Positions 1 to 64,000 of a stretch of DNA of 64,000 nucleotides are shown in pieces; the stretch's first letter is position 1, and each line of letters starts with the position of its first letter. The translations under genes and the position numbers were made by a program. The notes beneath the pieces are model-generated. The model was given only the letters and a program-made list of their open reading frames with translations, searched no databases and was not told the origin of the DNA. The stretch is from Patiria pectinifera (taxonomy: Eukaryota; Echinodermata; Asteroidea; Valvatida; Asterinidae). The stretch covers positions 10,788,001 to 10,852,000 of the forward strand of contig CM057141.1 in the NCBI GenBank assembly GCA_029964075.1, given 5' to 3'.

Positions 1-110
1 GCACGAGCGTCTCTGCGTCATCGGATATGCATTCGAACATCCATCCCTGTAGTCACCCCCAACTCTCCGTTTGTAACCGTTGAGCGGGTATTTGGGCACA
101 GAGCCCAAAC
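1..110. mobile_element. right end of a MITE cut by the window edge
   Basis: Bases 53-105 (AACTCTCCGTTTGTAACCGTTG, then a run ending GGGCACAGAGCCC) match three other places: 47890-47945 in the same sense, and 32518-32570 and 39922-39975 inverted. The terminal GGGCTCTGTGC reads as a terminal inverted repeat. Confidence 0.5.
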
Positions 111-3100
111 TAGAAATGAAAACGTACACTAATTTCATCACTAGATCTCGTCTCGTCATGAGATCTTATCTCATCACTAGATTTGATAACGCCACGGATA
201 TTTTTGCGAAGACGGCATCCCCACCTAAATGGTGATGTTGCGCAGTCTCCTGAAAATATTTACTACTGTATGTGTGACCAAATCTGGAGAGAAACAAATC
301 ATGTCCAGCGAGAGATTTTTGAAACACAATACAGCAAACCGATGAAATTTGTCCTTGATTTTTGCCGCAAAGAACCCCGGAACAAACCAACTGTAGAATC
401 ATGTTAGAGTCATCAGCTTCAAATCTGCATTTTTAAATGGCAAAAAAATGTCAGAAGTTAAAAAAATTTTCAGAATTAAATTGGAAAAAAATAAAATAAA
501 ATAAAGGAGGGCTTTTAATTAATGTAATTATCATACCATTGTGGTAGTGAACGGGAAAGGATTGACAGAAAAAAACCACTTAGATGAATTACAAATTTTT
601 ATTTATTTTTATTTAGGACATGTACATATTATATAGTCAGGCCATCATGCAAATTCATTGTCTTTTTTTGTGTGTGTGTGTTTGGGAATTTTTTTTTTTT
701 TTTTTAATCTGTCTCTTAAGTCAATGGAAAGAAGGACCGCGCTGTACGTGGTCGCCATCATGATGTTAAATGAATAGTTGTGATTTATATAGTGATTGTG
801 TGAATTTGTTAAAAACAAAAACAAAAAAACCTGACACTAACATGCAAGTTGTACATACAGTGCAAAGATAGACAAAACAAACATAAACAAACAAATAGAT
901 GAGGGAAAATCCTTTTACCATACTTTTTCACCCGGTTGTTTTCTCTATTTTACTTTCTGTAGAGCTCTCTCAGTGCTCATTTTTTGGGGATTTAATTTTA
1001 TTTCTAAATTGTGTTGGGAAAATTAAATCAGAGAGATTTCGCCTCCGAATGGATACGTGTACGTATATGTTTAGCTATCCATAACCTATCGACCATTGGG
1101 TTGTTTCGCATCCTGTAGGCATACACATTCGTTTAGGCAATGGAACGGTTACTAATAAAAGCAGTAATCCGACATGGCAGCCTCCGATGAAAGCCTCATG
1201 CCTGCGGCTAACCCTGCTTTGAAACACCGACAAATGGAACATTTAGGTTCAGTAATTCATGCTCTTTCAAGCAAATCAAACACAACTAAATAAATTAGCA
1301 CAAAACAGCCTGGAAATGGACAGTTCACTATGCGTTTCACATTGACGCATAGCGCGCGTAATATCCATGTTGTGCCAACGCGTAGCATATAGCAAGTTGC
1401 GTATGATGTCACTAGACCACACAAAGGAAGGAACTATCTGGCGCACCGACCGTATCCGTTCGTTCGCGAAACCTCTCTAATATGCGACAGCAAATAGGTG
1501 ATTTCCAACTATGAAGCAAACCTTTTTTCTTTTTTTTCTTTTGTATGAACGTTTGGCAACAGTCTTGGTTATGGGCAGAGTCAGTGGTTTATTCTGGCGG
1601 AGAGTTCCGGTTAGCGTATTACCCCCTTGTTCCTTGTGATTGTTCGTATTTATTATTCTAGAGAGAATTTCCCCCCTATTTGTGAGGGCGAAAAATATGT
1701 GAGGGTGAAACATCCTGTTGTATATACTAAAAGTCACCAACTAGTGTTTTTCAATCTCTGGAAAGACAAAAAAAAATCATAGCTGATCTGTCAGTTTTGG
1801 GGGGTTGTACAGTTGTGGGCCTTTTTTTTTTCCTTTAATCTTTTTTTAATTTGAGAATGAAAATCAACACAAATTTCATTCAAACAAACACGTTGAGCAT
1901 CATCGGCACATTTTATATGGCAACTTAGATAATTGTGACCATTTAGTTGTTTGGTTTTGCTAGAAACCCTGAGTGAAGTTGTATTCCATATTAGAAGATC
2001 TTGCCCAGTTTTATCATTTTGTTGCCTAATAGTAGACATTGCAGTTAATACAGAATGGCATTTCGTTTGAGAATAACTCCCTGGTGACTCAAGGGTTTTA
2101 CAATATCGATTGCTGGACACCCTTTGGAACCACAAACACTAGGGTTGTTTTTACCAGGTTCGAGCCAAAGAAACAAAAGATTTTCCTTTGAAAATGCAGC
2201 TTGTGGTGTCATAATCACTGGTCATTGCGAGTCCATCACCAGTCAATCACAAGTCATCCAGGCCCAAGTCAACTCACAAGTTATTCAGTGAACTGCTACG
2301 AAGGCATTCCTTTGCAATGGTTCGTCTACTCTTGTGACTAGACTTGTGAACTGGCTTGCGATTAACTTGCGACTGGACTTGTGATGTGCTTGTGATCCAT
2401 GTACCTGATTGGCCACCAGCGGGGGAAATATGTCGGATAAAACTGGGCACGGTTTTTATTAAACACTGTTACGAATGTGTGAACTGTTGTACGTAGTTCC
2501 CGTTTTGTCATTAGTGTTGTAGGAAGTACAGCGAATCCGATAATTGAGATACGGTCTTTGAGAAGCATCGGTTGTGTCTAGCAACTGTAAGGCTGAAGCT
2601 CACGATTTGAACTTGGACTGGGCAGAAATTACAACCCTACTGTCGTTTCATGTGTGTGTCGCCTCATGCCATGTGCCTGTATCACTCGTGCATAAATCAA
2701 CATACATGTATGTGATACACAAAACAGCAGAAGTCAACATTTTTGATAGAGAATGTCATTGTGCTGGCTAAGATCGTTTCTGACTTCTCAAAGACGTAAA
2801 CTCAACTGCAGGGATTTTCATTTTTTATTTTTATGGACCCTGGGACCAATTAGACTTTTAAAAAAAATCAAACTATGGCAAATAATTTGTGTTCAAAAAA
2901 AGTAATGAGATTTCCGCAGATTTATATCCAGTATTATTTCTTTTGTTTTGTCAAAATAATTAGAAATGTGTTAAAAAAAGAGTTAGGTTAATTCTAATAC
3001 ACTCTCTAGTTGATATGTATACAACTTGCACAGCCGCAAACTTTGTTGGTCTTTGTGTTGTTGACTTTATTTACTGTTGTGCTGTGTGTATGGAACGTCC

Positions 3101-3130
3101 GGCCACGTGTCCTGTCCACATGTTTCACAT
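110..3130. other. gene-free stretch
   Basis: I see no coding exon or RNA gene here. There are AT-rich spacers, T and A runs, a short GT repeat near 670, small palindromes (for example the CTAGATCTCG and GAGATC cluster at 142-182), and the inverted array annotated at 2221-2396. Confidence 0.5.
2221..2396. repeat. inverted arrays of an ACTTGTGA-type short repeat
   Basis: The left part (2221-2290) holds several copies on one strand (caccagtcaatcacaagtc, caactcacaagt). The right part (2330-2396) holds the complement (cttgtgactagacttgtgaa, cttgcgactggacttgtgat). The two arrays face each other across about 40 bases and can fold back on each other. Confidence 0.6.
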
Positions 3131-3569
3131 TGAGTGCGTTCGATTACTTCCCCCGCGCCTACTCGTTCGATTTACCTCTCACATGACTTCTCATGATTAC
3201 TCAAGCCTGGCCCAAGTGACCGACTCGCCGAGCCGGTTAGTTGGGTAAGTATCCCATAAGGCCATGCAATAAACATGGCTGCCAACGTGATGTCCGGCGG
3301 GCGCCTTAGGCCGTGTGCTTCTAGAGCTACAGCTACGTCTATTGTCAGCCCGTCCCCGCGTATTTTCAATGGGTGCAGACCTAGATCTAGCTCTAGACAG
3401 TTGATTCGGATGCAGCCTTCGGATCAGTGTCATGTCAAAGTTCAACTTTCCAGCTCTTGCACGAAACTTTACCCGAAACCATTTGTTTATTTAGCTCCAC
3501 TGCGCGCATGTCTGTCATCACGCGAGGAGCAGGCGCGAGTAAGCTGGGGGAAGTAATCGAACGCACTCA
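3131..3569. mobile_element. inverted-repeat element (MITE), about 440 bp
   Basis: TGAGTGCGTTCGATTACTTC at the left end is matched by its complement at the right end (GAAGTAATCGAACGCACTCA), with further pairing inside (GCGCCTACTCG against CGCGAGTAAG). No transposase is present. Superfamily is uncertain because no target duplication is clear. Confidence 0.75.
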
Positions 3570-5000
3570 AGATGTGATGACATAGGGGTTAAGACTGGAG
3601 CCTTGGGTAACTTGAATATACTTGGCACAGCAGGGCACGGGGAACTAGTCCACCAGCGTCCTTCCAAATGAGGCATATTAAACTGAAAAACAAACAAAAT
3701 TTCCCTGATCGAAGAAACATGACTCCATGCTTTTTCATTTGTCATACCTATATCCAGTCTTATCTACACTGATCTCATGTCCTGTTACAACTAGGTTACA
3801 GAAGTTGTTTGTTTACTTGTTTTGTTTTTGTTTGTTTGTTGTTTGGGTTTGTTTTGAGTTTGGCCTGGTCATAAATCTTTTAGTTGTCTTCAATGTTGTT
3901 TTCTTGTCATTTTGTTAGTCTGTGTGCACGTCAGTTTGCCCATTCCTTTTTCTTTAAAATAGCTTAATGTGTAATGTCTTGGCCATCTGTAATGTGATTC
4001 TGTATGTTCTCTTTGTCAGTCTGTCTGTTTTTCTGTCTGTAGCTTCTCTGTGCCTCCCCTGTAATTCAAATGCAGTCATTATTTCTTGCTTTCTTCCCCC
4101 CCCCCCCCCCTCCCCGGTAGCACTCGGCACATATCGCTCTTGCATGTTGTGAGTACTTGGGCATCTCAACCCGTGCGTTTTCAACACTTTATTTCGAGCT
4201 CTCGTTTTTTTGTCACATTTCTTATGATCCCTTGTTTTTTGGGGGTTTTTTTAAGTTTTTTTTTTTTTTTTGGTTATTCGGCACCAAACACAGATGTGCA
4301 CACCCCCACACACACATACAAACCATGACCATGAACATCATAGGTACAAGCAATAAAACAAGACTTATTAAGTTTTAAAAAATTCTTTTAAGAAACAAAA
4401 AGAGATTAAAAAAACTTCACACTATGTGTCAGTTGTTGTTGAACTTCTCTTTTGCTGCAGCTGTGGGTTTGTGTTTTTAATTTTCTTTTGTTCTTGAGTA
4501 GCTACGATAGAACTAGCTGCCCACACAATTTATATATAAATATTTAAACAAATAAAACTTAAATCTTGTAGTCAACTTGTGTGAGTGGACTTTCTAATTA
4601 TGCACATGTGCAGTGCTTTTGTCAAATAAACAAACAAAAAACTTAAGATTAAAAAAAAAAAAGTTGGGTCATCTTTTTTTTTAAATACAATTCAGTTGTG
4701 CACAGGTCAGTCTCTCACAGTGTACAGTTGAAATCTTTCTTTTTTTGGGAAAAAGTGGTCATGTGGTGTTAGCACATAGAATTCTTCAGTTCACCGTGGT
4801 ATTGAGTATTGGACTCATTCTTGATAAAAAAAAAAAAAAACAATTATTGGATTGCAACAGCACACACATCTGTGTATACAATAAACGGGCGTAATATTTT
4901 AGAGTAATGTAACAAAACAATTTGATGTAACACACTAGTCGATTTTTATGCACTGTGGTAAAATCGATCTAGGTTACAAATTTGATGTCATTGCAGATGT
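3570..5000. other. gene-free stretch with low-complexity DNA
   Basis: Only TTTG-type repeats (about 3805-3850), a C run near 4100, T runs, a short CA-rich patch near 4300 and A runs are seen. The short ORFs here have no coding character. Confidence 0.5.
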
Positions 5001-5002
5001 TA

Positions 5003-5153
5003 CGCCCCAATTAGAGCAGTGGTCCCAACTACAGTTGGGACAGTCCTAACTAGTCCTAACTGTACTTGGGACAGTCCCAACTGTACTTGGGACAGTCCCA
5101 ACTGTAGTTGGGACCGTCTTAACTATAGTTGGTACGATGCTATAGTTGGGGTG
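5003..5153. mobile_element. short member of the CAACTATAGTTGGGAC element family
   Basis: The ends are GTTACGCCCCAA and TTGGGGTGTAAC. Between them lie repeats of CCCAACT(A/G)TA(C/G)TTGGGACAGT, each itself a palindrome. It is a small relative of the larger element at 8961-9861, reduced almost to its two ends. Confidence 0.75.
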
Positions 5154-5592
5154 TAACACATCTCTCAATTGGAAACTTTGGGGCAAGAGTGTGCATAGCA
5201 AATTATAATCTTCAGCCTGTAATTAAAGTGATGCAATTTTTGTTTACATTTGTTTATATTTATGACATGTCAGATCAATTGTCAAACTATTTAGCCCCCA
5301 TCGATTGCTAGGTTAATCGGTAACTGTCGATAACATGTTTGTGATGTGGGGGGGGGGGGAGCCATGGTATGCCCAACAGCAGCGAATGTTACATGATAAG
5401 CTTAGTGTTAATAAAAGTTGCACCATTTTGTATAAAAGTTATTAAGGGGGCATTGTGTAAAAAGCCAAGTTGACTTTTTCGTAGGTCGCTATGATGATAA
5501 TTCAACTTTTCAACTAGCATGATAACATTTCAACTGTTGCTTAATGAATGAACGAGCATTCTGCATTGTTACTGTTGCGCCTTGTGATGTAT

Positions 5593-5935
5593 GGCCGAGT
5601 AAAAAAAATAAGCAGTTTCTTGTCTGGCCTTGTTTAAAAATTGAAGGATTTTTTTGCTTTTTTTCCCCAAGATGGCGGATTTTCCAAGATAGCGGATGGA
5701 TTCTTCAATTTTCTGGACTATTTTGTCAATTCAAAATTGTGTCTAAAGGAGCCATAACCCTTTCTACAAAGCTACAAGTTTGTTGGAAACAAATTAAAAC
5801 AGACAATATATGTGCAAAATATTGTGCAAATGTTTGAATTAAAAAAAGAAAAACACTGAAAAAAGGAGGCGGCCGGGGAAAAAGGCCGGGGGCACGAGAA
5901 ACTGGTTTATTGTTTTTACTTGGCCTAATACCGGA
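5593..5935. mobile_element. Harbinger-like MITE (GGCC..AAATAAAA ends)
   Basis: It begins GGCCGAGTAAAAAAA and ends TTTTTACTTGGCC, and is followed by TAA. Inside are AAGATGGCGG/ATAGCGG text and a GGAGGCGGCC block shared with the copies at 25519, 40552 and 44586. Those copies show TTA or TAA three-base target duplications, as in PIF/Harbinger. Confidence 0.7.
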
Positions 5936-7050
5936 TGGGTTTCCTGTGCACAACTGGCAATTGTTGTAAAAAAAAGAAGAAACAAACAACACTCCAGTCT
6001 TTTTTTGGTGTCATTCAGTGTCTGTGCGATGGGTTCAAACAACCCGTCGAAAAAACATCTTGTATTATATTATATTACGATTAGAATTGAAAAGAGTAAA
6101 TGGAAATTAAGAAGAAAAAAAATGAGAAAAAAAAATGAGAAAAAAAAAAGAAAAACCAGCACAGCGCTATTGATATTTAACGGAGTATTCAGAAACAAAC
6201 GAAAACCCATTTTTCCATTGACTGTGAGATTTGAATTATTATTACAAGATGTACGTGGCTGTAGACAAAGGTGTTAACACGGTTACGCTGCCTTTTTCTT
6301 CAGTAAGAAATTAATAAAAATATACTAGAATAGCCCATTCTGTTGATATCTGGTGTCTTCTGCGCATATTTTATTGTTTTGTTGCCTCTTAACCTTCTGG
6401 AAGTGAACGTTTCTACATTAACACCCCACCCCACACACGATCCTTCTGGAAGGGAACGTAACGACATAAACACCCCACCCCACACACGATCAAAATCTAT
6501 TCCCCTTCCCCAACAGCTTAATTAGACAAAAGGGGTTTGGGGGGGGGGGGGAATCTCTATCTTTTCCAAGGTGGGGGGTGATCAGCCCCTTGCCTGCCCC
6601 TTGTTCCCTTGCCTGCCCCTGCCACCCCCTCCCTTCCCAATTTGCGATACTGAGTGATGACATCATCAGTCAAGTTATAAAGGAAATCTGGGACACTGCA
6701 TGTCCACGCCCCCAACCTGGGTGCCCCCATTTAAAATATTGACTTAATCAAAAATGTATAGCACTTGCCTTCAGTTTAACCCCTCCCCTCCCCCCCTTGA
6801 AAAATTGGTGCACCCCAGGTGCCCCCTCAGAAGTTAAATTTAACTTCCAACCTAGTTACGCTACTGGCCACTCCCCTAAAAGGTAAAATGTATACAGGCA
6901 TGCTACTTTCCTTGGATCAGCTGATTTCCTTGTTTTTCACCTCACACTTATCATCTTAATGATCTTATGCCATTAAAAATTGAAAAACACTCTACATGTA
7001 CAAAATATTTGAAAATTTGGAATTTCCTCTTTCTTTCTTTTTTGGCTACA
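5936..7050. other. gene-free stretch
   Basis: It contains an A-rich block near 6100-6150, a 49-base tandem duplication (listed separately), a G run at 6538 and C-rich text near 6600-6850. No coding exon is recognisable. Confidence 0.5.
6393..6490. repeat. tandem duplication, 2 x 49 bases
   Basis: Two adjacent copies start CCTTCTGGAAG and end CCACACACGAT. They differ at only a few positions, so the duplication is fairly recent. Confidence 0.85.
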
Positions 7051-7136
7051 AATCGTGAATATTGACGTCAATGGTTGCGACCGGAGAGCGAGACACGATT
7101 TTTTTGACGTAAATATTTACGTCAATATTCACGATT
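7051..7136. repeat. inverted repeat with TGACGT (CRE-like) cores
   Basis: AATCGTGAATATTGACGTCA on the left pairs with the complementary run ending ACGATT on the right. A third piece, CAATATTCACGATTTT, occurs at 7210. It is probably a transposon remnant. The TGACGTCA core is noted, but there is no reason to claim regulation. Confidence 0.6.
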
Positions 7137-7728
7137 AGGGGCAAGTCATGAATTTAAATTGCGGGTAACACCAGCTGGAAAGACATCTCTTCTCAGGAGG
7201 GTGAGATGTCAATATTCACGATTTTCGATGTCTCTTCAGAGCCACCATACAGAGGCCTAAAATCTTGTGGAAGCCCAACTAAAAGAATAACCAAACCCGA
7301 GGTTTGGAAAACGCCCTTTATAAAAAAGCGGGTAGTCTGCGAATGTTATAGGGCGCCCTCAACTGTCGGGGTTGTAGTCTGGTGCACATTGCAGATGATA
7401 GCGATATAGAAGGGTCGAAATTTGGGAGCAAGACCGCGTTGTGCGTTGGAAGATGGCAGCCGCCAGAGTCAAATTGTCCTTGTATTCAGTGCAGAGATTC
7501 ATTTCAGGAATTGTACGAAGAGAAATTGGTTCGGCAGGAAGTCGGCTGGTTCGGTGGCGGAGTTGTATTAATAAGGTAGGGGCTAATAAAGGGTATTGTT
7601 CGTATCTGAGATGTTAAATTCCCTTTTTTTAAACTAAAAGTGCTTTACGAGTAACGGGGTCGATCTTCAGTTGTATCTATTTGCGTGCGAAAGTGTGTTT
7701 CAAACTGGCGCAGTTTAACCTTTTTTTG

Positions 7729-8110
7729 AACGAAGTGGCTATCGTTACGGCAGTCGTTGTTTAGCGCCCTCTACGATACTTTTTTGATACGCACGCAGGT
7801 ATATAATTATTTGTTTCCACGCGTTTCAGCGAGCAGTGCGACAGCTCAGGCGGTAAAGGGTAGGATTTTGCACCGCGAGGTTGCGGGTTCGAATTTCAGT
7901 TTTGCATCGAATTTTTTTCTTTTTCTAACCTGAGGCTTTGGAGGATTTTTTTAAAAAGGGAAATAAAGTCCGAATTTCATAACGTTCAAATTCACTTTTT
8001 TCCTTCTAATTTTATATTTTCTTGTCATGTTTTAATAAAAGTTGCAGTCTACCGTAACGATAGAAAATGGGAAATGCGTTACGGCTGCCGTAACAATAGC
8101 CACTGCGTTT
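7729..8110. mobile_element. inverted-repeat element enclosing a tRNA-like sequence
   Basis: GAAGTGGCTATCGTTACGGC near the left end pairs with GGCTGCCGTAACAATAGCCA on the right. Between them, 7832-7900 looks like a tRNA-derived head: an A-box-like AGCTCAGGCGGTAAAGG and a B box GGGTTCGAATT at about 7885. It is either a SINE caught in a MITE or a composite element. Confidence 0.55.
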
Positions 8111-8139
8111 TTTGGAACTGAAACAGTTTCTCTGATGAG

Positions 8140-8463
8140 ATGATTACAGAGAGAAATTATGGATCTTTTCAATTGATATATTTGTTTTGGATGATCGCCA
8201 TATTCGAAATCGTGAAATCTGGTGTTGAAAACGATGTTTATTTCTGGGAAGTTGTGATCGCAGTCGCCCTGGGAGCGGCCATCTTGTTTTTAGCTCGTGA
8301 CATTCACTCACGTTTTGTGGCGAGATTTGCCGAGATTTCGTCGGACAAAAATAGAAATGACATCATAGTAAAGCTGAAGAATATCTCTTTCGACTCATAC
8401 CAAGAAGAGGTACGCTCGATTTTTTTTGCCTTCCGAATTTGGAGATTTCTTCCGACGAAATAA
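8140..8463 (+). CDS. unassigned ORF of 107 codons, doubtful gene
   Basis: I do not recognise this frame. It has a hydrophobic run (FWEVVIAVALGAAILFLA, about residues 35-52) followed by a charged stretch ending SFDSYQEE at a possible donor (GAG|gtacgc at 8410). It could be a real exon with a membrane segment, or chance. Inverted-repeat elements flank it on both sides and no partner exon was found. Confidence 0.15.
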   Translation: MITERNYGSFQLIYLFWMIAIFEIVKSGVENDVYFWEVVIAVALGAAILFLARDIHSRFVARFAEISSDKNRNDIIVKLKNISFDSYQEEVRSIFFAFRIWRFLPTK

Positions 8464-8960
8464 AGGTACAGATTGTCATGATTTTTGGGCCGAAAAATCG
8501 TTAAAAATCTCACATGAGGAGTTCATGAAAGACTTGAAAAGGGGTAGTTTCTGAAAGGGTGGAATTTCAGGAGTTTGTGTGACTAGTTTTTTTGTTATGT
8601 TTCCCATGACGCTTTTTGATGCTGGGGGGTTTTGTTGTCGGGGTGCCTTCAGCAAGGTGTTTAAAATATGGTGCGCGGCGGTGTCACAATGGCTGCCTAT
8701 TTCTTCCTCCATGCTTTATGCATGCATGAAGCAATAATATTTCAATGCTGTGATTACTGGGGTAAATTTTGGAGAATTGCTTTATTGGGGAAAATTACAT
8801 TATACAAATCTACAATTCTGCTAAAAAAATTAATATAGTAATATTTCAACTGTTTCTGAATATTTTCCAAACTTGAACTAAATTTGCATTAAACATGTTA
8901 AAATTAGCTTATTTTTGTCTTTGCTTTTTTGCCCTAGGCTTCTAGTTCCTGAATATGTTT

Positions 8961-9861
8961 GTCACGCCCCAACTATCGCATCGGTCCCAACTATAGTTGG
9001 GACTGTCCCAACTATAGTGCGGCAGTTGGGTCGGCCCAACTATAGTTAGGACTGGAGTTGCGCCGTATGCTTCATGCTTGATAGATCTTGTTGGATTAAA
9101 TGTTCCGCGGCGCTGGCACTGGTTCGTCGTGCATGCATGCCGCAAGGCTGGCCGGTCACGTGGTACTGCCTAGTTGGATGAGTTGTCCAGCTGCTGGGTT
9201 TTATTATCCAGCAACATTTTGCAAAATTCAAAGATTGCCATGGCCGGCCAACTATAGATGGGCCCCACATATAGCTAATGTCAAAGGTCCCAAGTCGGAC
9301 ATGTAAGCAGAGCTGTAGAGAATGTTTTATAGTCGTACATCAATGTAAACTATAGTTGGGACTGCCAAATAAAAATATTGCGGTGGCCCAACTACAGATG
9401 GTCACCACCCATAGATCATTTCATTGGTCCCCGTAAAGTCACATGTGTATTAGAGTTGTAGGGAATGTTTTATAATCGTACAACAATTATGTTCACTATA
9501 GTTGGGACCGCAAAATAAAAAGATTGGGGTGGCCCAGCTATAGATTCGCCCCATCAATAGCTAATTTCAGTGGTCCCCAGTAAAGTCAGACCTGTATCAG
9601 AGCTGTAGGGAACGTTTTATGGTTGTACATCAATGTAAACTATAGTTGGGACACCGCAAAATAAAAAGATCGGAGTGGCCCAACTATAGATGGGCCAGCC
9701 CAGTAATGGAACTTACAGTTGGGACCGTCCCAACTATACTTGGGACAGGCCCAACTATAGTTGGGCCAGCCCAACTGTGGAACTACAGTTGGGACAGGCC
9801 CAACTATAGTTGGGACAGGCCCAACTATAGTTCGGACCGATGCGATAGTTGGGGCGTGACA
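8961..9861. mobile_element. complete element with CAACTATAGTTGGGAC terminal arrays
   Basis: Both ends carry GTCACGCCCCAACTATCGCA continuing into TCGGTCC as a perfect 27-base inverted repeat, flanked by ATGTTT on each side (apparent 6-base target duplication). Next to the ends lie several copies of the self-complementary CCCAACTATAGTTGGGAC. The interior holds three or four degenerate direct units beginning GGCCCAACTATAGATGGG/TTC. No transposase is encoded. A 6-base duplication is unusual; superfamily not assigned. Confidence 0.85.
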
Positions 9862-9869
9862 TGTTTAGT

Positions 9870-10515
9870 CCAGTGTCTAACCAGACTGTTCTGAGTACAA
9901 TGTATAATGAAGAACAAGATTCAATGTTTTTTTAAAATTATTCTTGAATATACATCTCTGCATAAAGCCAAAAAAAAGGACAAAATAAATATAAACTATA
10001 TTGGAGAAATGTTTTCTGTCATCAAAGATATACTTTTGCTAAGTTAAAAACCCTTTTTTTGGCCGTATAATACTTTCAACACACAGTTGGGTGAATGTTA
10101 ATACAAGGTTTCCATGGATTTCTATTTGAGGTCCCTGGATTGGCCATCCTGGTTCAAATCAACCTCAAATATGACAGCTCCGAGGAAATTTACACATACC
10201 AGCTATTAAAGGACTACCATAAAGGGGACCTGAGAATACAAATTTAGGATAATATGATCTCATCTAAATGAACTTGAAAATGTTTTCCAAACCTTTCTCA
10301 AATATTTTGAGGTGATTTGGATTTTTCTTTTTAATTTTACACCCCGCACCATGCCGACAGAATAATTCGGGTTGGACATGCCCCTTTAATGGACCATAAC
10401 TTCACCATACTTTAAGATATAAACTTATAATTGGTACCATTAGATTTCTTTTTGGAAGCTCTTTCCAATGATACCAAGTTTGTAATATTTGGACTAAAAA
10501 ACCCCCAAAGTGCCG
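9870..10515. other. gene-free spacer between two copies of one element
   Basis: AT-rich sequence with no recognisable exon or repeat lies between the complete element and its truncated relative. Confidence 0.4.
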
Positions 10516-11570
10516 ACCACCCTATTGATAGATCTTGTTGGATTAAATGTTCCGCGGCGCTGGCACCGTGTATTCGTACTTGTCGTGCATGCATGCCGCA
10601 AGGCTGGCCAGTCACGTGGTACTGCCTAGTTGGATGAGTTGTCCAGCTGCTGGGTTTTATTGTCCAGCAACATTTTGCAAAATTCAAAGATTGCCATGGC
10701 CGGCCAACTATAGATGGGCCCCACCCATAGCTAATGTCAAAGGTCCCAAGTAAGGTCGGACATATAAACAGAGCTGTAGGGAATGTTTTATAGTCCAGTC
10801 GTACATCAATGCGTGGAGAGTGATGGCCTAGCGGTTAAGAACACCGGACTCACGTTCTGGTGTTTCAGAGGCAACAGTGACGTGGGTTCGAGCTTGTGGG
10901 TTCGTGACGTGGGTTCGGACACTTGTGCTCTTAAGCAAGGCACTTAACCATTATTGCTTCGTCCTTCGGATGGGACGTTAAGCCGTAGGTCCCGTGTGTT
11001 GTATAAATGCACGTAAAAGAACCCAGTAAACACTTATCGCTAAGAGAAGGGGTTTGCCCCGGTGTTTCTGGCCTCCTGTATAAACTCCAGGAGTATGTGT
11101 GGAGTATTTAGGAGAAGAACCAACCAAGAACCAAGAACCAAGAACTAAACTATAGTCGGGACCGCCAAATAAAAATATTGCAGTGGCCCAACTACAGATT
11201 GTCCCCACCCACAGATAATTTCATTGGTCCAAAGTAAAGTCAGATGTGTATTAGAGTTGTAGGAAATGTTTTATAATCATACAACAATGTACACTATAGT
11301 TGGGACCGCAAAATAAAAAGATTGGGGTGGCCCAACTATAGATTCGCCCCATCAATAGCTAATTTCAGTGGTCCCCAGTAAAGTCAGACATGTATCAGAG
11401 CTGTAGGGAACGTTTTACAGTTGTACATCAATGTAAACTATAGTTGGGACACCGCAAAATAAAAAGATCGGAGTGGCCCAACTATAGATGGGCCAGTCCA
11501 ACAGTGGAACTTACAGTTGGGACAGGCCCAACTATAGTTGGGACAGGCCCAACTATAGTTGGGACCGATC
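10516..11570. mobile_element. second copy of the CAACTATAG element, left-truncated, split by a SINE
   Basis: From TTGATAGATCTTGTTGGATT it follows the 9079-9850 copy closely, including TTCCGCGGCGCTGGCAC and the repeated units. It is interrupted at 10812-11145 by a SINE. Its right end stops at GGGACCGAT, where a large foldback element begins. Confidence 0.85.
10812..11145 (+). mobile_element. tRNA-derived SINE
   Basis: The head has a pol III A box (TGGCCTAGCGGTTAAGAACA) and B box (GTGGGTTCGAGC, 10883-10894). The body reads GTGCTCTTAAGCAAGGCACT and TCGGATGGGACGTTAAGCCG. The tail is a run of CCAAGAA repeats. The empty site is known from the 9340 copy of the host element (ATCAATG|TAAACTATAG), so the borders are well supported. 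Confidence 0.9.
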
Positions 11571-12332
11571 CCACTAGTGTGGCCGCGGTGTGCTGCGCTG
11601 AACCTCTAGCCACACACCGTGGTACCGCGCACTACTGAGGGCGTTTTCATAAAATTTACAGGTAGTTTCTTAAATATGGTTGTATTCTATGATCCCATCT
11701 ATCACTTCTGTATCCCATCTATCACTTCTGGGATGCTTAGGTGTAATGATGTTCAATTTTCCGAGATATTCTTGAATCTTTCTGGAGCCCATATGCACTC
11801 GTGAAACGTCTGGTGATGGCAGCCATTTTGAATGTGACAAGAGATGACCTCAAGCTGCGACGTCGCGTTTATGCAAATTGCTTGTCGAGCGAGGGCGCGA
11901 GTTGCAAATGCGAAGGCTGTTTCCTGTGTCGCGCGCGTCGTCCAAGCCGTCGACATCGATGCCCGCGCAGCGCATGCGCAGGGTATTATTTTCATTTTTG
12001 ATTGGAACAGGAAACAGCCGTCGCATTTGCAACTCGCGCCCTCGCTCGACAAGCAATTTTCATGAACGCGACGTCACAGCTTGAGGTCATCTCTTGTCAC
12101 ATTCAAAATGGCTGCCATCACCAGACGTTTCACCAGAAAGATTCACGAATATCTCGGAAAATTGAACATCATTACACCTAAGCATCCCAGAAGTGATAGA
12201 TGGGACATCATAGAATACAACCATATGTAAGAAACTGAATGTAATTCTTATGAAAACGTCCTCAGTAGTGCGCGGTACCACGGTGTGTGGCCAGAGGTTC
12301 AGCGCAGCATACCGCGGCCACACTAGTGGGGC
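11570..12332. mobile_element. large foldback element, arms about 350 bp
   Basis: CCCACTAGTGTGGCCGCGG at the left end and its complement at the right end start two arms that stay nearly complementary to the centre near 11945-12005. The arms include GCACTACTGAGG, ATGGCAGCCATTTTGAATGT and GCTTGTCGAGCGAGGGCGCG. Transcribed, it would form one very long hairpin. There is no ORF of note; the overlapping open frames arise from the palindrome. Confidence 0.9.
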
Positions 12333-12656
12333 TAGTTGATCTATAACTCTGAAATGTTTTAGAACGATTGACATTTGGATCATGGGACCATTTTTTTTGG
12401 GTGGAAAATATGAGTTTTTACTCACCAGCCTCGCGTTGCCGATCCGACGAATACAGCGGTCATGTTCGTATGTGTTTACATACATGTACGTTGCACGTGC
12501 GCTGATCTTCGCGTAACCTCAGCAGGTCAACTGTACATTCGGCTCGACCATTTGGGATGGAAGGGGGATTGTATGCTTTGCATTGCAAAACAGTACATGT
12601 ACATCATGATGTATGTCATTTCGGCGCGCTGAATACGTTGCGCTGTGTCATTACAA

Positions 12657-12741
12657 GTTGTCAGTTTTGGTGGACTGTTTTAAAATTAGAAAAAAAGGGA
12701 TGAAAAGATCCCTCAGTAAACAGTCCACCAAAACTGACAAC
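12657..12741. repeat. 24-base perfect hairpin
   Basis: GTTGTCAGTTTTGGTGGACT (plus GTTT) is matched exactly by its complement, with a 37-base AT-rich loop. It may be a tiny foldback insertion. The size is close to a small-RNA precursor, but nothing else supports that. Confidence 0.8.
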
Positions 12742-12995
12742 TTTTAACGACACAGAAGGCTTCTAATTCTAGAAGTAGTAGGGCCCCTGTTTTGTTTTGA
12801 TCAAATTAGAGTCAAAAATGTTTTTTATTGCTCAAAAATCACCTTCACAATCAAAAGCAGACTTTCCTCAATTCTAATGACACCCTTTTTGCAATTTTAA
12901 ACAGCTTCTTGGGTAGAAATCACTATTTTCCTGCGCGGTTTGTGCCTTGTGATTCAGCGCGCCGTGCGTGCTCACGGTACATCGCGCGGTGTTTC

Positions 12996-13474
12996 GGGAC
13001 AACTCAACCGTTGAGACAACTCGACCATTAAGACACCTCGACCGTTGAGATAACTCAACTGTTAAGACACCTGGACCGTTGGGACAACTCGAATCAGGAC
13101 AATTCGACTGTTGGGAAAGTCGACTTTGTCATGGAGACAACCAACCAGGACCGTGCGAGACGTTGTACAAGATTTAAACATGTAACAGCGCACGTGGTAT
13201 TTTCCACAATTGAGAGCCCGTCGATGTTTGGGCATTTGCGTTGCGGGTAAATACTTAAAAGTCGCATAATCTGTAACAGGACCGTGTGCTGGGACCCGGC
13301 CAGGTGAACGGTGGTACGGCATGCACAAAGTGGGCAGAGCGGTGGCTGTCATCCCCCCCCCCCCCTAAAAAAAAATGTGAGTCGACTTGTCTCAACGCAC
13401 AAATTGTCTTTTCATTTGACGCACAGACGGTCGAGTTGTCCCAACGGTCGAGTTGTCTCAACGGTCGAGTTGTT
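12996..13474. mobile_element. inverted-repeat element with tandem-array ends (AACTCGACCGTTGAGAC)
   Basis: The left end (12996-13125) has about seven degenerate copies of a 16-17 base unit (GACAACTCGACCGTTGA). The right end (13425-13474) has three copies in reverse orientation (ACGGTCGAGTTGTC). The interior has no coding potential, and a C run and A run near 13355 mark slippage. Confidence 0.8.
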
Positions 13475-13796
13475 TGAACCCCCCCCCCAACTACTACCAG
13501 CGCTCCACCGAATAGGCATACTTTGACCACACAGTTATATGACACACGGTATGCATTTTGTGCATACCCTCGAGGACAAAAGACCCCCAAAAACTGGTAA
13601 AGAGAGATAAATGAGAAAGACAGTTACCCTGGGTTGATCTACACACTCATGACATGCCATAAGACCCCTTAAATTGTTCCCAACAAGCGGTAGTTTTGAA
13701 AAACAAACAAAATATTCTGATAAACTTACTGCTCACAATTAAATGTATCTGCCGAGTTGTTCAATCCATTTCATTGCTCTTCCCTTGAGGGCGTGT

Positions 13797-13984
13797 GTGA
13801 CGTCACCGTCGTCAATCATAGAAGAACAAGTCGCGCTCAATCAGTGACTGTTATGTGTAGTGATATGTGCCCCGTGCTGCATGACAAGTGTGGGTTTTTG
13901 GCGTGGGGCACATATCATTACACCAAACAGTCATTGATTCAGCGTGATTCGTTTTTCTTCGATAGTGACGTCACACATGCCCTC
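13797..13984. mobile_element. compact foldback MITE, 188 bp
   Basis: GAGGGCGTGTGTGACGTCAC at the left pairs with GTGACGTCACACATGCCCTC at the right. Pairing continues for about 85 bases per arm (GATATGTGCCCCG against GGGGCACATATC) to a small central loop. Confidence 0.85.
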
Positions 13985-14436
13985 AGTGGGCTGTGTTGTT
14001 GGTAAGATAAAGTATACGAACTGCAGCTGCATTCCGCCATCACTGAACTTGACATTTCTTGTGTTTTTTATTGAATGGAAAATCAATATTGTAAAATCAA
14101 AAATCAGGGTGGGTTGGTGGGTCAAACAAATTTTAAAAAAATCAAAATTTAAAACATCGAAAATTTTGAATGGCCCCTTATCCAAACCCAGATTATCTCA
14201 ACAAATACTTCATACCATGCAGCAGTCATTCATGAAGCTACAATGTAATAATCGACTTCAAACGGAACAAGAAAGACTAAAATGTGAAATTTGTGTATGA
14301 TTTTGGTGGCGATTCTCCAGAAAACCTCCAATTTATTTCCCTTCATAAATACGTTTCCCATCAAAAAAATCTACACTTTTCAATTCAAAAGTTAAAACAA
14401 GTCAAAAATTATAAATCTTCAACGATTTTGATCAAC

Positions 14437-15335
14437 AGAACACCCCTCTAGCCATACAATGGTAGGGCCCTCTGGTAAACAACTCCTTATATGGAGATTG
14501 ACTCGTGCGTTGCGCGTACTGCGTGATGTGGCGCACAATGCAGATGTACTGTAGAAGTGTGAATTGAGGACTGTGAAATACTGACTCACTGCTACCGGTA
14601 GTATTGGGCATGCCCACATGAGGATTGTGAACGTTCAACCAATAAAACGGTGCTGGCACCAGATTTTATCGGAGTCCAAATTTCATGTGACACTGGAGAA
14701 GTGTTTAAGACCAGCCAGCCATGTCTTTATCAACCATTTAGAACCGGCCACGTGATGGTCTCTCGACCAATAGGAATGGGTAAACTGTCGTAGGTATATG
14801 ATTTGTGTATCAGTAGAGTCAGCGACAGTCAAACTTAATAAAAGTGCAAAGATAAAGTGTCTTACTCACTCAGATGTGTCGCAGAATGACAAAGCCAAAG
14901 ACCATTCAGAAGTGAGGCCGCTATTTGCACGCTTAAGATTTGATATGAATTCAGTGAATGACACTTTTTCTTACGCCATTAAAATGCATTCATAAATACC
15001 TAAGACAGTTTAGCCATTCCTATTGGTCGAGAGCCCATCATGTGGCCGGTCTTAAACGGATGATAAAGACATGGCTAGCTGGTCTTAAAACACTTTTCCA
15101 GTGTCACATGAAATTTGGACTCCTAAAAATCCAGTGCTCTTACTGTTTTATTGGTTGAACGTTCGTAGGCATGCTCAGTACTCGGAATTTTATGGTCCTA
15201 AATTCACAACGCAACGCCCCAGGTGCATTCTGCGCGACATCGCGCAGTACGCGCGACGCGCATGCCAATCTCCATAAAAGGAGTTGTTTACATCTTACTC
15301 GCCAGCTGGACACTCCATTATTTAGCTAAAGGGGT
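14437..15335. mobile_element. foldback element, arms about 350 bp
   Basis: Left arm 14437-14800 (AACAACTCCTTATATGGAG, GTTCAACCAATAAAAC, CGACCAATAGGAATGGGTAA) is repeated in reverse at 14985-15335. A unique centre of about 185 bases separates them. Single arms recur at 18146-18270, 27830-28080 and 53890-54270. Confidence 0.85.
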
Positions 15336-15426
15336 GTTTCAAACAATATGACATGAACTTGTTGAACAAAATTGTTTTTTTGTTTACCGAAAAGTTTTGA
15401 ATTTTTTTGACCGAAAATGTATGAAA

Positions 15427-15571
15427 GGGAATAAATATGTGATTTGTCAGTATTATACACTCTGTTTAAGAGTCTGGTTGCTGATAATTACCCGAGCCGA
15501 AAGCACCCAGACTCAAAGCGGTATTAAACAGAGTGATGAAAACCTGCAAAGCACATGACACATTTATTCCC
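15427..15571. mobile_element. hairpin module GGGAATAAATATGTG..CACATTTATTCCC
   Basis: The outer GGGAATAAATATGTG and an inner CACTCTGTTTAAGAGTCTG are both mirrored, around GATAATTACCCGAG. The same module stands beside a foldback arm at 53661-53799, so it belongs to that element family. Confidence 0.8.
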
Positions 15572-18145
15572 TTAGTAACATTGGTGGGTAATTATGTCCT
15601 TAAAAATTTAGTAAGAAAAAAAAAGGCTCAAATTGAAGAAAGGACTGGCACCAAAAACCTGAAATGGCATTGCTCGAAAGAAAGCAATCATTGAATTTGG
15701 TTTAGAATTATCCCTGCCAATCATTCCGGTTCAAACTTTTTTTTTTAAGAAGGCCTATAAATAATTGATTTCTGTTACCACAGCATGCCTGTTCAATACA
15801 GAGAACCATGCCCTCTCATATGGAATGATAGTGAAATCAAATTTTAGTGTTTGGTGCTTCTTTGGTTTACATATGTGTTATTGACCTCAGAGATATTTCT
15901 TAGTTTTGTGTCCATTGGTGCATAACCTTGCATTGTTACACATCTAAAAATACATTTTCATCATTTGGCAATTCAACCTGAAAGTGGACACGGCAAAAAA
16001 AGTGGAAAATTTATAAAATCTTCAGAACTACAAGCATCACAACCCGAAATGTTGTATCAAATTAAAGGGGACAATAAGACCTTTCATAGAGAATGTGGTA
16101 GTATTTTTTATTTATTTTTTTTAGAATGGTTTCGAAGCTAAAATTATAGATTTAGGTAGTCATTTTCACATGCAAAACGCAAGTGTTTATTGTGAGTTTT
16201 TGTTTTTTAGGCACAGAAAAAGATTCATGTTTTATAACAAATAATAAAACAGAGAACTTATCGGTAGAATACTATAACTCAGCTAGTAAGTTTAAATGTA
16301 TCACGTGTGTGAAGTTGATTTCAGACGTGTACATATGTAACATTCATAGCGTTTTAATATAACATCTGTAACAACACAAATATAATGTTTCCATAAAACA
16401 TCAAAGTAGCTTTTTTGTAAAATGACATTGTATTAAATTCCTGCAAGAAACTTGTACATATCAACGAGTATATAAATTACAAATCCATGTACCTATGCGT
16501 ATACATACATGTGCATAATTAATATGCTTTACAGTGACATACATGTCAGGGTCATTCTGTAAAGTTAAGGTCTAAAATGTGATATTTGTCAGGTCCCTGT
16601 TACCTTGGTAAATTGTGATTTGCCATTCAAGTATTGGGTGGGTATACATGTAGTTTGCTATTAGTAATCACTCTCGGAAGACGACGCTGTGAAGGAGTGC
16701 ATCAGAATTATATAAATGTAATGTAGATGTAACAGAGACAGAAAGAAAAGAAGACCCCAATGTATAGAATGACCCCGTTATCAATAATCAATAGAATTAT
16801 TAACATAACACTGTGCATACATGCTGATGCATGTACAGGAAAGGGCATTTTGCACTTTGACCTTCCTCAACAAACAAAACAATCTATTTTTGGCAGCCTT
16901 GACACATACATGTACATGCACCTGTACTTGTACTGGTACTGTACTGTGCTGTCCATAGTTAGTACACTGTACTGTGGAAGTGTACTGTGATAAATGTTCA
17001 TTTACCCAAGTCCTAGCTGTACGGCAAGATAAAACAGAGGGTATGTATGTTCATGGAGGTCTAATTCTACCTCCATGGTATGTTGTGTAATTTGTGAGAC
17101 ATTTGTGTAATTGTAATGTAAATGGTCTGCAGGTTACATGTACATTGTGTACATGTACACTTGCTCTGTTGTCCTCATTGTTGACGTTCTGTTTTAGACT
17201 ACCTGGAACAGATACTATCTGTGGGCGCGGACATCCATGCATTTTTTTACATTGACTTAGCTCTAGCTCCCAGACCTATGTTCTTGAAACTCAATGGTTC
17301 TTGAGTCTGGAGTGCTAATTGGTATTAAACATATAGCAACCGATGAAAATTGGTGTGCAAATGAATAGATGTTTTCATTGGATGACGTCAGCCCGCCCAG
17401 GGCTACCTATGGTTACACGAGCCTCGATCGCTAGAAGGGTGGTGGTGGAAAGGGAGGGGCGTGTGACATCACCATGAATTGGGTGGGGTTTTTTTCAAAA
17501 AAAGTGTCATCCTGTTGGCAAAATTGAGTGTCTCTTGGTAATTATGCTGCAACAAATAGCACCACATAATTTCCAATAGTGCCCACGATTGCCACTTAGT
17601 ACATCACCCCCAAAAAAGTCAGATGGTGTCTTCCCCCCCCCCCCCCACATTTTTTCTGAAAAAAATGCTAGGCTACCTTCCACCACGGATGGCCTGTCAG
17701 TAAAAACATCCCCCCCCCCCCAAAAAAAAAAAAAAGTTGCTCTGGCAACACCCCGAAGCTTGGAATTTTTTTGCGTCGAACAAAGGTTCTCTACCAACTG
17801 AGCTATTCAGGCGATGTATTAGCAACTTCTCAATAAGTTACTGTCGTTGTTCAAGGGCGCTAGTCAGAAGCCAAACTAAAAGGTCTGTTTATTTGAAGTT
17901 GATCACATTCCGTATTTCTGCTTATTTGCCTACTTAGGTTATGTTTTTAAATATTTTTTTATTTATTTCTCGTTTTGTCTCATTCTACAGCACTCCCACT
18001 TTCTACCTCAATCATCTCGTGCTAGAAGGCTCCGGTTTGGCACCTTCATCACTACATCACTCATAGCATCAAGGGGCATAGGGTTTTGGTCAAGCAGTCA
18101 GCCAGGTAGGTAGTACAGTTTGAATCCCCAACACTGCTTTAAACT
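15572..18145. other. gene-free stretch
   Basis: It is AT-rich, with no convincing exon. A CTGTACTTGTACTGG repeat lies near 16920. C runs at 17630 and 17710 flank an inverted pair of AAAAAATG-type text. A tRNA-like fragment is noted at 17785-17815. Confidence 0.45.
17783..17817 (-). repeat. tRNA-like fragment (A-box half)
   Basis: On the minus strand it reads TGAATAGCTCAGTTGGTAGA, typical of the D-arm half of a tRNA. The following bases do not form a good anticodon or TPsiC arm, so it is a remnant or SINE head, not a tRNA gene. Confidence 0.5.
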
Positions 18146-18270
18146 CTCCTTATAATGGAGATTGGCACGCGTGCGGCGCGTACTGAATGATGTGGCGCAG
18201 AATGCAGCGGTGTTTTACTTGATGGGCTCTCAACCAATAGGAATGGGTGAATTGTCTCAGGTATAATGAA
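18146..18270 (+). repeat. partial arm of the 14.4-15.3 kb foldback family
   Basis: CTCCTTATAATGGAGATTGG, GATGTGGCGCAGAATGCAG and CAACCAATAGGAATGGGTGA match the left arm of that element, with an internal deletion. Confidence 0.7.
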
Positions 18271-18860
18271 TTTAAAAAAAACCTATTTAAAGAAATAATA
18301 GTATACTCCTAACAGTCCTGAATCCTTGAGTTATATATTTTTTCACACACCATGATAGTTAGGGTTAACGGACAAAAACAGATGTATTCAGTCATATTTT
18401 GTACTGTAAAGTGTATTTGTAGTTTAGGAATTTGATACAGATTGACAGCACAAGAGAGATGATAGTAGTTCATTTTGCCCAATTGATTGTTTTGTTCTGT
18501 AAAGGAAGATAGCATCAAAAGTGCATAGGAAATGACTCAAACTCATGATGGGCAGTGTGGCATTGGCCCTTTCTTGCAGGTCATTGTGTCCAAAAGTGAA
18601 TTTGGATCTACATGTATTATCCACACGTCCACTGCGCTAGCAACACCAAACCGTCCCTAAACCACCCCCCCCCCCAAAAAAAAAACACCACAACTTTGTC
18701 TCCATTTTGGGCTATGTTTTTTTTTTTAGATGCAAAAATTGCGTCATTATTTAGTCCACTCAGCAGTGTTATCAAAAATGCTTCTAAAGAGAGTTGTGGT
18801 GTGTGTACAGAGATCATGCATGTTGGCATCCGTTCAAAATCTCAATCATGTTGCTCTAAT

Positions 18861-19113
18861 GTGATTAGGATTTATTTGACATTGTCCTTCCCAGAACCAA
18901 GCATATGGAGTTGCTGTATACAGTGTTACGTCAGACACTGAAAGAATTTTCTTCCGCGACAACAGGTTACCAGCCAAAATGCAGCATTTATTGACATGGA
19001 CTGGTACCCGGCCAAATTTTACCCAGCACTCATATTTGTCTTGTCTTGTTGCGATACTGCCCAACACCCCTAAATATAGGGGGCCAACCGGGCAGGGTTT
19101 GGTGCGCTTGATG
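18861..19113 (-). mobile_element. 3' end of a LINE, 5'-truncated copy
   Basis: It is about 95% like 21597-21854, the 3' flank of a recognisable LINE ORF. On the minus strand it ends TTGACATAAATCC-type text (GTCAAATAAATCCTAATCAC). Shared landmarks are CCCAACACCCCTAAATATAG and TGGTACCCGGCCAAATTTTA. It is a typical 5'-truncated retrocopy. Confidence 0.75.
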
Positions 19114-21596
19114 TCACAAGGTGTGATTTATATTTTTAAATCATGTTGCAGTTTTTGTATTCATCATTGGGTTTGTTCAAGTCAAGGAGTAATAGACTTT
19201 CTTTTTTTTTGCTTTTTTATTATAAAACCCCCACAGCACCGAGAGTGTAGTAAGCTATTCAAAGAAAGCATGCAGAGAGTAGTGTTACATGTATGTAGAT
19301 TTAAGTGAATTAAATCAATGCTTGAGTGATTTTGGGCTTCAAGGCATACCCAGGTATGTGTGCTGATAGGCACTACCATCTCTACCATCTCAGCCTGTGT
19401 GGTGTATGCATGGGTAGTCAACCTGTGCGGTGCTGTACATATACTGCGTGTATTGTACATAGGGCGTGGCCCTCAAGCCAAGCCAGAGCCAGTTCTCCAA
19501 AACTGTAAGTTTATTTTATTGGGTGATATTTACTTTCATTATGAATGGCTTATTAGGTGTTGGGCCTCAGCCCAACACCTATTGTTATTGTATGAATTTA
19601 CTATTATTAATGTTCTCCTCAGCATATCCTTCTCCAGAACTGTCTGTCAAAATGAAAACATATATGAATTTCAATTGTCAATACATGAATGCCCAACCCA
19701 CTGAACATGTGCCTATTTGCAATTACGTCATCATGACGTCATCATGGGTCACGTGACGTCACTTCAAAAAATAATAAATTTAATCTTTAAAATTCAATAT
19801 AAAATCAACCGTGAGAGACCGGAACTTGAATTTTGCGGGAATCAACATGATAATATATGATCTTCATTTGATCTTGTGTGCGTCAAATCACGTGACCCTT
19901 CCTTCCGGTCGAAACCGGAAGTGCCTAATAATTTGAAAGTGGAAAAAGATATGAACTTGCTTTCAACGATGTTAGCATGTGGGTGGGTTTATCTTTCCAA
20001 AAATATGAATGGTGATGCCATCAAGTGTTGGAGCTATAATCAAGTTTTGTGCTTTAAATGGCACTTTAATAATAGGTCTAAAACTTCCCAAAGTTTCGTT
20101 TCAATAAGTAAACTTGGAGATGCCCTGCCGCCCCCTTGAAATTTGAAGTTGAACACACCTACGTCTTGAAACGCTCATGCCACGTACATTGTGTGTACAG
20201 CAAATGGGGATGATTACGTACAAAGGGAAATTCCTGAAAACCAGTGCGCTATGATTGCGTACAAAAGGGAATTCCCCGTGCTTGCTTTTTGAGTGTCTGG
20301 TTTTACGACTGTTGTATGTTAACTATTGAGCTTCAAGTAACGGCTGTTTGATGAACTAATGTATCTTAAGTGTTTACCAGTGTTTTGTACACGTTTATAT
20401 GACAACTCCTGAACGCAAGCACATTTCTGACTTCTGATGACGTCATATGATACTAAAAAAATTGGGCTGGCAAAACCGCCCAATTGGGCGCTTTTTTCTA
20501 AAAACATGCGCATTAGGGTAAAAAGGATATGGCGAGCAATATTTTGTATTGCGTCTATGGTTTACAGTACAGCAGCATACATGTACGCGTGCGCAGATCC
20601 TCACCTGACTCTTTTTAACTATCCTCTGTATACATGCGCTGTTTTTCAACCCTCATTATCAACATCAACAATCAACAATAACATCAACAATCAACGTCAA
20701 CATCAACAACAGCCTAACACCGTGTGGTTGTTCCTACAACCTCTAGTGGTTTTTTTATAAGTGAATTGTAAGTGATTTCTTTCGGAGGTAGATTTCTCAA
20801 GAAACTTGAGTTTGGTTAAGGAAAATTTGACCAAAGAAATTACCCTATGATGTATGCATGGGAGGGATCGAAATAGTGTAATTCGATTCAACTCACATTG
20901 AATGGGTTTTAGAGGAAAAGTGTTTGACTTTTTTCTTTAAAGGGCTTTCCCTGTGGGAATTGAGCATTCTTAGGTTCTTTGTGAACCAGATAGTTCTGTG
21001 TGAACAAGATTTAGCCAACTCCCAAGACTCAAGGTCTACTGGGAGAGTCCGGAGGGATATTCGGAACCGAGTCCTGTGTGGACCGTCAAGCATCAAGCCA
21101 GATTCCAAGGCCCAGAGAAGTCACCCAAGTTCCCCAAGCCCGGAGTTTCTCCGCCTTATTGGGACCGTCAAAACGCCGGAGGGGTTGTGTGTGACTGGTA
21201 CTTCAACTTGACCACCCGGGTCACAACTGTGAACTTTGGACGCAGCAAGTCCTTCAAAAGGGTTTGAACATTGACTGTTTAGGGTGTTGATTACATTTGT
21301 TTTGGGGTATTGGAAACGGCCGTATGATACTTAATACAGGATCCTGATAATGCCATGATATAGTTGAGTATCCGTCACTCAAAGTATAAGTAATCCATAT
21401 AGTGGCATAATTCAATTGAAATAATTTGTACATAGTAAATATCCGTTTGTTTAATATATTTATTTGTCGTAATTAAATAGTATTTTGTTTGGATCATACA
21501 AATTTTGCCGTCCGGAGTTTGATTTTCTGTCCTGCTGATTTGTCAAATAATATCCACTACTGTCCTCCATGGGAAAAACAGCCCCATGGTGTGACA
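19113..21596. other. gene-free stretch
   Basis: No exon is identified. It contains a CAACATCAACAATCAAC-type tract near 20655-20715. The frame over 21076-21267 looks somewhat coding (VCDWYFNLTTRVTTVNFGRS) but has no match I recognise. Confidence 0.4.
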
Positions 21597-22470
21597 GTGA
21601 TTAGGATTTATTTGACATTGTCCTTCCCAGAACCAAGCATACAGAGTTGCTGTACACAGTGTTATGTCAAGCACTGAAAGAATTTCCTCCGCGACAACAG
21701 GTTACCAGCCAAAATGCAGCATTTATTGACATGGACTGGTACCCGGCCAAATTTTACCCAGCACTCATATTTGTCTTGTCTTGTCTCGTTGCGATACTGC
21801 CCAACACCCCTAAATATAGGGGGCCAACCGGGCAGGGTTCGGTGCGCTTGATGACATTGCGGAGAGAGTGATGAGTTATTTGCTTTGCTGGCTCAGGTAG
21901 TTGTGTACTGCTTCTTTGAAGTTCTTGGATTGGAGCGATGGTTTCTGGTAAAGCGTTCCAATCGAGGATCGTGCCGGGGATGAAGGCAAATTTATAACAG
22001 TTTTTATTTGTAGCGATGGGTATGAAGCTGTTGAAAGCCAGTGATGTGGGTCTAAAGTTGCTTTCAACCGGACGCAGAATGTTTTGCACTGGTACGGCGA
22101 AGCGACCCGTGACCGCTTGTTGGAAGTTTGTGAGACGGCCTACTTTCCTTCTCTGTTGTAAATCTTCCCAGTTTAAGTCCTTTTTCATGGCTGTAACACT
22201 ACTTTTATGTCAGTATTCCCCTGTGACGAATCTAGCAGCCTTATCTTGAATTGCTTCTAGCTGGTCTATGAGCTTTTTAGTATAGGGATCCCATACTGAG
22301 GAACAGTAGTCCAATATTGGTCTGACCAAGATGTTATATGAGATTTCTTTGATATGTTTGGGACAGGCATATACGTTCTTTCTTACAAAACCCAAAGTTC
22401 AATTAGCTGTACATGATATTCTGTCAATGTGTGAGTTCCAGGACATATCATGACTTATTTGCTTACTAGC
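21597..22470 (-). mobile_element. LINE fragment: C-terminal part of a reverse transcriptase ORF plus 3' end
   Basis: On the minus strand, SHIDRISCTAN, then TLGFVRKNVYACPKHIKEIS, YNILVRPILDYCSSVWDPYT, IDQLEAIQDKAARFVTGEY and LNWEDLQQRRKVGRL form the typical end of CR1/jockey-like non-LTR reverse transcriptases. The text from TILDWNALPETI leads into the stop. Two in-frame stops break it (before TLGF and after TGEY). The 3' untranslated part runs to 21597. Confidence 0.88.
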
Positions 22471-22689
22471 AGTAGTTTCATATCGAGCAAGCTCATTCAC
22501 TCGAGCGCGGGATGGTTGGACTACTCTAGTCGAGTATTTGGAAGCGGAGCCTGAGGCACGGTCATATATCGCTGGTTTCCAATAGCCGCACGCATCATCT
22601 CCAATGGATTCTCAGGGAGCTGGAAGCCTGGACCCATGTGACATAGGCATGAGATTTTTCAGACTTTTGTCTGAAATCAGACTTTTTGA

Positions 22690-23270
22690 ATTTTGAGTGA
22701 GAGACATTATTGGTATAGAAAGATATGCAACTCGACGGAGGGCGACATCAGGATCAGGAAAGCCAAAGTTTGGAAGGGCCAGAACGACATGAGGAAGATC
22801 TGGAATTCAACGATGTCTAGGGAGGTCAAGATCTCCTTCTTTCTCGAATCAGTCCTCCTCTATGGATGCGAAACATGGTCGCTCACCTCTTCCCTTAATG
22901 ACTGTTACACCCGCATGCTGCGGTCAGCTCTCAGTATCTCCTGGCCGGAGAAAGTGACCAACGTTGTCCTTTACATAGACCTCCCGAGGGTGCGTGACAA
23001 AATAGCGTCATGCCGGATGCGAGTTGCAGGTAAACTGTCTGCGTCACCCTGAGCTCAAGGCTCACAAGGTGGTTCTGTGGGAGCTGAAACATGGCAGGAC
23101 TAGGCAGGGTAGGCAAGCTATATCCTATATGGGGGTGCTGAAGAAAGACACTGGAGTGGAGACTGCCGGCGAGCTTGCCACCCTTATGGGGGACCAGAAG
23201 GAGTGGGGCATTCGGAGCATGGCTGTGGCGAACTTGATGATGATATGCATACTTCATCAATTTTCAGACT
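22690..23270 (+). mobile_element. second LINE fragment, opposite strand and different family
   Basis: STEGDIRIRKAKVWKGQNDM, SVLLYGCETWSLTSSL, DCYTRMLRSALSISW and then, after a frameshift near 23036, LRHPELKAHKVVLWELKHGR belong to the thumb/C-terminal region of another endonuclease-reverse transcriptase LINE type. It ends about 200 bases before RMDN1 exon 1. Confidence 0.85.
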
Positions 23271-23483
23271 CTTTTTTAATTTGACAATCTCATCCCTAGT
23301 GACAGGAGTCATTCGCACATTGCTTTTTGTGCGTAAGTGTAAGTTACATCACAAATCATCACTAGTCACATAATGGTCCTCGCCGAGCTTGCTTCAAGCA
23401 GCTCTATGGTCAGTACAAGTTTAACTAGTATCCTACACAAATTTCTGACTGTTTTGTTTTGCTCAGATACTAAAGACTCCACA

Positions 23484-23765
23484 ATGGCCGAAGACAAGGA
23501 CCCCAAGTCACTCTCGGGTGCCGAGATAGTGGAGGAGGCGGACCGTCTGTACAACGAACACCAGCCGCTGGAGCTGCACGCCTTCCTGATCCAGTACAAG
23601 GACTCCCGCAACGAGGAGGTGCTGTGGAGGCTGTGCAGGGCCATACGGGACGTGGCTCAGATGGAAATCACCAAGGCCGAACGCAAGAAAGAACTGACCT
23701 ACGAGGCATTTGAGTATGCCAAGAGATGCCTGGAGATCAACGACAAGAACTTTGCCTCGCATAAG
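23484..23765 (+). CDS. RMDN1: RMDN1 coding exon 1
   Basis: The exon encodes residues 1-94, from MAEDKDPKSL to the FASHK that ends at the donor AAG|gtaaat. It leaves in phase 0. It is clearly richer in G and C than its surroundings and has coding-like codon use. The acceptor-like tract ending at 23466 means the exon may really begin at 23467, reading T-K-D-S-T into the Met. Confidence 0.88.
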
Positions 23766-26700
23766 GTAAATGACCTCAAGTTGAGGTAGTGACCTGAAAT
23801 CCAATTGTAAGAAAGAAATGACCTTGAGTTGATTTGCATGGGGTAATGACATCATTGATTGGCAAAAGGCAATGACCTCAAGTGGATTTGCATCAGGTAA
23901 ATGACCTCGAGTTAATTTACACCAGGCAATGACCTCAAACCTGTAAATGGCATGGTTTTGTTGTTTGTCTCGTGTCACTTTTGTGCATGATTTGAGCGTT
24001 TCCAGGAATATTAGCTCAAATTTCTTCTTTAAAATTGGTCAAATATTAGCCACTTCACATTAGGGTTGTGCATTGGAACCGGTTACCTGAGTACCCGACT
24101 GTTAATGTCAGGAACTGGTTCTAGGTTAAAGGATCTCTTTACAAAGTACTATGTAGTTACTTCTCAGACAATGAAAAGGAAAGGTTTTGAAGTCATTTGC
24201 GGGGATTTTCAAAAGGAAAACTAGGCCACATGGGAAAACAAAACATATTTCAAATTCATGATGCTCGCAAAAGCTGCATTTTACACTGTAAAAGCTATAA
24301 AGCTATGTACACACTTGTATCTTGCTGTATTGATACGCCAATGCATTACAGTGCGGACCTTTATAAACAATATCAACAGCAACTTCCGAGATGTGAATTT
24401 TGGCATGTTTGGCGTTTCTTTAATGGGTACCTGGGTACCCATGTTGTTTTTTTTCAATCAGGTACCCGGTTCCTGTACTACCCGTAAATGCACAATCTTT
24501 TTCCACATCCTGTTCTTTATATTATTTTAATGTGCTCTTTTTCGACAAGCACAGGCACAGTTACATCTGAATTGGTTGCCATAGGCTGGCGCATTGAAAT
24601 TGAATATTCAAATATTCAATCAAGTCCAAGTTGGAATAATCAACTACTAGATTAGTTGAAAATACACAGCCATACTCAATTTTGGAGACCTTAACCCTCC
24701 TTCTGTCTGAACAGTCACAGACAGTCAAAAAAAATCCAATCCTCCCCCCTGCCATGCCTTGTACACAGGCCAGTCACCAACAGTCAAATCTATTTCAAGC
24801 AAGCACTGTGACTAGTTAAATTTTTATAACCGACATACAGATCCTTGTCATTTGATTGGTGGAACTCACATCACGTGACATTCATTATTGCCCCCATTCA
24901 CGCCGCGGCTCAAAAAGTGCTATCCGCTCATGGGGAATTGGAAATACTATTCAACAGCTAGGATCATTCTTGTTTCATTACACGGTATTTGTGTGCGAAT
25001 GCATGCTGGTGTGCGCGTTTAGCGTTGCGCGTAGCACGTATTGTTCCAAAGAGCCAGCGCTACAGCGTTGGATTCAAACATTTTCGTGAAGGGGTGGTTT
25101 GGAAGAGAGAAATACATTTTCCTCCAGTTTTGTATTGAAATAAAAGTTCAAATATATCAAATGACAAGGATCTATATGTCAGTTATATAAAACAAATATT
25201 GAGTGGCTTTAAATTGTGAAATGGGAGGAATATTATCGCTCGATAAAATCTGGACTTTTCCCGTTCACTCGGCTTCGCCTCGTGAAATGGAAAAGTCCAG
25301 ATTTTATCTTGCGATAATATTCCTCCCATTCCACGCTAAGCCACTCAATATTTGTATATCAGTAAACAGACAAAAGCAGGCAAGTGGTAGGCACAGCTGG
25401 CTTATCAATCACCTGCAGTCAAAGCATAGCCATATCAAGTTACATAAACAGTCACAGCCAGTCAAGCCTGCTCTATGTACATGTAGGCTCTGAGCTCTTA
25501 TCTGTTAAAAACAGTGAAGGCCAAAAAAAAAACACGTTTGGCGTCCCCGCCCACTTCCTTTTTGGAGGCCACCTCCTTTTTTTTCTTTTCTTTTTTTAAC
25601 AGAAAAATGATAAATTTTCAAACAGTGACCTCATTTTGGCATCTTATCTGTTGCATCTTACCCATATAAAGCTGGTATGTCATTTTGTGAGTCCAGTGGC
25701 GGCCATTTACCGTAAATTTCGGAATGTAAGCCGCAGCTTATATGTTGAATTTGCCCATGAAAATGTTTACTGCGGCTTATACCCAGGGCGGCTTATACGC
25801 CGAGCCTTGAAGAATAAAAATGACATTTACATGTGTATTTAATGTACTGGTATATTAGAGAGAAAAGATCTGTTGCTGAAATGAATTATCAATTAAGAAA
25901 GTCATTAACAAACCGAAAGCACGTCGAAAAGGTACCGAGCGGTAAAAAGCACGGCAGGCTGGTCGGCCATGCGTGAGTGAAAGCTCGTGGTCTCTTCGAC
26001 GCTGGTTTCGACCAGCCGTACGTGATACTAGTGCTGCATGCTGATCTGCATGCGCTGCATTCCTACGGTATCCCGGCCCCATGCAGACCAACTGTTTGTG
26101 GTAATAAAGGGGTGTAATTTGTGGTAATTAAGGGGTGTAACAAAAATTACCAATATTTCCACTGTTTAAAAAAACAACAACTGATACTTTTTTATAGAGT
26201 CCGAAATATGTCTTTATTCGATAATCAGTTGTTTAATGTCACAATATATTTTTTTCTAGAAATGTATTCAAGAAACGATGTAAAACTCAAAACAGGGGCT
26301 AAATCACCCCTTACGAAATTAATGGATTCGTCCATAAAAATTTCAGCATCGTGTTGACTGTTTTCAACGTTTTGTTGACTTGAATTTTTGACGTTACTAC
26401 TCATTAGTAATAACAACAATTTGATAAGTTTTGTTGTAAAAATGGACCTGTTTATTCTTAGGACAAAGCAAATCAGCATCTGTTGCCACAAAGCAAGATT
26501 TGTAGCGCCCCAGTCAGACGACACATGGTGGGTTGCATACTCTCTCAAGTACTGCAGGAAAATGTTGTCATTCGCCGGCGCAGGCTGCCAGGCCATGCGC
26601 TAACTTTTAAGGCCGCGGACCGGATGGGCAGCAATTCCCGGTGTTTATTTCTCATCATCAATTTCCATATTTGTTTGTAAGAGTATGGACTTTAAATGAT

Positions 26701-29700
26701 TTGATATAACTTTTGTGGCCCTTTTTATAGCTTCTGTAGTGTAAATGGAAATGGTTCAGAGCATTTTGACTAGAATTTGGAGGCCTTACAAAATTGAAAC
26801 TGCTGCGGCTTATATGCCGGTGTGGCTTATACGCCGACTTCAAATCTTAATTTGCAGATTTATACTTCGCGCGGCTAATATTCCGACAATTACGGTAGAC
26901 AAAAAAACTGGGGGCCATCTTGAAAAATGGCCCGGTCGGGCGGCCATTTTGGAGGGGGGGGGGAAAGGGCCTGCCGCTTCCTTTTTTTCCAAAAGGCAGG
27001 ACGCTAAACATTGGGTTTTTTTCCACTTGGCCTTATTAGTTGATTTTTACTGAAAGCACAACTTTGCATAGAATGTTTATTTGCATAGGAATTTGCTGCA
27101 ATTTCATGGAAACAAGATATGAGTGATTTACAGTGCAAAAAGTTGGTGTTTGCGGCACAAATATTACAATACCAACAGTGCGCTATTACTTAGAGAAATA
27201 TGACATTTGTAGAATAGCCAAATGGTACTTATTTTGCATTTTTGTATTCTTAGTGGTATGCTATATGCATCAGTGAAATTGGCGACTATGAAGGAACAAA
27301 GAAGAAAGTGTCCAATGCTTACATCATCAGGGATCATTTTCAGGTAAGAGTTCAGAAATGTCAATGTCATGACCTTTGACCTTCATGAATAATAACGGTT
27401 GAAGGACATACGCCGTTATGTTTCAATCTTGTCAAATTTCGTCCAAATTTTGTCAAATTTGGAAAATACGAGTACCTTATAAGAAAGTTTCAAACAATTA
27501 AATCCTGAATTAGGATTTTAATTCATTGTACCTTCATTTTTGGGGGTGCATTGGAATGCCCCTATAACGAACATTGCGGGATCCACAGAAATTGTTCGTA
27601 ATAGCAATCGTTCGGTATAGCGATTGTAAACTACCGGTGCTCCAGTACTCACTTTTCAATAATAAGCGCCCTTCAAAACCTCACCCTGCACGCCCTGGTA
27701 GTTACTGAAAGACGACTTTGAACACGTGCCAATTATTGAATAATGCCATTACACAGTTTTTGAACTTACTACCTACAACAATGGGTGGCTTTCCCCTTCT
27801 ATTCCTTGGCAAAATAATGGCCACTTGTCGGTGTAGTGTGAATTGAGGACTCTATGAAATACGGACTCATTGGTAGTATTGGGCAGGTCTAAATGAAGAT
27901 TGTGAATGTTCAACCAATAAAAGGGTAAAAGGGGCCAGATTTCATCGGAGTCCAAATTTCATGTAACACAAGAAAAGTGTTTAAAACCAGCCAGTCGGTG
28001 TTTTATCAACCGTTTAAAACCACCCACGTGACGGGCTCTCGACCAATAGGAATGGGTAAACTGTCTCAGGTTTATATGAATGTGTAATCAAACATACAGA
28101 TTTTGTTGAATTATCGTATTTTGAAAAATTTATTTTGCAGAAAGCCATTGAAATCAATCCAAAGGATGCTACTTGCTATCATCTCATGGGGCTATGGTGA
28201 GTCTACTAGGGATAAATCGTCATCGGCGCCACGAACTGACACTCACGCGCAAGTGGGAGTCAGTGTATGGAAACCACGTTATCAACAATTTCGGTTTCAC
28301 AAACTGACACCCGGTAGTGCGCACGCACATTGACACTGATGCAAAATAGGAAGATTTTCGTTTGAATGAACTGACACCCAAGCATGATGCGGCAATACAG
28401 AATGGACAAAAACAGTTTGAAAGGTTTGACACGACTTTAATTCATCCGTATACTTGTGTGCTTACACACAAATTTAATTAAAGAGCATTTCAATTGGTGA
28501 AATTAAGGTTAGTGTCAGTTCTTGCAACCAAAAATGTACGGGATGCACTCTAAAAGTGCTGCACTGTGGAGGATGCCAGTTTGTGATACCCAAAATAACC
28601 CGGTTCTGTAAATACGTGCGCAATTGAGTGTCAGTTCATGGTGCCGATGCCGAAATGATTGTGTTTCTCAATCTGTTGAATTTTCTGTTTCTTCCAAGGA
28701 ATGATTAACCCTCTGGCATTGCTGCCTCTGCAGGTGTTTCACGTTTGCCGACATGGCCTGGTACCAGCGCAAGATTGCAGCTGCCATTTTTGGCAGTCCG
28801 CCAACCTCAACCTACCAAGAGGTAAATACTTGGATATTTGTTTGTTTGTTTGTTTGTTTGTTTGTTTTTCGTTCTTTTTTTCACCGACTGTTACTTGTGA
28901 GCTGGGCAGTGCAGTCATATAGGATTACCCCGTAATGCACATGAATTGCCTATACAGGGCGAGAAAAAAAAAAACGCACCCAAATGGCAGGACCAATTTT
29001 TGAATGAAGTTTTGCCTGTAGCACTTTCAAAATCTAGGATAAGAAAGCCCAATCAATGAGCTTTCTTTTAGTACAAGAATCGTTCAAATCACTCATGTAC
29101 TTTTCAAGCTACGGAATTTTGAATGCAACCACCGTTTTAAAGTTCTGTCCAAGGATCACAAAAAAGGGACGTGTTCTTTCAGCAAAACAAAAACAATTCA
29201 CATGCATCCCTATGAGCGTTGTTTTCGTTTTGCTGAAAGAACACTTTCAGGGGGCGCGCTATATGTTAGGGGCGCTATTTGCAGTCATACATTTCTTTAT
29301 GCTAGGGGCGGTATTTGCAGATGAACATGTAATTTATGTATGGATAACAGCTTTTAGGCCATTTCTAACACATTAACACTAACAGCTAAAATACTGGCTC
29401 ACATTTTTTTTAATACATCAGTGACCAGGGACTCTGAGGCAGTTTGGCCTTGAGACTTTTGATCTGATGGATTGCTACAAATAATGAGCAGGCTTGTCAG
29501 TTAGACAAGTGTTGCATGTTACTGCTTTTGGCAGAGTTTCTGGCCAAAATATACCCTGGAGGGTAAGGGTAGTTCCACTTGTTTGTCTTTTTTATTATTT
29601 TTTCCTTTTTTTTTAAGCATGGCGGCAACTTTTGAAGCTTGGCGGGTGCCTCAGAAAGCATGGCGGGTGCCTCAGAAAGCATGGTGGGGCACCAGGTTAT

Positions 29701-32700
29701 TTTTACAGGTTGGAGAACAGTGGTTGTGCACTTCCAAGACATCATGCGTTCTTTCCAAAATGCGCCCGCGTCTAGCAACGCGTGTTCTTTTTGCCCCGTG
29801 AACAAGATGGCGCACATTACCGTGAAACACCTTATTAAATTCCACTTGTGCATCAAGATTCTGACATGATCAAGTTCTCATGTTTGGAGAGATTTAAGCA
29901 TGACTCATCCGTTACTTTTTAATTTGCATATCTCAGGTCGTTCCAGTTCACTGGAATCTCTTGTTTAAACAATTTGTCTTGTTTGCTACTTTTGTTTTAT
30001 TGTCTTGATTTGTAGGTTTTGTTTTAGAAACGATTGAAAATCTTTGAATGAATAAGTCTAGTTAATTTTCTTTCTTTAAATTTGTATAATTTCTGTGTCG
30101 TTTTCTGTATTCTGGACAGCAATCATGTGACATAATATGTTTTAGTTTTTAATTGTTTTCAATTGTTGCCCGCAGGCACTTGACTATTTCAAGAAAGCTG
30201 AAGAGAGTGAGTAATCTTTCTTAAAACCCAAATGGAAAAATGAGACCTTATTTTTCATTCAACCCCCATGCAGAATCAAGGATGCTTGCACACCTATTTA
30301 TTTAACAAAGCAGCACTTAGGCCAAAAAAAAAGCTCCGGTTTCTGGTATGCGCGCGCGTCGCCTTAGCCCTACGTAGCCGTAGCGCGTCGGCAAAATTAA
30401 AAAAAAAAAAATTTCAGTGTAAGATGATGTCTCAAAACCGCCAAATCCGCTGAGTGTTTTGAGATGTGGCTTCTCTGTGCTCCCATATATTTTGCACAGA
30501 ATAGTCGGGCACCACTTGGAGACGGTGTGGTATTTTTGTGATTGTGTGTGTGGAAACCAGACGTGTGTGTGTGGAAGCGATGGTCGTGTATCTGGAACCT
30601 GTAAATGCTTTTTTATTAGCGCAATGTGTAGGGAGCAGACTGTAATGACCAGCCTGGCAGCACAGGCACAATGTCGATGTCGCTGTATGGTCTGACGTTA
30701 CCATTTCACTGATTTTTCTTGACTATCCAAATTTCCTGAAGAAAATGTTTGTGTCAGTGCAGAATTTTTTTTTTTACCGGACTTTTTTGCTTCAAATGTC
30801 GGCTGATGACTGCAAATGGTGTCCAACTAAACTTAGTGCAAATATATGGGAGTCCAGAGAGGCCACATAAAGCTTATTCTCGATCATAACCCCATCTAAA
30901 AACACGTTAAAATTGTGCAGCAGCAGGATTCCAGTCAAACCAGTGAGTTTGGCGGTTTTGAGACATCATCTTTCATTGAAAAAAAAACGTTTTCATTTTG
31001 CCGACGCGCATGGCTACGGCGACGCCACGCATACCAGAAACCGGAGACTTTTTGGGGGGGGCCTTATGGCCTTACTGAGGTCACCTGAAGCTCCACCTTT
31101 CAGGATATTTTTGAGAGTTTTAAGGGGATTGAAGGGTCATCTGCATCATCAGCCGACATTTGAAGAAGAAAAAAGCCGCAACATGATAATGGTTTATGAC
31201 ATGTAGTTGAATTTAGCCACATGTGTTCCCTGCGATGCAGACACAGCAGGTTATTTGGAGCATGCGCACTCATAAAATGTTAAACCCACAGCTCAAATTG
31301 AATTGAATTCAGCACGGCAATGGCATGGCGTTCAGAACAAGGCCATGCCACTGCCGTTCTGAACGACAATAGCATTGGAAAGTCAAGCCAAAATAAATGT
31401 CTTGGTTAACTTTGTAACGGGTAGGTCAACTCGAGGTTAATGAACAGGAATGTTTAGAGCTTGATGAAATTTCACTTACTGTGAAATTTGAGGTAAAACG
31501 TTTACTCTAGCAAGGCAAAAGAGGCAAAAAATCAAAGTGCGCCATGTTAGGGGAAAAATGTTGGGGGAAAACAATAATACAGTAAACTCCGGCTAAGTCG
31601 GCACTCTCGGGACCCTAGAATTTGTGACGACTTACGCGAGTGCGGACATCTGCTGTAAGTTGTCATTTTGCCGACTTACATGAATGGCCTATATGCACAC
31701 ATGATTCACGGGCCATGCCAAAACACTTTCCACTCAACATTTCTTGCCAACGGCAGTACAGGAAGTCGATGCCAATGCATGATTTTTTGAATGCCGACTT
31801 ACACAGAGGATTTCGTTAGGCTTTTTATGGAATGGGGACCGAGAGTAACACGACGACTTCAGCGAAATAGTGACTTATAAAGGCCGACTTAGAAATTAAA
31901 AATTCAATGGAAATGCATTACAGACAATCGGGACTTTAGTCAGACGGCCGACTTGAGCAATTCGACGAGTTGTACGATGTCGACTTGGCTGGAGTTTACT
32001 GTATACTTATTACCAATTTGTTTTTCCTCATTTTCTTTTTGCTTATCAGTCAGTCCTGGTTTCTACAGCAAGAACCTACTGATGCTGGGCACAACGTACC
32101 TTAAAATGGGAAACAAGGAAGACGCCATAACCTACATGACCAAAGCCCAGAAATACGACGTCAAGAAAGACGAAGATAAAGAGGTCCGTTGATGTTTAAT
32201 GCATTTATTTATTTATATATTTGAATTTTTTTCGGTAACGTAGCAAAGGATTCTTCAAAAGTGCACTGGCACTGTAGCTTGGAAGCCTGAACAGGACGGT
32301 CATGGAAAAAAACTGGAAAATCCTGGAAAATCCTGGAAAATCGTGGAATTGAAAGCTTTCATGGGAAAAACCATGGAATGTTGTTTTACAAGGAGTCACA
32401 GAAATTTGGTTTCATAGACAAAAGTCATGGAAAGTTGTAATTCCAAGGAAAAGGGCATGGAAAAGTCATGGAATCCTGCTTAACCCACACATGATGTTGT
32501 GTAATATTATTTGCTATGGGCTCTGTGCACAAGTACCCCTTCAACGACCAGAAAAGGAGAGTTGGGGGGGGGACCTATCCCCTGTCCCCACCACTCCACT
32601 GCAGATTTGGAAGTTATTGGGGTGTTGGGCGGGTCTGGGAGACCATCGCAAAGTCGCAACGAGCCGTTGACGCGTGACGCTCACGCCGAATGGCGCGCTG

Positions 32701-34531
32701 GCGACGCTAGCTATAGCTTTAGCACATTCAGAAGTCGAGGAAGTGCGTGCGTGCTTGAACCAGTACACCAGTACAGTACAGTATGTGTGTGCTGTGTCCC
32801 ACCTCGCAAGTCTCAAAGTGGTAAAAAGCAGCAAAAGTGCACAGAGCACATAGGGCAGTCTTCCAATCTGCATTCCAGGTTACTTGACTCTCTCTTCGTG
32901 CACGTATGCTCTGTACTTGTTGCATGTTCAATAATAATTAATAATAATTTCTACATTTAAATCGCGCAAATTCAATAAGAATGTGATTCAATGCACATCA
33001 CAATTATTATCCCTGTTCATCAGGAATGAGACCCTGCAGCAGCTCGAGATCCGTGCAACTTGGTCTCTACCTTCACAGGTACCCATTTATACTCCGATCC
33101 CTGATGGAGAGAGGCAATCGTAGTAAAGTGCGTTGCCCAAGCGCACAAGCACTATATTCCCCGTCAGGATTTGAACCCATGTACCACAGCACAGCACAGG
33201 AGTCGAACACCGTAACCACGAGTCAAACACTGTAACCATTGGACCACAGCACCCCACAATGCACCATTGGGATGCTGTTGTGGTGCTAATAGTGAATCAT
33301 GTGTCAAACTGGAAGCATAGCTGCCAACTATTACGATTTTTTCGTAATTATTACGAATTGTTTGTTAAATTACGAAAATACGATTTGCCACTAAAAAATT
33401 ACGAATTTCCCATTTTCTCCCTAATAAAAAAAAATACTTGTAAAGTATCGTTTTTGACCGAAAACTTCTGACGAAATGTTGCGATAATGGATGAACTGGT
33501 GACAAGTCTAATAAGCAATGCAGTCAAGCACCTGATAGACATCAATGCAGTGTGCGCAGTGGAGTATTTGAGGACCAGACTAAACATATTTTTAAATGGT
33601 GTGCCATTTGTGTGCATCTTGTGGAGGTGTGGTTGGGTGTGTGTACTGTATGTGTGAGTACTTTTCAATGACGATTGTGAGCACATTTGGTCGCTTATTG
33701 CCGGGATGAGACTCATCAGTGCGAGATTTTAATCATGGAATTACATAAGAGTATGGTTGGAATAATTGGTAATAGAGTTTGAGTTTATCACAACGTCCAG
33801 AAAAGATAAATCAGCATGCGTTTGCAAGGTATGTTGGCGGGATATTTCTATTGCATACGGTCATGACGGTGGCCCAAAATCATTGTGCGTAAAAACACGA
33901 TACGAACTCGAAACTCAACATCGATAGCATGCATCTCAAAAAAAAAAAAAATGCACACAGGTTATTATTGTTTTTGTTTATTTGACTTCAACAAACAAAT
34001 ACAGACAGTAAAACAAAATGAATTTTTCTTTTTTTTTCTTTTGGTCTACAGTACATTATTATTCACAAGAATGGTATGCACATGTAAACCATGTACCTGC
34101 ACTCGATGTTGGTAAAGCTGGTACATACACTTTTGATAATAGGAGCAGTTGAAAATGACCGCGCAGGTTGATTACTAATTTGGATTTTGAAAAGTTGGCA
34201 GCTATGTGGAAGGTGGGAAGGTAGTGGCATCCCTTGCCTCAATGTGATGACTGGCCAGTGTGTTGTAAGTAGGCTCCCAAGATGGCAAAACAGTGCAGGG
34301 AGTGGTCACAGGAAGTCCTCATTTCGTCCAGACCTTTTGTGTTGGACATAAAAAAGCAGAAAACTCCTTAATATTCTGATATTAAAGAAAATAACCAGTT
34401 TCAGTTCTTGAATTTAATTTTGACAAAAACAATGTATCATTTTTCCTCTCCTTGGTTTTTGTGTGTGTGTTTGCATACAGGTCGTGAAAAAAGCGACGGA
34501 TCATCTAAAGACCTTGGGAGTAAAAGTGTAG
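23484..34531 (+). CDS. RMDN1: RMDN1-like protein (regulator of microtubule dynamics 1), 7 coding exons
   Basis: Joining 23484-23765, 27254-27343, 28141-28196, 28734-28821, 30176-30206, 32050-32183 and 34481-34531 gives one open frame of 243 residues with GT-AG borders throughout. The family is a TPR-like helical-repeat protein linked to microtubules (C. elegans RMD-1), and vertebrate RMDN1 is associated with mitochondria. Recognisable family signatures are LLWRL-type text (here VLWRLCRAIRDVAQ, about residues 48-61), FASHKWYAICISEIGDYEG across the exon 1/2 junction, INPKDATCYHLMGLWCFTFA across exons 3/4, and FYSKNLLMLGTTYLK in exon 6. Vertebrate RMDN1 is about 314 residues and has an N-terminal mitochondrial/hydrophobic stretch that is missing here. 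A good acceptor (ttttgctcag, ending 23466) lies just upstream and the frame stays open back to it, so a further 5' exon is possible and the Met at 23484 may be internal. RMDN2 and RMDN3 fit less well. Confidence 0.9.
23764..23940 (+). repeat. degenerate tandem repeat that includes the RMDN1 exon 1 donor
   Basis: About five imperfect units of roughly 35 bases carry (G)GTAAATGACCTCAAGTTGAT or close variants. The first unit overlaps the true donor AAG|gtaaatgacctc, and another (at 23895) recreates AGgtaaatgacctc. This gives decoy splice donors within 200 bases. Confidence 0.7.
24823..25190. mobile_element. inverted-repeat element in RMDN1 intron 1
   Basis: TATAACCGACATACAGATCC and TTGTCATTTGAT at the left pair with ATCAAATGACAAGGATCTAT and GTCAGTTATA at the right. 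The interior is unique, with no coding content. Confidence 0.65.
25193..25354. mobile_element. foldback hairpin next to the preceding element
   Basis: CAAATATTGAGTGGCTT..AATGGGAGGAATATTATCGC pairs with its complement over about 70 bases, closing on CTCGGCTTCGCCTCG. It directly follows the 24823-25190 element, as a similar module follows the 14.4 kb foldback. Confidence 0.85.
25519..27032. mobile_element. Harbinger-like MITE with another element nested in it
   Basis: The left end GGCCAAAAAAAAAACACG and right end TTTTTTTCCACTTGGCC (followed by TTA) match the GGCC family, as do the GCCCACTTCCTTTTTGGAGG and TGCCGCTTCCTTTTTTTCC blocks. The middle, 25710-26895, is a separate insertion. Confidence 0.75.
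25710..26895. mobile_element. nested DNA element with (TA)CCGTAAATTTCGG ends
   Basis: It starts CCGTAAATTTCGGAATGTAA and ends with the complement-like text of CCGACAATTACGG, and TA stands at each border. Near each end GCGGCTTATA(C/T) is repeated (GCGGCTTATACCCAGGGCGG against CTGCGGCTTATATGCCGG). At 1186 bases with no transposase frame it is non-autonomous. Confidence 0.75.
27254..27343 (+). CDS. RMDN1: RMDN1 coding exon 2
   Basis: This 30-codon exon is bounded by ttcttag and CAG|gtaagag, phase 0 at both ends. It encodes WYAICISEIGDYEGTKKKVS and then NAYIIRDHFQ, one of the most conserved parts of RMDN1. Confidence 0.9.
27830..28080 (+). repeat. single arm of the 14.4 kb foldback family, in RMDN1 intron 2
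   Basis: GTGTGAATTGAGGACT, GTTCAACCAATAAAAGG, GTCCAAATTTCATGT and CGACCAATAGGAATGGGTAA are in the same order as in the left arm at 14437-14800. It ends about 60 bases before exon 3. Confidence 0.8.
28141..28196 (+). CDS. RMDN1: RMDN1 coding exon 3
   Basis: This 56-base exon lies between ttttgcag and TATG|gtgagt. It encodes KAIEINPKDATCYHLMGL plus two bases of the following Trp codon, which the next exon completes. A foldback-repeat arm ends about 60 bases before its acceptor. Confidence 0.9.
28734..28821 (+). CDS. RMDN1: RMDN1 coding exon 4
   Basis: This 88-base exon follows ctctgcag and ends GAG|gtaaat. With the two bases from exon 3 it reads WCFTFADMAWYQRKIAAAIF and then GSPPTSTYQE, matching the RMDN family segment before its last helices. 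A (TTTG)n tract sits in the intron just after the donor. Confidence 0.9.
28955..29240 (+). mobile_element. Tc1/mariner-type MITE copy (CAGGGCGAG end)
   Basis: It begins TA-CAGGGCGAGAAAAAAAA. The body (ATCTAGGATAAGAAAGCCCA, TTCAAATCACTCATGTACTT) is repeated at 35651-35845. The opposite end is not clear. Confidence 0.65.
29424..29567 (+). repeat. dispersed repeat, copy 1 (RMDN1 intron 4)
   Basis: GACTCTGAGGCAGTTTGG, TGATCTGATGGAT, AAGTGTTGCATGTT and GCAGAGTTTCTGGCCAA recur in order at 47338-47478 in MPPE1 intron 6. Identity of the repeat family is unknown. Confidence 0.75.
30176..30206 (+). CDS. RMDN1: RMDN1 coding exon 5 (31 bases)
   Basis: This micro-exon follows gcccgcag and encodes ALDYFKKAEE plus one base. 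Two donors are possible: gtgagt at 30207 and gtaatc at 30211. The first keeps the frame into exon 6 (reading I-S-P-G-F-Y-S), so I chose it. Confidence 0.85.
30320..31063. mobile_element. 744-bp inverted-repeat element with TTA target duplication (RMDN1 intron 5)
   Basis: The left GGCCAAAAAAAAAGCTCCGG and right CCGGAGACTTTTTGGGGGGG-GCC are flanked by TTA on both sides. Subterminal pairing continues (TTTCTGGTATGCG with its complement, GTAGCC/GGCTAC, CGTCGGCAAAA). The TTA duplication and GG ends suggest PIF/Harbinger. A diverged copy lies at 34569-35234. Confidence 0.85.
31580..32001. mobile_element. pogo/Tigger-type (Tc1/mariner) MITE before RMDN1 exon 6
   Basis: TA-CAGTAAACTCCGGCTAAGTC at the left and GACTTGGCTGGAGTTTACTG-TA at the right are inverted, with TA at both borders. 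Repeated CCGACTTA text lies inside. TA duplication and CAGTA-type ends are typical of this superfamily. Confidence 0.85.
32050..32183 (+). CDS. RMDN1: RMDN1 coding exon 6
   Basis: This 134-base exon follows gcttatcag and ends GAG|gtccgt. It encodes SPGFYSKNLLMLGTTYLKMG, then NKEDAITYMTKAQKYD and a lysine/glutamate-rich tail. The acceptor lies only about 50 bases after the end of a Tc1/mariner-type MITE (31580-32001). Confidence 0.9.
32518..32570 (-). repeat. end of the GGGCTCTGTGC MITE family
   Basis: GGGCTCTGTGCACAAGTACC followed by CTTCAACGACC and GGAGAGTTGGGG is the complement of the window-start copy (53-105). The rest of the element was not delimited. Confidence 0.55.
33005..33262 (-). 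mobile_element. tRNA-derived SINE, minus strand, RMDN1 intron 6
   Basis: On the minus strand the head gives GGTCCAATGGTTACAGTGTT (A box) and, after a small internal duplication (two GTTCGACTC/GTTTGACTC units), GGGTTCAAATCC (B box, 33178-33167). The body reads TGCGCTTGGGCAACGCACTT and a (T)ACCCATTTATACTCC-like block at 33080. Confidence 0.8.
34481..34531 (+). CDS. RMDN1: RMDN1 last coding exon and stop
   Basis: After the acceptor gcatacag the exon reads VVKKATDHLKTLGVKV and then TAG at 34529-34531. It has the length and amphipathic character of the RMDN1 C-terminus. Little of it is strictly conserved, so it rests mainly on phase, the acceptor and its position. Confidence 0.8.
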   Translation, partial: VVKKATDHLKTLGVKV

Positions 34532-34568
34532 GCCAGCGATTGAAGGAAATATGACAATATCTTTAGAA

Positions 34569-35234
34569 GGCAATAAAAAAGTCTCCGGTTTCTGGTCTCC
34601 TTGCGCATCACCGTAGCCATGCGTGTCGGCAAATCTTTTTTGGAAATGCTCAATGTAAGATGATGTCTCAAAACTGCAAAACTCACTGGTTTGACTGGAA
34701 TCCTGTTGCTGCACAATTTTAACATGTTTTAGATGGGGTTACGATCGAGTATAAGCTTTATGTGGCCTCTTTGGGCTCCCATATATTTTGTACTAAATTT
34801 AGTCGGGCACCATTTGCAGACAGTGTTGTAATTTGGTAATTGTGTGTCTGGAAGCCAGACTGTGGGAGCAATGGTCGTGTATCTGGAACCTGTAAACGTT
34901 TTTCAATTAGAGCAATATGTAAGGGAGCAGACTAATAACCAGCCTGGCAGCACATGCACGACGTTGATGTCGCTGTATGGGTTTGACGTTACCGTTTTCT
35001 CTGATTTTTATCTTGACTATCCTAATTTCCTGAAAAATGTTCGTGTCAGTGGAGATCGTAAGTGGGTGCAGAATTCTCAAGCCTTATGGCCTGACTGAGG
35101 TCACCTCAAGCTCCACTCTGTAAGATATTTTTTGAGAGTTTTAAGGGGACCGACTTTTGAAGAAATAAAAAAACACGTCACCACACCACTTTTGGGGCAA
35201 GCTCCATACCAGAAACCAGAGACTTTTTTTTTGC
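34569..35234. mobile_element. diverged copy of the 30320-31063 element just after RMDN1
   Basis: It shares GTCTCCGGTTTCTGG, GCCATGCGTGTCGGCAAA, GATGATGTCTCAAAAC, GCTCCCATATATTTTG and ATGGTCGTGTATCTGGAACC with the intron 5 copy. At its right end it has ACCAGAAACCAGAGAC. It begins 38 bases after the RMDN1 stop, so it forms part of the likely 3'UTR. Confidence 0.8.
34572..34577 (+). promoter_or_regulatory. candidate poly(A) signal of RMDN1
   Basis: AATAAA lies 41 bases after the RMDN1 stop. It is formed by the terminal sequence (GGCAATAAAAAA) of a MITE copy that starts at about 34569, so an element end may supply the 3' end of the transcript. There is no direct evidence of use. Confidence 0.35.
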
Positions 35235-35650
35235 ATCATATAATTATATCTTATGTAATTGGGTTTTTTTGTGTACCTAAAACACACAACAATATTGCTG
35301 AAATGTTTTTCAGAAAATGACCAATAAAAGTTTTTGGGGGTATAAAAAACTTTCTGAAATTCTCGCAGCCATTTCTCTTCAAAGAGAGCCTTGTGATTAT
35401 CCATTATTTAGAAAATGTTATTGTTGCATCGTTCTAGATATCATTGTCACTAAACATAGATTGATTGCATTCAGCAGCCATCTTGGAGGTGTGCTTTGTT
35501 ATGTTAATTCACTAACAATGAATGCCCAAGAGGTCTACTCATGCGTATACCTGTTGAACAAAAGCACACACCTCAAAGATGACCGCAGTGCAAACAATCT
35601 ATTGATATTAGGAATTTTGACAATAGAGTTTTGTGTACTTGGGCAAAGTA

Positions 35651-35845
35651 CAGGGCGAGTCAAAAAAAGCAAAACCCAAATGTCGGGACTATTGTGTTAG
35701 TGAAGTTCTGCAATTAGCACTTTGAAAATCTAGGATACGGAAGCCCAATTCATGAGCGCCCTTTTAGTACAAGAATCATTCAAATCACTCATGTACTTTT
35801 CAAGTTACGGAACTTTAAACACAACCATCGTTCTGTCCACGGACC
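35651..35845 (+). mobile_element. Tc1/mariner-type MITE, second copy
   Basis: It begins TA-CAGGGCGAGTCAAAAAAAG and continues with ATCTAGGATACGGAAGCCCA and TTCAAATCACTCATGTACTT, as at 28955-29160. Confidence 0.65.
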
Positions 35846-35849
35846 TGTG

Positions 35850-37104
35850 ATTTGCGTCTGGAAAAATGAAGATTTATTTTCCAGTTTTCTCAAAAAGCAT
35901 ATCTACTGAGCTGAGACCAAGGTTTTGAACATTCTTTTGATTTTAACCCTAAAGGGCCTGGTTATTTTGACCATCTCTCAGCCGGGGGGGGGGGGATCCC
36001 CTAAGATCTTGGCCATCGAGTGATGAAAAATTATGAAACTCGGTGCATGCATAGAACAACTCAAATTACATACCCAAGAAATTTCATGACTACAGGTCAA
36101 AGGGTTTTGGAATTATGGCTAATTAATTCTGCTTTGTGTAGACTACATATAGTTTCCACGGCGTGTAGCTAAAAAGTCAGAACAGCTTGGGCTATCACGT
36201 AAAAAGTTGAGGGGGGCGCCCCCCCCCCCCCTTTACGGTCAAGTGGTGATATTATTAAAAACAAATAAAATGTATGAACATCAAAATGATCCAGTTTTGC
36301 TTTCTTTTTAAAGATGTTGAACCACGGACATTGTTCCAAATTGTTTTAAATAATAATTTGTTTGAATAATAATAAAAATAAAAGGTTTTTGGTAACTACA
36401 AACATTATGTGTGAAGTATTTGACACAATGGTGAGAAATATAGTTGCAAGCATGCGGTGATCTGTTGTATATAATTTTGAGCGCAATTACACTTTTTTAA
36501 AACCTTTGTAGGGATTATAAGGATGCGTTTTCTAGGGTGTTGGTTGGTCGATATTTGAGGGGGGGGGGGAAGTGTAGGTTTATGGGTTTGTTGGATGGGC
36601 CAGTGTCTGCCATTTAAATCTTATGTGAATATTGTATGCAAAACAATGCACAGATGTTGATGGTCGTTAAAGTTTGTTAATAATTAAGTTGCAAAAAACA
36701 GTTTTTGTCAGAACAGAATTCCATACTGGGCCACCACTCATATTCCTTAATATGACCTGAAAAATACCCAAAGATGTAAATCTGATGAAGAAACACTATT
36801 TAAGGAGTACAAAAATTCTTTTATAATACTTCAACTTTTTCTGTCATGGCCCATAGACTTCGTGCAGGAGGTCTGAGTGGTGGCGCAGTATGGAATTATT
36901 TCCGTTTTGGAAAACTGAACTGAAAGGAATCCTCAATAGACCGGAGTTTTCACTGAATAAAATTTGTCATTGACCACCAAATGGTTTGAAGCTTGTTTTC
37001 CTACTGTCTTTGTGGAGAATTCAAGTTAGTTGTGAATGTGCATGCATTCTCGCGTCTCACATTTCCACTTTTGATGGCAAATACTACAAACTTTTGTCGG
37101 TCAT
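35850..37104. other. gene-free stretch
   Basis: No exon is seen. A G run (35983), a GGGGCGCCCCCCC palindromic run (36212-36232) and another G run (36558) are the only notable sequence features. Confidence 0.45.
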
Positions 37105-37739
37105 ACTAAAAAGCGTCAACACAGCGTCAACACACTCCAAAGCGTCAACACGGCGTCAACACAGCGTCAACACATCCAAAATGCATTAAAAGTGACAAAA
37201 GCAGTATGTAACCCATATGGTGGTATGGACAACAAGATTTTTGACTCAAATAATCAATAGGTTAAACGAAAAAAAAATTTTCAGTTCAAGAAAATTAGTT
37301 CTCCGTAATTGCCCGAGATCGGCTGCCATGTTGCCTCAGTGTGTGCGCGCGCATACCATTATGTTAAAGGGTGATAGCGTTGTACAATGAACCTCAGTCC
37401 TCAAGTCCCTCAGTGATCGAGTGCCACTGGTGTCTCTCGCAGTCCCTCTCGCCCTCTGTTGATTTACAACACGTTACCTACTTGAATACTTGAAATGGTG
37501 TGCGAAAGGCTTTGTGCGAAGTCAAATGGTGGACAACGTCCGTTTCGATTGAAAATCATTTTCGCGTGAATATGCTATAAAATACTAAACAAAAAAAACT
37601 CAAAAATTCTATAATTCTCTCTCATATTATTCTTTACAATTATATGCCCATTCATGTGTGAGTCAGAATGTGTTTTGGATGTGTTGACGGTGTGTTGACG
37701 CTTCTGTCATGTGTTGACGCTGTGTTGACGCTTTTTAGT
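37105..37739. mobile_element. inverted-repeat element with GCGTCAACACA tandem-array ends
   Basis: The left end ACTAAAAAGCGTCAACACAG has five 11-base GCGTCAACACA-type units (37113-37173). The right end has the complementary TGTGTTGACGC units (37679-37730) and closes CGCTTTTTAGT. The interior is about 500 bases of AT-rich sequence without a transposase. Confidence 0.85.
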
Positions 37740-38426
37740 GCGACCCACTTTTGTGGACTGGCGTGATATAAGATGTTAGAAGTGGGGGATATATTATTTT
37801 TTCCCCCCCCCCCCCCCTTTCCGTCCCCGAATAAAAGTTGCAGCCTACGTTTGATTCTATACTCAGAATAGCCAATTCAATAACTCCAAACTCAAAAATT
37901 ATGTTTAAATGATGATCTTTTCCTCGAAAAATTGATTTAAGTGGTCGAAATTGCCTTAGGTTGCGCCATAGCGCGTCTAGACGCCAACTTTTTCTGGGCC
38001 CTAGGGAAATCCCCAGGCCAGTCGAGCAGGCCGGTCTAATAATTGTTGTGCCGTTAGAGGGCGCACTATCGATCACCAGCTATTTTGGTCCGGCGCGCCA
38101 GCTAGCGTACGACATGCGCGACAAGTGTGGGACATCTGCTCGATCGGAAATATCTCAAGTAAATTACTAATATAAAACTAATATTTACAGATTCTTCGTG
38201 GCCTGTATTTTGTTGACAAAACTTATCTGAAATTATGGTAATCCTTACCTTTAGGACCCCATTCCTGTAGCATGTATTAGCTTGACTTGAGTAACTCCAG
38301 CTGACATGCTCATATTCATTCACCAGTCCGAGTAACTTGGACCCTCATAGTTCTAGGAGTAACCTAGGCCTAGTCCCACTAAGTGACTAACTGGGTCGCT
38401 AGAACCCCTATTTTGACATTTGGGAT

Positions 38427-38602
38427 GAGGTAACTCCAGCTACAAAAATACCACTTTTCTTGAAAATTATTATTATATAGGATGGTTAAGACTGTCATTC
38501 ACTAGTACTTTTTTTTATAATACTTTGGTACTTTTTTTTTTTTTTTGGATGTTTGAAAATGTTGTATAGCCTATTTCCCTTTAAGGAAATAGTGAGTGAT
38601 GT
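38427..38602 (+). repeat. direct duplication, copy 1
   Basis: GAGGTAACTCCAGCTACAAA, AAGACTGTCATTCACTAGTA, TAATACTTTGGTACTTTTTT and AAGGAAATAGTGAGTGATGT recur in the same order at 39607-39797. The second copy runs into the decayed ORF at 39771; this one does not. Confidence 0.85.
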
Positions 38603-39360
38603 ATATAAGGTTAAAAGACTCACCAAAACAGCTGGGGGGGGGGAGATTGTGTGTTGCTGAACTATAAAATGGATTTGTTTGTGGTGTCCCGAGTGAATTG
38701 AGTTGTAAAACAAACTTGTATTTGAAAGGTGTGCTAAAGAGCAAATTGTATAGAATGAAAGCTGGTTGCGAAGGCTTTGCATCGAGCATTGTAAGCAATT
38801 AATACGATTACATACATGTGTAGATAGTGACACTATAAACAGAGCAAGAATTTGACGGTATCGACCAATTGAAGCTGAGCCTGAGGGAAAGGGTGATATT
38901 TATTCATTACCTGTAACAACTTGTGAAGGAGGCGATAGTACACATTTTGACTGCACACCATAATTATTTGGATAGAAACTTAAATACTTCTAGAATAAGT
39001 AGAAGGCTGCTCGTCATCGAAACAGCCTTTTAATTCTGAAGTAGAAACCTTATAGTTATAAATATTCGTGAGGCTTGAAAAGATTGAAAAATATTGCAAA
39101 AACCAGTGTTACAGCTTTGAAAAATGGACACACCAAAGACTATTTTTCCAATTTAAAAGACAAATACTGAACATACTAAAATGGTTTTTAGCGCATGCTT
39201 GCATCATTATGGGAAACAAGCCCGACAGTTGCATTTTAGAAATCGGCCTTTGCAACCACATGGCTGCTAGTACCATTGATAATTTTTTTACATTGTATGA
39301 ACTAGCTTGAATTTCCCGTTTTCTAGGCTCATGGGAGATGGGGTGTCAAAATACGGTACT
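38603..39360. other. gene-free stretch between the two direct copies
   Basis: It is AT-rich, with a G run at 38632 and no exon or recognised repeat. Confidence 0.4.
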
Positions 39361-39621
39361 AGTTGGAGTTACCTCAGCCTTATATTTTATCATTCAGCCC
39401 TATCCGGTTCGTTAGTCTGACGTCATCTCAATTCACCCATATGTACTTCACACGGTGTAGCATAGCACAAATGGAACCGGAAGTTAACGCACCTCAAGTA
39501 TTTGTCCAAACTCCAATGGGCGGTAGTAATCAGTGGTGCGCGCGCGTGTATAACATTTTTACTAACGAACTGGATATGTTATCAACCAATGATAAAATAT
39601 AGGGCTGAGGTAACTCCAGCT
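39361..39621. mobile_element. short MITE with AGTTGGAGTTACCTCAGCC ends
   Basis: AGTTGGAGTTACCTCAGCCT and TATATTTTATCATT at the left pair with AATGATAAAATATA and GGGCTGAGGTAACTCCAGCT at the right. The 260-bp interior is unique. Confidence 0.8.
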
Positions 39622-39797
39622 ACAAAAATACTACTTTTCTTGAAAATGACAGCACACTACATGTAGGTGCCATTATGGTTTATAAGACTGTCATTCACTA
39701 GTACTTTATTATAATACTTTGGTACTTTTTTTTCTTCTTTTTATTTTTTGATGTTTGCAAATGTTGTATATTCCTTTAAGGAAATAGTGAGTGATGT
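39607..39797 (+). repeat. direct duplication, copy 2
   Basis: This is the partner of 38427-38602, with about 20 extra bases (GACAGCACACTACATGTAGG) in the middle. Its first 15 bases are the right end of the 39361-39621 MITE. Confidence 0.85.
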
Positions 39798-39921
39798 TGT
39801 GGGAGTAAGTGGTGGTAAAAAAGAAAAGATGGATGAGATTGTTACTGCTGTGAAAAATACAATGAGTGATACATGTAGGCGTGCAGTTGAGAAGAAGTTC
39901 AATGAGATGTTAAAGGAGTAT

Positions 39922-40159
39922 CCGCTCCGTACACAAGTACCCCCTCACCGGCAAAGAAAGCACAGTTAGGGGTGACCGACTGACGCCATCTTGCCTGACT
40001 GGAATTTTGCCGCGACGCGCGGCCGTACCACTGCGTGTACATAGTAAAAATCCCCTGGTCACACACAAGGAACGGTGCGCGTCAACCAGCTAAATGTTCC
40101 GCCCATGTGACGTCGTTCCTAGGTAAAAGGGCGCCCTCTTTTGATGGCGCACGGATCCC
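39922..40159. mobile_element. MITE of the GGGCTCTGTGC family inside the decayed ORF
   Basis: It starts CCGCTCCGTACACAAGTACC and ends GGCGCACGGATCC. The first 55 bases match the inverted copy at 32518. It splits the ORF between NEMLKEY and the EWNDMS block. Confidence 0.65.
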
Positions 40160-40551
40160 ATAGGAGAGATATGTTGCCAATTTAGTAAAGGATGAATGGA
40201 ATGACATGAGTGTTGAACAGAGAACGAGTATAGAACGAATGAAAATGGGTGTTTTTTTTTAGAATGCACTCCATCGTGGGATTAGCGGAGCAGGGGAGTA
40301 CTTGTCTGAAAGTGTTGGAAAAGAATGTAGTGGGATGTATTGGGTGGCAAGAAAGTAGGGAGTAGAATGTACCAGGATGCAGTGAAGTGGGTTGTGGAAC
40401 AGAGGGGTGGTGAGAACGGTTTGTAAGAGCGTGCAGACGAGAGCATGTGAGGAGTCTGGTAATTCAATGTGTTCCTGAAAAGGGAATGTGGCATGAAGGA
40501 AGTACCCCTTGCACCATTTCGGGGAAATTGCTTTAATATTTTGTTCCATAA

Positions 40552-40894
40552 GGCCAAGTAAAAAAAAAAACAAGTTTAGCGTCCTGCTTTTGAAAAAAAA
40601 AAAGGAGGCGGCCCTTTATTTTTATTTTTTCTGCTTCCAAAATGGCTTCTCAACCGGCCTATTTTTCAAGATGGCCTCCAGCTTTTTTTTGGAAATGGCC
40701 GCCACTTGGACTCAGGAATGACAGACATGCACCAGCTTTATATGGGATAGATGCAAAGGCAAAGAGAACAGAATGATGTCACTGTTTAAAATTTATCTTT
40801 TTTTCGTGTTAAAAAAAAATGAAAAAAAAGGAGGCGGCCTCCAAAAAGGAAGCGGGCGGGGACTCTAAATTTGTTTGTTTGTTTGTATTTGGCC
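40552..40894. mobile_element. Harbinger-like MITE with TAA target duplication inside the decayed ORF
   Basis: GGCCAAGTAAAAAAAAAACA at the left and TTTGTATTTGGCC at the right are flanked by TAA on both sides. The GGAGGCGGCC blocks and AAGATGGCC/AATGGC text match the other copies. Removing the element and one TAA rejoins the ORF in frame. Confidence 0.9.
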
Positions 40895-41339
40895 TAATAA
40901 TGCAGGGGTGTACTTCCTTCATCCTCATCTGTTGCAGTTTTTCGAGTGTACAAAGGATGAGAACCAACTTAAGAGTGCAGTGTATGCAGATTTGAAGGTG
41001 AAAGAGTATAAGACAGGATTGAGAGCATTGGGAGTGATTGACAAAATTGTGACTGGGCCGCTGTGGGATGTTCAGTATGCCGTGCCGGTCAAAGACCTTA
41101 CAAAATTTGAAGATTGGTTCACAGTCAAATATCCACTGCCTATCAGAAAATGGCTGCAGAATTTTTCTAAAGATCATGGGTCATTCAATTAGCAAATATC
41201 AAGTGAAAAAGAAGTCTTGATTTGAGAGTATTAGAGATACCTTTATGGAGGTAGAGAGGGTCGTAAATTTTTAGAATATTAAAAGTTTCTACGTTTGATT
41301 TTGATATGGTTTTGTTGTAGGCTATAACAGATCACACCA

Positions 41340-41632
41340 ATGGCCAACAATCCTAACTTGACTTCTTTTGCCCCCAACAGTTTTCTCTTCATGATCCTCC
41401 TCTGGCGTCATCTTCTCCGCCTCATCCTCGCCGCATTCTCCCTCCTCATCTTCTGCGAGTTCCTGATCTACTACTTCATCGCCCTCCCGTGCTCATGGCC
41501 GCAGCTGCCCCGAGGTGACGGGGGTAGGGATGCCCCAGGGGGTGGGGAAACGGCTCCCCTGCGTGCCATGTTCCTGTCCGACACCCACCTACTTGGGAAC
41601 AGACTTGGTCACTGGTTTGACAAGCTACGCAG
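41340..41632 (+). CDS. MPPE1: MPPE1 coding exon 1
   Basis: The exon encodes residues 1-97 plus two bases. It carries the signal-anchor segment ([19 protein letters not shown]), a Gly/Asp-rich linker, and the first phosphoesterase motif in [11 protein letters not shown]. The donor is CGCAG|gtatgc. Confidence 0.93.
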
Positions 41633-44600
41633 GTATGCTGGTCATTCTTGTATAGCTTTTTCCCTCGACAATTTAATTACACTTTAGGCATGTTTATTCC
41701 TCAATATTTACCAGTTTGACGCAACTCTTTCCAACGGATTTCCGTGTTGGTGAGCCGTGAAATGCCTCTAATATGCAAAATGGGTGTGGTGGTGAAGCCA
41801 CCTCCCCAAAGAAATGGGTGAGGCAAAAAAAGCTACCTCCCCCACAAAGCCAGCGAGGATGCAAAGCCGCCTTGATTGATATCAAATCAAGTCCAACTAA
41901 ACATACCTTACACATTAGCCTTGGCAGTTAATGAATGACAGGCAGCACCTTTCTTTTTCTTCGTAAAGGTACAGTCTTTGACAAAATGGTCGCTTTATTC
42001 GGCATTACTACAGAACACAGCAGAAAGCCCAAAATAGATGAAGTCAATAATTTGACACAGATCAGTCAAACTAAACCTAACGTCAACATTTTTGTCTCTG
42101 CAATCAATGAATGACAGAGACCAGCGTAGCCACTCCTTGGAATTGTCCCAATATCTTGGGAGTTCAGTCGTTTTGCTGAGCCTTTGGACTTTTTGCGTAT
42201 TGAGAACACACGAAAGTATGGATTACGCAATGCGCAAAATGTTAATTGAAACACTTTGTGAGACCCATTTACATAAAAATATTTTGCGCCTAAAATTTGG
42301 CGGTTTGAGTTTGGCCGTCGGTAAAGCAGAATAATTGCGTTACAGTCAACTTCATGACCTTTTTCTCGTTATAGTTATAGTGTGTAGTTATTACCTAGTT
42401 TTAAAACAGTTTTATTGTGGATGCATAACATGACAGAAACTGATCAGTGAATCATCAACCCCGTCTCCTTGTTTCTTTATTCTCAAGTTCCCCAGCCTTT
42501 AGTTTAGTTCTGTAATTCTCCCAAGATTGTTCAGCCAGGCTATACATGATGCTGATAGCTTTGAAAATCTTGGGAATTTTTCTGCCGTCATCTTGGGATT
42601 TTCAAATTTGATGAGTGGCCACACTGATAGAGAGTGCCCTTTCATACTCTTTTGACTGTAGGGAATGGCAGATGCAGAGAGCGTTTCAGACAGCGATGAC
42701 CTTAGCCAATCCGGATGTGGTCTTTATTCTTGGCGATCTGACTGACGAAGGAAAATGGGCCAGTGATCAGGTGGGGAAAAAAATAATATCCAAAATTTCG
42801 TATTTGGCTCCTCTTTTTTTCATACGGCAAAAAAGAAACAAAAGTTTGTTCGCGGTTACCTTGCCCAACATGGAGTATCGTGCAGAACTTAAATCATTTG
42901 AATGATAAATAATGGGGGGAAAAAATGGTACTGCCCCACCCTAATTTTGGTGGACATCCATTTCATCCATTTCTGAAACTTACAGCAAAAGCAAATGTTG
43001 TATATTCCCTTTAACCCTAACAGAACTCAACCCATCAAACCTCAACGGCATGTTTTGTTGGAATCTGTCAGGATGGGTACAGTACCCCTAAACTGACAGT
43101 CTTTTACATTGGGTTGGCACACCTCCAGAATCAAAGTCAGAAATTTGTGTGTGCAGTTTCCCATATGGTGTTGGAATTGGCCATGATGGGTATGGTTCCT
43201 AGTAAATCATGCTAGGGAGTTAGGGTTATTAAAAGGAGGTGCAAAAACTGTTTGAGCTGAACATGCTTAAGAAAGTTTTAGTCTAATTTTTGTTTCCCAC
43301 CCAACAGGAATTTGGCGAGACAGTGGAACGCTTCAATAACATGTTCAAAGTGGGCGAAACTATTGAGTTCCATGTTGTCGTCGGCAATCATGACATTGGA
43401 TTCCATGAATCGTAAGTTGTTCTTCATCCGAAGAAATTCAATCAGAGATTATGTTTGGCCAGAGGATTTCATCATCCAATTTTTGCAATTCCTTAAAGAT
43501 CAAAAGATGTGTTTTTTTAATCAGTATATATGATCATATTATGAGATTCAAGTCGGACTTTTTAAGAGTTATCGCAGATATCTGATTAATGATTCAGACC
43601 ATTTATACCAAACTGACAAAAAAGGCCCCCCAAAAAATACTTCTGCTTCCGGTTACCTGACCGACCCTATTTTGAGGCCACGACCCTTAACATTTTATCA
43701 GCAAGTCAAAAAAAAAAAAAAATTTAATAATAAATTTAAAAAAATCCTGTTGTCTTTTCTGTCTTCACAAAACACCTCTCAACAACCCTTTTGCATCAAA
43801 AATGCTTGTATTTAGTTGTTTTCCTACTTACATTCGCTCTTTTTTAAAAAGAAACCTCCTTTGTTTTTACAAGTTTGCTTCGCGATAACTACTAAACTAC
43901 ATGTAGTTCGCAATTTAAACATTCCTAAAAAAAACTTTACAAGTTACTTTAAACCATTTAAACTTTTGTAAGTAAACAAATGAATTCGCAGCTTGCAAAT
44001 TCAGTTAGTTACAATTGAATACCGCATTCAATCAGCACCCAAAAAAATTGGCCCCAAAAAAGTTCTTACCTATTTGTTCCAAACCCTATTTGTGAAAGGC
44101 ATGTAACCGGAAGCAGAAGCATTTTGGGGGGGGGGCCTAGTCTGTAGTTTCCTCGACCATTACTAGATGATGGATGTAAAAGATTTGAAAAAAATCTTTT
44201 TTCAGGTTTATTCACTGAATTCTAAAATCTCTGTCATGGACATTACCGTAATGCTGGAATTGTTCACGTCTTGTTTTTATATTATGTCAGGGTCACCAAG
44301 AGCAAGTTGGAACGCTTTCAGGAGATGTTCGACATTCCTCCCGTCAAAATCCTGACAATTAAAGACAATGTGTAAGTACAAGCCGCTGTGCATAATGCCT
44401 TCCTCATTTGTAAGCATATAAACACACTTGGTTAAGGGAATAAAAACGTGCCGGCCAGTCACATGTTTATTGTTTATTCGGTCAACAAGTCAAAACAAGT
44501 CAATACTTTTAACAAATTTCCAACGATTTTATGTAACAATTTCACATCAGTTTTGTGAAACACCCGTCTGGCAATATCTATGTTAGGCGAAATAAAAAAA

Positions 44601-47600
44601 ACAAACATGTTTCTCGTCCCGCCCGCTTCCTTTTCTGAGGCCGCCTGGATTTTTTTACTATTTTTTACTTTTGAAAAATGCAGTGAAAAAACACCGAAAA
44701 AGTCCACAAATTCATCGGAAAATAAATTGTAGACCAATACAAGTCTAAATGACACTGTAAATATGTTCAGTTCTCTTGTCCAACTTATCTTTCATTTTAA
44801 AAGTGTCTTTGAACAGTGGAAACACCAACAATTGCAGGAAATTTTAAATGGCGGCCATCTTGAAACAAATAAAAAATAAAAAATAAAAAGCCCCGCTTCC
44901 TCCTTTTTTTCGAAAACCCGGACGAGAAACATGTTGGTTTTTTTTATTCGGTCTTATGTGCCTCACGAGCGTGGAACTAAGAATTTTCTTGTATGGAAAT
45001 TGGCAGACGTGTGTTCCTGCTGGCCTGAGCCATGTCAACTGGGACAAGGCCTTCTCTTGGTTTGAATTGTGGCTTTTTTTTTATCCACAGCTTTGTTCTA
45101 GTCAACAGCATGGCCATGCACGGCGATGGCTGCTTCATGTGCAGCCCAGCCATGGACAAACTGCGCTGGGCGTCAGAGAGACTCAACTGCACGCGGTACG
45201 GATCGCCGTCCGGCAGAGCAAACGAGAAGGAAACAGTGAAGAAAAGATGCCAGAAATACAAGACGTTGCCAAACGTTAGACCGATTCTACTTCAGGTGAG
45301 CGGATACTAGCTTGTGAAGCCCTGTGGTGCGGAGTTTGACTCTTAGATTACGGTGCATGGGTTTGAGCCCTGACAGAAAATGTGTGCTTCTGTTCTGGGG
45401 CAAGACCATTTACTACAATTGCCAGTGTGGTAGTCAAGTACTTTTTCCAAGTACCGAGTACGGTCGAATACTTACGTTACTGAGTACGAGTATGAGCACA
45501 TGTACTTCCGAGTACAAGTTCAGGTCTCCGAGTATGAGTACTTTTACTTCCGAGTATGATAATGAGTACTTGTATTCCGCGTACTTGTACTCCGAGTACC
45601 TGTATTCCGAGTACGTGTACTTCTATATCCGAGTCAGCCATATGAAAAATGGTTCGTTTTATGTAATTGGCCTATGCCCAGTGAGACCGATATATAAACC
45701 CGCTCACGGCTAGCTGTTAAATGTGTTTGTCCGGAAGTGCACAGAGGAAAATAAGGAAACTTTGATTTCTCCACAAGCCAATCAACCATTTTCAACTGAA
45801 AATATTGATAAAATAAGGCCGTGGCTAGTCAAGCTATACCATTTTTTTTCTTTGATGATTGAGTACAATTTCGACCTGTCGAGTACGAGTACTTTGCTGC
45901 CCGAGTACGAGTACCGTCATTTCGAGTATGAGTACTTAGACATTTGAGTACGAGTACAAGTACTTTAACAAAAGTACTTGAGTAATACTCATGTTTGAAA
46001 ACCGAGTACGAGTACTACAACACTGACAATTGCCCCTCTCCACCAAGGAGTAATTAGTTCAGGGTAGAAGCCAGAAGGAAAGGTTTTGCTCAAAACTCAA
46101 AAAGACTCACTCCCAGTCCCTCCACTATAGTTTGTGTATTTATTGATGTATTCATTCATTTCAAGTATGCCATTTATCCCTACTTATCCCTTCATTATTG
46201 ACCCTTTCCATTTAACAATAGGATAAAGAAAATAAACATAAAAACACAATAAATTTTTTTTTACCTTTTCACTTCAGAAAAACAAACGAATGTGAAATTA
46301 CTGCAAATATTAAGATGAATTTTCAATAGGAGTTACAAAAACTATTTACATTGTCTTCTGTTTTGTTGTATACAAAGTTAATACTTGCATGATTTTTTTT
46401 TCTACTACAGCATTTCCCCATGTACAGGCCTGACGAGACACCATGCACAGGCCCTGATGCTCCAACTCTCAACCAACAAAGGAAGAAAAATACAGAAAGA
46501 TTTGATGTTATATCCAAAAAAGCTTCACAGCAAGTGAGTGCTACTTAAACAATTTTTTTTAAACCATTGCAATAGATTACTAGTCATTGCATTAATTAAC
46601 CCTAACCCTGTAGGCCCTTTTGGCTAGGAACCATCCTTAATCCTGCAAAATCCTCCAATTGCTATCATGTAAAAATTGGATTCAGCCTCAGTCCTCCAAA
46701 ATCCTCTGTTGTTTCTTTAATTTGTTCAGTGGAGGAGTGACCATTGCCTAAATAGCCTTTAAAATCCTCCAACAATCACTGTAATGTGTTGAGGCAGTGC
46801 CGATGACATTCAGGAGCAGTGCGGATGATATCTAGCATAAAAACCCCCATACCAGCCCAAATGCGACGCGGTTTGATTGACGTCATTTAAGCATTCTCAC
46901 TGCGGCATCCCGAGTTGAAATAATATGTTCAACTTACTGCACGTGCGTCTATGTTCTGCCACGACATCACAAATTCTTCACTACTTCTTTTTTGTTTTTG
47001 CAGGTAATGCAGGGCTCAATTCTATATGGTTGAATGCTGGGTACAGCTTACAAACAATTGCATTCTCCAAAATCAACCAAGACTTTTTTGCCATTCAGCC
47101 TCAATCCTCCAACTTCTTCCAAAACCACCTGGAGGAGTAAGGAGGGTCAGGATTAACTCGTATTCAGCTCTATTGACCCTTACCCTGCCAGATGTAACAC
47201 GGTGCATTGTGTGTTAAAGTCTGTGGGACCTCGCTGCATTGAGCCATCAACACCTGTGCATAAACGGCCATTTTCGGAAACAATGAGAGCCAGTCCCATT
47301 GAACAATGCCCCAGTTGTATCTTGCTGCAGTTGGCAACCACCGACTCTGAGGCAGTTTGGGCCAGACTTTTGACCTGATGGATCTTGCTACACCCAGCAG
47401 GCTTGTCATTTTGAAAAGTGTTGCATGTTCCTGCGTTTTGCAGAGTTTCTAGCCAAGATACCCTAGGGGCTTAGGATTAAGCATTGAAGCAGAACCCAGA
47501 ACATCTGTATAAAGTTATCCCCACTAACTTCGTATGGGCTCCCTTCTGAATGTGCACAAACTTATGGCATCTTCGCGTGAGCATCTAAGCCCAATTTCAT

Positions 47601-49259
47601 AGCGCTCCTTAACAGCCGACTTTGTGCTTACCGAGCCTCCATCTATTTCATAGGTACTGTTAAGCAGTAAGCGCAGCAAAAGCACACTTAACCCCAGAAG
47701 AAAACGTTGCTTAAATCAGTGACGTAACAATAGAAATCCCCACGCGCACGCAACCGTTAGCATGAAATAGTGCTTAAGCAGCAGCATGATTTTCTGCTAT
47801 AGTAAGCACAACTTTTCTGCTTACTGTTAAGCAGTGCTATGAAATTGGGCCCAGGTGTTGTCAGCAATGCGTTTGAATGTCCCTTCCAGTGGTCTTCCCC
47901 AACTCTCCCTTTCTAACCGTTGAGGGGGTACTTGTCCATACTGACCAGACCCTATCATTCATATATATTGCGTTTTTACTCCAGCTGCTATCATGGATCC
48001 AGCCGCGTATGATTCTGAGCGGCCACGCCCATCACGGCTGCTACGTGGTGCACCCGGGCGGAGTCCCCGAACTCTCCGTCCCTTCGTTCAGTTGGCGCAA
48101 TCGCAACAACCCAAGTCTGATCCTGGTAGGTCTCCTAAACTTGACTGTTAAAAAGATAGTTGCAAACGAGAGAGTAAAATTATAAATTTTCAAAATTGGA
48201 TGATTGATTTTACAGTGTTAGAAAGGTTTTTTTTTATCCTTTCAAGGAGACATAGTGAACAAAAAACTTTTCACAATATAGGGGCTCCCAAAACAGTTTT
48301 CGCAGAGCTTGAAATCAAACCAATTTTGGAAAATCACATAGAAACCATTGTGCCAGGTATTAATGGGGCAGTTACTTTGCACTGCAAATGCCCAGTTACG
48401 GAACCCCATTAATCAGTTGGCATTTGAGGATGTGATAACACACACTGGCTGGTTTTATACACAGGCACGGCTGATAAGACATCAAGATTGCCTCCACTCA
48501 TCTTAACACGCTAATCCCTCATGCCTTTTGTACACACACACAAAGTCTGTGGAGGCGGACCATGTGTTGATCTTGAATTGGCCGTCGTGCACGGCTTGTC
48601 GTCAACAGTTTATGCTCCATTGCACACCTCAGAAACATATGAGGTTTCAGCAAGAAACATCGTACAAATACTGTTGAAATTACTCTTGGGAATCAGTATT
48701 TGTGGCATTTGGCTATATCAGAAGTTGGCTGGACAATTTTGCCTTTCTCAAAAATCAAAATTTTCAGCAAAAATAATCCTGGTGCGAAGTGGTTAATTTC
48801 TTCAAAATGACAGCTTGCCAGAAAGAATAATTTCACAGGGAATTAAGTCCACTTACTATCTTTCAACCAAGTATGTTTTTCAACAATTACGCCAGTTACT
48901 TTTCGGATGGCTGCAAATGATGGACTATAGCTTTAAGTACCAGTACCATCTAATCTAAGTAAGCATTTTGATAATAATTCGGTAGGTTTCGTTTTGGGAT
49001 AAATGCAAATGATCCAATGTGCCTTTAAATGGAATTTTCGAGGAGGTGGACAAACAAACAGCAATATCATGCATTTTTCTGTTCTTTCATTTCTGGACAG
49101 GCCACCATTTCAAAGGAGCACTTTGAGTACAGCAAGTGCTTCATACCACAGGAGACATCCGTCATCACCATCTACGTGTTCTTTATCAGTCTCATCGTGG
49201 TCTGGTTTGTCTTGTCCATTGTGCGGAACTGGGGCCGGAATTTCAAGAAGTACCGGTAG
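41340..49259 (+). CDS. MPPE1: MPPE1/PGAP5 metallophosphoesterase, 8 coding exons
   Basis: Joining 41340-41632, 42662-42770, 43308-43411, 44291-44371, 45091-45295, 46411-46533, 47985-48125 and 49101-49259 gives 1215 bases, 404 residues plus stop, with every junction in phase. Human MPPE1 is about 396 residues. This enzyme (PGAP5) removes the ethanolamine-phosphate side group from the second mannose of GPI anchors after attachment to protein, which promotes ER exit. Motifs seen: membrane segment about 25-49; DTH at 81-83; GDLTDE at 122-127; GNHD at 160-163; HGDGC at 206-210; QHFPMYR at 264-270; SGHAH at 317-321; [12 protein letters not shown]; a second membrane segment about 371-393. The metallophosphoesterase metal ligands therefore look intact. 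The protein ends KKYR, a KKxx-type COPI retrieval signal that fits ER/ERGIC cycling. An acceptor (gttgtag, ending 41320) sits 19 bases before the ATG, so there is a separate 5'UTR exon that I could not place. Confidence 0.95.
42662..42770 (+). CDS. MPPE1: MPPE1 coding exon 2
   Basis: After ttgactgtag the exon reads [20 protein letters not shown] and then [16 protein letters not shown]. This contains the second metal-binding motif GDxxDE. The donor is CAG|gtgggg. Confidence 0.94.
43308..43411 (+). CDS. MPPE1: MPPE1 coding exon 3
   Basis: The exon follows cccaacag and contains ERFNNMF and the GNHD motif in [17 protein letters not shown] is the third phosphoesterase signature. The donor is ATC|gtaagt. 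Confidence 0.94.
44291..44371 (+). CDS. MPPE1: MPPE1 coding exon 4
   Basis: This 81-base exon after tatgtcag reads [20 protein letters not shown] and then LTIKDN. The LERFQEMF stretch parallels the human VERFEKVF stretch. The donor is TGT|gtaagt. Confidence 0.9.
44586..44953. mobile_element. Harbinger-like MITE with TTA target duplication (MPPE1 intron 4)
   Basis: The left GGCGAAATAAAAAAAACAAA and right TTTTTTTTATTCGGTC are flanked by TTA. CCCGCCCGCTTCCTTTTCTG and its partner CCCCGCTTCCTCC mark the subterminal arms. It is 368 bp. Confidence 0.88.
45091..45295 (+). CDS. MPPE1: MPPE1 coding exon 5
   Basis: The exon follows atccacag and starts [20 protein letters not shown]. It continues through a charged, lineage-variable loop rich in Lys and Arg to PILLQ at CAG|gtgagc. 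The cysteines C210 and C213 and the NC pair in RLNCTRY match conserved positions of the family. Confidence 0.92.
45312..46065 (+). mobile_element. SINE split by a hAT-like MITE (MPPE1 intron 5)
   Basis: The head (CCTGTGGTGCGGAGTTTGAC, B box GGGTTTGAGCCC at 45359-45370) and the tail (CCCTCTCCACCAAGGAG, 46031 on) belong to one tRNA-derived element, interrupted at 45423-46025. Confidence 0.7.
45423..46025. mobile_element. 603-bp hAT-like MITE with 8-base target duplication
   Basis: The ends CAGTGTGGTAGTCAAGTACT and AGTACTACAACACTG are inverted repeats, and ACAATTGC flanks both sides exactly. Eight-base duplications and CAGTG ends are the hAT signature. Both subterminal regions are filled with GAGTACGAGTACTT-like hexamer-based repeats in opposite orientation. 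Confidence 0.92.
46411..46533 (+). CDS. MPPE1: MPPE1 coding exon 6
   Basis: After tactacag the exon opens with [18 protein letters not shown], which with the preceding Gln gives the QHFPxYR metal-site motif. It ends [11 protein letters not shown]|gtgagt, equivalent to the human YDVLSREASQKL region. Confidence 0.93.
47338..47478 (+). repeat. dispersed repeat, copy 2 (MPPE1 intron 6)
   Basis: This is the partner of 29424-29567, with the same ordered blocks from GACTCTGAGGCAGTTTGG to GCAGAGTTTCTAGCCAAG. Confidence 0.75.
47590..47852. mobile_element. inverted-repeat element with CCCAATTTCATAGC ends (MPPE1 intron 6)
   Basis: CCCAATTTCATAGCGCTCCT at the left pairs with TAAGCAGTGCTATGAAATTG plus GGCCC at the right. 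TTAAGCAGTAAGCGCAGCAA-type text repeats inside. I recall ends of this type as common in marine invertebrate DNA, but do not assign a superfamily. Confidence 0.8.
47890..47945 (+). repeat. fragment matching the window-start MITE end
   Basis: CCCCAACTCTCCCTTTCTAA and CCGTTGAGGGGGTACTTG match 53-93, then diverge. It ends about 40 bases before the acceptor of MPPE1 exon 7. Confidence 0.6.
47985..48125 (+). CDS. MPPE1: MPPE1 coding exon 7
   Basis: The exon follows tactccag and encodes [20 protein letters not shown] and then [20 protein letters not shown] and NNPSLIL. It carries the last metal-binding motif, GHxH, and the very conserved [11 protein letters not shown]. The donor is CTG|gtaggt. Confidence 0.95.
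49101..49259 (+). CDS. MPPE1: MPPE1 last coding exon and stop
   Basis: After tggacag the exon reads [20 protein letters not shown], a hydrophobic membrane segment ([20 protein letters not shown]), and a short basic tail ending KKYR and TAG. Lys at -4 and -3 makes a classic dilysine ER-retrieval signal if the tail is cytosolic, as the family topology predicts. Confidence 0.93.
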   Translation, partial: ATISKEHFEYSKCFIPQETSVITIYVFFISLIVVWFVLSIVRNWGRNFKKYR

Positions 49260-50087
49260 GAGCAGGGAATTGTGGGATATGTAAGGATGTATGGGTCCGA
49301 TCGCATGACATCAACGAACAACCTGACCATCAGGTTTCCCTTGATCTGCCACCATTGCAGTAGGCAAGTGTTTGTGTTTGATAAACAACCACGTGCGTTG
49401 TGAACTAGACAGTAGGGCTTATTTTCACGTAAAATAACCACAAATTCTTTATGAAATGGCACAGTGGTCAATACCTGTGCCTTGTACGGACCCAGTACTG
49501 GATGTTGGCTCCGCGTTTTTCTCTGTTTTTGCCATCCATCACAGCTTTGAAGGCTTGCCTACTACCTACTGGGTGCGTTTGAGAGAGCCCCACTACAAGG
49601 CTGAAAACCACTTAAAGTAAAGGGCTACAAAAACGAGAAACAAGGATCGGGAGCAAGGGTCCCTGGACTCTACCCCAAAAGCAGAGCGGTGCGGTAGAGG
49701 GATGTGCCAAACATGACCTTATTTGAAGGCGTCCACAATGGACTCACAACAGTTTCAATGATGAAACGCCTTGTCAAGGACAGGGTGATCAGCACACATG
49801 TAGTAATTACATCTCTGCTTCCCCAACAGAGTTATTTTGGATTATATAGATAGAAAATAACATGTACACTTTCTACGTGCCTTTAAAGCACGTTTCAAGA
49901 CACTTGTTACAAGATGGTGTACTATGTACATGTCTCGTTCTTCACTTTCACGTTGTAAAATTGTCAGGACATTTTACATTTCGGGGTTTTTTAAGCAAAG
50001 ACCAGGACAAAGAAACCGTTTTTGAGCAAATAAGGGCCCAGTAACGATGCAATTTTCTGGAAACAACCACCAGAGAAATCCCTTTCA

Positions 50088-50093
50088 AATAAA
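50088..50093 (+). promoter_or_regulatory. candidate poly(A) signal of MPPE1
   Basis: AATAAA stands about 830 bases after the MPPE1 stop, before a SINE that begins near 50210. It is the most plausible 3' end signal by position, but there is no transcript evidence. Confidence 0.35.
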
Positions 50094-50209
50094 GCAGTTT
50101 GGTACTTTTAGTAAAATAAAAAAGAAAATGAAATGTTGTGAATGTGAAATGTTTGACTTGTAGCATAATGTGAACTTATATCAGTAACCTTATAAATACC
50201 CATCCGTTA

Positions 50210-50540
50210 GGGGGAGTGTGGCCTTGTGGTTAGGGTTCGTGACTCATGATCAGTGGGTCAGGGGTTTAAATCCAGCTGCTGGCCATAGGTTGTATCCTTG
50301 GGTAATCATCGTCACCCCCACTTGCCTTTCTCCACCCAGAAGTATAAATGGGTACCGGCATGAGCTGGGGAGTAACTTGCGATGGACTGGCATCCCATCC
50401 AGGGGGGAATAGACATATTCTCAGTTGTTTCGTGCCGCTGAAATCAGAGATAGGCGCCGGCCTGATGAGCCATATTGGTTTGTGACAGACTTCGCTTTGC
50501 GTATACCCCAATGGCATCGCTACAGCACCGTCATTTTTTC
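50210..50540 (+). mobile_element. tRNA-derived SINE
   Basis: The head has GGCCTTGTGGTTAGGGTTCG (A box) and GGGGTTTAAATCC (B box, about 50262-50274). The body has GTATAAATGGGTACCGGC and GCGATGGACTGGCATCCCAT with CCAGGGGGGAATAG, a common SINE body type in aquatic animals. It is a different family from the SINE at 10812. Confidence 0.85.
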
Positions 50541-53500
50541 AAGAGTAAGAGTTATTATGACAGTACTTGACAGTACTTTCAACTCGACGTTGTGAATGAA
50601 ATTTTCGTAGGTAACATTTAAAGATACTGCAAAATAATCATGAAGTAGATTTGTGATAAAAGGAGGCTTTCTATAGTTGGGCAGTGTCTGAATTACTTGG
50701 CTTACGGCTTGTAATTACACACACGTCTATGGTAGCGGCTGCAGCCACTTCCCATAGCCCTGTGTATAATAAAGCCGTAGCCATGTAATTGGAACACGAC
50801 CTTTGTTAAGATGTAAATACACTATCAATCTGATGTAAATAACCCTTTTTTACTTTAAACAAACAAAAAAAGCAATAAAGACACCAGGACAGACAAATTC
50901 ACACAAAAATGTGTTATTCTTTCTAATGTTTACTATATTTGATTTGCAATACACAAGAAATTGTTAGATGAGATGTATCCTGCAAACCTTTTTCTTGAAA
51001 AACTTAGAGTAGGCTGGTCCCTTATCCCTATACTATCGATTCTGATGGGGAGGCAGGGACCCGCCTACCCTGCAAGAACTGAAATATTGTCAGACCGCAA
51101 GTACAAGTAATTTGAAATGTGTAAGGTAATTATTCCTTAAATCAACGTGGATTCAATAGTGAATTGTGTATTGTTGGAAAATAGCTTTTAAAAAGGGAAT
51201 CAATTTCTGGCCATTTAAGAGAGGTGTGTCATTTCACAAAATTACACTGTTCAAGATTTTGCTCTGAAATGACTCAAAATTAGCCTAGCATTTCGGACAG
51301 TCCGATTCAAAAATTCAATAACTTTGCTTTTGATTATCCAATTTAAAAAACAAAGCAGCCATTTTAAAGAGCAAGGTCAATATTTTACTGATATTGCAAT
51401 AATTCAAAATTGACTTCTTGTCCAAAAGTGCCTGATTTTGACGTACGCCACATTTGTATTTAAATTCTACTCTTTAAACAAATTTTCAAGTATCATCTTG
51501 TGGTAAATGCATATGGGCACAAAATGCGTTCTTGATGTGAAATCCTTTTAAATAAATGCAGATAGTTCGACCGTACACAACACTCCTGCGAGTCAGACGC
51601 AACTCTGATGTGCACTCCATGCTAAACAAAACTAATCACTCACTCTGCGTGTTACGAAGAAAAGGAAACTTTATATTATATGCACTTCAAACATTTGGCA
51701 CATTGTTATCACAAAGAATCTCTACCCTGCAATGAATATAATGCATACATAAATAATAATTATGGAAAATGGTAACTTTGGGCGACATTTGGGCGAGTTG
51801 TGCATAAATTTGTCCAACTTAAATGACCCCTTAACCTGTTTTCCCGACCCATCCTGGGTCAGTTTTGGTCTGGTTTGCACAACACTAGTACTCATACTCA
51901 TGGAAATGCACTCAGCACTCATACATGCACTCATGGAAAAATCTGCCTCACTCTCGTTGCAAAGTACTTGAACTAATACACCAACTCATACTCATGGGAA
52001 TGTACCCGTCAACACCACTGCTAATGTCAAACAATGAATATCTATCAACTTATACAATTCTAAAAGTAGCCCAAACAAGATTTGGTAACAGGCTGTTTCT
52101 GCTGCATGTCGACAATTTAAACAGAGAACAAACAAAAAAACGGAGGTGATTTATATTGTTGGATTCAGTGGAATAGAATCTGTATCCCACCCAGCTGTTT
52201 GGGGGGGGGGATCGAACCAAATGTCATGGATGTTTTATCACAAATTTTTATTGAAATCTGCAAAAGTTGACATTCAGCAAATTCACGTCTAGAACGTCAA
52301 AGTATGTTGTACTTTTTTGACATTTTATAATTTACATTTTATAACTCAAATATGTTTCTAAATGAGCCCTTTCCATTAACATATGCTCAATGCAAAAAGT
52401 TGACATTTTTATGTCGCCCTGTATTAAAAAAAAACATGACATTTCTAGAGAACAGTACTTCCAAATGTTATCAAATTGTTAATAAAACGTGCAAACCAAC
52501 CCAAACTCGTCAGTGCAAAAATGATGACAGTGATATCAGATCTGAAAATATACACAAGGGGGCAGCTCTACCAAATTTAAGAAAATGTTTACTGAACGCA
52601 AAGCTTATAAATAAGTTTGAGAAACCAACATTCTTCCCAATTTTTTTTTTACACTTTCTTTGATGTTCAAGGGCCCGTCTTTCTGAAATTTGTTTTCAAC
52701 TAAAAAACTGTCACTGAACTTGCAGATCTATATAAACATTTTTTTGAAATCTGTTTAGAAAATTGCTAACATGTACACATAAATAACCTTTACAATTTCC
52801 ATTACATTTTGTACCAATAATTATTTCAAGTTAATTATTTACCGTAAGGTTTAATCCTGTTTCAGAACCCTTTAAAGAATACTAGTTGAAAAAATACAAA
52901 AATACACACTTCTGTTCACTGATATTTACAAAGCTGAAAACTTACACACCAAAAATATACACTTAGGTGTGAATTGTGCAAGATACTTTTTTAAAAAGTG
53001 TTTTAAAAATATTAACACAGATGATATCCCAAAAGAACAAGAAACCACCATTTATGTGTGGCCTACATGTCTCGTAATTGCAGCCTCAAGTTAATTGGGG
53101 GGTTTTAATGGTGATACTCTCAATTTTATAATAAAATAATTTGAATGCAGTTTCAACAAATCCATCAATTAAATATAAACTCTTCGCATTAGGCAGCAAT
53201 TTTTGAGGTATTCAAAGATGATTTCCAGTGCTATTTTGGAGTTACACATCAAGAAATGATTTGTTTTGTCATTTGCTATTTTCCCAGCAATATAAATATT
53301 GTTCACTTTGGAATGAGACATGAAATGAAAAAAATCCACCGATGTTTAGTTGTTGAATATTTTCTTCACAAAAAAAAGACGGCCATCTCTGCAGGAGAAC
53401 TGCAACTACTGCATATTTTACGCAATCAAGCACGCATTGCGCAGTGTTGAAAATGATCAAAACACGCACTAGTTGCTCGAAATAAGTTTGAAATACGACG

Positions 53501-53660
53501 CAGCCGTGCAAGCAATCTATATTGTATTCCAAAACTTATCCTGGTATAGTTTACAATGAATTATATGTAAAAACATTTGGTTCACTTCAATTTCATTTGC
53601 CTTTTAACACAATGCCCTTTTAACAGTACAGAAAAAATTGTTAAGTTACTCTTTGAATAA
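50541..53660. other. gene-free, very AT-rich spacer
   Basis: No exon, RNA gene or confident repeat was recognised in this stretch between MPPE1 and the cytochrome b5 gene. It is strongly enriched in A and T, with T and A runs and a G run at 52201. Confidence 0.45.
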
Positions 53661-53799
53661 GGGAATAAATATATGCTCCGGAGGTTTTTATCACTCTGTT
53701 TAAGACCACTTAGAGTCTGGGTGCTGATAATTACCCTCGCCAGACGCTAAGTGGTCTTGAACAGAGTGATAAATACCGACGGAGCATATATTTATTCCC
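53661..53799. mobile_element. hairpin module GGGAATAAATATATG..CATATATTTATTCCC
   Basis: The outer GGGAATAAATATATGCTCCG and inner CACTCTGTTTAAGACCACTT with AGAGTCTGGG are mirrored by their complements around GATAATTACCCTCG. It is the same module as 15427-15571, with a longer and better preserved stem. Confidence 0.88.
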
Positions 53800-53889
53800 G
53801 TTCATAAATACCTTTTCGGTAAAAAAAGCATCATATAATTCTATCAAAACATCCCGATTTTGTGCAACAAATTCATTTTATGCTTTTTG

Positions 53890-54270
53890 AAACATACCTC
53901 TTGCAAAATAATGGAGTGTTCAGCTGGCGAGTAAGATGTAAACAACCCTTTTATGGAGATTGACGCGCGCGTATCATGTTCTGCGCGATGTCGCGCAGAA
54001 CGCACCTGGCGCGTTGCGTTTTGAATTTAGAACTACCGGTATAAAATTCTGACTCTCTGGTAGTGTTGCGCATGCCTACGTGAGGATTGTGAACGTTCAA
54101 CCAATGAAACGATAAGAGGCACTGGATTTTTAGGAGTCCACATTTTATTGTGACACTGGAAAAGTGTTTAAGACCAGCTAGCCATGTCTTTATCATCCGT
54201 TTAAGACCGGCCATGTGACGGGCTCCCGACCAATAGGAATGCGTAAACTGTCTTAGGTATTTATGAATGC
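53890..54270 (-). mobile_element. arm of the 14.4 kb foldback family, next to the hairpin module
   Basis: Reading minus, TAAGACAGTTTACGCATTCC, GTTTAAGACCGG-type text, AACCAATG and AATGGAGTGTTCAGCTGGCG (on plus) match the right arm and flank at 14985-15335. It lies beyond the last exon of the cytochrome b5 gene. Confidence 0.8.
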
Positions 54271-54479
54271 TAGGGAATAACCAGCGACCAAATTTAAACA
54301 ATATCAACTTTACAAAATACATTATTTGTCAAAAGCTATTACCCTGATACAAAATGCAAGTAATTATAACTTTACTGAGGTTATTGAGTCCTGGGTGTCT
54401 TTTCATGATTGCACACATGAATAATTCCCTGCCTGTCAGTCTAAGACATCCCTGAATAGAGGGCGCTTCGGCAACCCCT

Positions 54480-54497
54480 TCAATAGATTCGCTCACT
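54480..54497 (-). CDS. cytochrome b5-like last exon (SERIY, stop)
   Basis: After ttgcag the phase-0 frame gives S-E-R-I-Y and a TGA stop at 54482-54480. The acceptor is good and the phase fits, but five residues are not diagnostic, so the true last exon could lie elsewhere. A TTTATT (AATAAA on the minus strand) at 54144-54149 is a possible poly(A) signal. Confidence 0.55.
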   Translation of the reverse strand, partial: SERIY

Positions 54498-57335
54498 CTG
54501 CAAGAAATCAACATAAATACACAGAACACGTATTGATGTAAAGTTTGAAGCCACATTGCATCATCTTTAAATACATTCACCCTTTACTCACTGCGGCGCC
54601 CAAAACCACCCTAGCACTCTGGTGAACTTGATCACTGTATTTCAAAAACCGAATATTTCTTCTTCAGGGTGAAGCGAAAAAATCGGAGCCCAAACCCCCA
54701 AAAATATATTTCATATTTAAAAAAAAATTGTAGCACCAACAATTGTAATGACTGGAAAGCCGTTTTCTACTTCTAAATGAAAAAAAAATACTGGAATTGC
54801 TCAATACGTTCAAAGAATATCACCATTTAAACGCAATGACCCTGAAATCTGTTTCGTCCAAAAAAAGCAATTTATTGTGTGTTCTGACTGTTTGGAACAA
54901 CAAAGAAAATGACACAGAATACTTGTTTCAACAACTGTCAACAACTGTAGTACACAATATCTTTATTAACAACCCTGGTTAGGCAAACAAGATGCTTTAT
55001 GAAATAAACAATACAGTATGATTTATAAAATCAACTTTTTTAAAGCCGACAGACCTTCAAAAGGACTTTATTCAATATCATTAACTTTTAAACTGGGGTT
55101 TTATCGCTGGTGTTGTTCGAAGACAATTGTGACGATTCTTAAAATCGCATTTTTTGGATGAAAGAGGTTTTAGGGTCATTGCATTTAAATGGTGATATAC
55201 TTTGAATGGATCGAGCAATTGCAGTATTTTTTTCATCTAAAAGTATGAAATTGGTTTTCCAGTCATTAATATTGTTGGTGCTACATATTTTTTTTAAATA
55301 CGAAATATATTTTGGGGGGTTTGGGTTCCGCTTTTTTTTTACTCGCCCTGTAGTGTAAGTTAGAATATTCAAATGCGAAATTATTTGCAAATGCAAAGCT
55401 CTACTTAGTAAATATAACTGCACAATATGTACATTTATGTAGGAAGTAAAGGAAGAAATTAAACAAACAAACTTAAACATACCGAGACGAGCTGGCCAAT
55501 GCAGTATTTCTCCAGCAACTTGTGGGCTTCCTCGGAGTGACCTTTCCCTTGGAACGCCCGGGTGGAGTCATGTCCTGTTTCATTACAACAAAAAAAATTG
55601 TTTTTGTAAATACTTGTTGAATGCTGGAGGACATGTAAACATGATCTAGCAATGTGTATTGGCAGGGGTAGGGGTGGGTGACGGGTTAAATCGTCAAGCT
55701 TCCCCCGAGTCTCCAGTGTTGGACGGTGTATACATGTTCACGTCAGTGGTTCCCCCTGATTTTGTACACACTGTGTTTTGAACTTGAACTTGGCAGCTGT
55801 ACATGGCCTGTTGTCGTAGCAAAAATTGATCTGTGGCTGTGCCTTGGAATATTGGAAAGCATGAAGTTACGGTGGAGTCAGTGTTTGTGTTTGGCCTAAT
55901 TTTACAATTTGGCCGATACATCTTGCCCTTTTCAAAACTGGTGTTCTCGGCCAAACGCACTCCCGCCGGGAAGTGGTTAATACTTGTGTTATGGTAATTA
56001 GCAAACTACTGGACAAGCCATCATTTGACCTCAGGACAACAGGTAGGAGAATGCAACAACAACAAATGATATTGATAACAACAGAAATAATCTGGGGAAA
56101 CAAATCAATATTAAACTTTAAAAAAAAATTATAACCAAAATACGACTCACCTGCATGCTCCAATAATATCTCAGATCCACCAGGGTGCTGGAAGAAAACA
56201 AAAGGCATTGTTTGAACAAAATCTGAATTCGAACATTACAATTACATTATGTTCTATCGCCACAATTTTAATGATTTTGGCAAATGTTCCCTTTCAATTC
56301 ATGTGCAAACAGACCGATCCATTCAGCCCCGCCGACTGGGCTCATGAGAAACACAACACTACGCAAGCCTAGCAAAACTACTGGACTAAGAACATAAAAA
56401 GAAACGCCATACTTTTGGTCAATTTTCCGGGAAGAGACAGACCGACCGACCACCAACTGACATTTAGAAGATTCTGCCAGAGCTTAAAAGCGAGGAAATC
56501 AGCAGATCCAAGGAAAAGTTGCATGCCTGAAATAGTCACAATCCCCCTCTCTCCCCCACCAACAAAAAAATTGACTCGTGGCTGCAAATACCGTTAAGTC
56601 TTATTAAAGGTACATCTTGAATCACTTGCTTTGTGTGCCTTTTTTTTTTTTCATTTGAAGCAACAAAATTGCTCGAAATCTTCAGAAGGGTGCACGACAC
56701 CTACATTTGTAACTTGTTTTGAGAAAAACTGAGAAAATGTCTGCAGAATTTTGGGGGTCTCGCGACTCCGTTGCTAATGCACATATAAAACACTTTGCCT
56801 GCCTGGGAAACACTTCCTCAAATCACCTTCAATAATCGTTTCTTCTGAATGACACCATAATCAAGCGGAATCATTTCACAGGGTATTTGGTACCATTCCC
56901 AACTTTACTTTGAGCAAGGATTTCCCGTTGAATCGGTAGATATGTTTCCGGGAAATTGCAGATATTCCTATGTGCCTTTAACAGAGGATAACATCTCGCC
57001 TTGGCTGAAAATTGTGAATATAGTCAATCGGAATTACTTGCAATGTCCATTAGGACTTAAAACAAAACTGTTCACCCCCACTAATCCTAAGCCCCTCCCC
57101 TATCTCCCTTTTTTTTTAATACCTGATGCAAGAACTCGGTGACATCATAGACGAGGTCGAAGAGAACAACCCAACAGGACTTGGCTTCCCAATGGTCCCC
57201 CACCTCATCCAGTGTGTACTGGGGTAAGGCTTTCTCACTGGTCCCCTGCGCAATCCGAACAGCCTCCGTCGTGCGGGGGGAACCGACTGTCCTGGTACCC
57301 TCACCACTCCAAGACTGGTGCGTTTGTCCGTCCAT
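54480..57335 (-). CDS. small cytochrome b5-like haem protein, 4 coding exons
   Basis: On the minus strand, 57335-57123, 56187-56151, 55574-55483 and 54497-54480 join in phase to about 119 residues. The fold signature is clear: YTLDEVGDH, SCWVVLFDLVYDVTEFLHQ, then HPGGSEILLEHAG and GHDSTRAFQGKGHSEEA. The two axial haem ligands of the family are His72 (in HPGG) and His96 (in GKGHS), and both are present. Cytochrome b5 passes single electrons to membrane or soluble oxidases and desaturases. No C-terminal membrane anchor is present, so this looks like a soluble b5 or b5-domain protein rather than the ER-anchored form. Residues 1-36 are a polar Ser/Thr/Gly-rich extension of unknown role. The ATG at 57335 (context aaaATGG) is the best start, but the frame is open further upstream to a Met at 57530. 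The last exon adds only SERIY. Confidence 0.82.
54665..55350. mobile_element. 686-bp inverted-repeat element (CAGGGCGAGT ends) in the last intron of the cytochrome b5 gene
   Basis: Arms of about 200 bases face each other. Left: CAGGGTGAAGCGAAAAAATC, TGTAGCACCAACAATTGTAA, AATATCACCATTTAAACGCA. Right: the complement, ending CGCCCTG at 55350. The terminal text is like the Tc1/mariner-type copies at 28955 and 35651. It has no transposase. Confidence 0.82.
55483..55574 (-). CDS. cytochrome b5-like exon 3 (second haem ligand)
   Basis: This 92-base exon follows gaaacag. With the G from exon 2 it reads GHDSTRAFQGKGHSEEAHKL and then LEKYCIGQLVS. The His in GKGHS is the second haem ligand and KYxIGxL is the usual b5 ending. 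The donor is TCG|gtatgt. Confidence 0.88.
56151..56187 (-). CDS. cytochrome b5-like exon 2 (HPGG haem motif)
   Basis: This 37-base exon after ttcttccag reads HPGGSEILLEHA plus one base, and its donor is GCAG|gtgagt. It contains the first haem-ligand histidine in the diagnostic HPGG motif. Confidence 0.88.
57123..57335 (-). CDS. cytochrome b5-like exon 1
   Basis: The exon encodes 71 residues from MDGQTHQSWS to YDVTEFLHQ and ends at CAG|gtatta. The b5 core begins at about residue 40 with YTLDEVGDHWEAKSCWVVLF. It is GC-richer than its flanks. Confidence 0.82.
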
Positions 57336-58773
57336 TTTAATTTTTTTTTCTGATTTTCGATAGCCAAAATGATTTCTGGCACTGGTTTTATTAAAGTCTT
57401 CTGCATAGACTGTTACAGGCAGACTAAGCCCGTCGATTTCTTTTTTCCAGGTTTCTGTCGGAGACAGCTTTCCAAGCATTACTGGCCTGTGACAAGCTCG
57501 CAGTTGGTTCTGGTACTCGGGCTGCGACAACAGTTCACCTGTTGCTCTCTATTAATAGGAATAACATCGCTCTGTCTCTTCATGCGTGTCACACTGAACG
57601 CTTCGCTTCAATGCCTGTGAGAGGGGGGAAAAGGGTAAAATCCAGTTCGTGTGTCAAAATTTGAAAGGCAAGTTTTATGATCATAGATTAACCACTGAAT
57701 AAACAGTACAAACAGAATATATTTTGCATGAAGTGAATATAAAACATATGAACTAAGGGGGGGTTTGTGCTGACCGTATGCATTGCAAATAATATTGAAT
57801 CCCAAATTGAGTGTGTTGTATTGTTACTTTCAGGCTTCAGCTGTATGACTGTTGCTCAGAGCTACAACAGGAGTTTTGACTACAAACAAATTATAATTAT
57901 TTCCAATGCACCAGATCAACCCCAAAAAAGGAAAATAAAGTAAGTGCTATATTCCCTGAAATACACTCTAATATGAAGCATGGAATTGGTATTTGGCAAT
58001 TTGCCAATACCATCACATTATTTTCTTACGTCCAATTACTTGACAATGAACAACAAAATCTTTGAATTTTTACATCAATTGTTATTTCTGAAAACAAACC
58101 TTTAAACAACCCAATGCGTCCTGTTTGTTTTGCAAACAAGTCCCAACCATTGCGTGTTCTGTTATTGTATCAACAATTACGTATTAGTTACAGATGACTT
58201 CACGCAGAAATTAAGCACAAATCACCGCACTGATTTTATTTCTAACTGAATTTAATTACCTTTTTAATTAAATGAAGTAACAATAATAAAATGAATGGCC
58301 TAAGAGTATAGAGAATCTGCTGTTTCCTGCCTGCATTTATATTTTTTTTTAGGGGGGTTGCGTGGTCTACACTGATACTGATTTTTGTATTGTGCACAGG
58401 AAGTACACTGTGCCTACGATTCATTCAACATATTGTTTTTTATATCCTGTTCTTTATTTTTCCAAGCCACAAAAGTTTTGTTCTTTTTCAAACACAATCT
58501 TGGGATGCTCGACTGTTTGTGAGATAGTCAGCAATGCACAATTTTACAGCACAACTGCAGGATAGCCCGCCACTCGATCTAATCCACTTCGTAGCTGGCT
58601 ACCTGGACACGGTTTATTGCCCTCATTAACCTTCTCGAGACTTAGTGGTCAGTGTTACCCGTATGTACATGTGTCACGCTCCACTACATTCCCACTCGGG
58701 ATCCCCATAGCTGGCAACAGGGTACATGTAGTAAGTTTGGACTTAAACGCCCCCTACAAAGTTCAAGCCCCCC
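57336..58773. other. upstream region of the cytochrome b5 gene, no feature assigned
   Basis: The frame of exon 1 stays open to 57530, so part of this may be transcribed 5' sequence. Beyond that it is AT-rich with no recognised exon. No TATA-like or other promoter element can be picked out reliably. Confidence 0.4.
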
Positions 58774-58935
58774 CCCCCCCTGAAAAGTTGGCATCCAGAG
58801 AAAAGCACAGCCGTATGAGTTAGGCCTACCATAATTAGCTGGAAGAACATAATGTCCCATTTTCCGCGATTTTGTACATATTTTCCACCTAAAAACCTTT
58901 CTCTTCGCAAGTGGCTGTTAATTTTATGCACTTTT
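58774..58935 (+). repeat. dispersed repeat, inverted partner of 62743-62895
   Basis: GGCATCCAGAGAAAAGCACA, GCCGTATGAGTTA and ATAATTAGCTGGAAGAAC occur again as the reverse complement near 62830-62890. Both copies also keep a G/C run next to the outer end, and further similarity runs to 58930. Confidence 0.7.
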
Positions 58936-59020
58936 ATGGTTAAACTTGGCCTTTATTTACGGAAATAGCCCAGTATATTGGCAACATTTATGGGGCTATC
59001 AACAGTCGAGTTGTCGTCTG

Positions 59021-59461
59021 ACGGAAAGATTCCCATATCTGGCCATCACTAATTTGGGAAAAATGTTGCGACCTGACGCCACTTCAGCAGTTGTGTACAA
59101 AGTCTATGGAGAGTCGAGAAAAGTATTTCGTAACAAAATTGGAAATGTTTCTCAGTCCCAGATTCATGTCTTATCATCATTTTTGCAATGACTGACCTTC
59201 ATTGAGATGATATACGAAGAAAAAAGTGGCGTCAGGTTGCAACATTTTTTCCACTACTAATTTCTCCCTTCATAATTCAGTGACCTAAGGCCATCAGAAA
59301 GTTTATAGGCCCTAGGCCCTAATTCATATGTCCTAAAAAGTCAAATTTAGCAGGGAAAATATTGAAGTATAATTTACTGAGAAAACACTAATTTTCAGAT
59401 CAGTCTCATAGGGTTTGTGCACAGGGTAAAAAGTGATGGCCAGATGTGGGAATCTTTCCTC
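59021..59461. mobile_element. inverted-repeat element
   Basis: ACGGAAAGATTCCCATATCT and GGCCATCAC at the left pair with GTGATGGCCAGATGTGGGAA and TCTTTCC at the right. A second inner pair (GTTGCGACCTGACGCCACTT with AAGTGGCGTCAGGTTGCAAC) lies at 59067 and 59224. Confidence 0.75.
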
Positions 59462-61084
59462 GTGATTCACTGAGTCTGTGCACTGTGAGAGCCGGCTAAA
59501 AAGTATTTCACTTAATTCCAAAACTATAAACCTATCTATAGCCAATTTAACCAACAAATCTTTCCAAGTGTCAAACCTTGTGTTTGTCTTCACAAATCGT
59601 CCAGTTTATAAGTGATCTTATGGAATAAAATACCGCGAATGACGTTTACTCGATCTCTACGTTGGCGCCGGTTGGTTTTGTGGTTTTGTTGTTCACCACC
59701 GGTGCGGCGCGCCGGCGCGGCACATTCCGGTAGCAGTCTGATCCAAAGAATGGGTGCGTCCACTGCTGCAGAAGTCAGGGGGTAAGACTTGAGTTGATAG
59801 TATGTCAATAGAGGTCGCCCTTCACAATAACAGTCGCACGTGCACAATGGCAGTTTTGCGCTTGCGAGTAGAAACAATTGAATGAGGCTAGAAGCGTCCG
59901 AATGCTCCAGTTTGAATTCCGCATTCCTGATCCTAGGTTGGACAAGTCGGAGACGTTCTTTTTGTTAAGTTAAATCCTCGGGGTGCGAATCCCCTAAGTA
60001 CATGTACTTCTTTTAAAAACATGGTGAGTTCTCGTACTGACCACGTCTTCACAAACTGGAAGTGACACGAGCTTGTTTTTCCATCCACGGTTTAATCAGC
60101 CAGCTCAGGGCCTCCATGGCTAAAACAAATTACATGTTCTTCCCCTGGCCTGAATTGTGCACATATACATGATATTTTGATACAGCTGTGGTTGCCAGGC
60201 TCTATCCCCTACAAATCATAGCACAAGAGCAACAGACCGGCCCCGCGAGGCTGCATGACATGCACACTATGGAATAGACGCTTCCCGGCCGGGTAGCACA
60301 CTGACATCGGTCGGCAATCGGTCGACCAAATCGTAGGCGTCGGTCACAGTACGTCTTGGGACGGTCGTTCTGACTTTTAGCTGCCGACCTCGGCCGGACC
60401 TTATACTTACGGACGGCTAGCACATTGCTTCTTCAGCCTGGCCTACGTCTGCATGCAGTATTCGACGAGGCCGGTGATTTAAAACCGACTCGTCTAACCA
60501 AGTACGTTCGGATTTATCCCTGCGACCAACGTCGGATTTGAGCTTTTCCCGACATATCATAATAATAGAGTGGACGGTAAGCTATATGTCCGAGTGGCCG
60601 TTATCAGCCCAACCAACTACACTCGGTTTTCGACGTCGGCGAAAGGATCCGAAGCCAACACGTCCACTCAGGTATAGGCCTACGTCAGCGCAAGCCATGA
60701 ATGCCTGCAAAATCACCCCGAGTCACCATCGACGAGGTGAAGTAAGGTCTCCGCAAACTATAAAGAACGGCCGAGCTTCTAGAATCTGTGGCATTATTAC
60801 CGCCGAGTTCCCGAAACAATTTGGTGATGCCATGCTATAGAGTGACTGAGAATTATCAACTCACAATGGGTCTCAGATGTACTCCCTACTGGACACCCGG
60901 AATCAAACTACATCCTAATTCCTATGAAAATTTGTCAGTGTTGAGGGGGCTGTCCCCAGCCATCAGCTACAGCGGGATCCATGTCAAACAAAATTAATTA
61001 ACCACACATAACAGTCATTACGCATCCTCCTTATCGAGAAGGCCCGCGAACAGATTTCGTAAACGGGGAGATCTTGCCAGATTG
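59462..61084. other. gene-free stretch, partly GC-rich
   Basis: From about 60190 to 60850 the base composition is markedly richer in CG dinucleotides than elsewhere (CGGTCGGCAATCGGTCGACC and similar). The frame over 60538-60840 is open but I do not recognise it. It may be the 5' part of the LINE whose reverse transcriptase follows, or an unrelated relic. Confidence 0.35.
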
Positions 61085-61560
61085 CCCGCGTCGACCTCAA
61101 AGCTGTCCTTGACTCGATCAGTTAACCCTCTAGCTTATGGCTAGACCTACAGAGAACCGGCCTTCTCGATCCGGAAATGCCAACCTCTTTGCTGCCATAT
61201 GACACCCCGAGAGATGTTGCATCCGAGTCATCGCCAGAGACAATGACTGGTTCCTCATAGTACAGTCCAGAGTTCGCCGCCAAGGTTTTGTTGCAGCGCC
61301 GTCCGACCTCTTCATTGTCACCATCGATGATTGTGGTATCTGTCGTTGCCTCGCGTATCCCTGGCGTGATCCTGAATGCCTATACAGCCTCACCGTAGAC
61401 CTGGAATTTGCTGACGGGACCACCTTGTTTGCCACCAGTGTTGAGAACATCCACCGTCACCGCCCCCTCCATCTTCTCCGAAGAGTTCTCCAAACTCGGC
61501 CTAGAGGTCAGCTGGCCAAAGACCAAACCGTCTCGTGTACATGAATGCCCGTGCAATATG
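61085..61560 (+). mobile_element. LINE fragment: reverse transcriptase palm region, decayed
   Basis: Across shifting frames it reads VDLKAVLDSI, then RVRRQGFVAAPSDLF, DLEFADGTTLFATSVENI and KLGLEVSWPKTK. These match the order of non-LTR reverse transcriptase motifs (DLKAAFDSV, VRQGCVLAPxLF, FADD, LGLxVSWxKTK). The catalytic FADD is FADG here, and there are frameshifts and stops, so it is inactive. Confidence 0.82.
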
Positions 61561-62742
61561 AGTTTAACTTTACTTAACATTATTGAATAATTTGTTATGC
61601 ATGCAGGGCCCCACTCGAAAACCAGTTTTTAACTGTTTGGGCATACCCTGGGAAAAGAAATGGAATAAATAAAAAATACATAAATATACAAACTTGCATT
61701 TTACAATGTAATATACGCAATAATCTGCGCCCCGAATTAATGACCCAAGCATAACTTATTATTAAGTTTCAGTTACACAGTTGTGATACTGCCGCTACCG
61801 TGTATTATTTTGCCGGCAAAATGAGACAGAAAAATTGTAGAATTATATTTCAACGATAAAGTGTGTCCAACCGTGGGTTTTGTTTTGAGGCATGCAGTAA
61901 ATTAATCCTATCAGATGAACTTCAAAGCACATAAGTTGCGCAATTAAGACAGAAAATTCAAACATTTCACCAGAACTCAGAGGCCATCATTTGGAATGCT
62001 CCAGAGACGGCAATTCGTGGCATTGCCGCGTTTTCTTCTGTAATTATTTCCATAGTGCCCCCCCCCCAATGTTACGATGAGCAAAAACCATCCAAGAAAA
62101 TTTCAGACAATTTTCTATTTAGGCCCATGCAGTCTCCAGCAATTATACCGCTCAAGTTAGAATGGTCCAAGTTCGTTCGACAATAAGACCGATTGCGTCC
62201 AGCAGCTTTTTTTTAGGTGTGTTTTGTTAACAATTAATGCACAAGAGAGCTACTTATACAGGAACCTGTTGAACAAATAAAGGCACTGCAAACGATCTAT
62301 AGAGTCTGAAGTACGCCATTTTGTCTTTTAGCTTCCGGACCCCTCCGCGACCGGTCCCTGTGTGGGCATTTTACGTGGGGTTTCCATTTCTCTTGCTATT
62401 GACAATGATTTCAAACCGTAATATCACCCCAAGAAACGTTCACGTTGGAACGTTTATCTTGGCATTCGACAAGGCAGAATGATGAGAAGTCAGTTGAAGA
62501 CAGCGGCGTAGCCGTGGGTTCTCATCCTGGGGGGGGGGGGAGGCTTGAGGTTTACAATGGAGGGCGCCCAAAAATGTCATCTGTGCTGAAAGGTAAACAG
62601 TTCTTTTCACCGGACGCCCAACCTCCGTAAAATCAAATAGTAGGGGGAGGGGGGGGGTGGATACTTTCTTCCCATAGGGGCGCTGTTCAAAACCTACATC
62701 ATAGTTAATGTTAGACAATAACTACCGCTATTTGCTTTCCAT
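61561..62742. other. gene-free stretch
   Basis: AT-rich sequence with C and G runs (62050, 62530, 62650) and no exon. Confidence 0.4.
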
Positions 62743-62895
62743 CGACGTTAAAATAAACAGCCTCTCGCGAACAGAAAGGGTTTTGGTGACAAAAATACGC
62801 ACAAAATTGGGGAAAAAGGGACAGTTACGTTCTTCCAGCTAATCATGGTAACTCATACGGCTGTGCTTTTCTCCGGATGCCAGATTTCCAGTGGA
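62743..62895 (-). repeat. dispersed repeat, inverted partner of 58774-58935
   Basis: It is the reverse complement of the 58.8 kb copy, with CTTCCAGCTAAT, TAACTCATACGGCTGTGCTT and TTCTCCGGATGCC. The two copies lie about 3.9 kb apart in opposite orientation. Confidence 0.7.
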
Positions 62896-64000
62896 GGAAG
62901 GGGGGGGCGCTGGGACTGCGTGCGCACCCCCCCCCCCCACGCCCCTTCGTAGCTACGCCGCTGGTTGGGGATGGGTAAAAACGAATTTTACTTACGACCT
63001 TTCACATCCGGATTTTCGTATAGGTCTTCTCGTTCGATCACGTTTGTTTTAAGGTCCTTGCTCTATGTTTTAACATCGCGTACTTGAGTGAGAACGAAAA
63101 TGATAACGACGCGAAAATGTACCTTCATACATCCGATGGATTATAGAGTTAGTTAAGCTTGCTTGAATACAGTTCTTACTTTACGTTGGTATATACGTGC
63201 TTATAATGTCCTGTAACAAATACATTTGTTTGTTTGTTTTGCAGGCCTTTATACAGTTTTATAAAGTGGTTTTAAATGGCGCGCTTCAGTTCAGAAATTG
63301 TGCACAGGAGCGTCCCGCTCTAAATTCAAAAGTTGTAATTAGTTAATTGATAGCTTGTGTTTTTTTGGGGGGGGGTGCGATGTCTCATTGGAAAGCTCAT
63401 AACTAATGTCATGTCAGAAGGTTATAAATTCAATTTGAAAATCTATTTTTCAAGGTGCCTCACCCAAAAAGCACGTTTAGGCCTACACCAACTTTAACGG
63501 TCATTTTAGATTTGTTGTCCTTCGAGTTTATTCAAAAAAGTTGTGTGTCCCAAAAGACATTTTAGTCTCCTATTTAAGATTAAGTTTTTACTCAATACCG
63601 CAACAAAATTATTTGATAAATTTTCATCTTGGTACGAGTGCTTCTAGAGTCCACATGTATTTTAGATTTTCAGAAGTGAGAGGTCGAATTTTGGCACGAT
63701 ATTGATGCTAGTAACAATTTTACAAAGGCCTTTTCTCTCAGAGGGTTATTTTCTTAAGAAATTAATTTACCAAAAATACATTTTTAAAATTCTGACTTTT
63801 ACACGCTAATTTTCATATTCGAGGGTTCGGAAGCACGCCACCACTTTCAGGCTCTATTGTCAGCTATTGTGCTGTGCCTTAGCTTACTACATTACAGCTG
63901 CCGACCGTTTGTATACAAGTTGACTCGGTAAATCGCAACCGAACCGGCCTGGAATTGGCTCTCTCTCCTGATAAGCCCTGGGGCCGGGGAGGTGTACCTT
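62896..64000. other. gene-free stretch to the window end
   Basis: Contains G and C runs (62899-62938), a TTTG tract (63221-63240) and AT-rich text. No exon is recognised. The final 150 bases are GC-richer, without a readable frame. Confidence 0.4.

Follow-up and report, generated by a model that had tools for sequence, protein, structure and literature searches.

Array-ended short elements of several kinds in a 64-kb stretch of the Patiria pectinifera genome

Five short elements in the 64-kb window (the whole stretch of Patiria pectinifera DNA analysed here, 64,000 nucleotides) end in arrays of a short unit. We regard them as probably being short non-autonomous transposons of several unrelated kinds, whose end arrays are predicted to be sites of transposase binding that tandem duplication has made longer. 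The pattern holds up but is a familiar one: it enlarges a known design by further families and overturns nothing. The sequence-only reading had called it striking; it does stand above shuffled sequence, but it is less striking than was thought, because the direction claimed for the arrays is wrong or empty in two of the five elements and because such ends, according to the sections of PMC3169594 and PMC4079207 that treat them, have been published in several superfamilies, with independent origin proposed.

The arrays were recovered by a blind scan, the loosest of whose five settings requires a 7-mer at least twice in 60 bases and its complement likewise no more than 1.2 kb downstream. This setting returned eight regions in the 64-kb window, all five noted places among them, versus a mean of 0.275 and a maximum of 2 in 40 block shuffles:

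2247-2395, 5022-5150, 8968-9853, 11293-11563, 12998-13473, 16506-17157, 37111-37733, 45435-45978: blind-scan regions

Two of these (5022-5150 and 11293-11563) are additional copies of element 2. Region 16506-17157 was picked up through one near-palindromic 7-mer, its sole support. The four stricter settings gave 3, 5, 6 and 2 regions versus shuffle means of 0, 0, 0.025 and 0; element 1 appears in two of these four and element 5 in none, the latter being detected at the loosest setting through AGTACTT and CAAGTAC, not GAGTAC. Compared with those eight regions in the window, the same scan found 13 in a random genome sample of 200 kb, the shuffle baseline being that of the window. Under stricter rules the window and the sample gave 5 versus 3 regions with 8-mers and 3 versus 4 with three units. 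Three of the 13 sample regions are ACATGT-type simple palindromes. A census of inverted repeats yielded 26 candidates in the window (14 if palindromes through the centre are set aside), of which four (three of the 14) have internally tandem arms and represent three families, namely element 2 twice and elements 3 and 4; elements 1 and 5 fall below its score limit. In the sample four of 44 candidates are array-armed, two of them ACATGT simple repeats, after three low-complexity candidates were dropped there and none in the window. The window looks richer in array-ended elements than the sample, but it had been picked for this feature. Rfam at gathering score and ARAGORN with bacterial settings returned nothing in the window.

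All five elements had been described as having arrays that face in opposite directions, and this holds for three of them:

2236..2282, plus strand: element 1, left array with core TCACAAG at steps of 11-15 bp
2329..2395, minus strand: element 1, right array of 6 units with core CTTGTGA at steps of 11-12 bp
12998..13114, plus strand: element 3, left array made of seven units of 17 bp, GACAACTCGACCGTTGA
13424..13474, minus strand: element 3, right array made of three units of 17 bp, with one degenerate unit at 13392
37098..37746, unstranded: element 4, inverted repeats containing an array of GCGTCAACACA
37090..37097, unstranded: element 4, left target duplication ACTTTTGT, 8 bp
37747..37754, unstranded: element 4, right target duplication ACTTTTGT, 8 bp
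37113..37174, plus strand: element 4, left array, five 11-bp units
37680..37731, minus strand: element 4, right array, four 11-bp units

Forward and complement occurrences number 2/0 in the left arm and 0/4 in the right for TCACAAG of element 1, 1/0 and 0/3 for ACTCGAC of element 3, and 5/0 and 0/4 for GTCAACAC of element 4, so that these three share with foldback-like transposons inverted repeats made of short opposed tandem units.

Element 2 has arrays at both ends which lack a direction:

8960..9861, unstranded: element 2, TG...CA-ended, terminal inverted repeat TGTCACGCCCCAACTATCGCATCGGTCC
8956..8959, unstranded: left target duplication TGTT, 4 bp
9862..9865, unstranded: right target duplication TGTT, 4 bp
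8986..9052, unstranded: left array, three palindromic units CCAACTATAGTTGG, steps of 21 and 28 bp
9729..9838, unstranded: right array, five palindromic units, steps of 21, 28, 21 and 21 bp
9308..9695, plus strand: internal repeat of 2.7 tandem copies with a period of 146 bp, array-like words in each
4998..5158, unstranded: short relative, nearly all 21-bp palindromic units
10525..11573, plus strand: second copy, truncated at both ends with the left end missing, with the right-hand array and an insertion of about 335 bp (from self-comparison and alignment)

The counts of CCAACT are mixed (4/2 and 5/5 in the two arms) because the unit CCAACTATAGTTGG is its own complement. A genome search with a 1001-base query gave 503 first-look candidates, 40 of which were scored. 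At least 36 of the 41 matches listed at E = 0, the window copy included, span the whole element, and the other whole-length matches among those listed are 91-97% identical to the window copy. In 23 copies (that of the window and 22 from loci L014-L033) an exact 4-bp duplication flanks 17 and a 5-bp duplication none, versus a 4-bp background of 6 in 506 mismatched flank pairs; six copies have no exact duplication. The short relative at 4998..5158 has no matching target duplication, either in the screen or in the 4-bp register by eye on its flanks. Across the 23 copies the duplication thus reads as 4 bp outside the TG...CA ends, not as the 6-bp ATGTTT; the left boundary is 8960, not 8961. A purine precedes the target in 22 of 23 copies and a pyrimidine follows it in 20 of 23; only these borders agree.

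By its ends (TGTCA...TGACA; end sequence TGTCACGCCCC) and its 4-bp duplication, element 2 looks like a Ginger-like transposon, the TGTNR ends and 4-bp duplication of Ginger being given in the pages of PMC2836005 on these families. Its targets vary (one TATA among the 23 copies; none with CCGG, CCGT or ACGG) and take the form R-NNNN-Y, unlike the CCGG or CCGT of Ginger1 and the RTATAY of Ginger2 in the same pages. Rfam returned nothing up to E 1 in 10700-11250, and the element 2 word was found in no IMG/VR contig.

Had the arrays been a local accident, other copies might have been expected to lack them. At least three array cores occur at both ends in all 22 fetched copies of element 2 (with no more than three mismatches in 14), a sample that favours array-keeping copies, since the window copy was the query and the best matches were taken. 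Arrays are likewise present in three of three copies of element 1, two of them in locus L034, and an old relative of element 5 (L039; 70% identity over 183 bp) has GAGTAC words in both halves. On this count the sequence-only reading held up for elements 1, 2 and 5. The unit counts that it proposed to compare between copies vary, with 6, 19 and 2 units in the right arm of the three element 1 copies. In element 4 the left arm is one 11-bp unit longer than the right in the alignment.

The arrays could instead be mere by-products, foldback hairpins forming in replication and slippage multiplying whatever local word is there, with no binding involved. The variation in unit number between arms and copies would agree with this, as would the tandem nature of the internal 146-bp repeat of element 2, but the five steps of the right array are the same in 7 of the 13 element 2 copies, among the 22 fetched, that lie in window orientation, to which this comparison is confined. 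Core-versus-flank comparisons, made for elements 1 and 3 on 10 of 11 units with the most deviant or outlying omitted, point both ways. In element 3 decay is uniform along the unit, with no protected core (p 0.44), which fits plain duplication, whereas in element 1 conservation is higher in the core than on either side of it (p 0.008), which fits binding sites, though partly circularly, as the core served to locate the units. Rows for elements 2 and 5 (p 0.025 and 0.064) were out of register and were discarded. The units of element 4 show few differences. All in all we consider pure by-products quite unlikely, an assessment to which element 5 also contributes:

45423..46025, unstranded: element 5, hAT-type, ends CAGTGTGGTAGT and (complement) CAGTGTTGTAGT
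45415..45422, unstranded: left target duplication ACAATTGC, 8 bp
46026..46033, unstranded: right target duplication ACAATTGC, 8 bp
45455..45620, plus strand: left GAGTAC array
45860..46015, plus strand: right GAGTAC array, same direction as left

Its boundaries stand as first drawn; its arrays do not face each other. GAGTAC and GTACTC number 7/1 on the left and 10/0 on the right (17 and 1 overall), so that the opposed arrays of foldback-like elements are absent here. The words are separated by spacers unlike one another and run in one direction, which argues against simple tandem copies in a hairpin stem. Since the units were picked by a 12-base word with no more than two mismatches, their conserved core is uninformative and only the unlikeness of the spacers is informative. 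hAT elements typically have an 8-bp target duplication and CAG-type ends with the motif CAGNG...CNCTG. Element 5 has both, ACAATTGC lying on either side of its CAGTG ends. The Herves (hAT) transposase binds a short subterminal motif, and Herves has such motifs at both ends, as far as the relevant parts of PMC3143072 describe it; the word of element 5, GAGTAC, is not the Herves motif described there and is repeated many more times. The end word CAGTGTTGTAGTACTCG was also met in five IMG/VR contigs (L001-L005, three different sequences by eye), which we took as chance matches. No GAGTAC array occurs in the stretch read downstream of the word in these contigs, and 1 to 7 GAGTAC or GTACTC lie within 3 kb versus 1.1 to 1.5 expected.

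Element 4 has GGTC-type ends and an 8-bp duplication, seen in one copy and obtained from trying 420 boundary pairs; its limits are 37098-37746, not 37105-37739. A stricter duplication screen missed it because its ends differ in three of the first 10 bases. The 8 bp fall within the 8-11 bp of the Mutator superfamily. The hAT and P superfamilies likewise make 8-bp duplications. Merlin does so too in the account that PMC10045372 offers of it. Given all three, the length is not decisive for Mutator. The element 4 word was found in no IMG/VR contig.

Elements 2, 4 and 5 thus look, by their ends and duplications, like three transposons of different kinds, and the claim that the elements are unrelated is borne out by these differences and by their unrelated units. 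That all five descend from a single family line or use a common transposase, the design being inherited, is highly improbable: all are short and have no long reading frames, but 4 bp with TG...CA (element 2), 8 bp with CAG...CTG (element 5) and 8 bp with GGTC-type ends (element 4) are set against it, as are the unrelated array units. Because end types and duplication lengths differ, the design is a shared one, not an inherited one.

Elements 1 and 3 are less clear. The strict screen found no target duplication for either, and the looser search gave just 4-5 bp matches, of the kind that chance produces, at ends that do not match; fixed ends of element 1 are not definable by eye across its three copies; and element 3, which has no second copy in the random-genome sample, is a candidate grouped with the others by likeness only. 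Both might be small inverted satellite patches, with only elements 2, 4 and 5 belonging together, and the 19-unit right arm of one element 1 copy is indeed satellite-like. The element 1 copies, however, align through the non-repeated centre between the arms (163 and 148 bases), as dispersed satellite patches would not. We hold the satellite reading to be possible, though clearly less probable than transposons throughout.

Comparable designs are known. In the excerpts of PMC3169594 and PMC4079207 on foldback-like transposons (Drosophila FB, Tetris, root-knot nematode Tm1), inverted repeats likewise consist mostly of short tandem units whose number differs between ends and copies; their sequences and end types are other than those found here. 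Tm1 units measure 13-15 bp in the part of PMC3169594 that describes them; the duplications of Tm1 are given as 9 bp and the Tetris units as about 220 bp, compared with duplications of 4, 8 and 8 bp in elements 2, 4 and 5. Galileo, of the P superfamily, has tandem repeats in long inverted repeats that are bound by its transposase as extra THAP-domain binding sites, in what PMC3688188 reports of them; its ends are of other sequence and 0.5-1.2 kb long, and binding was tested there, whereas here it is predicted from sequence. The PIF/Harbinger subfamily MtPH-A6-4 of Medicago differs in its 60-bp units with a triplicated motif, its 3-bp duplication and its plant host. Searches of the literature for elements from sea urchins, sea stars and echinoderms at large returned nothing specific.

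Under the transposon reading, each array word would most likely be the recognition site for the family's own transposase, an enzyme supplied from elsewhere (no transposase was found). Weak sites placed next to each other could retain more of the transposase and make it more selective for the ends of its own element, and tandem duplication with unequal exchange would let arrays expand and contract, so that arms and copies come to have different numbers of units, a prediction that the observed variation fits. Convergent selection for multiple binding sites and slippage at foldback ends, earlier posed as alternatives, are partly supported as a pair: both fit, acting together. Helical phasing was rejected as a rule: for steps between neighbouring units measured against multiples of 10.5 bp the mean cosine is 0.56, 0.72 and 0.70 in elements 1, 2 and 4, but -0.75 in element 3 and 0.14 in element 5, and among eleven pooled periods tried 10 (0.40) beats 10.5 (0.30). 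This counts against binding, which might predict phasing.

A broader idea, which we consider doubtful, is that in this genome transposons whose enzymes are quite unlike (an integrase-like one, hAT and one or more others) have repeatedly reached the array-ended design, multiplication of sites being a general means by which non-autonomous elements outcompete one another for a shared enzyme. The outermost 12 bases CAGWGTTGTAGT of element 5 recur at the single end seen in another locus (L047), with GAGTAC as array word in the former versus GAGTC in the latter; related hAT families might thus keep their ends and change the array word, a running change of recognition code. If the arrays are binding sites, the recognition word of each transposase would be readable from the sequence, including that of element 2 with its integrase-like ends, and a genome with many array-ended families could show whether families with more sites also have more copies.

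The array feature is real, of a known kind, and was for the most part correctly seen in the sequence-only reading, which had described five sequence-unrelated elements with ends made of arrays of a short unit in opposite directions. The elements are:

about 2216-2397: element 1, opposed arrays around a centre
8960-9861: element 2, ends TGTCACG...CGTGACA
12998-13474: element 3, seven 17-bp units on the left, three and one degenerate unit on the right
37098-37746: element 4, duplication ACTTTTGT (8/8 match)
45423-46025: element 5, ends CAGTGTGGTAGT and CAGTGTTGTAGT, 8-bp duplication ACAATTGC

A blind scan, which searches for a short word repeated nearby with its complement likewise repeated downstream, returned 8 opposed-array regions in the window, whereas 40 shuffles in 1-kb blocks averaged 0.275. 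These regions take in all five places, bearing out the presence of arrays there, and two additional copies of element 2. Under four stricter settings the scan recovered 3, 5, 6 and 2 regions versus shuffle means of 0, 0, 0.025 and 0, with element 1 recovered in two of them and element 5 in none. The claim of opposite facing stands for elements 1, 3 and 4, according to counts of one word per element, and falls for the other two. The unit of element 2, CCAACTATAGTTGG, is the same read on both strands, so array direction is empty for it, and the arrays of element 5 run the same way, since GAGTAC occurs 17 times and GTACTC once in both arms together. The common design is therefore strict in three of the five elements.

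We searched the genome (613,548,705 bases in 1020 contigs, the window included) with window positions 8900-9900 as the element 2 query, which yielded 503 first-look candidates, 40 of them scored. Among the 41 matches listed at E = 0, at least 36 cover the whole element, the window's own counted; they span query positions 51-62 to 959-970, the window's own being the entire query. Twenty stretches taken from the genome provided 22 copies with both ends, and all 22 keep three or more array cores close to each end, in a set that comes from the top of a search by the window copy and thus favours intact ones. Comparison of the 13 copies in the window's orientation (13/22) revealed right-array steps of exactly 50, 21, 28, 21 and 21 in seven, and one step different in two more; the remaining copies are shorter and include a 464-bp form (in L025, one of these stretches). 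With the window copy included, the target duplication is exactly 4 bp in 17 of 23 copies and 5 bp in none, while mismatched flank pairs agreed by chance in 6/506. Of the 23 flank pairs 22 are distinct, and the L014 and L017 copies look like a single locus represented on two contigs. The base just before the duplication is a purine in 22/23 copies, and the base just after it is a pyrimidine in 20/23. Ginger elements, as outlined in PMC2836005, have TGTNR ends and 4-bp duplications, and element 2 shares both; its targets differ from those given there for Ginger1 and Ginger2, hence we call it "Ginger-like" rather than a Ginger.

Two other places in the window belong to this family: a short relative at 4998-5158, which is array nearly throughout, and a copy at 10525-11573, which retains the right-hand array and has lost the left end. 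The latter carries an insertion of ~335 bp with an AACCAAG-repeat tail (10812-11146), which looks like a tRNA-derived short retroelement from a tRNA likeness seen by eye; neither Rfam nor ARAGORN gave a match. Directly adjoining this truncated copy is a long, mostly perfect palindrome (11570-12330; arms of ~360 bp with gaps, ends CCCACTAGTGTGGCC), for which no clear target duplication was found.

Arrays are also kept in other copies of element 1. Two further copies lie in L034, a random 10-kb genome stretch, aligned over 163 and 148 bases, and all three copies have a common centre between opposed arrays. At no more than one mismatch to the core, and excluding a forward match at 2200 outside the array, they contain 3, 3 and 4 units on the left and 6, 19 and 2 on the right. 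The core is more conserved than its flanks (p 0.008, 10 units, themselves located by that core). The window copy showed no target duplication, and the L034 copies showed no fixed ends by eye. The unit of element 3 decays evenly along its length (p 0.44, 10 units). The duplication screen found none at its ends and gave only a 4-base match within the arrays, and the 200-kb sample (20 random 10-kb stretches) contained no other copy, only 23-24 base matches of its low-complexity part. Element 3 is unproven as a transposon. The arms of element 4 are alike along their full length, apart from an extra 11-bp unit in the left one. Its duplication was picked from 420 boundary pairs, and an exact match of at least 8 bases with at most 2 bases of slack occurs in 0.05% of random flanks. 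The stricter duplication screen did not return this element because its ends differ at 3 of the first 10 bases and the screen allowed 2. No second copy was present in the 200-kb sample.

Element 5 is of the hAT type, judging from its ends and 8-bp duplication. The spacers between its 12-base words are mutually dissimilar, so its arrays are a scatter of sites rather than a strict tandem repeat. A relative in the random stretch L039 (70% over 183 bp) has ends recognisable by eye, flanks matching at 6/8 positions (by eye), and retained arrays, with GAGTAC 4 and 4 and GTACTC 0 and 3 times per half. Another random stretch, L047, contains an additional end, CAGAGTTGTAGT, after which comes a GAGTC array; the second end of this element was not found. 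The array, at 765-925, is made of GACTCGAGTC words and terminates in ACTACAACTCTG, which is complementary to an end closely resembling the one in element 5.

The surroundings include apparent exons of ordinary animal genes (by eye), and one open frame of at least 150 residues (156 residues; ATG, GTG or TTG starts). Eight of ten window stretches tested, and a joined exon pair, gave no Pfam family. The matches were:

42615-42902 (near 42.6 kb): metallophosphoesterase, Pfam E 0.0026, under the curated limit
within 57.1-57.5 kb: cytochrome b5 domain, Pfam E 2.8e-5, over the curated limit

Exons at 41328-46535 resemble a metallophosphoesterase of the MPPE1 kind, with the weak Pfam match at 42615-42902 among them, and element 5 seems to be placed in an intron of this gene.

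Array-bearing elements also occur elsewhere in the genome, at a somewhat lower density than in the window; we do not claim an excess, because the window was singled out for its arrays. The blind scan of the 200-kb sample returned a raw count of 13 regions. They include an element 1 copy in L034, a region at 8931-9535 of L034 overlapping an element 2 copy (which, from its position, is also the one in L026), the L047 array, three simple ACATGT regions, and three with the word ATCCAAC, of which that in L035 is merged with another word. The last three represent a further repeated family, at L035 4509-4690, L040 6032-6379 and L044 2116-2310, with ATCCAAC/GTTGGAT words in both directions. In an inverted-repeat census, 4/26 were array-armed in the window and 4/44 in the sample, where two of the four are ACATGT simple repeats. 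A dispersed array-free family with long inverted repeats (14475-15291, 27835-28086, 53658-54270 and 18146-18271), also matched in L036 and L047, serves as a control. Another array-free inverted-repeat element, of 661 bp (54677-55337), has a copy 78% identical at 5731-6372 of the random stretch L049.

Comparable ends have been described in the literature. The tandem repeats of Galileo contain additional binding sites for its transposase, and the same paper cites Sleeping Beauty and Bari as bearing tandem sites within longer ends (PMC3688188). Tm1 ends consist of 13-15 bp units in variable number, and the paper credits to others the view that simple transposons gave rise to such ends independently (PMC3169594), a view also given for Tetris (PMC4079207). 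In CACTA elements, direct and inverted subterminal repeats lie close together (PMC8978399). In the light of Galileo, Tm1, Tetris and CACTA, both the design and the idea of convergence are already known. Text searches, as distinct from searches by sequence, turned up no published account of these families. What is new here is the group of families, together with the end analysis of element 2.
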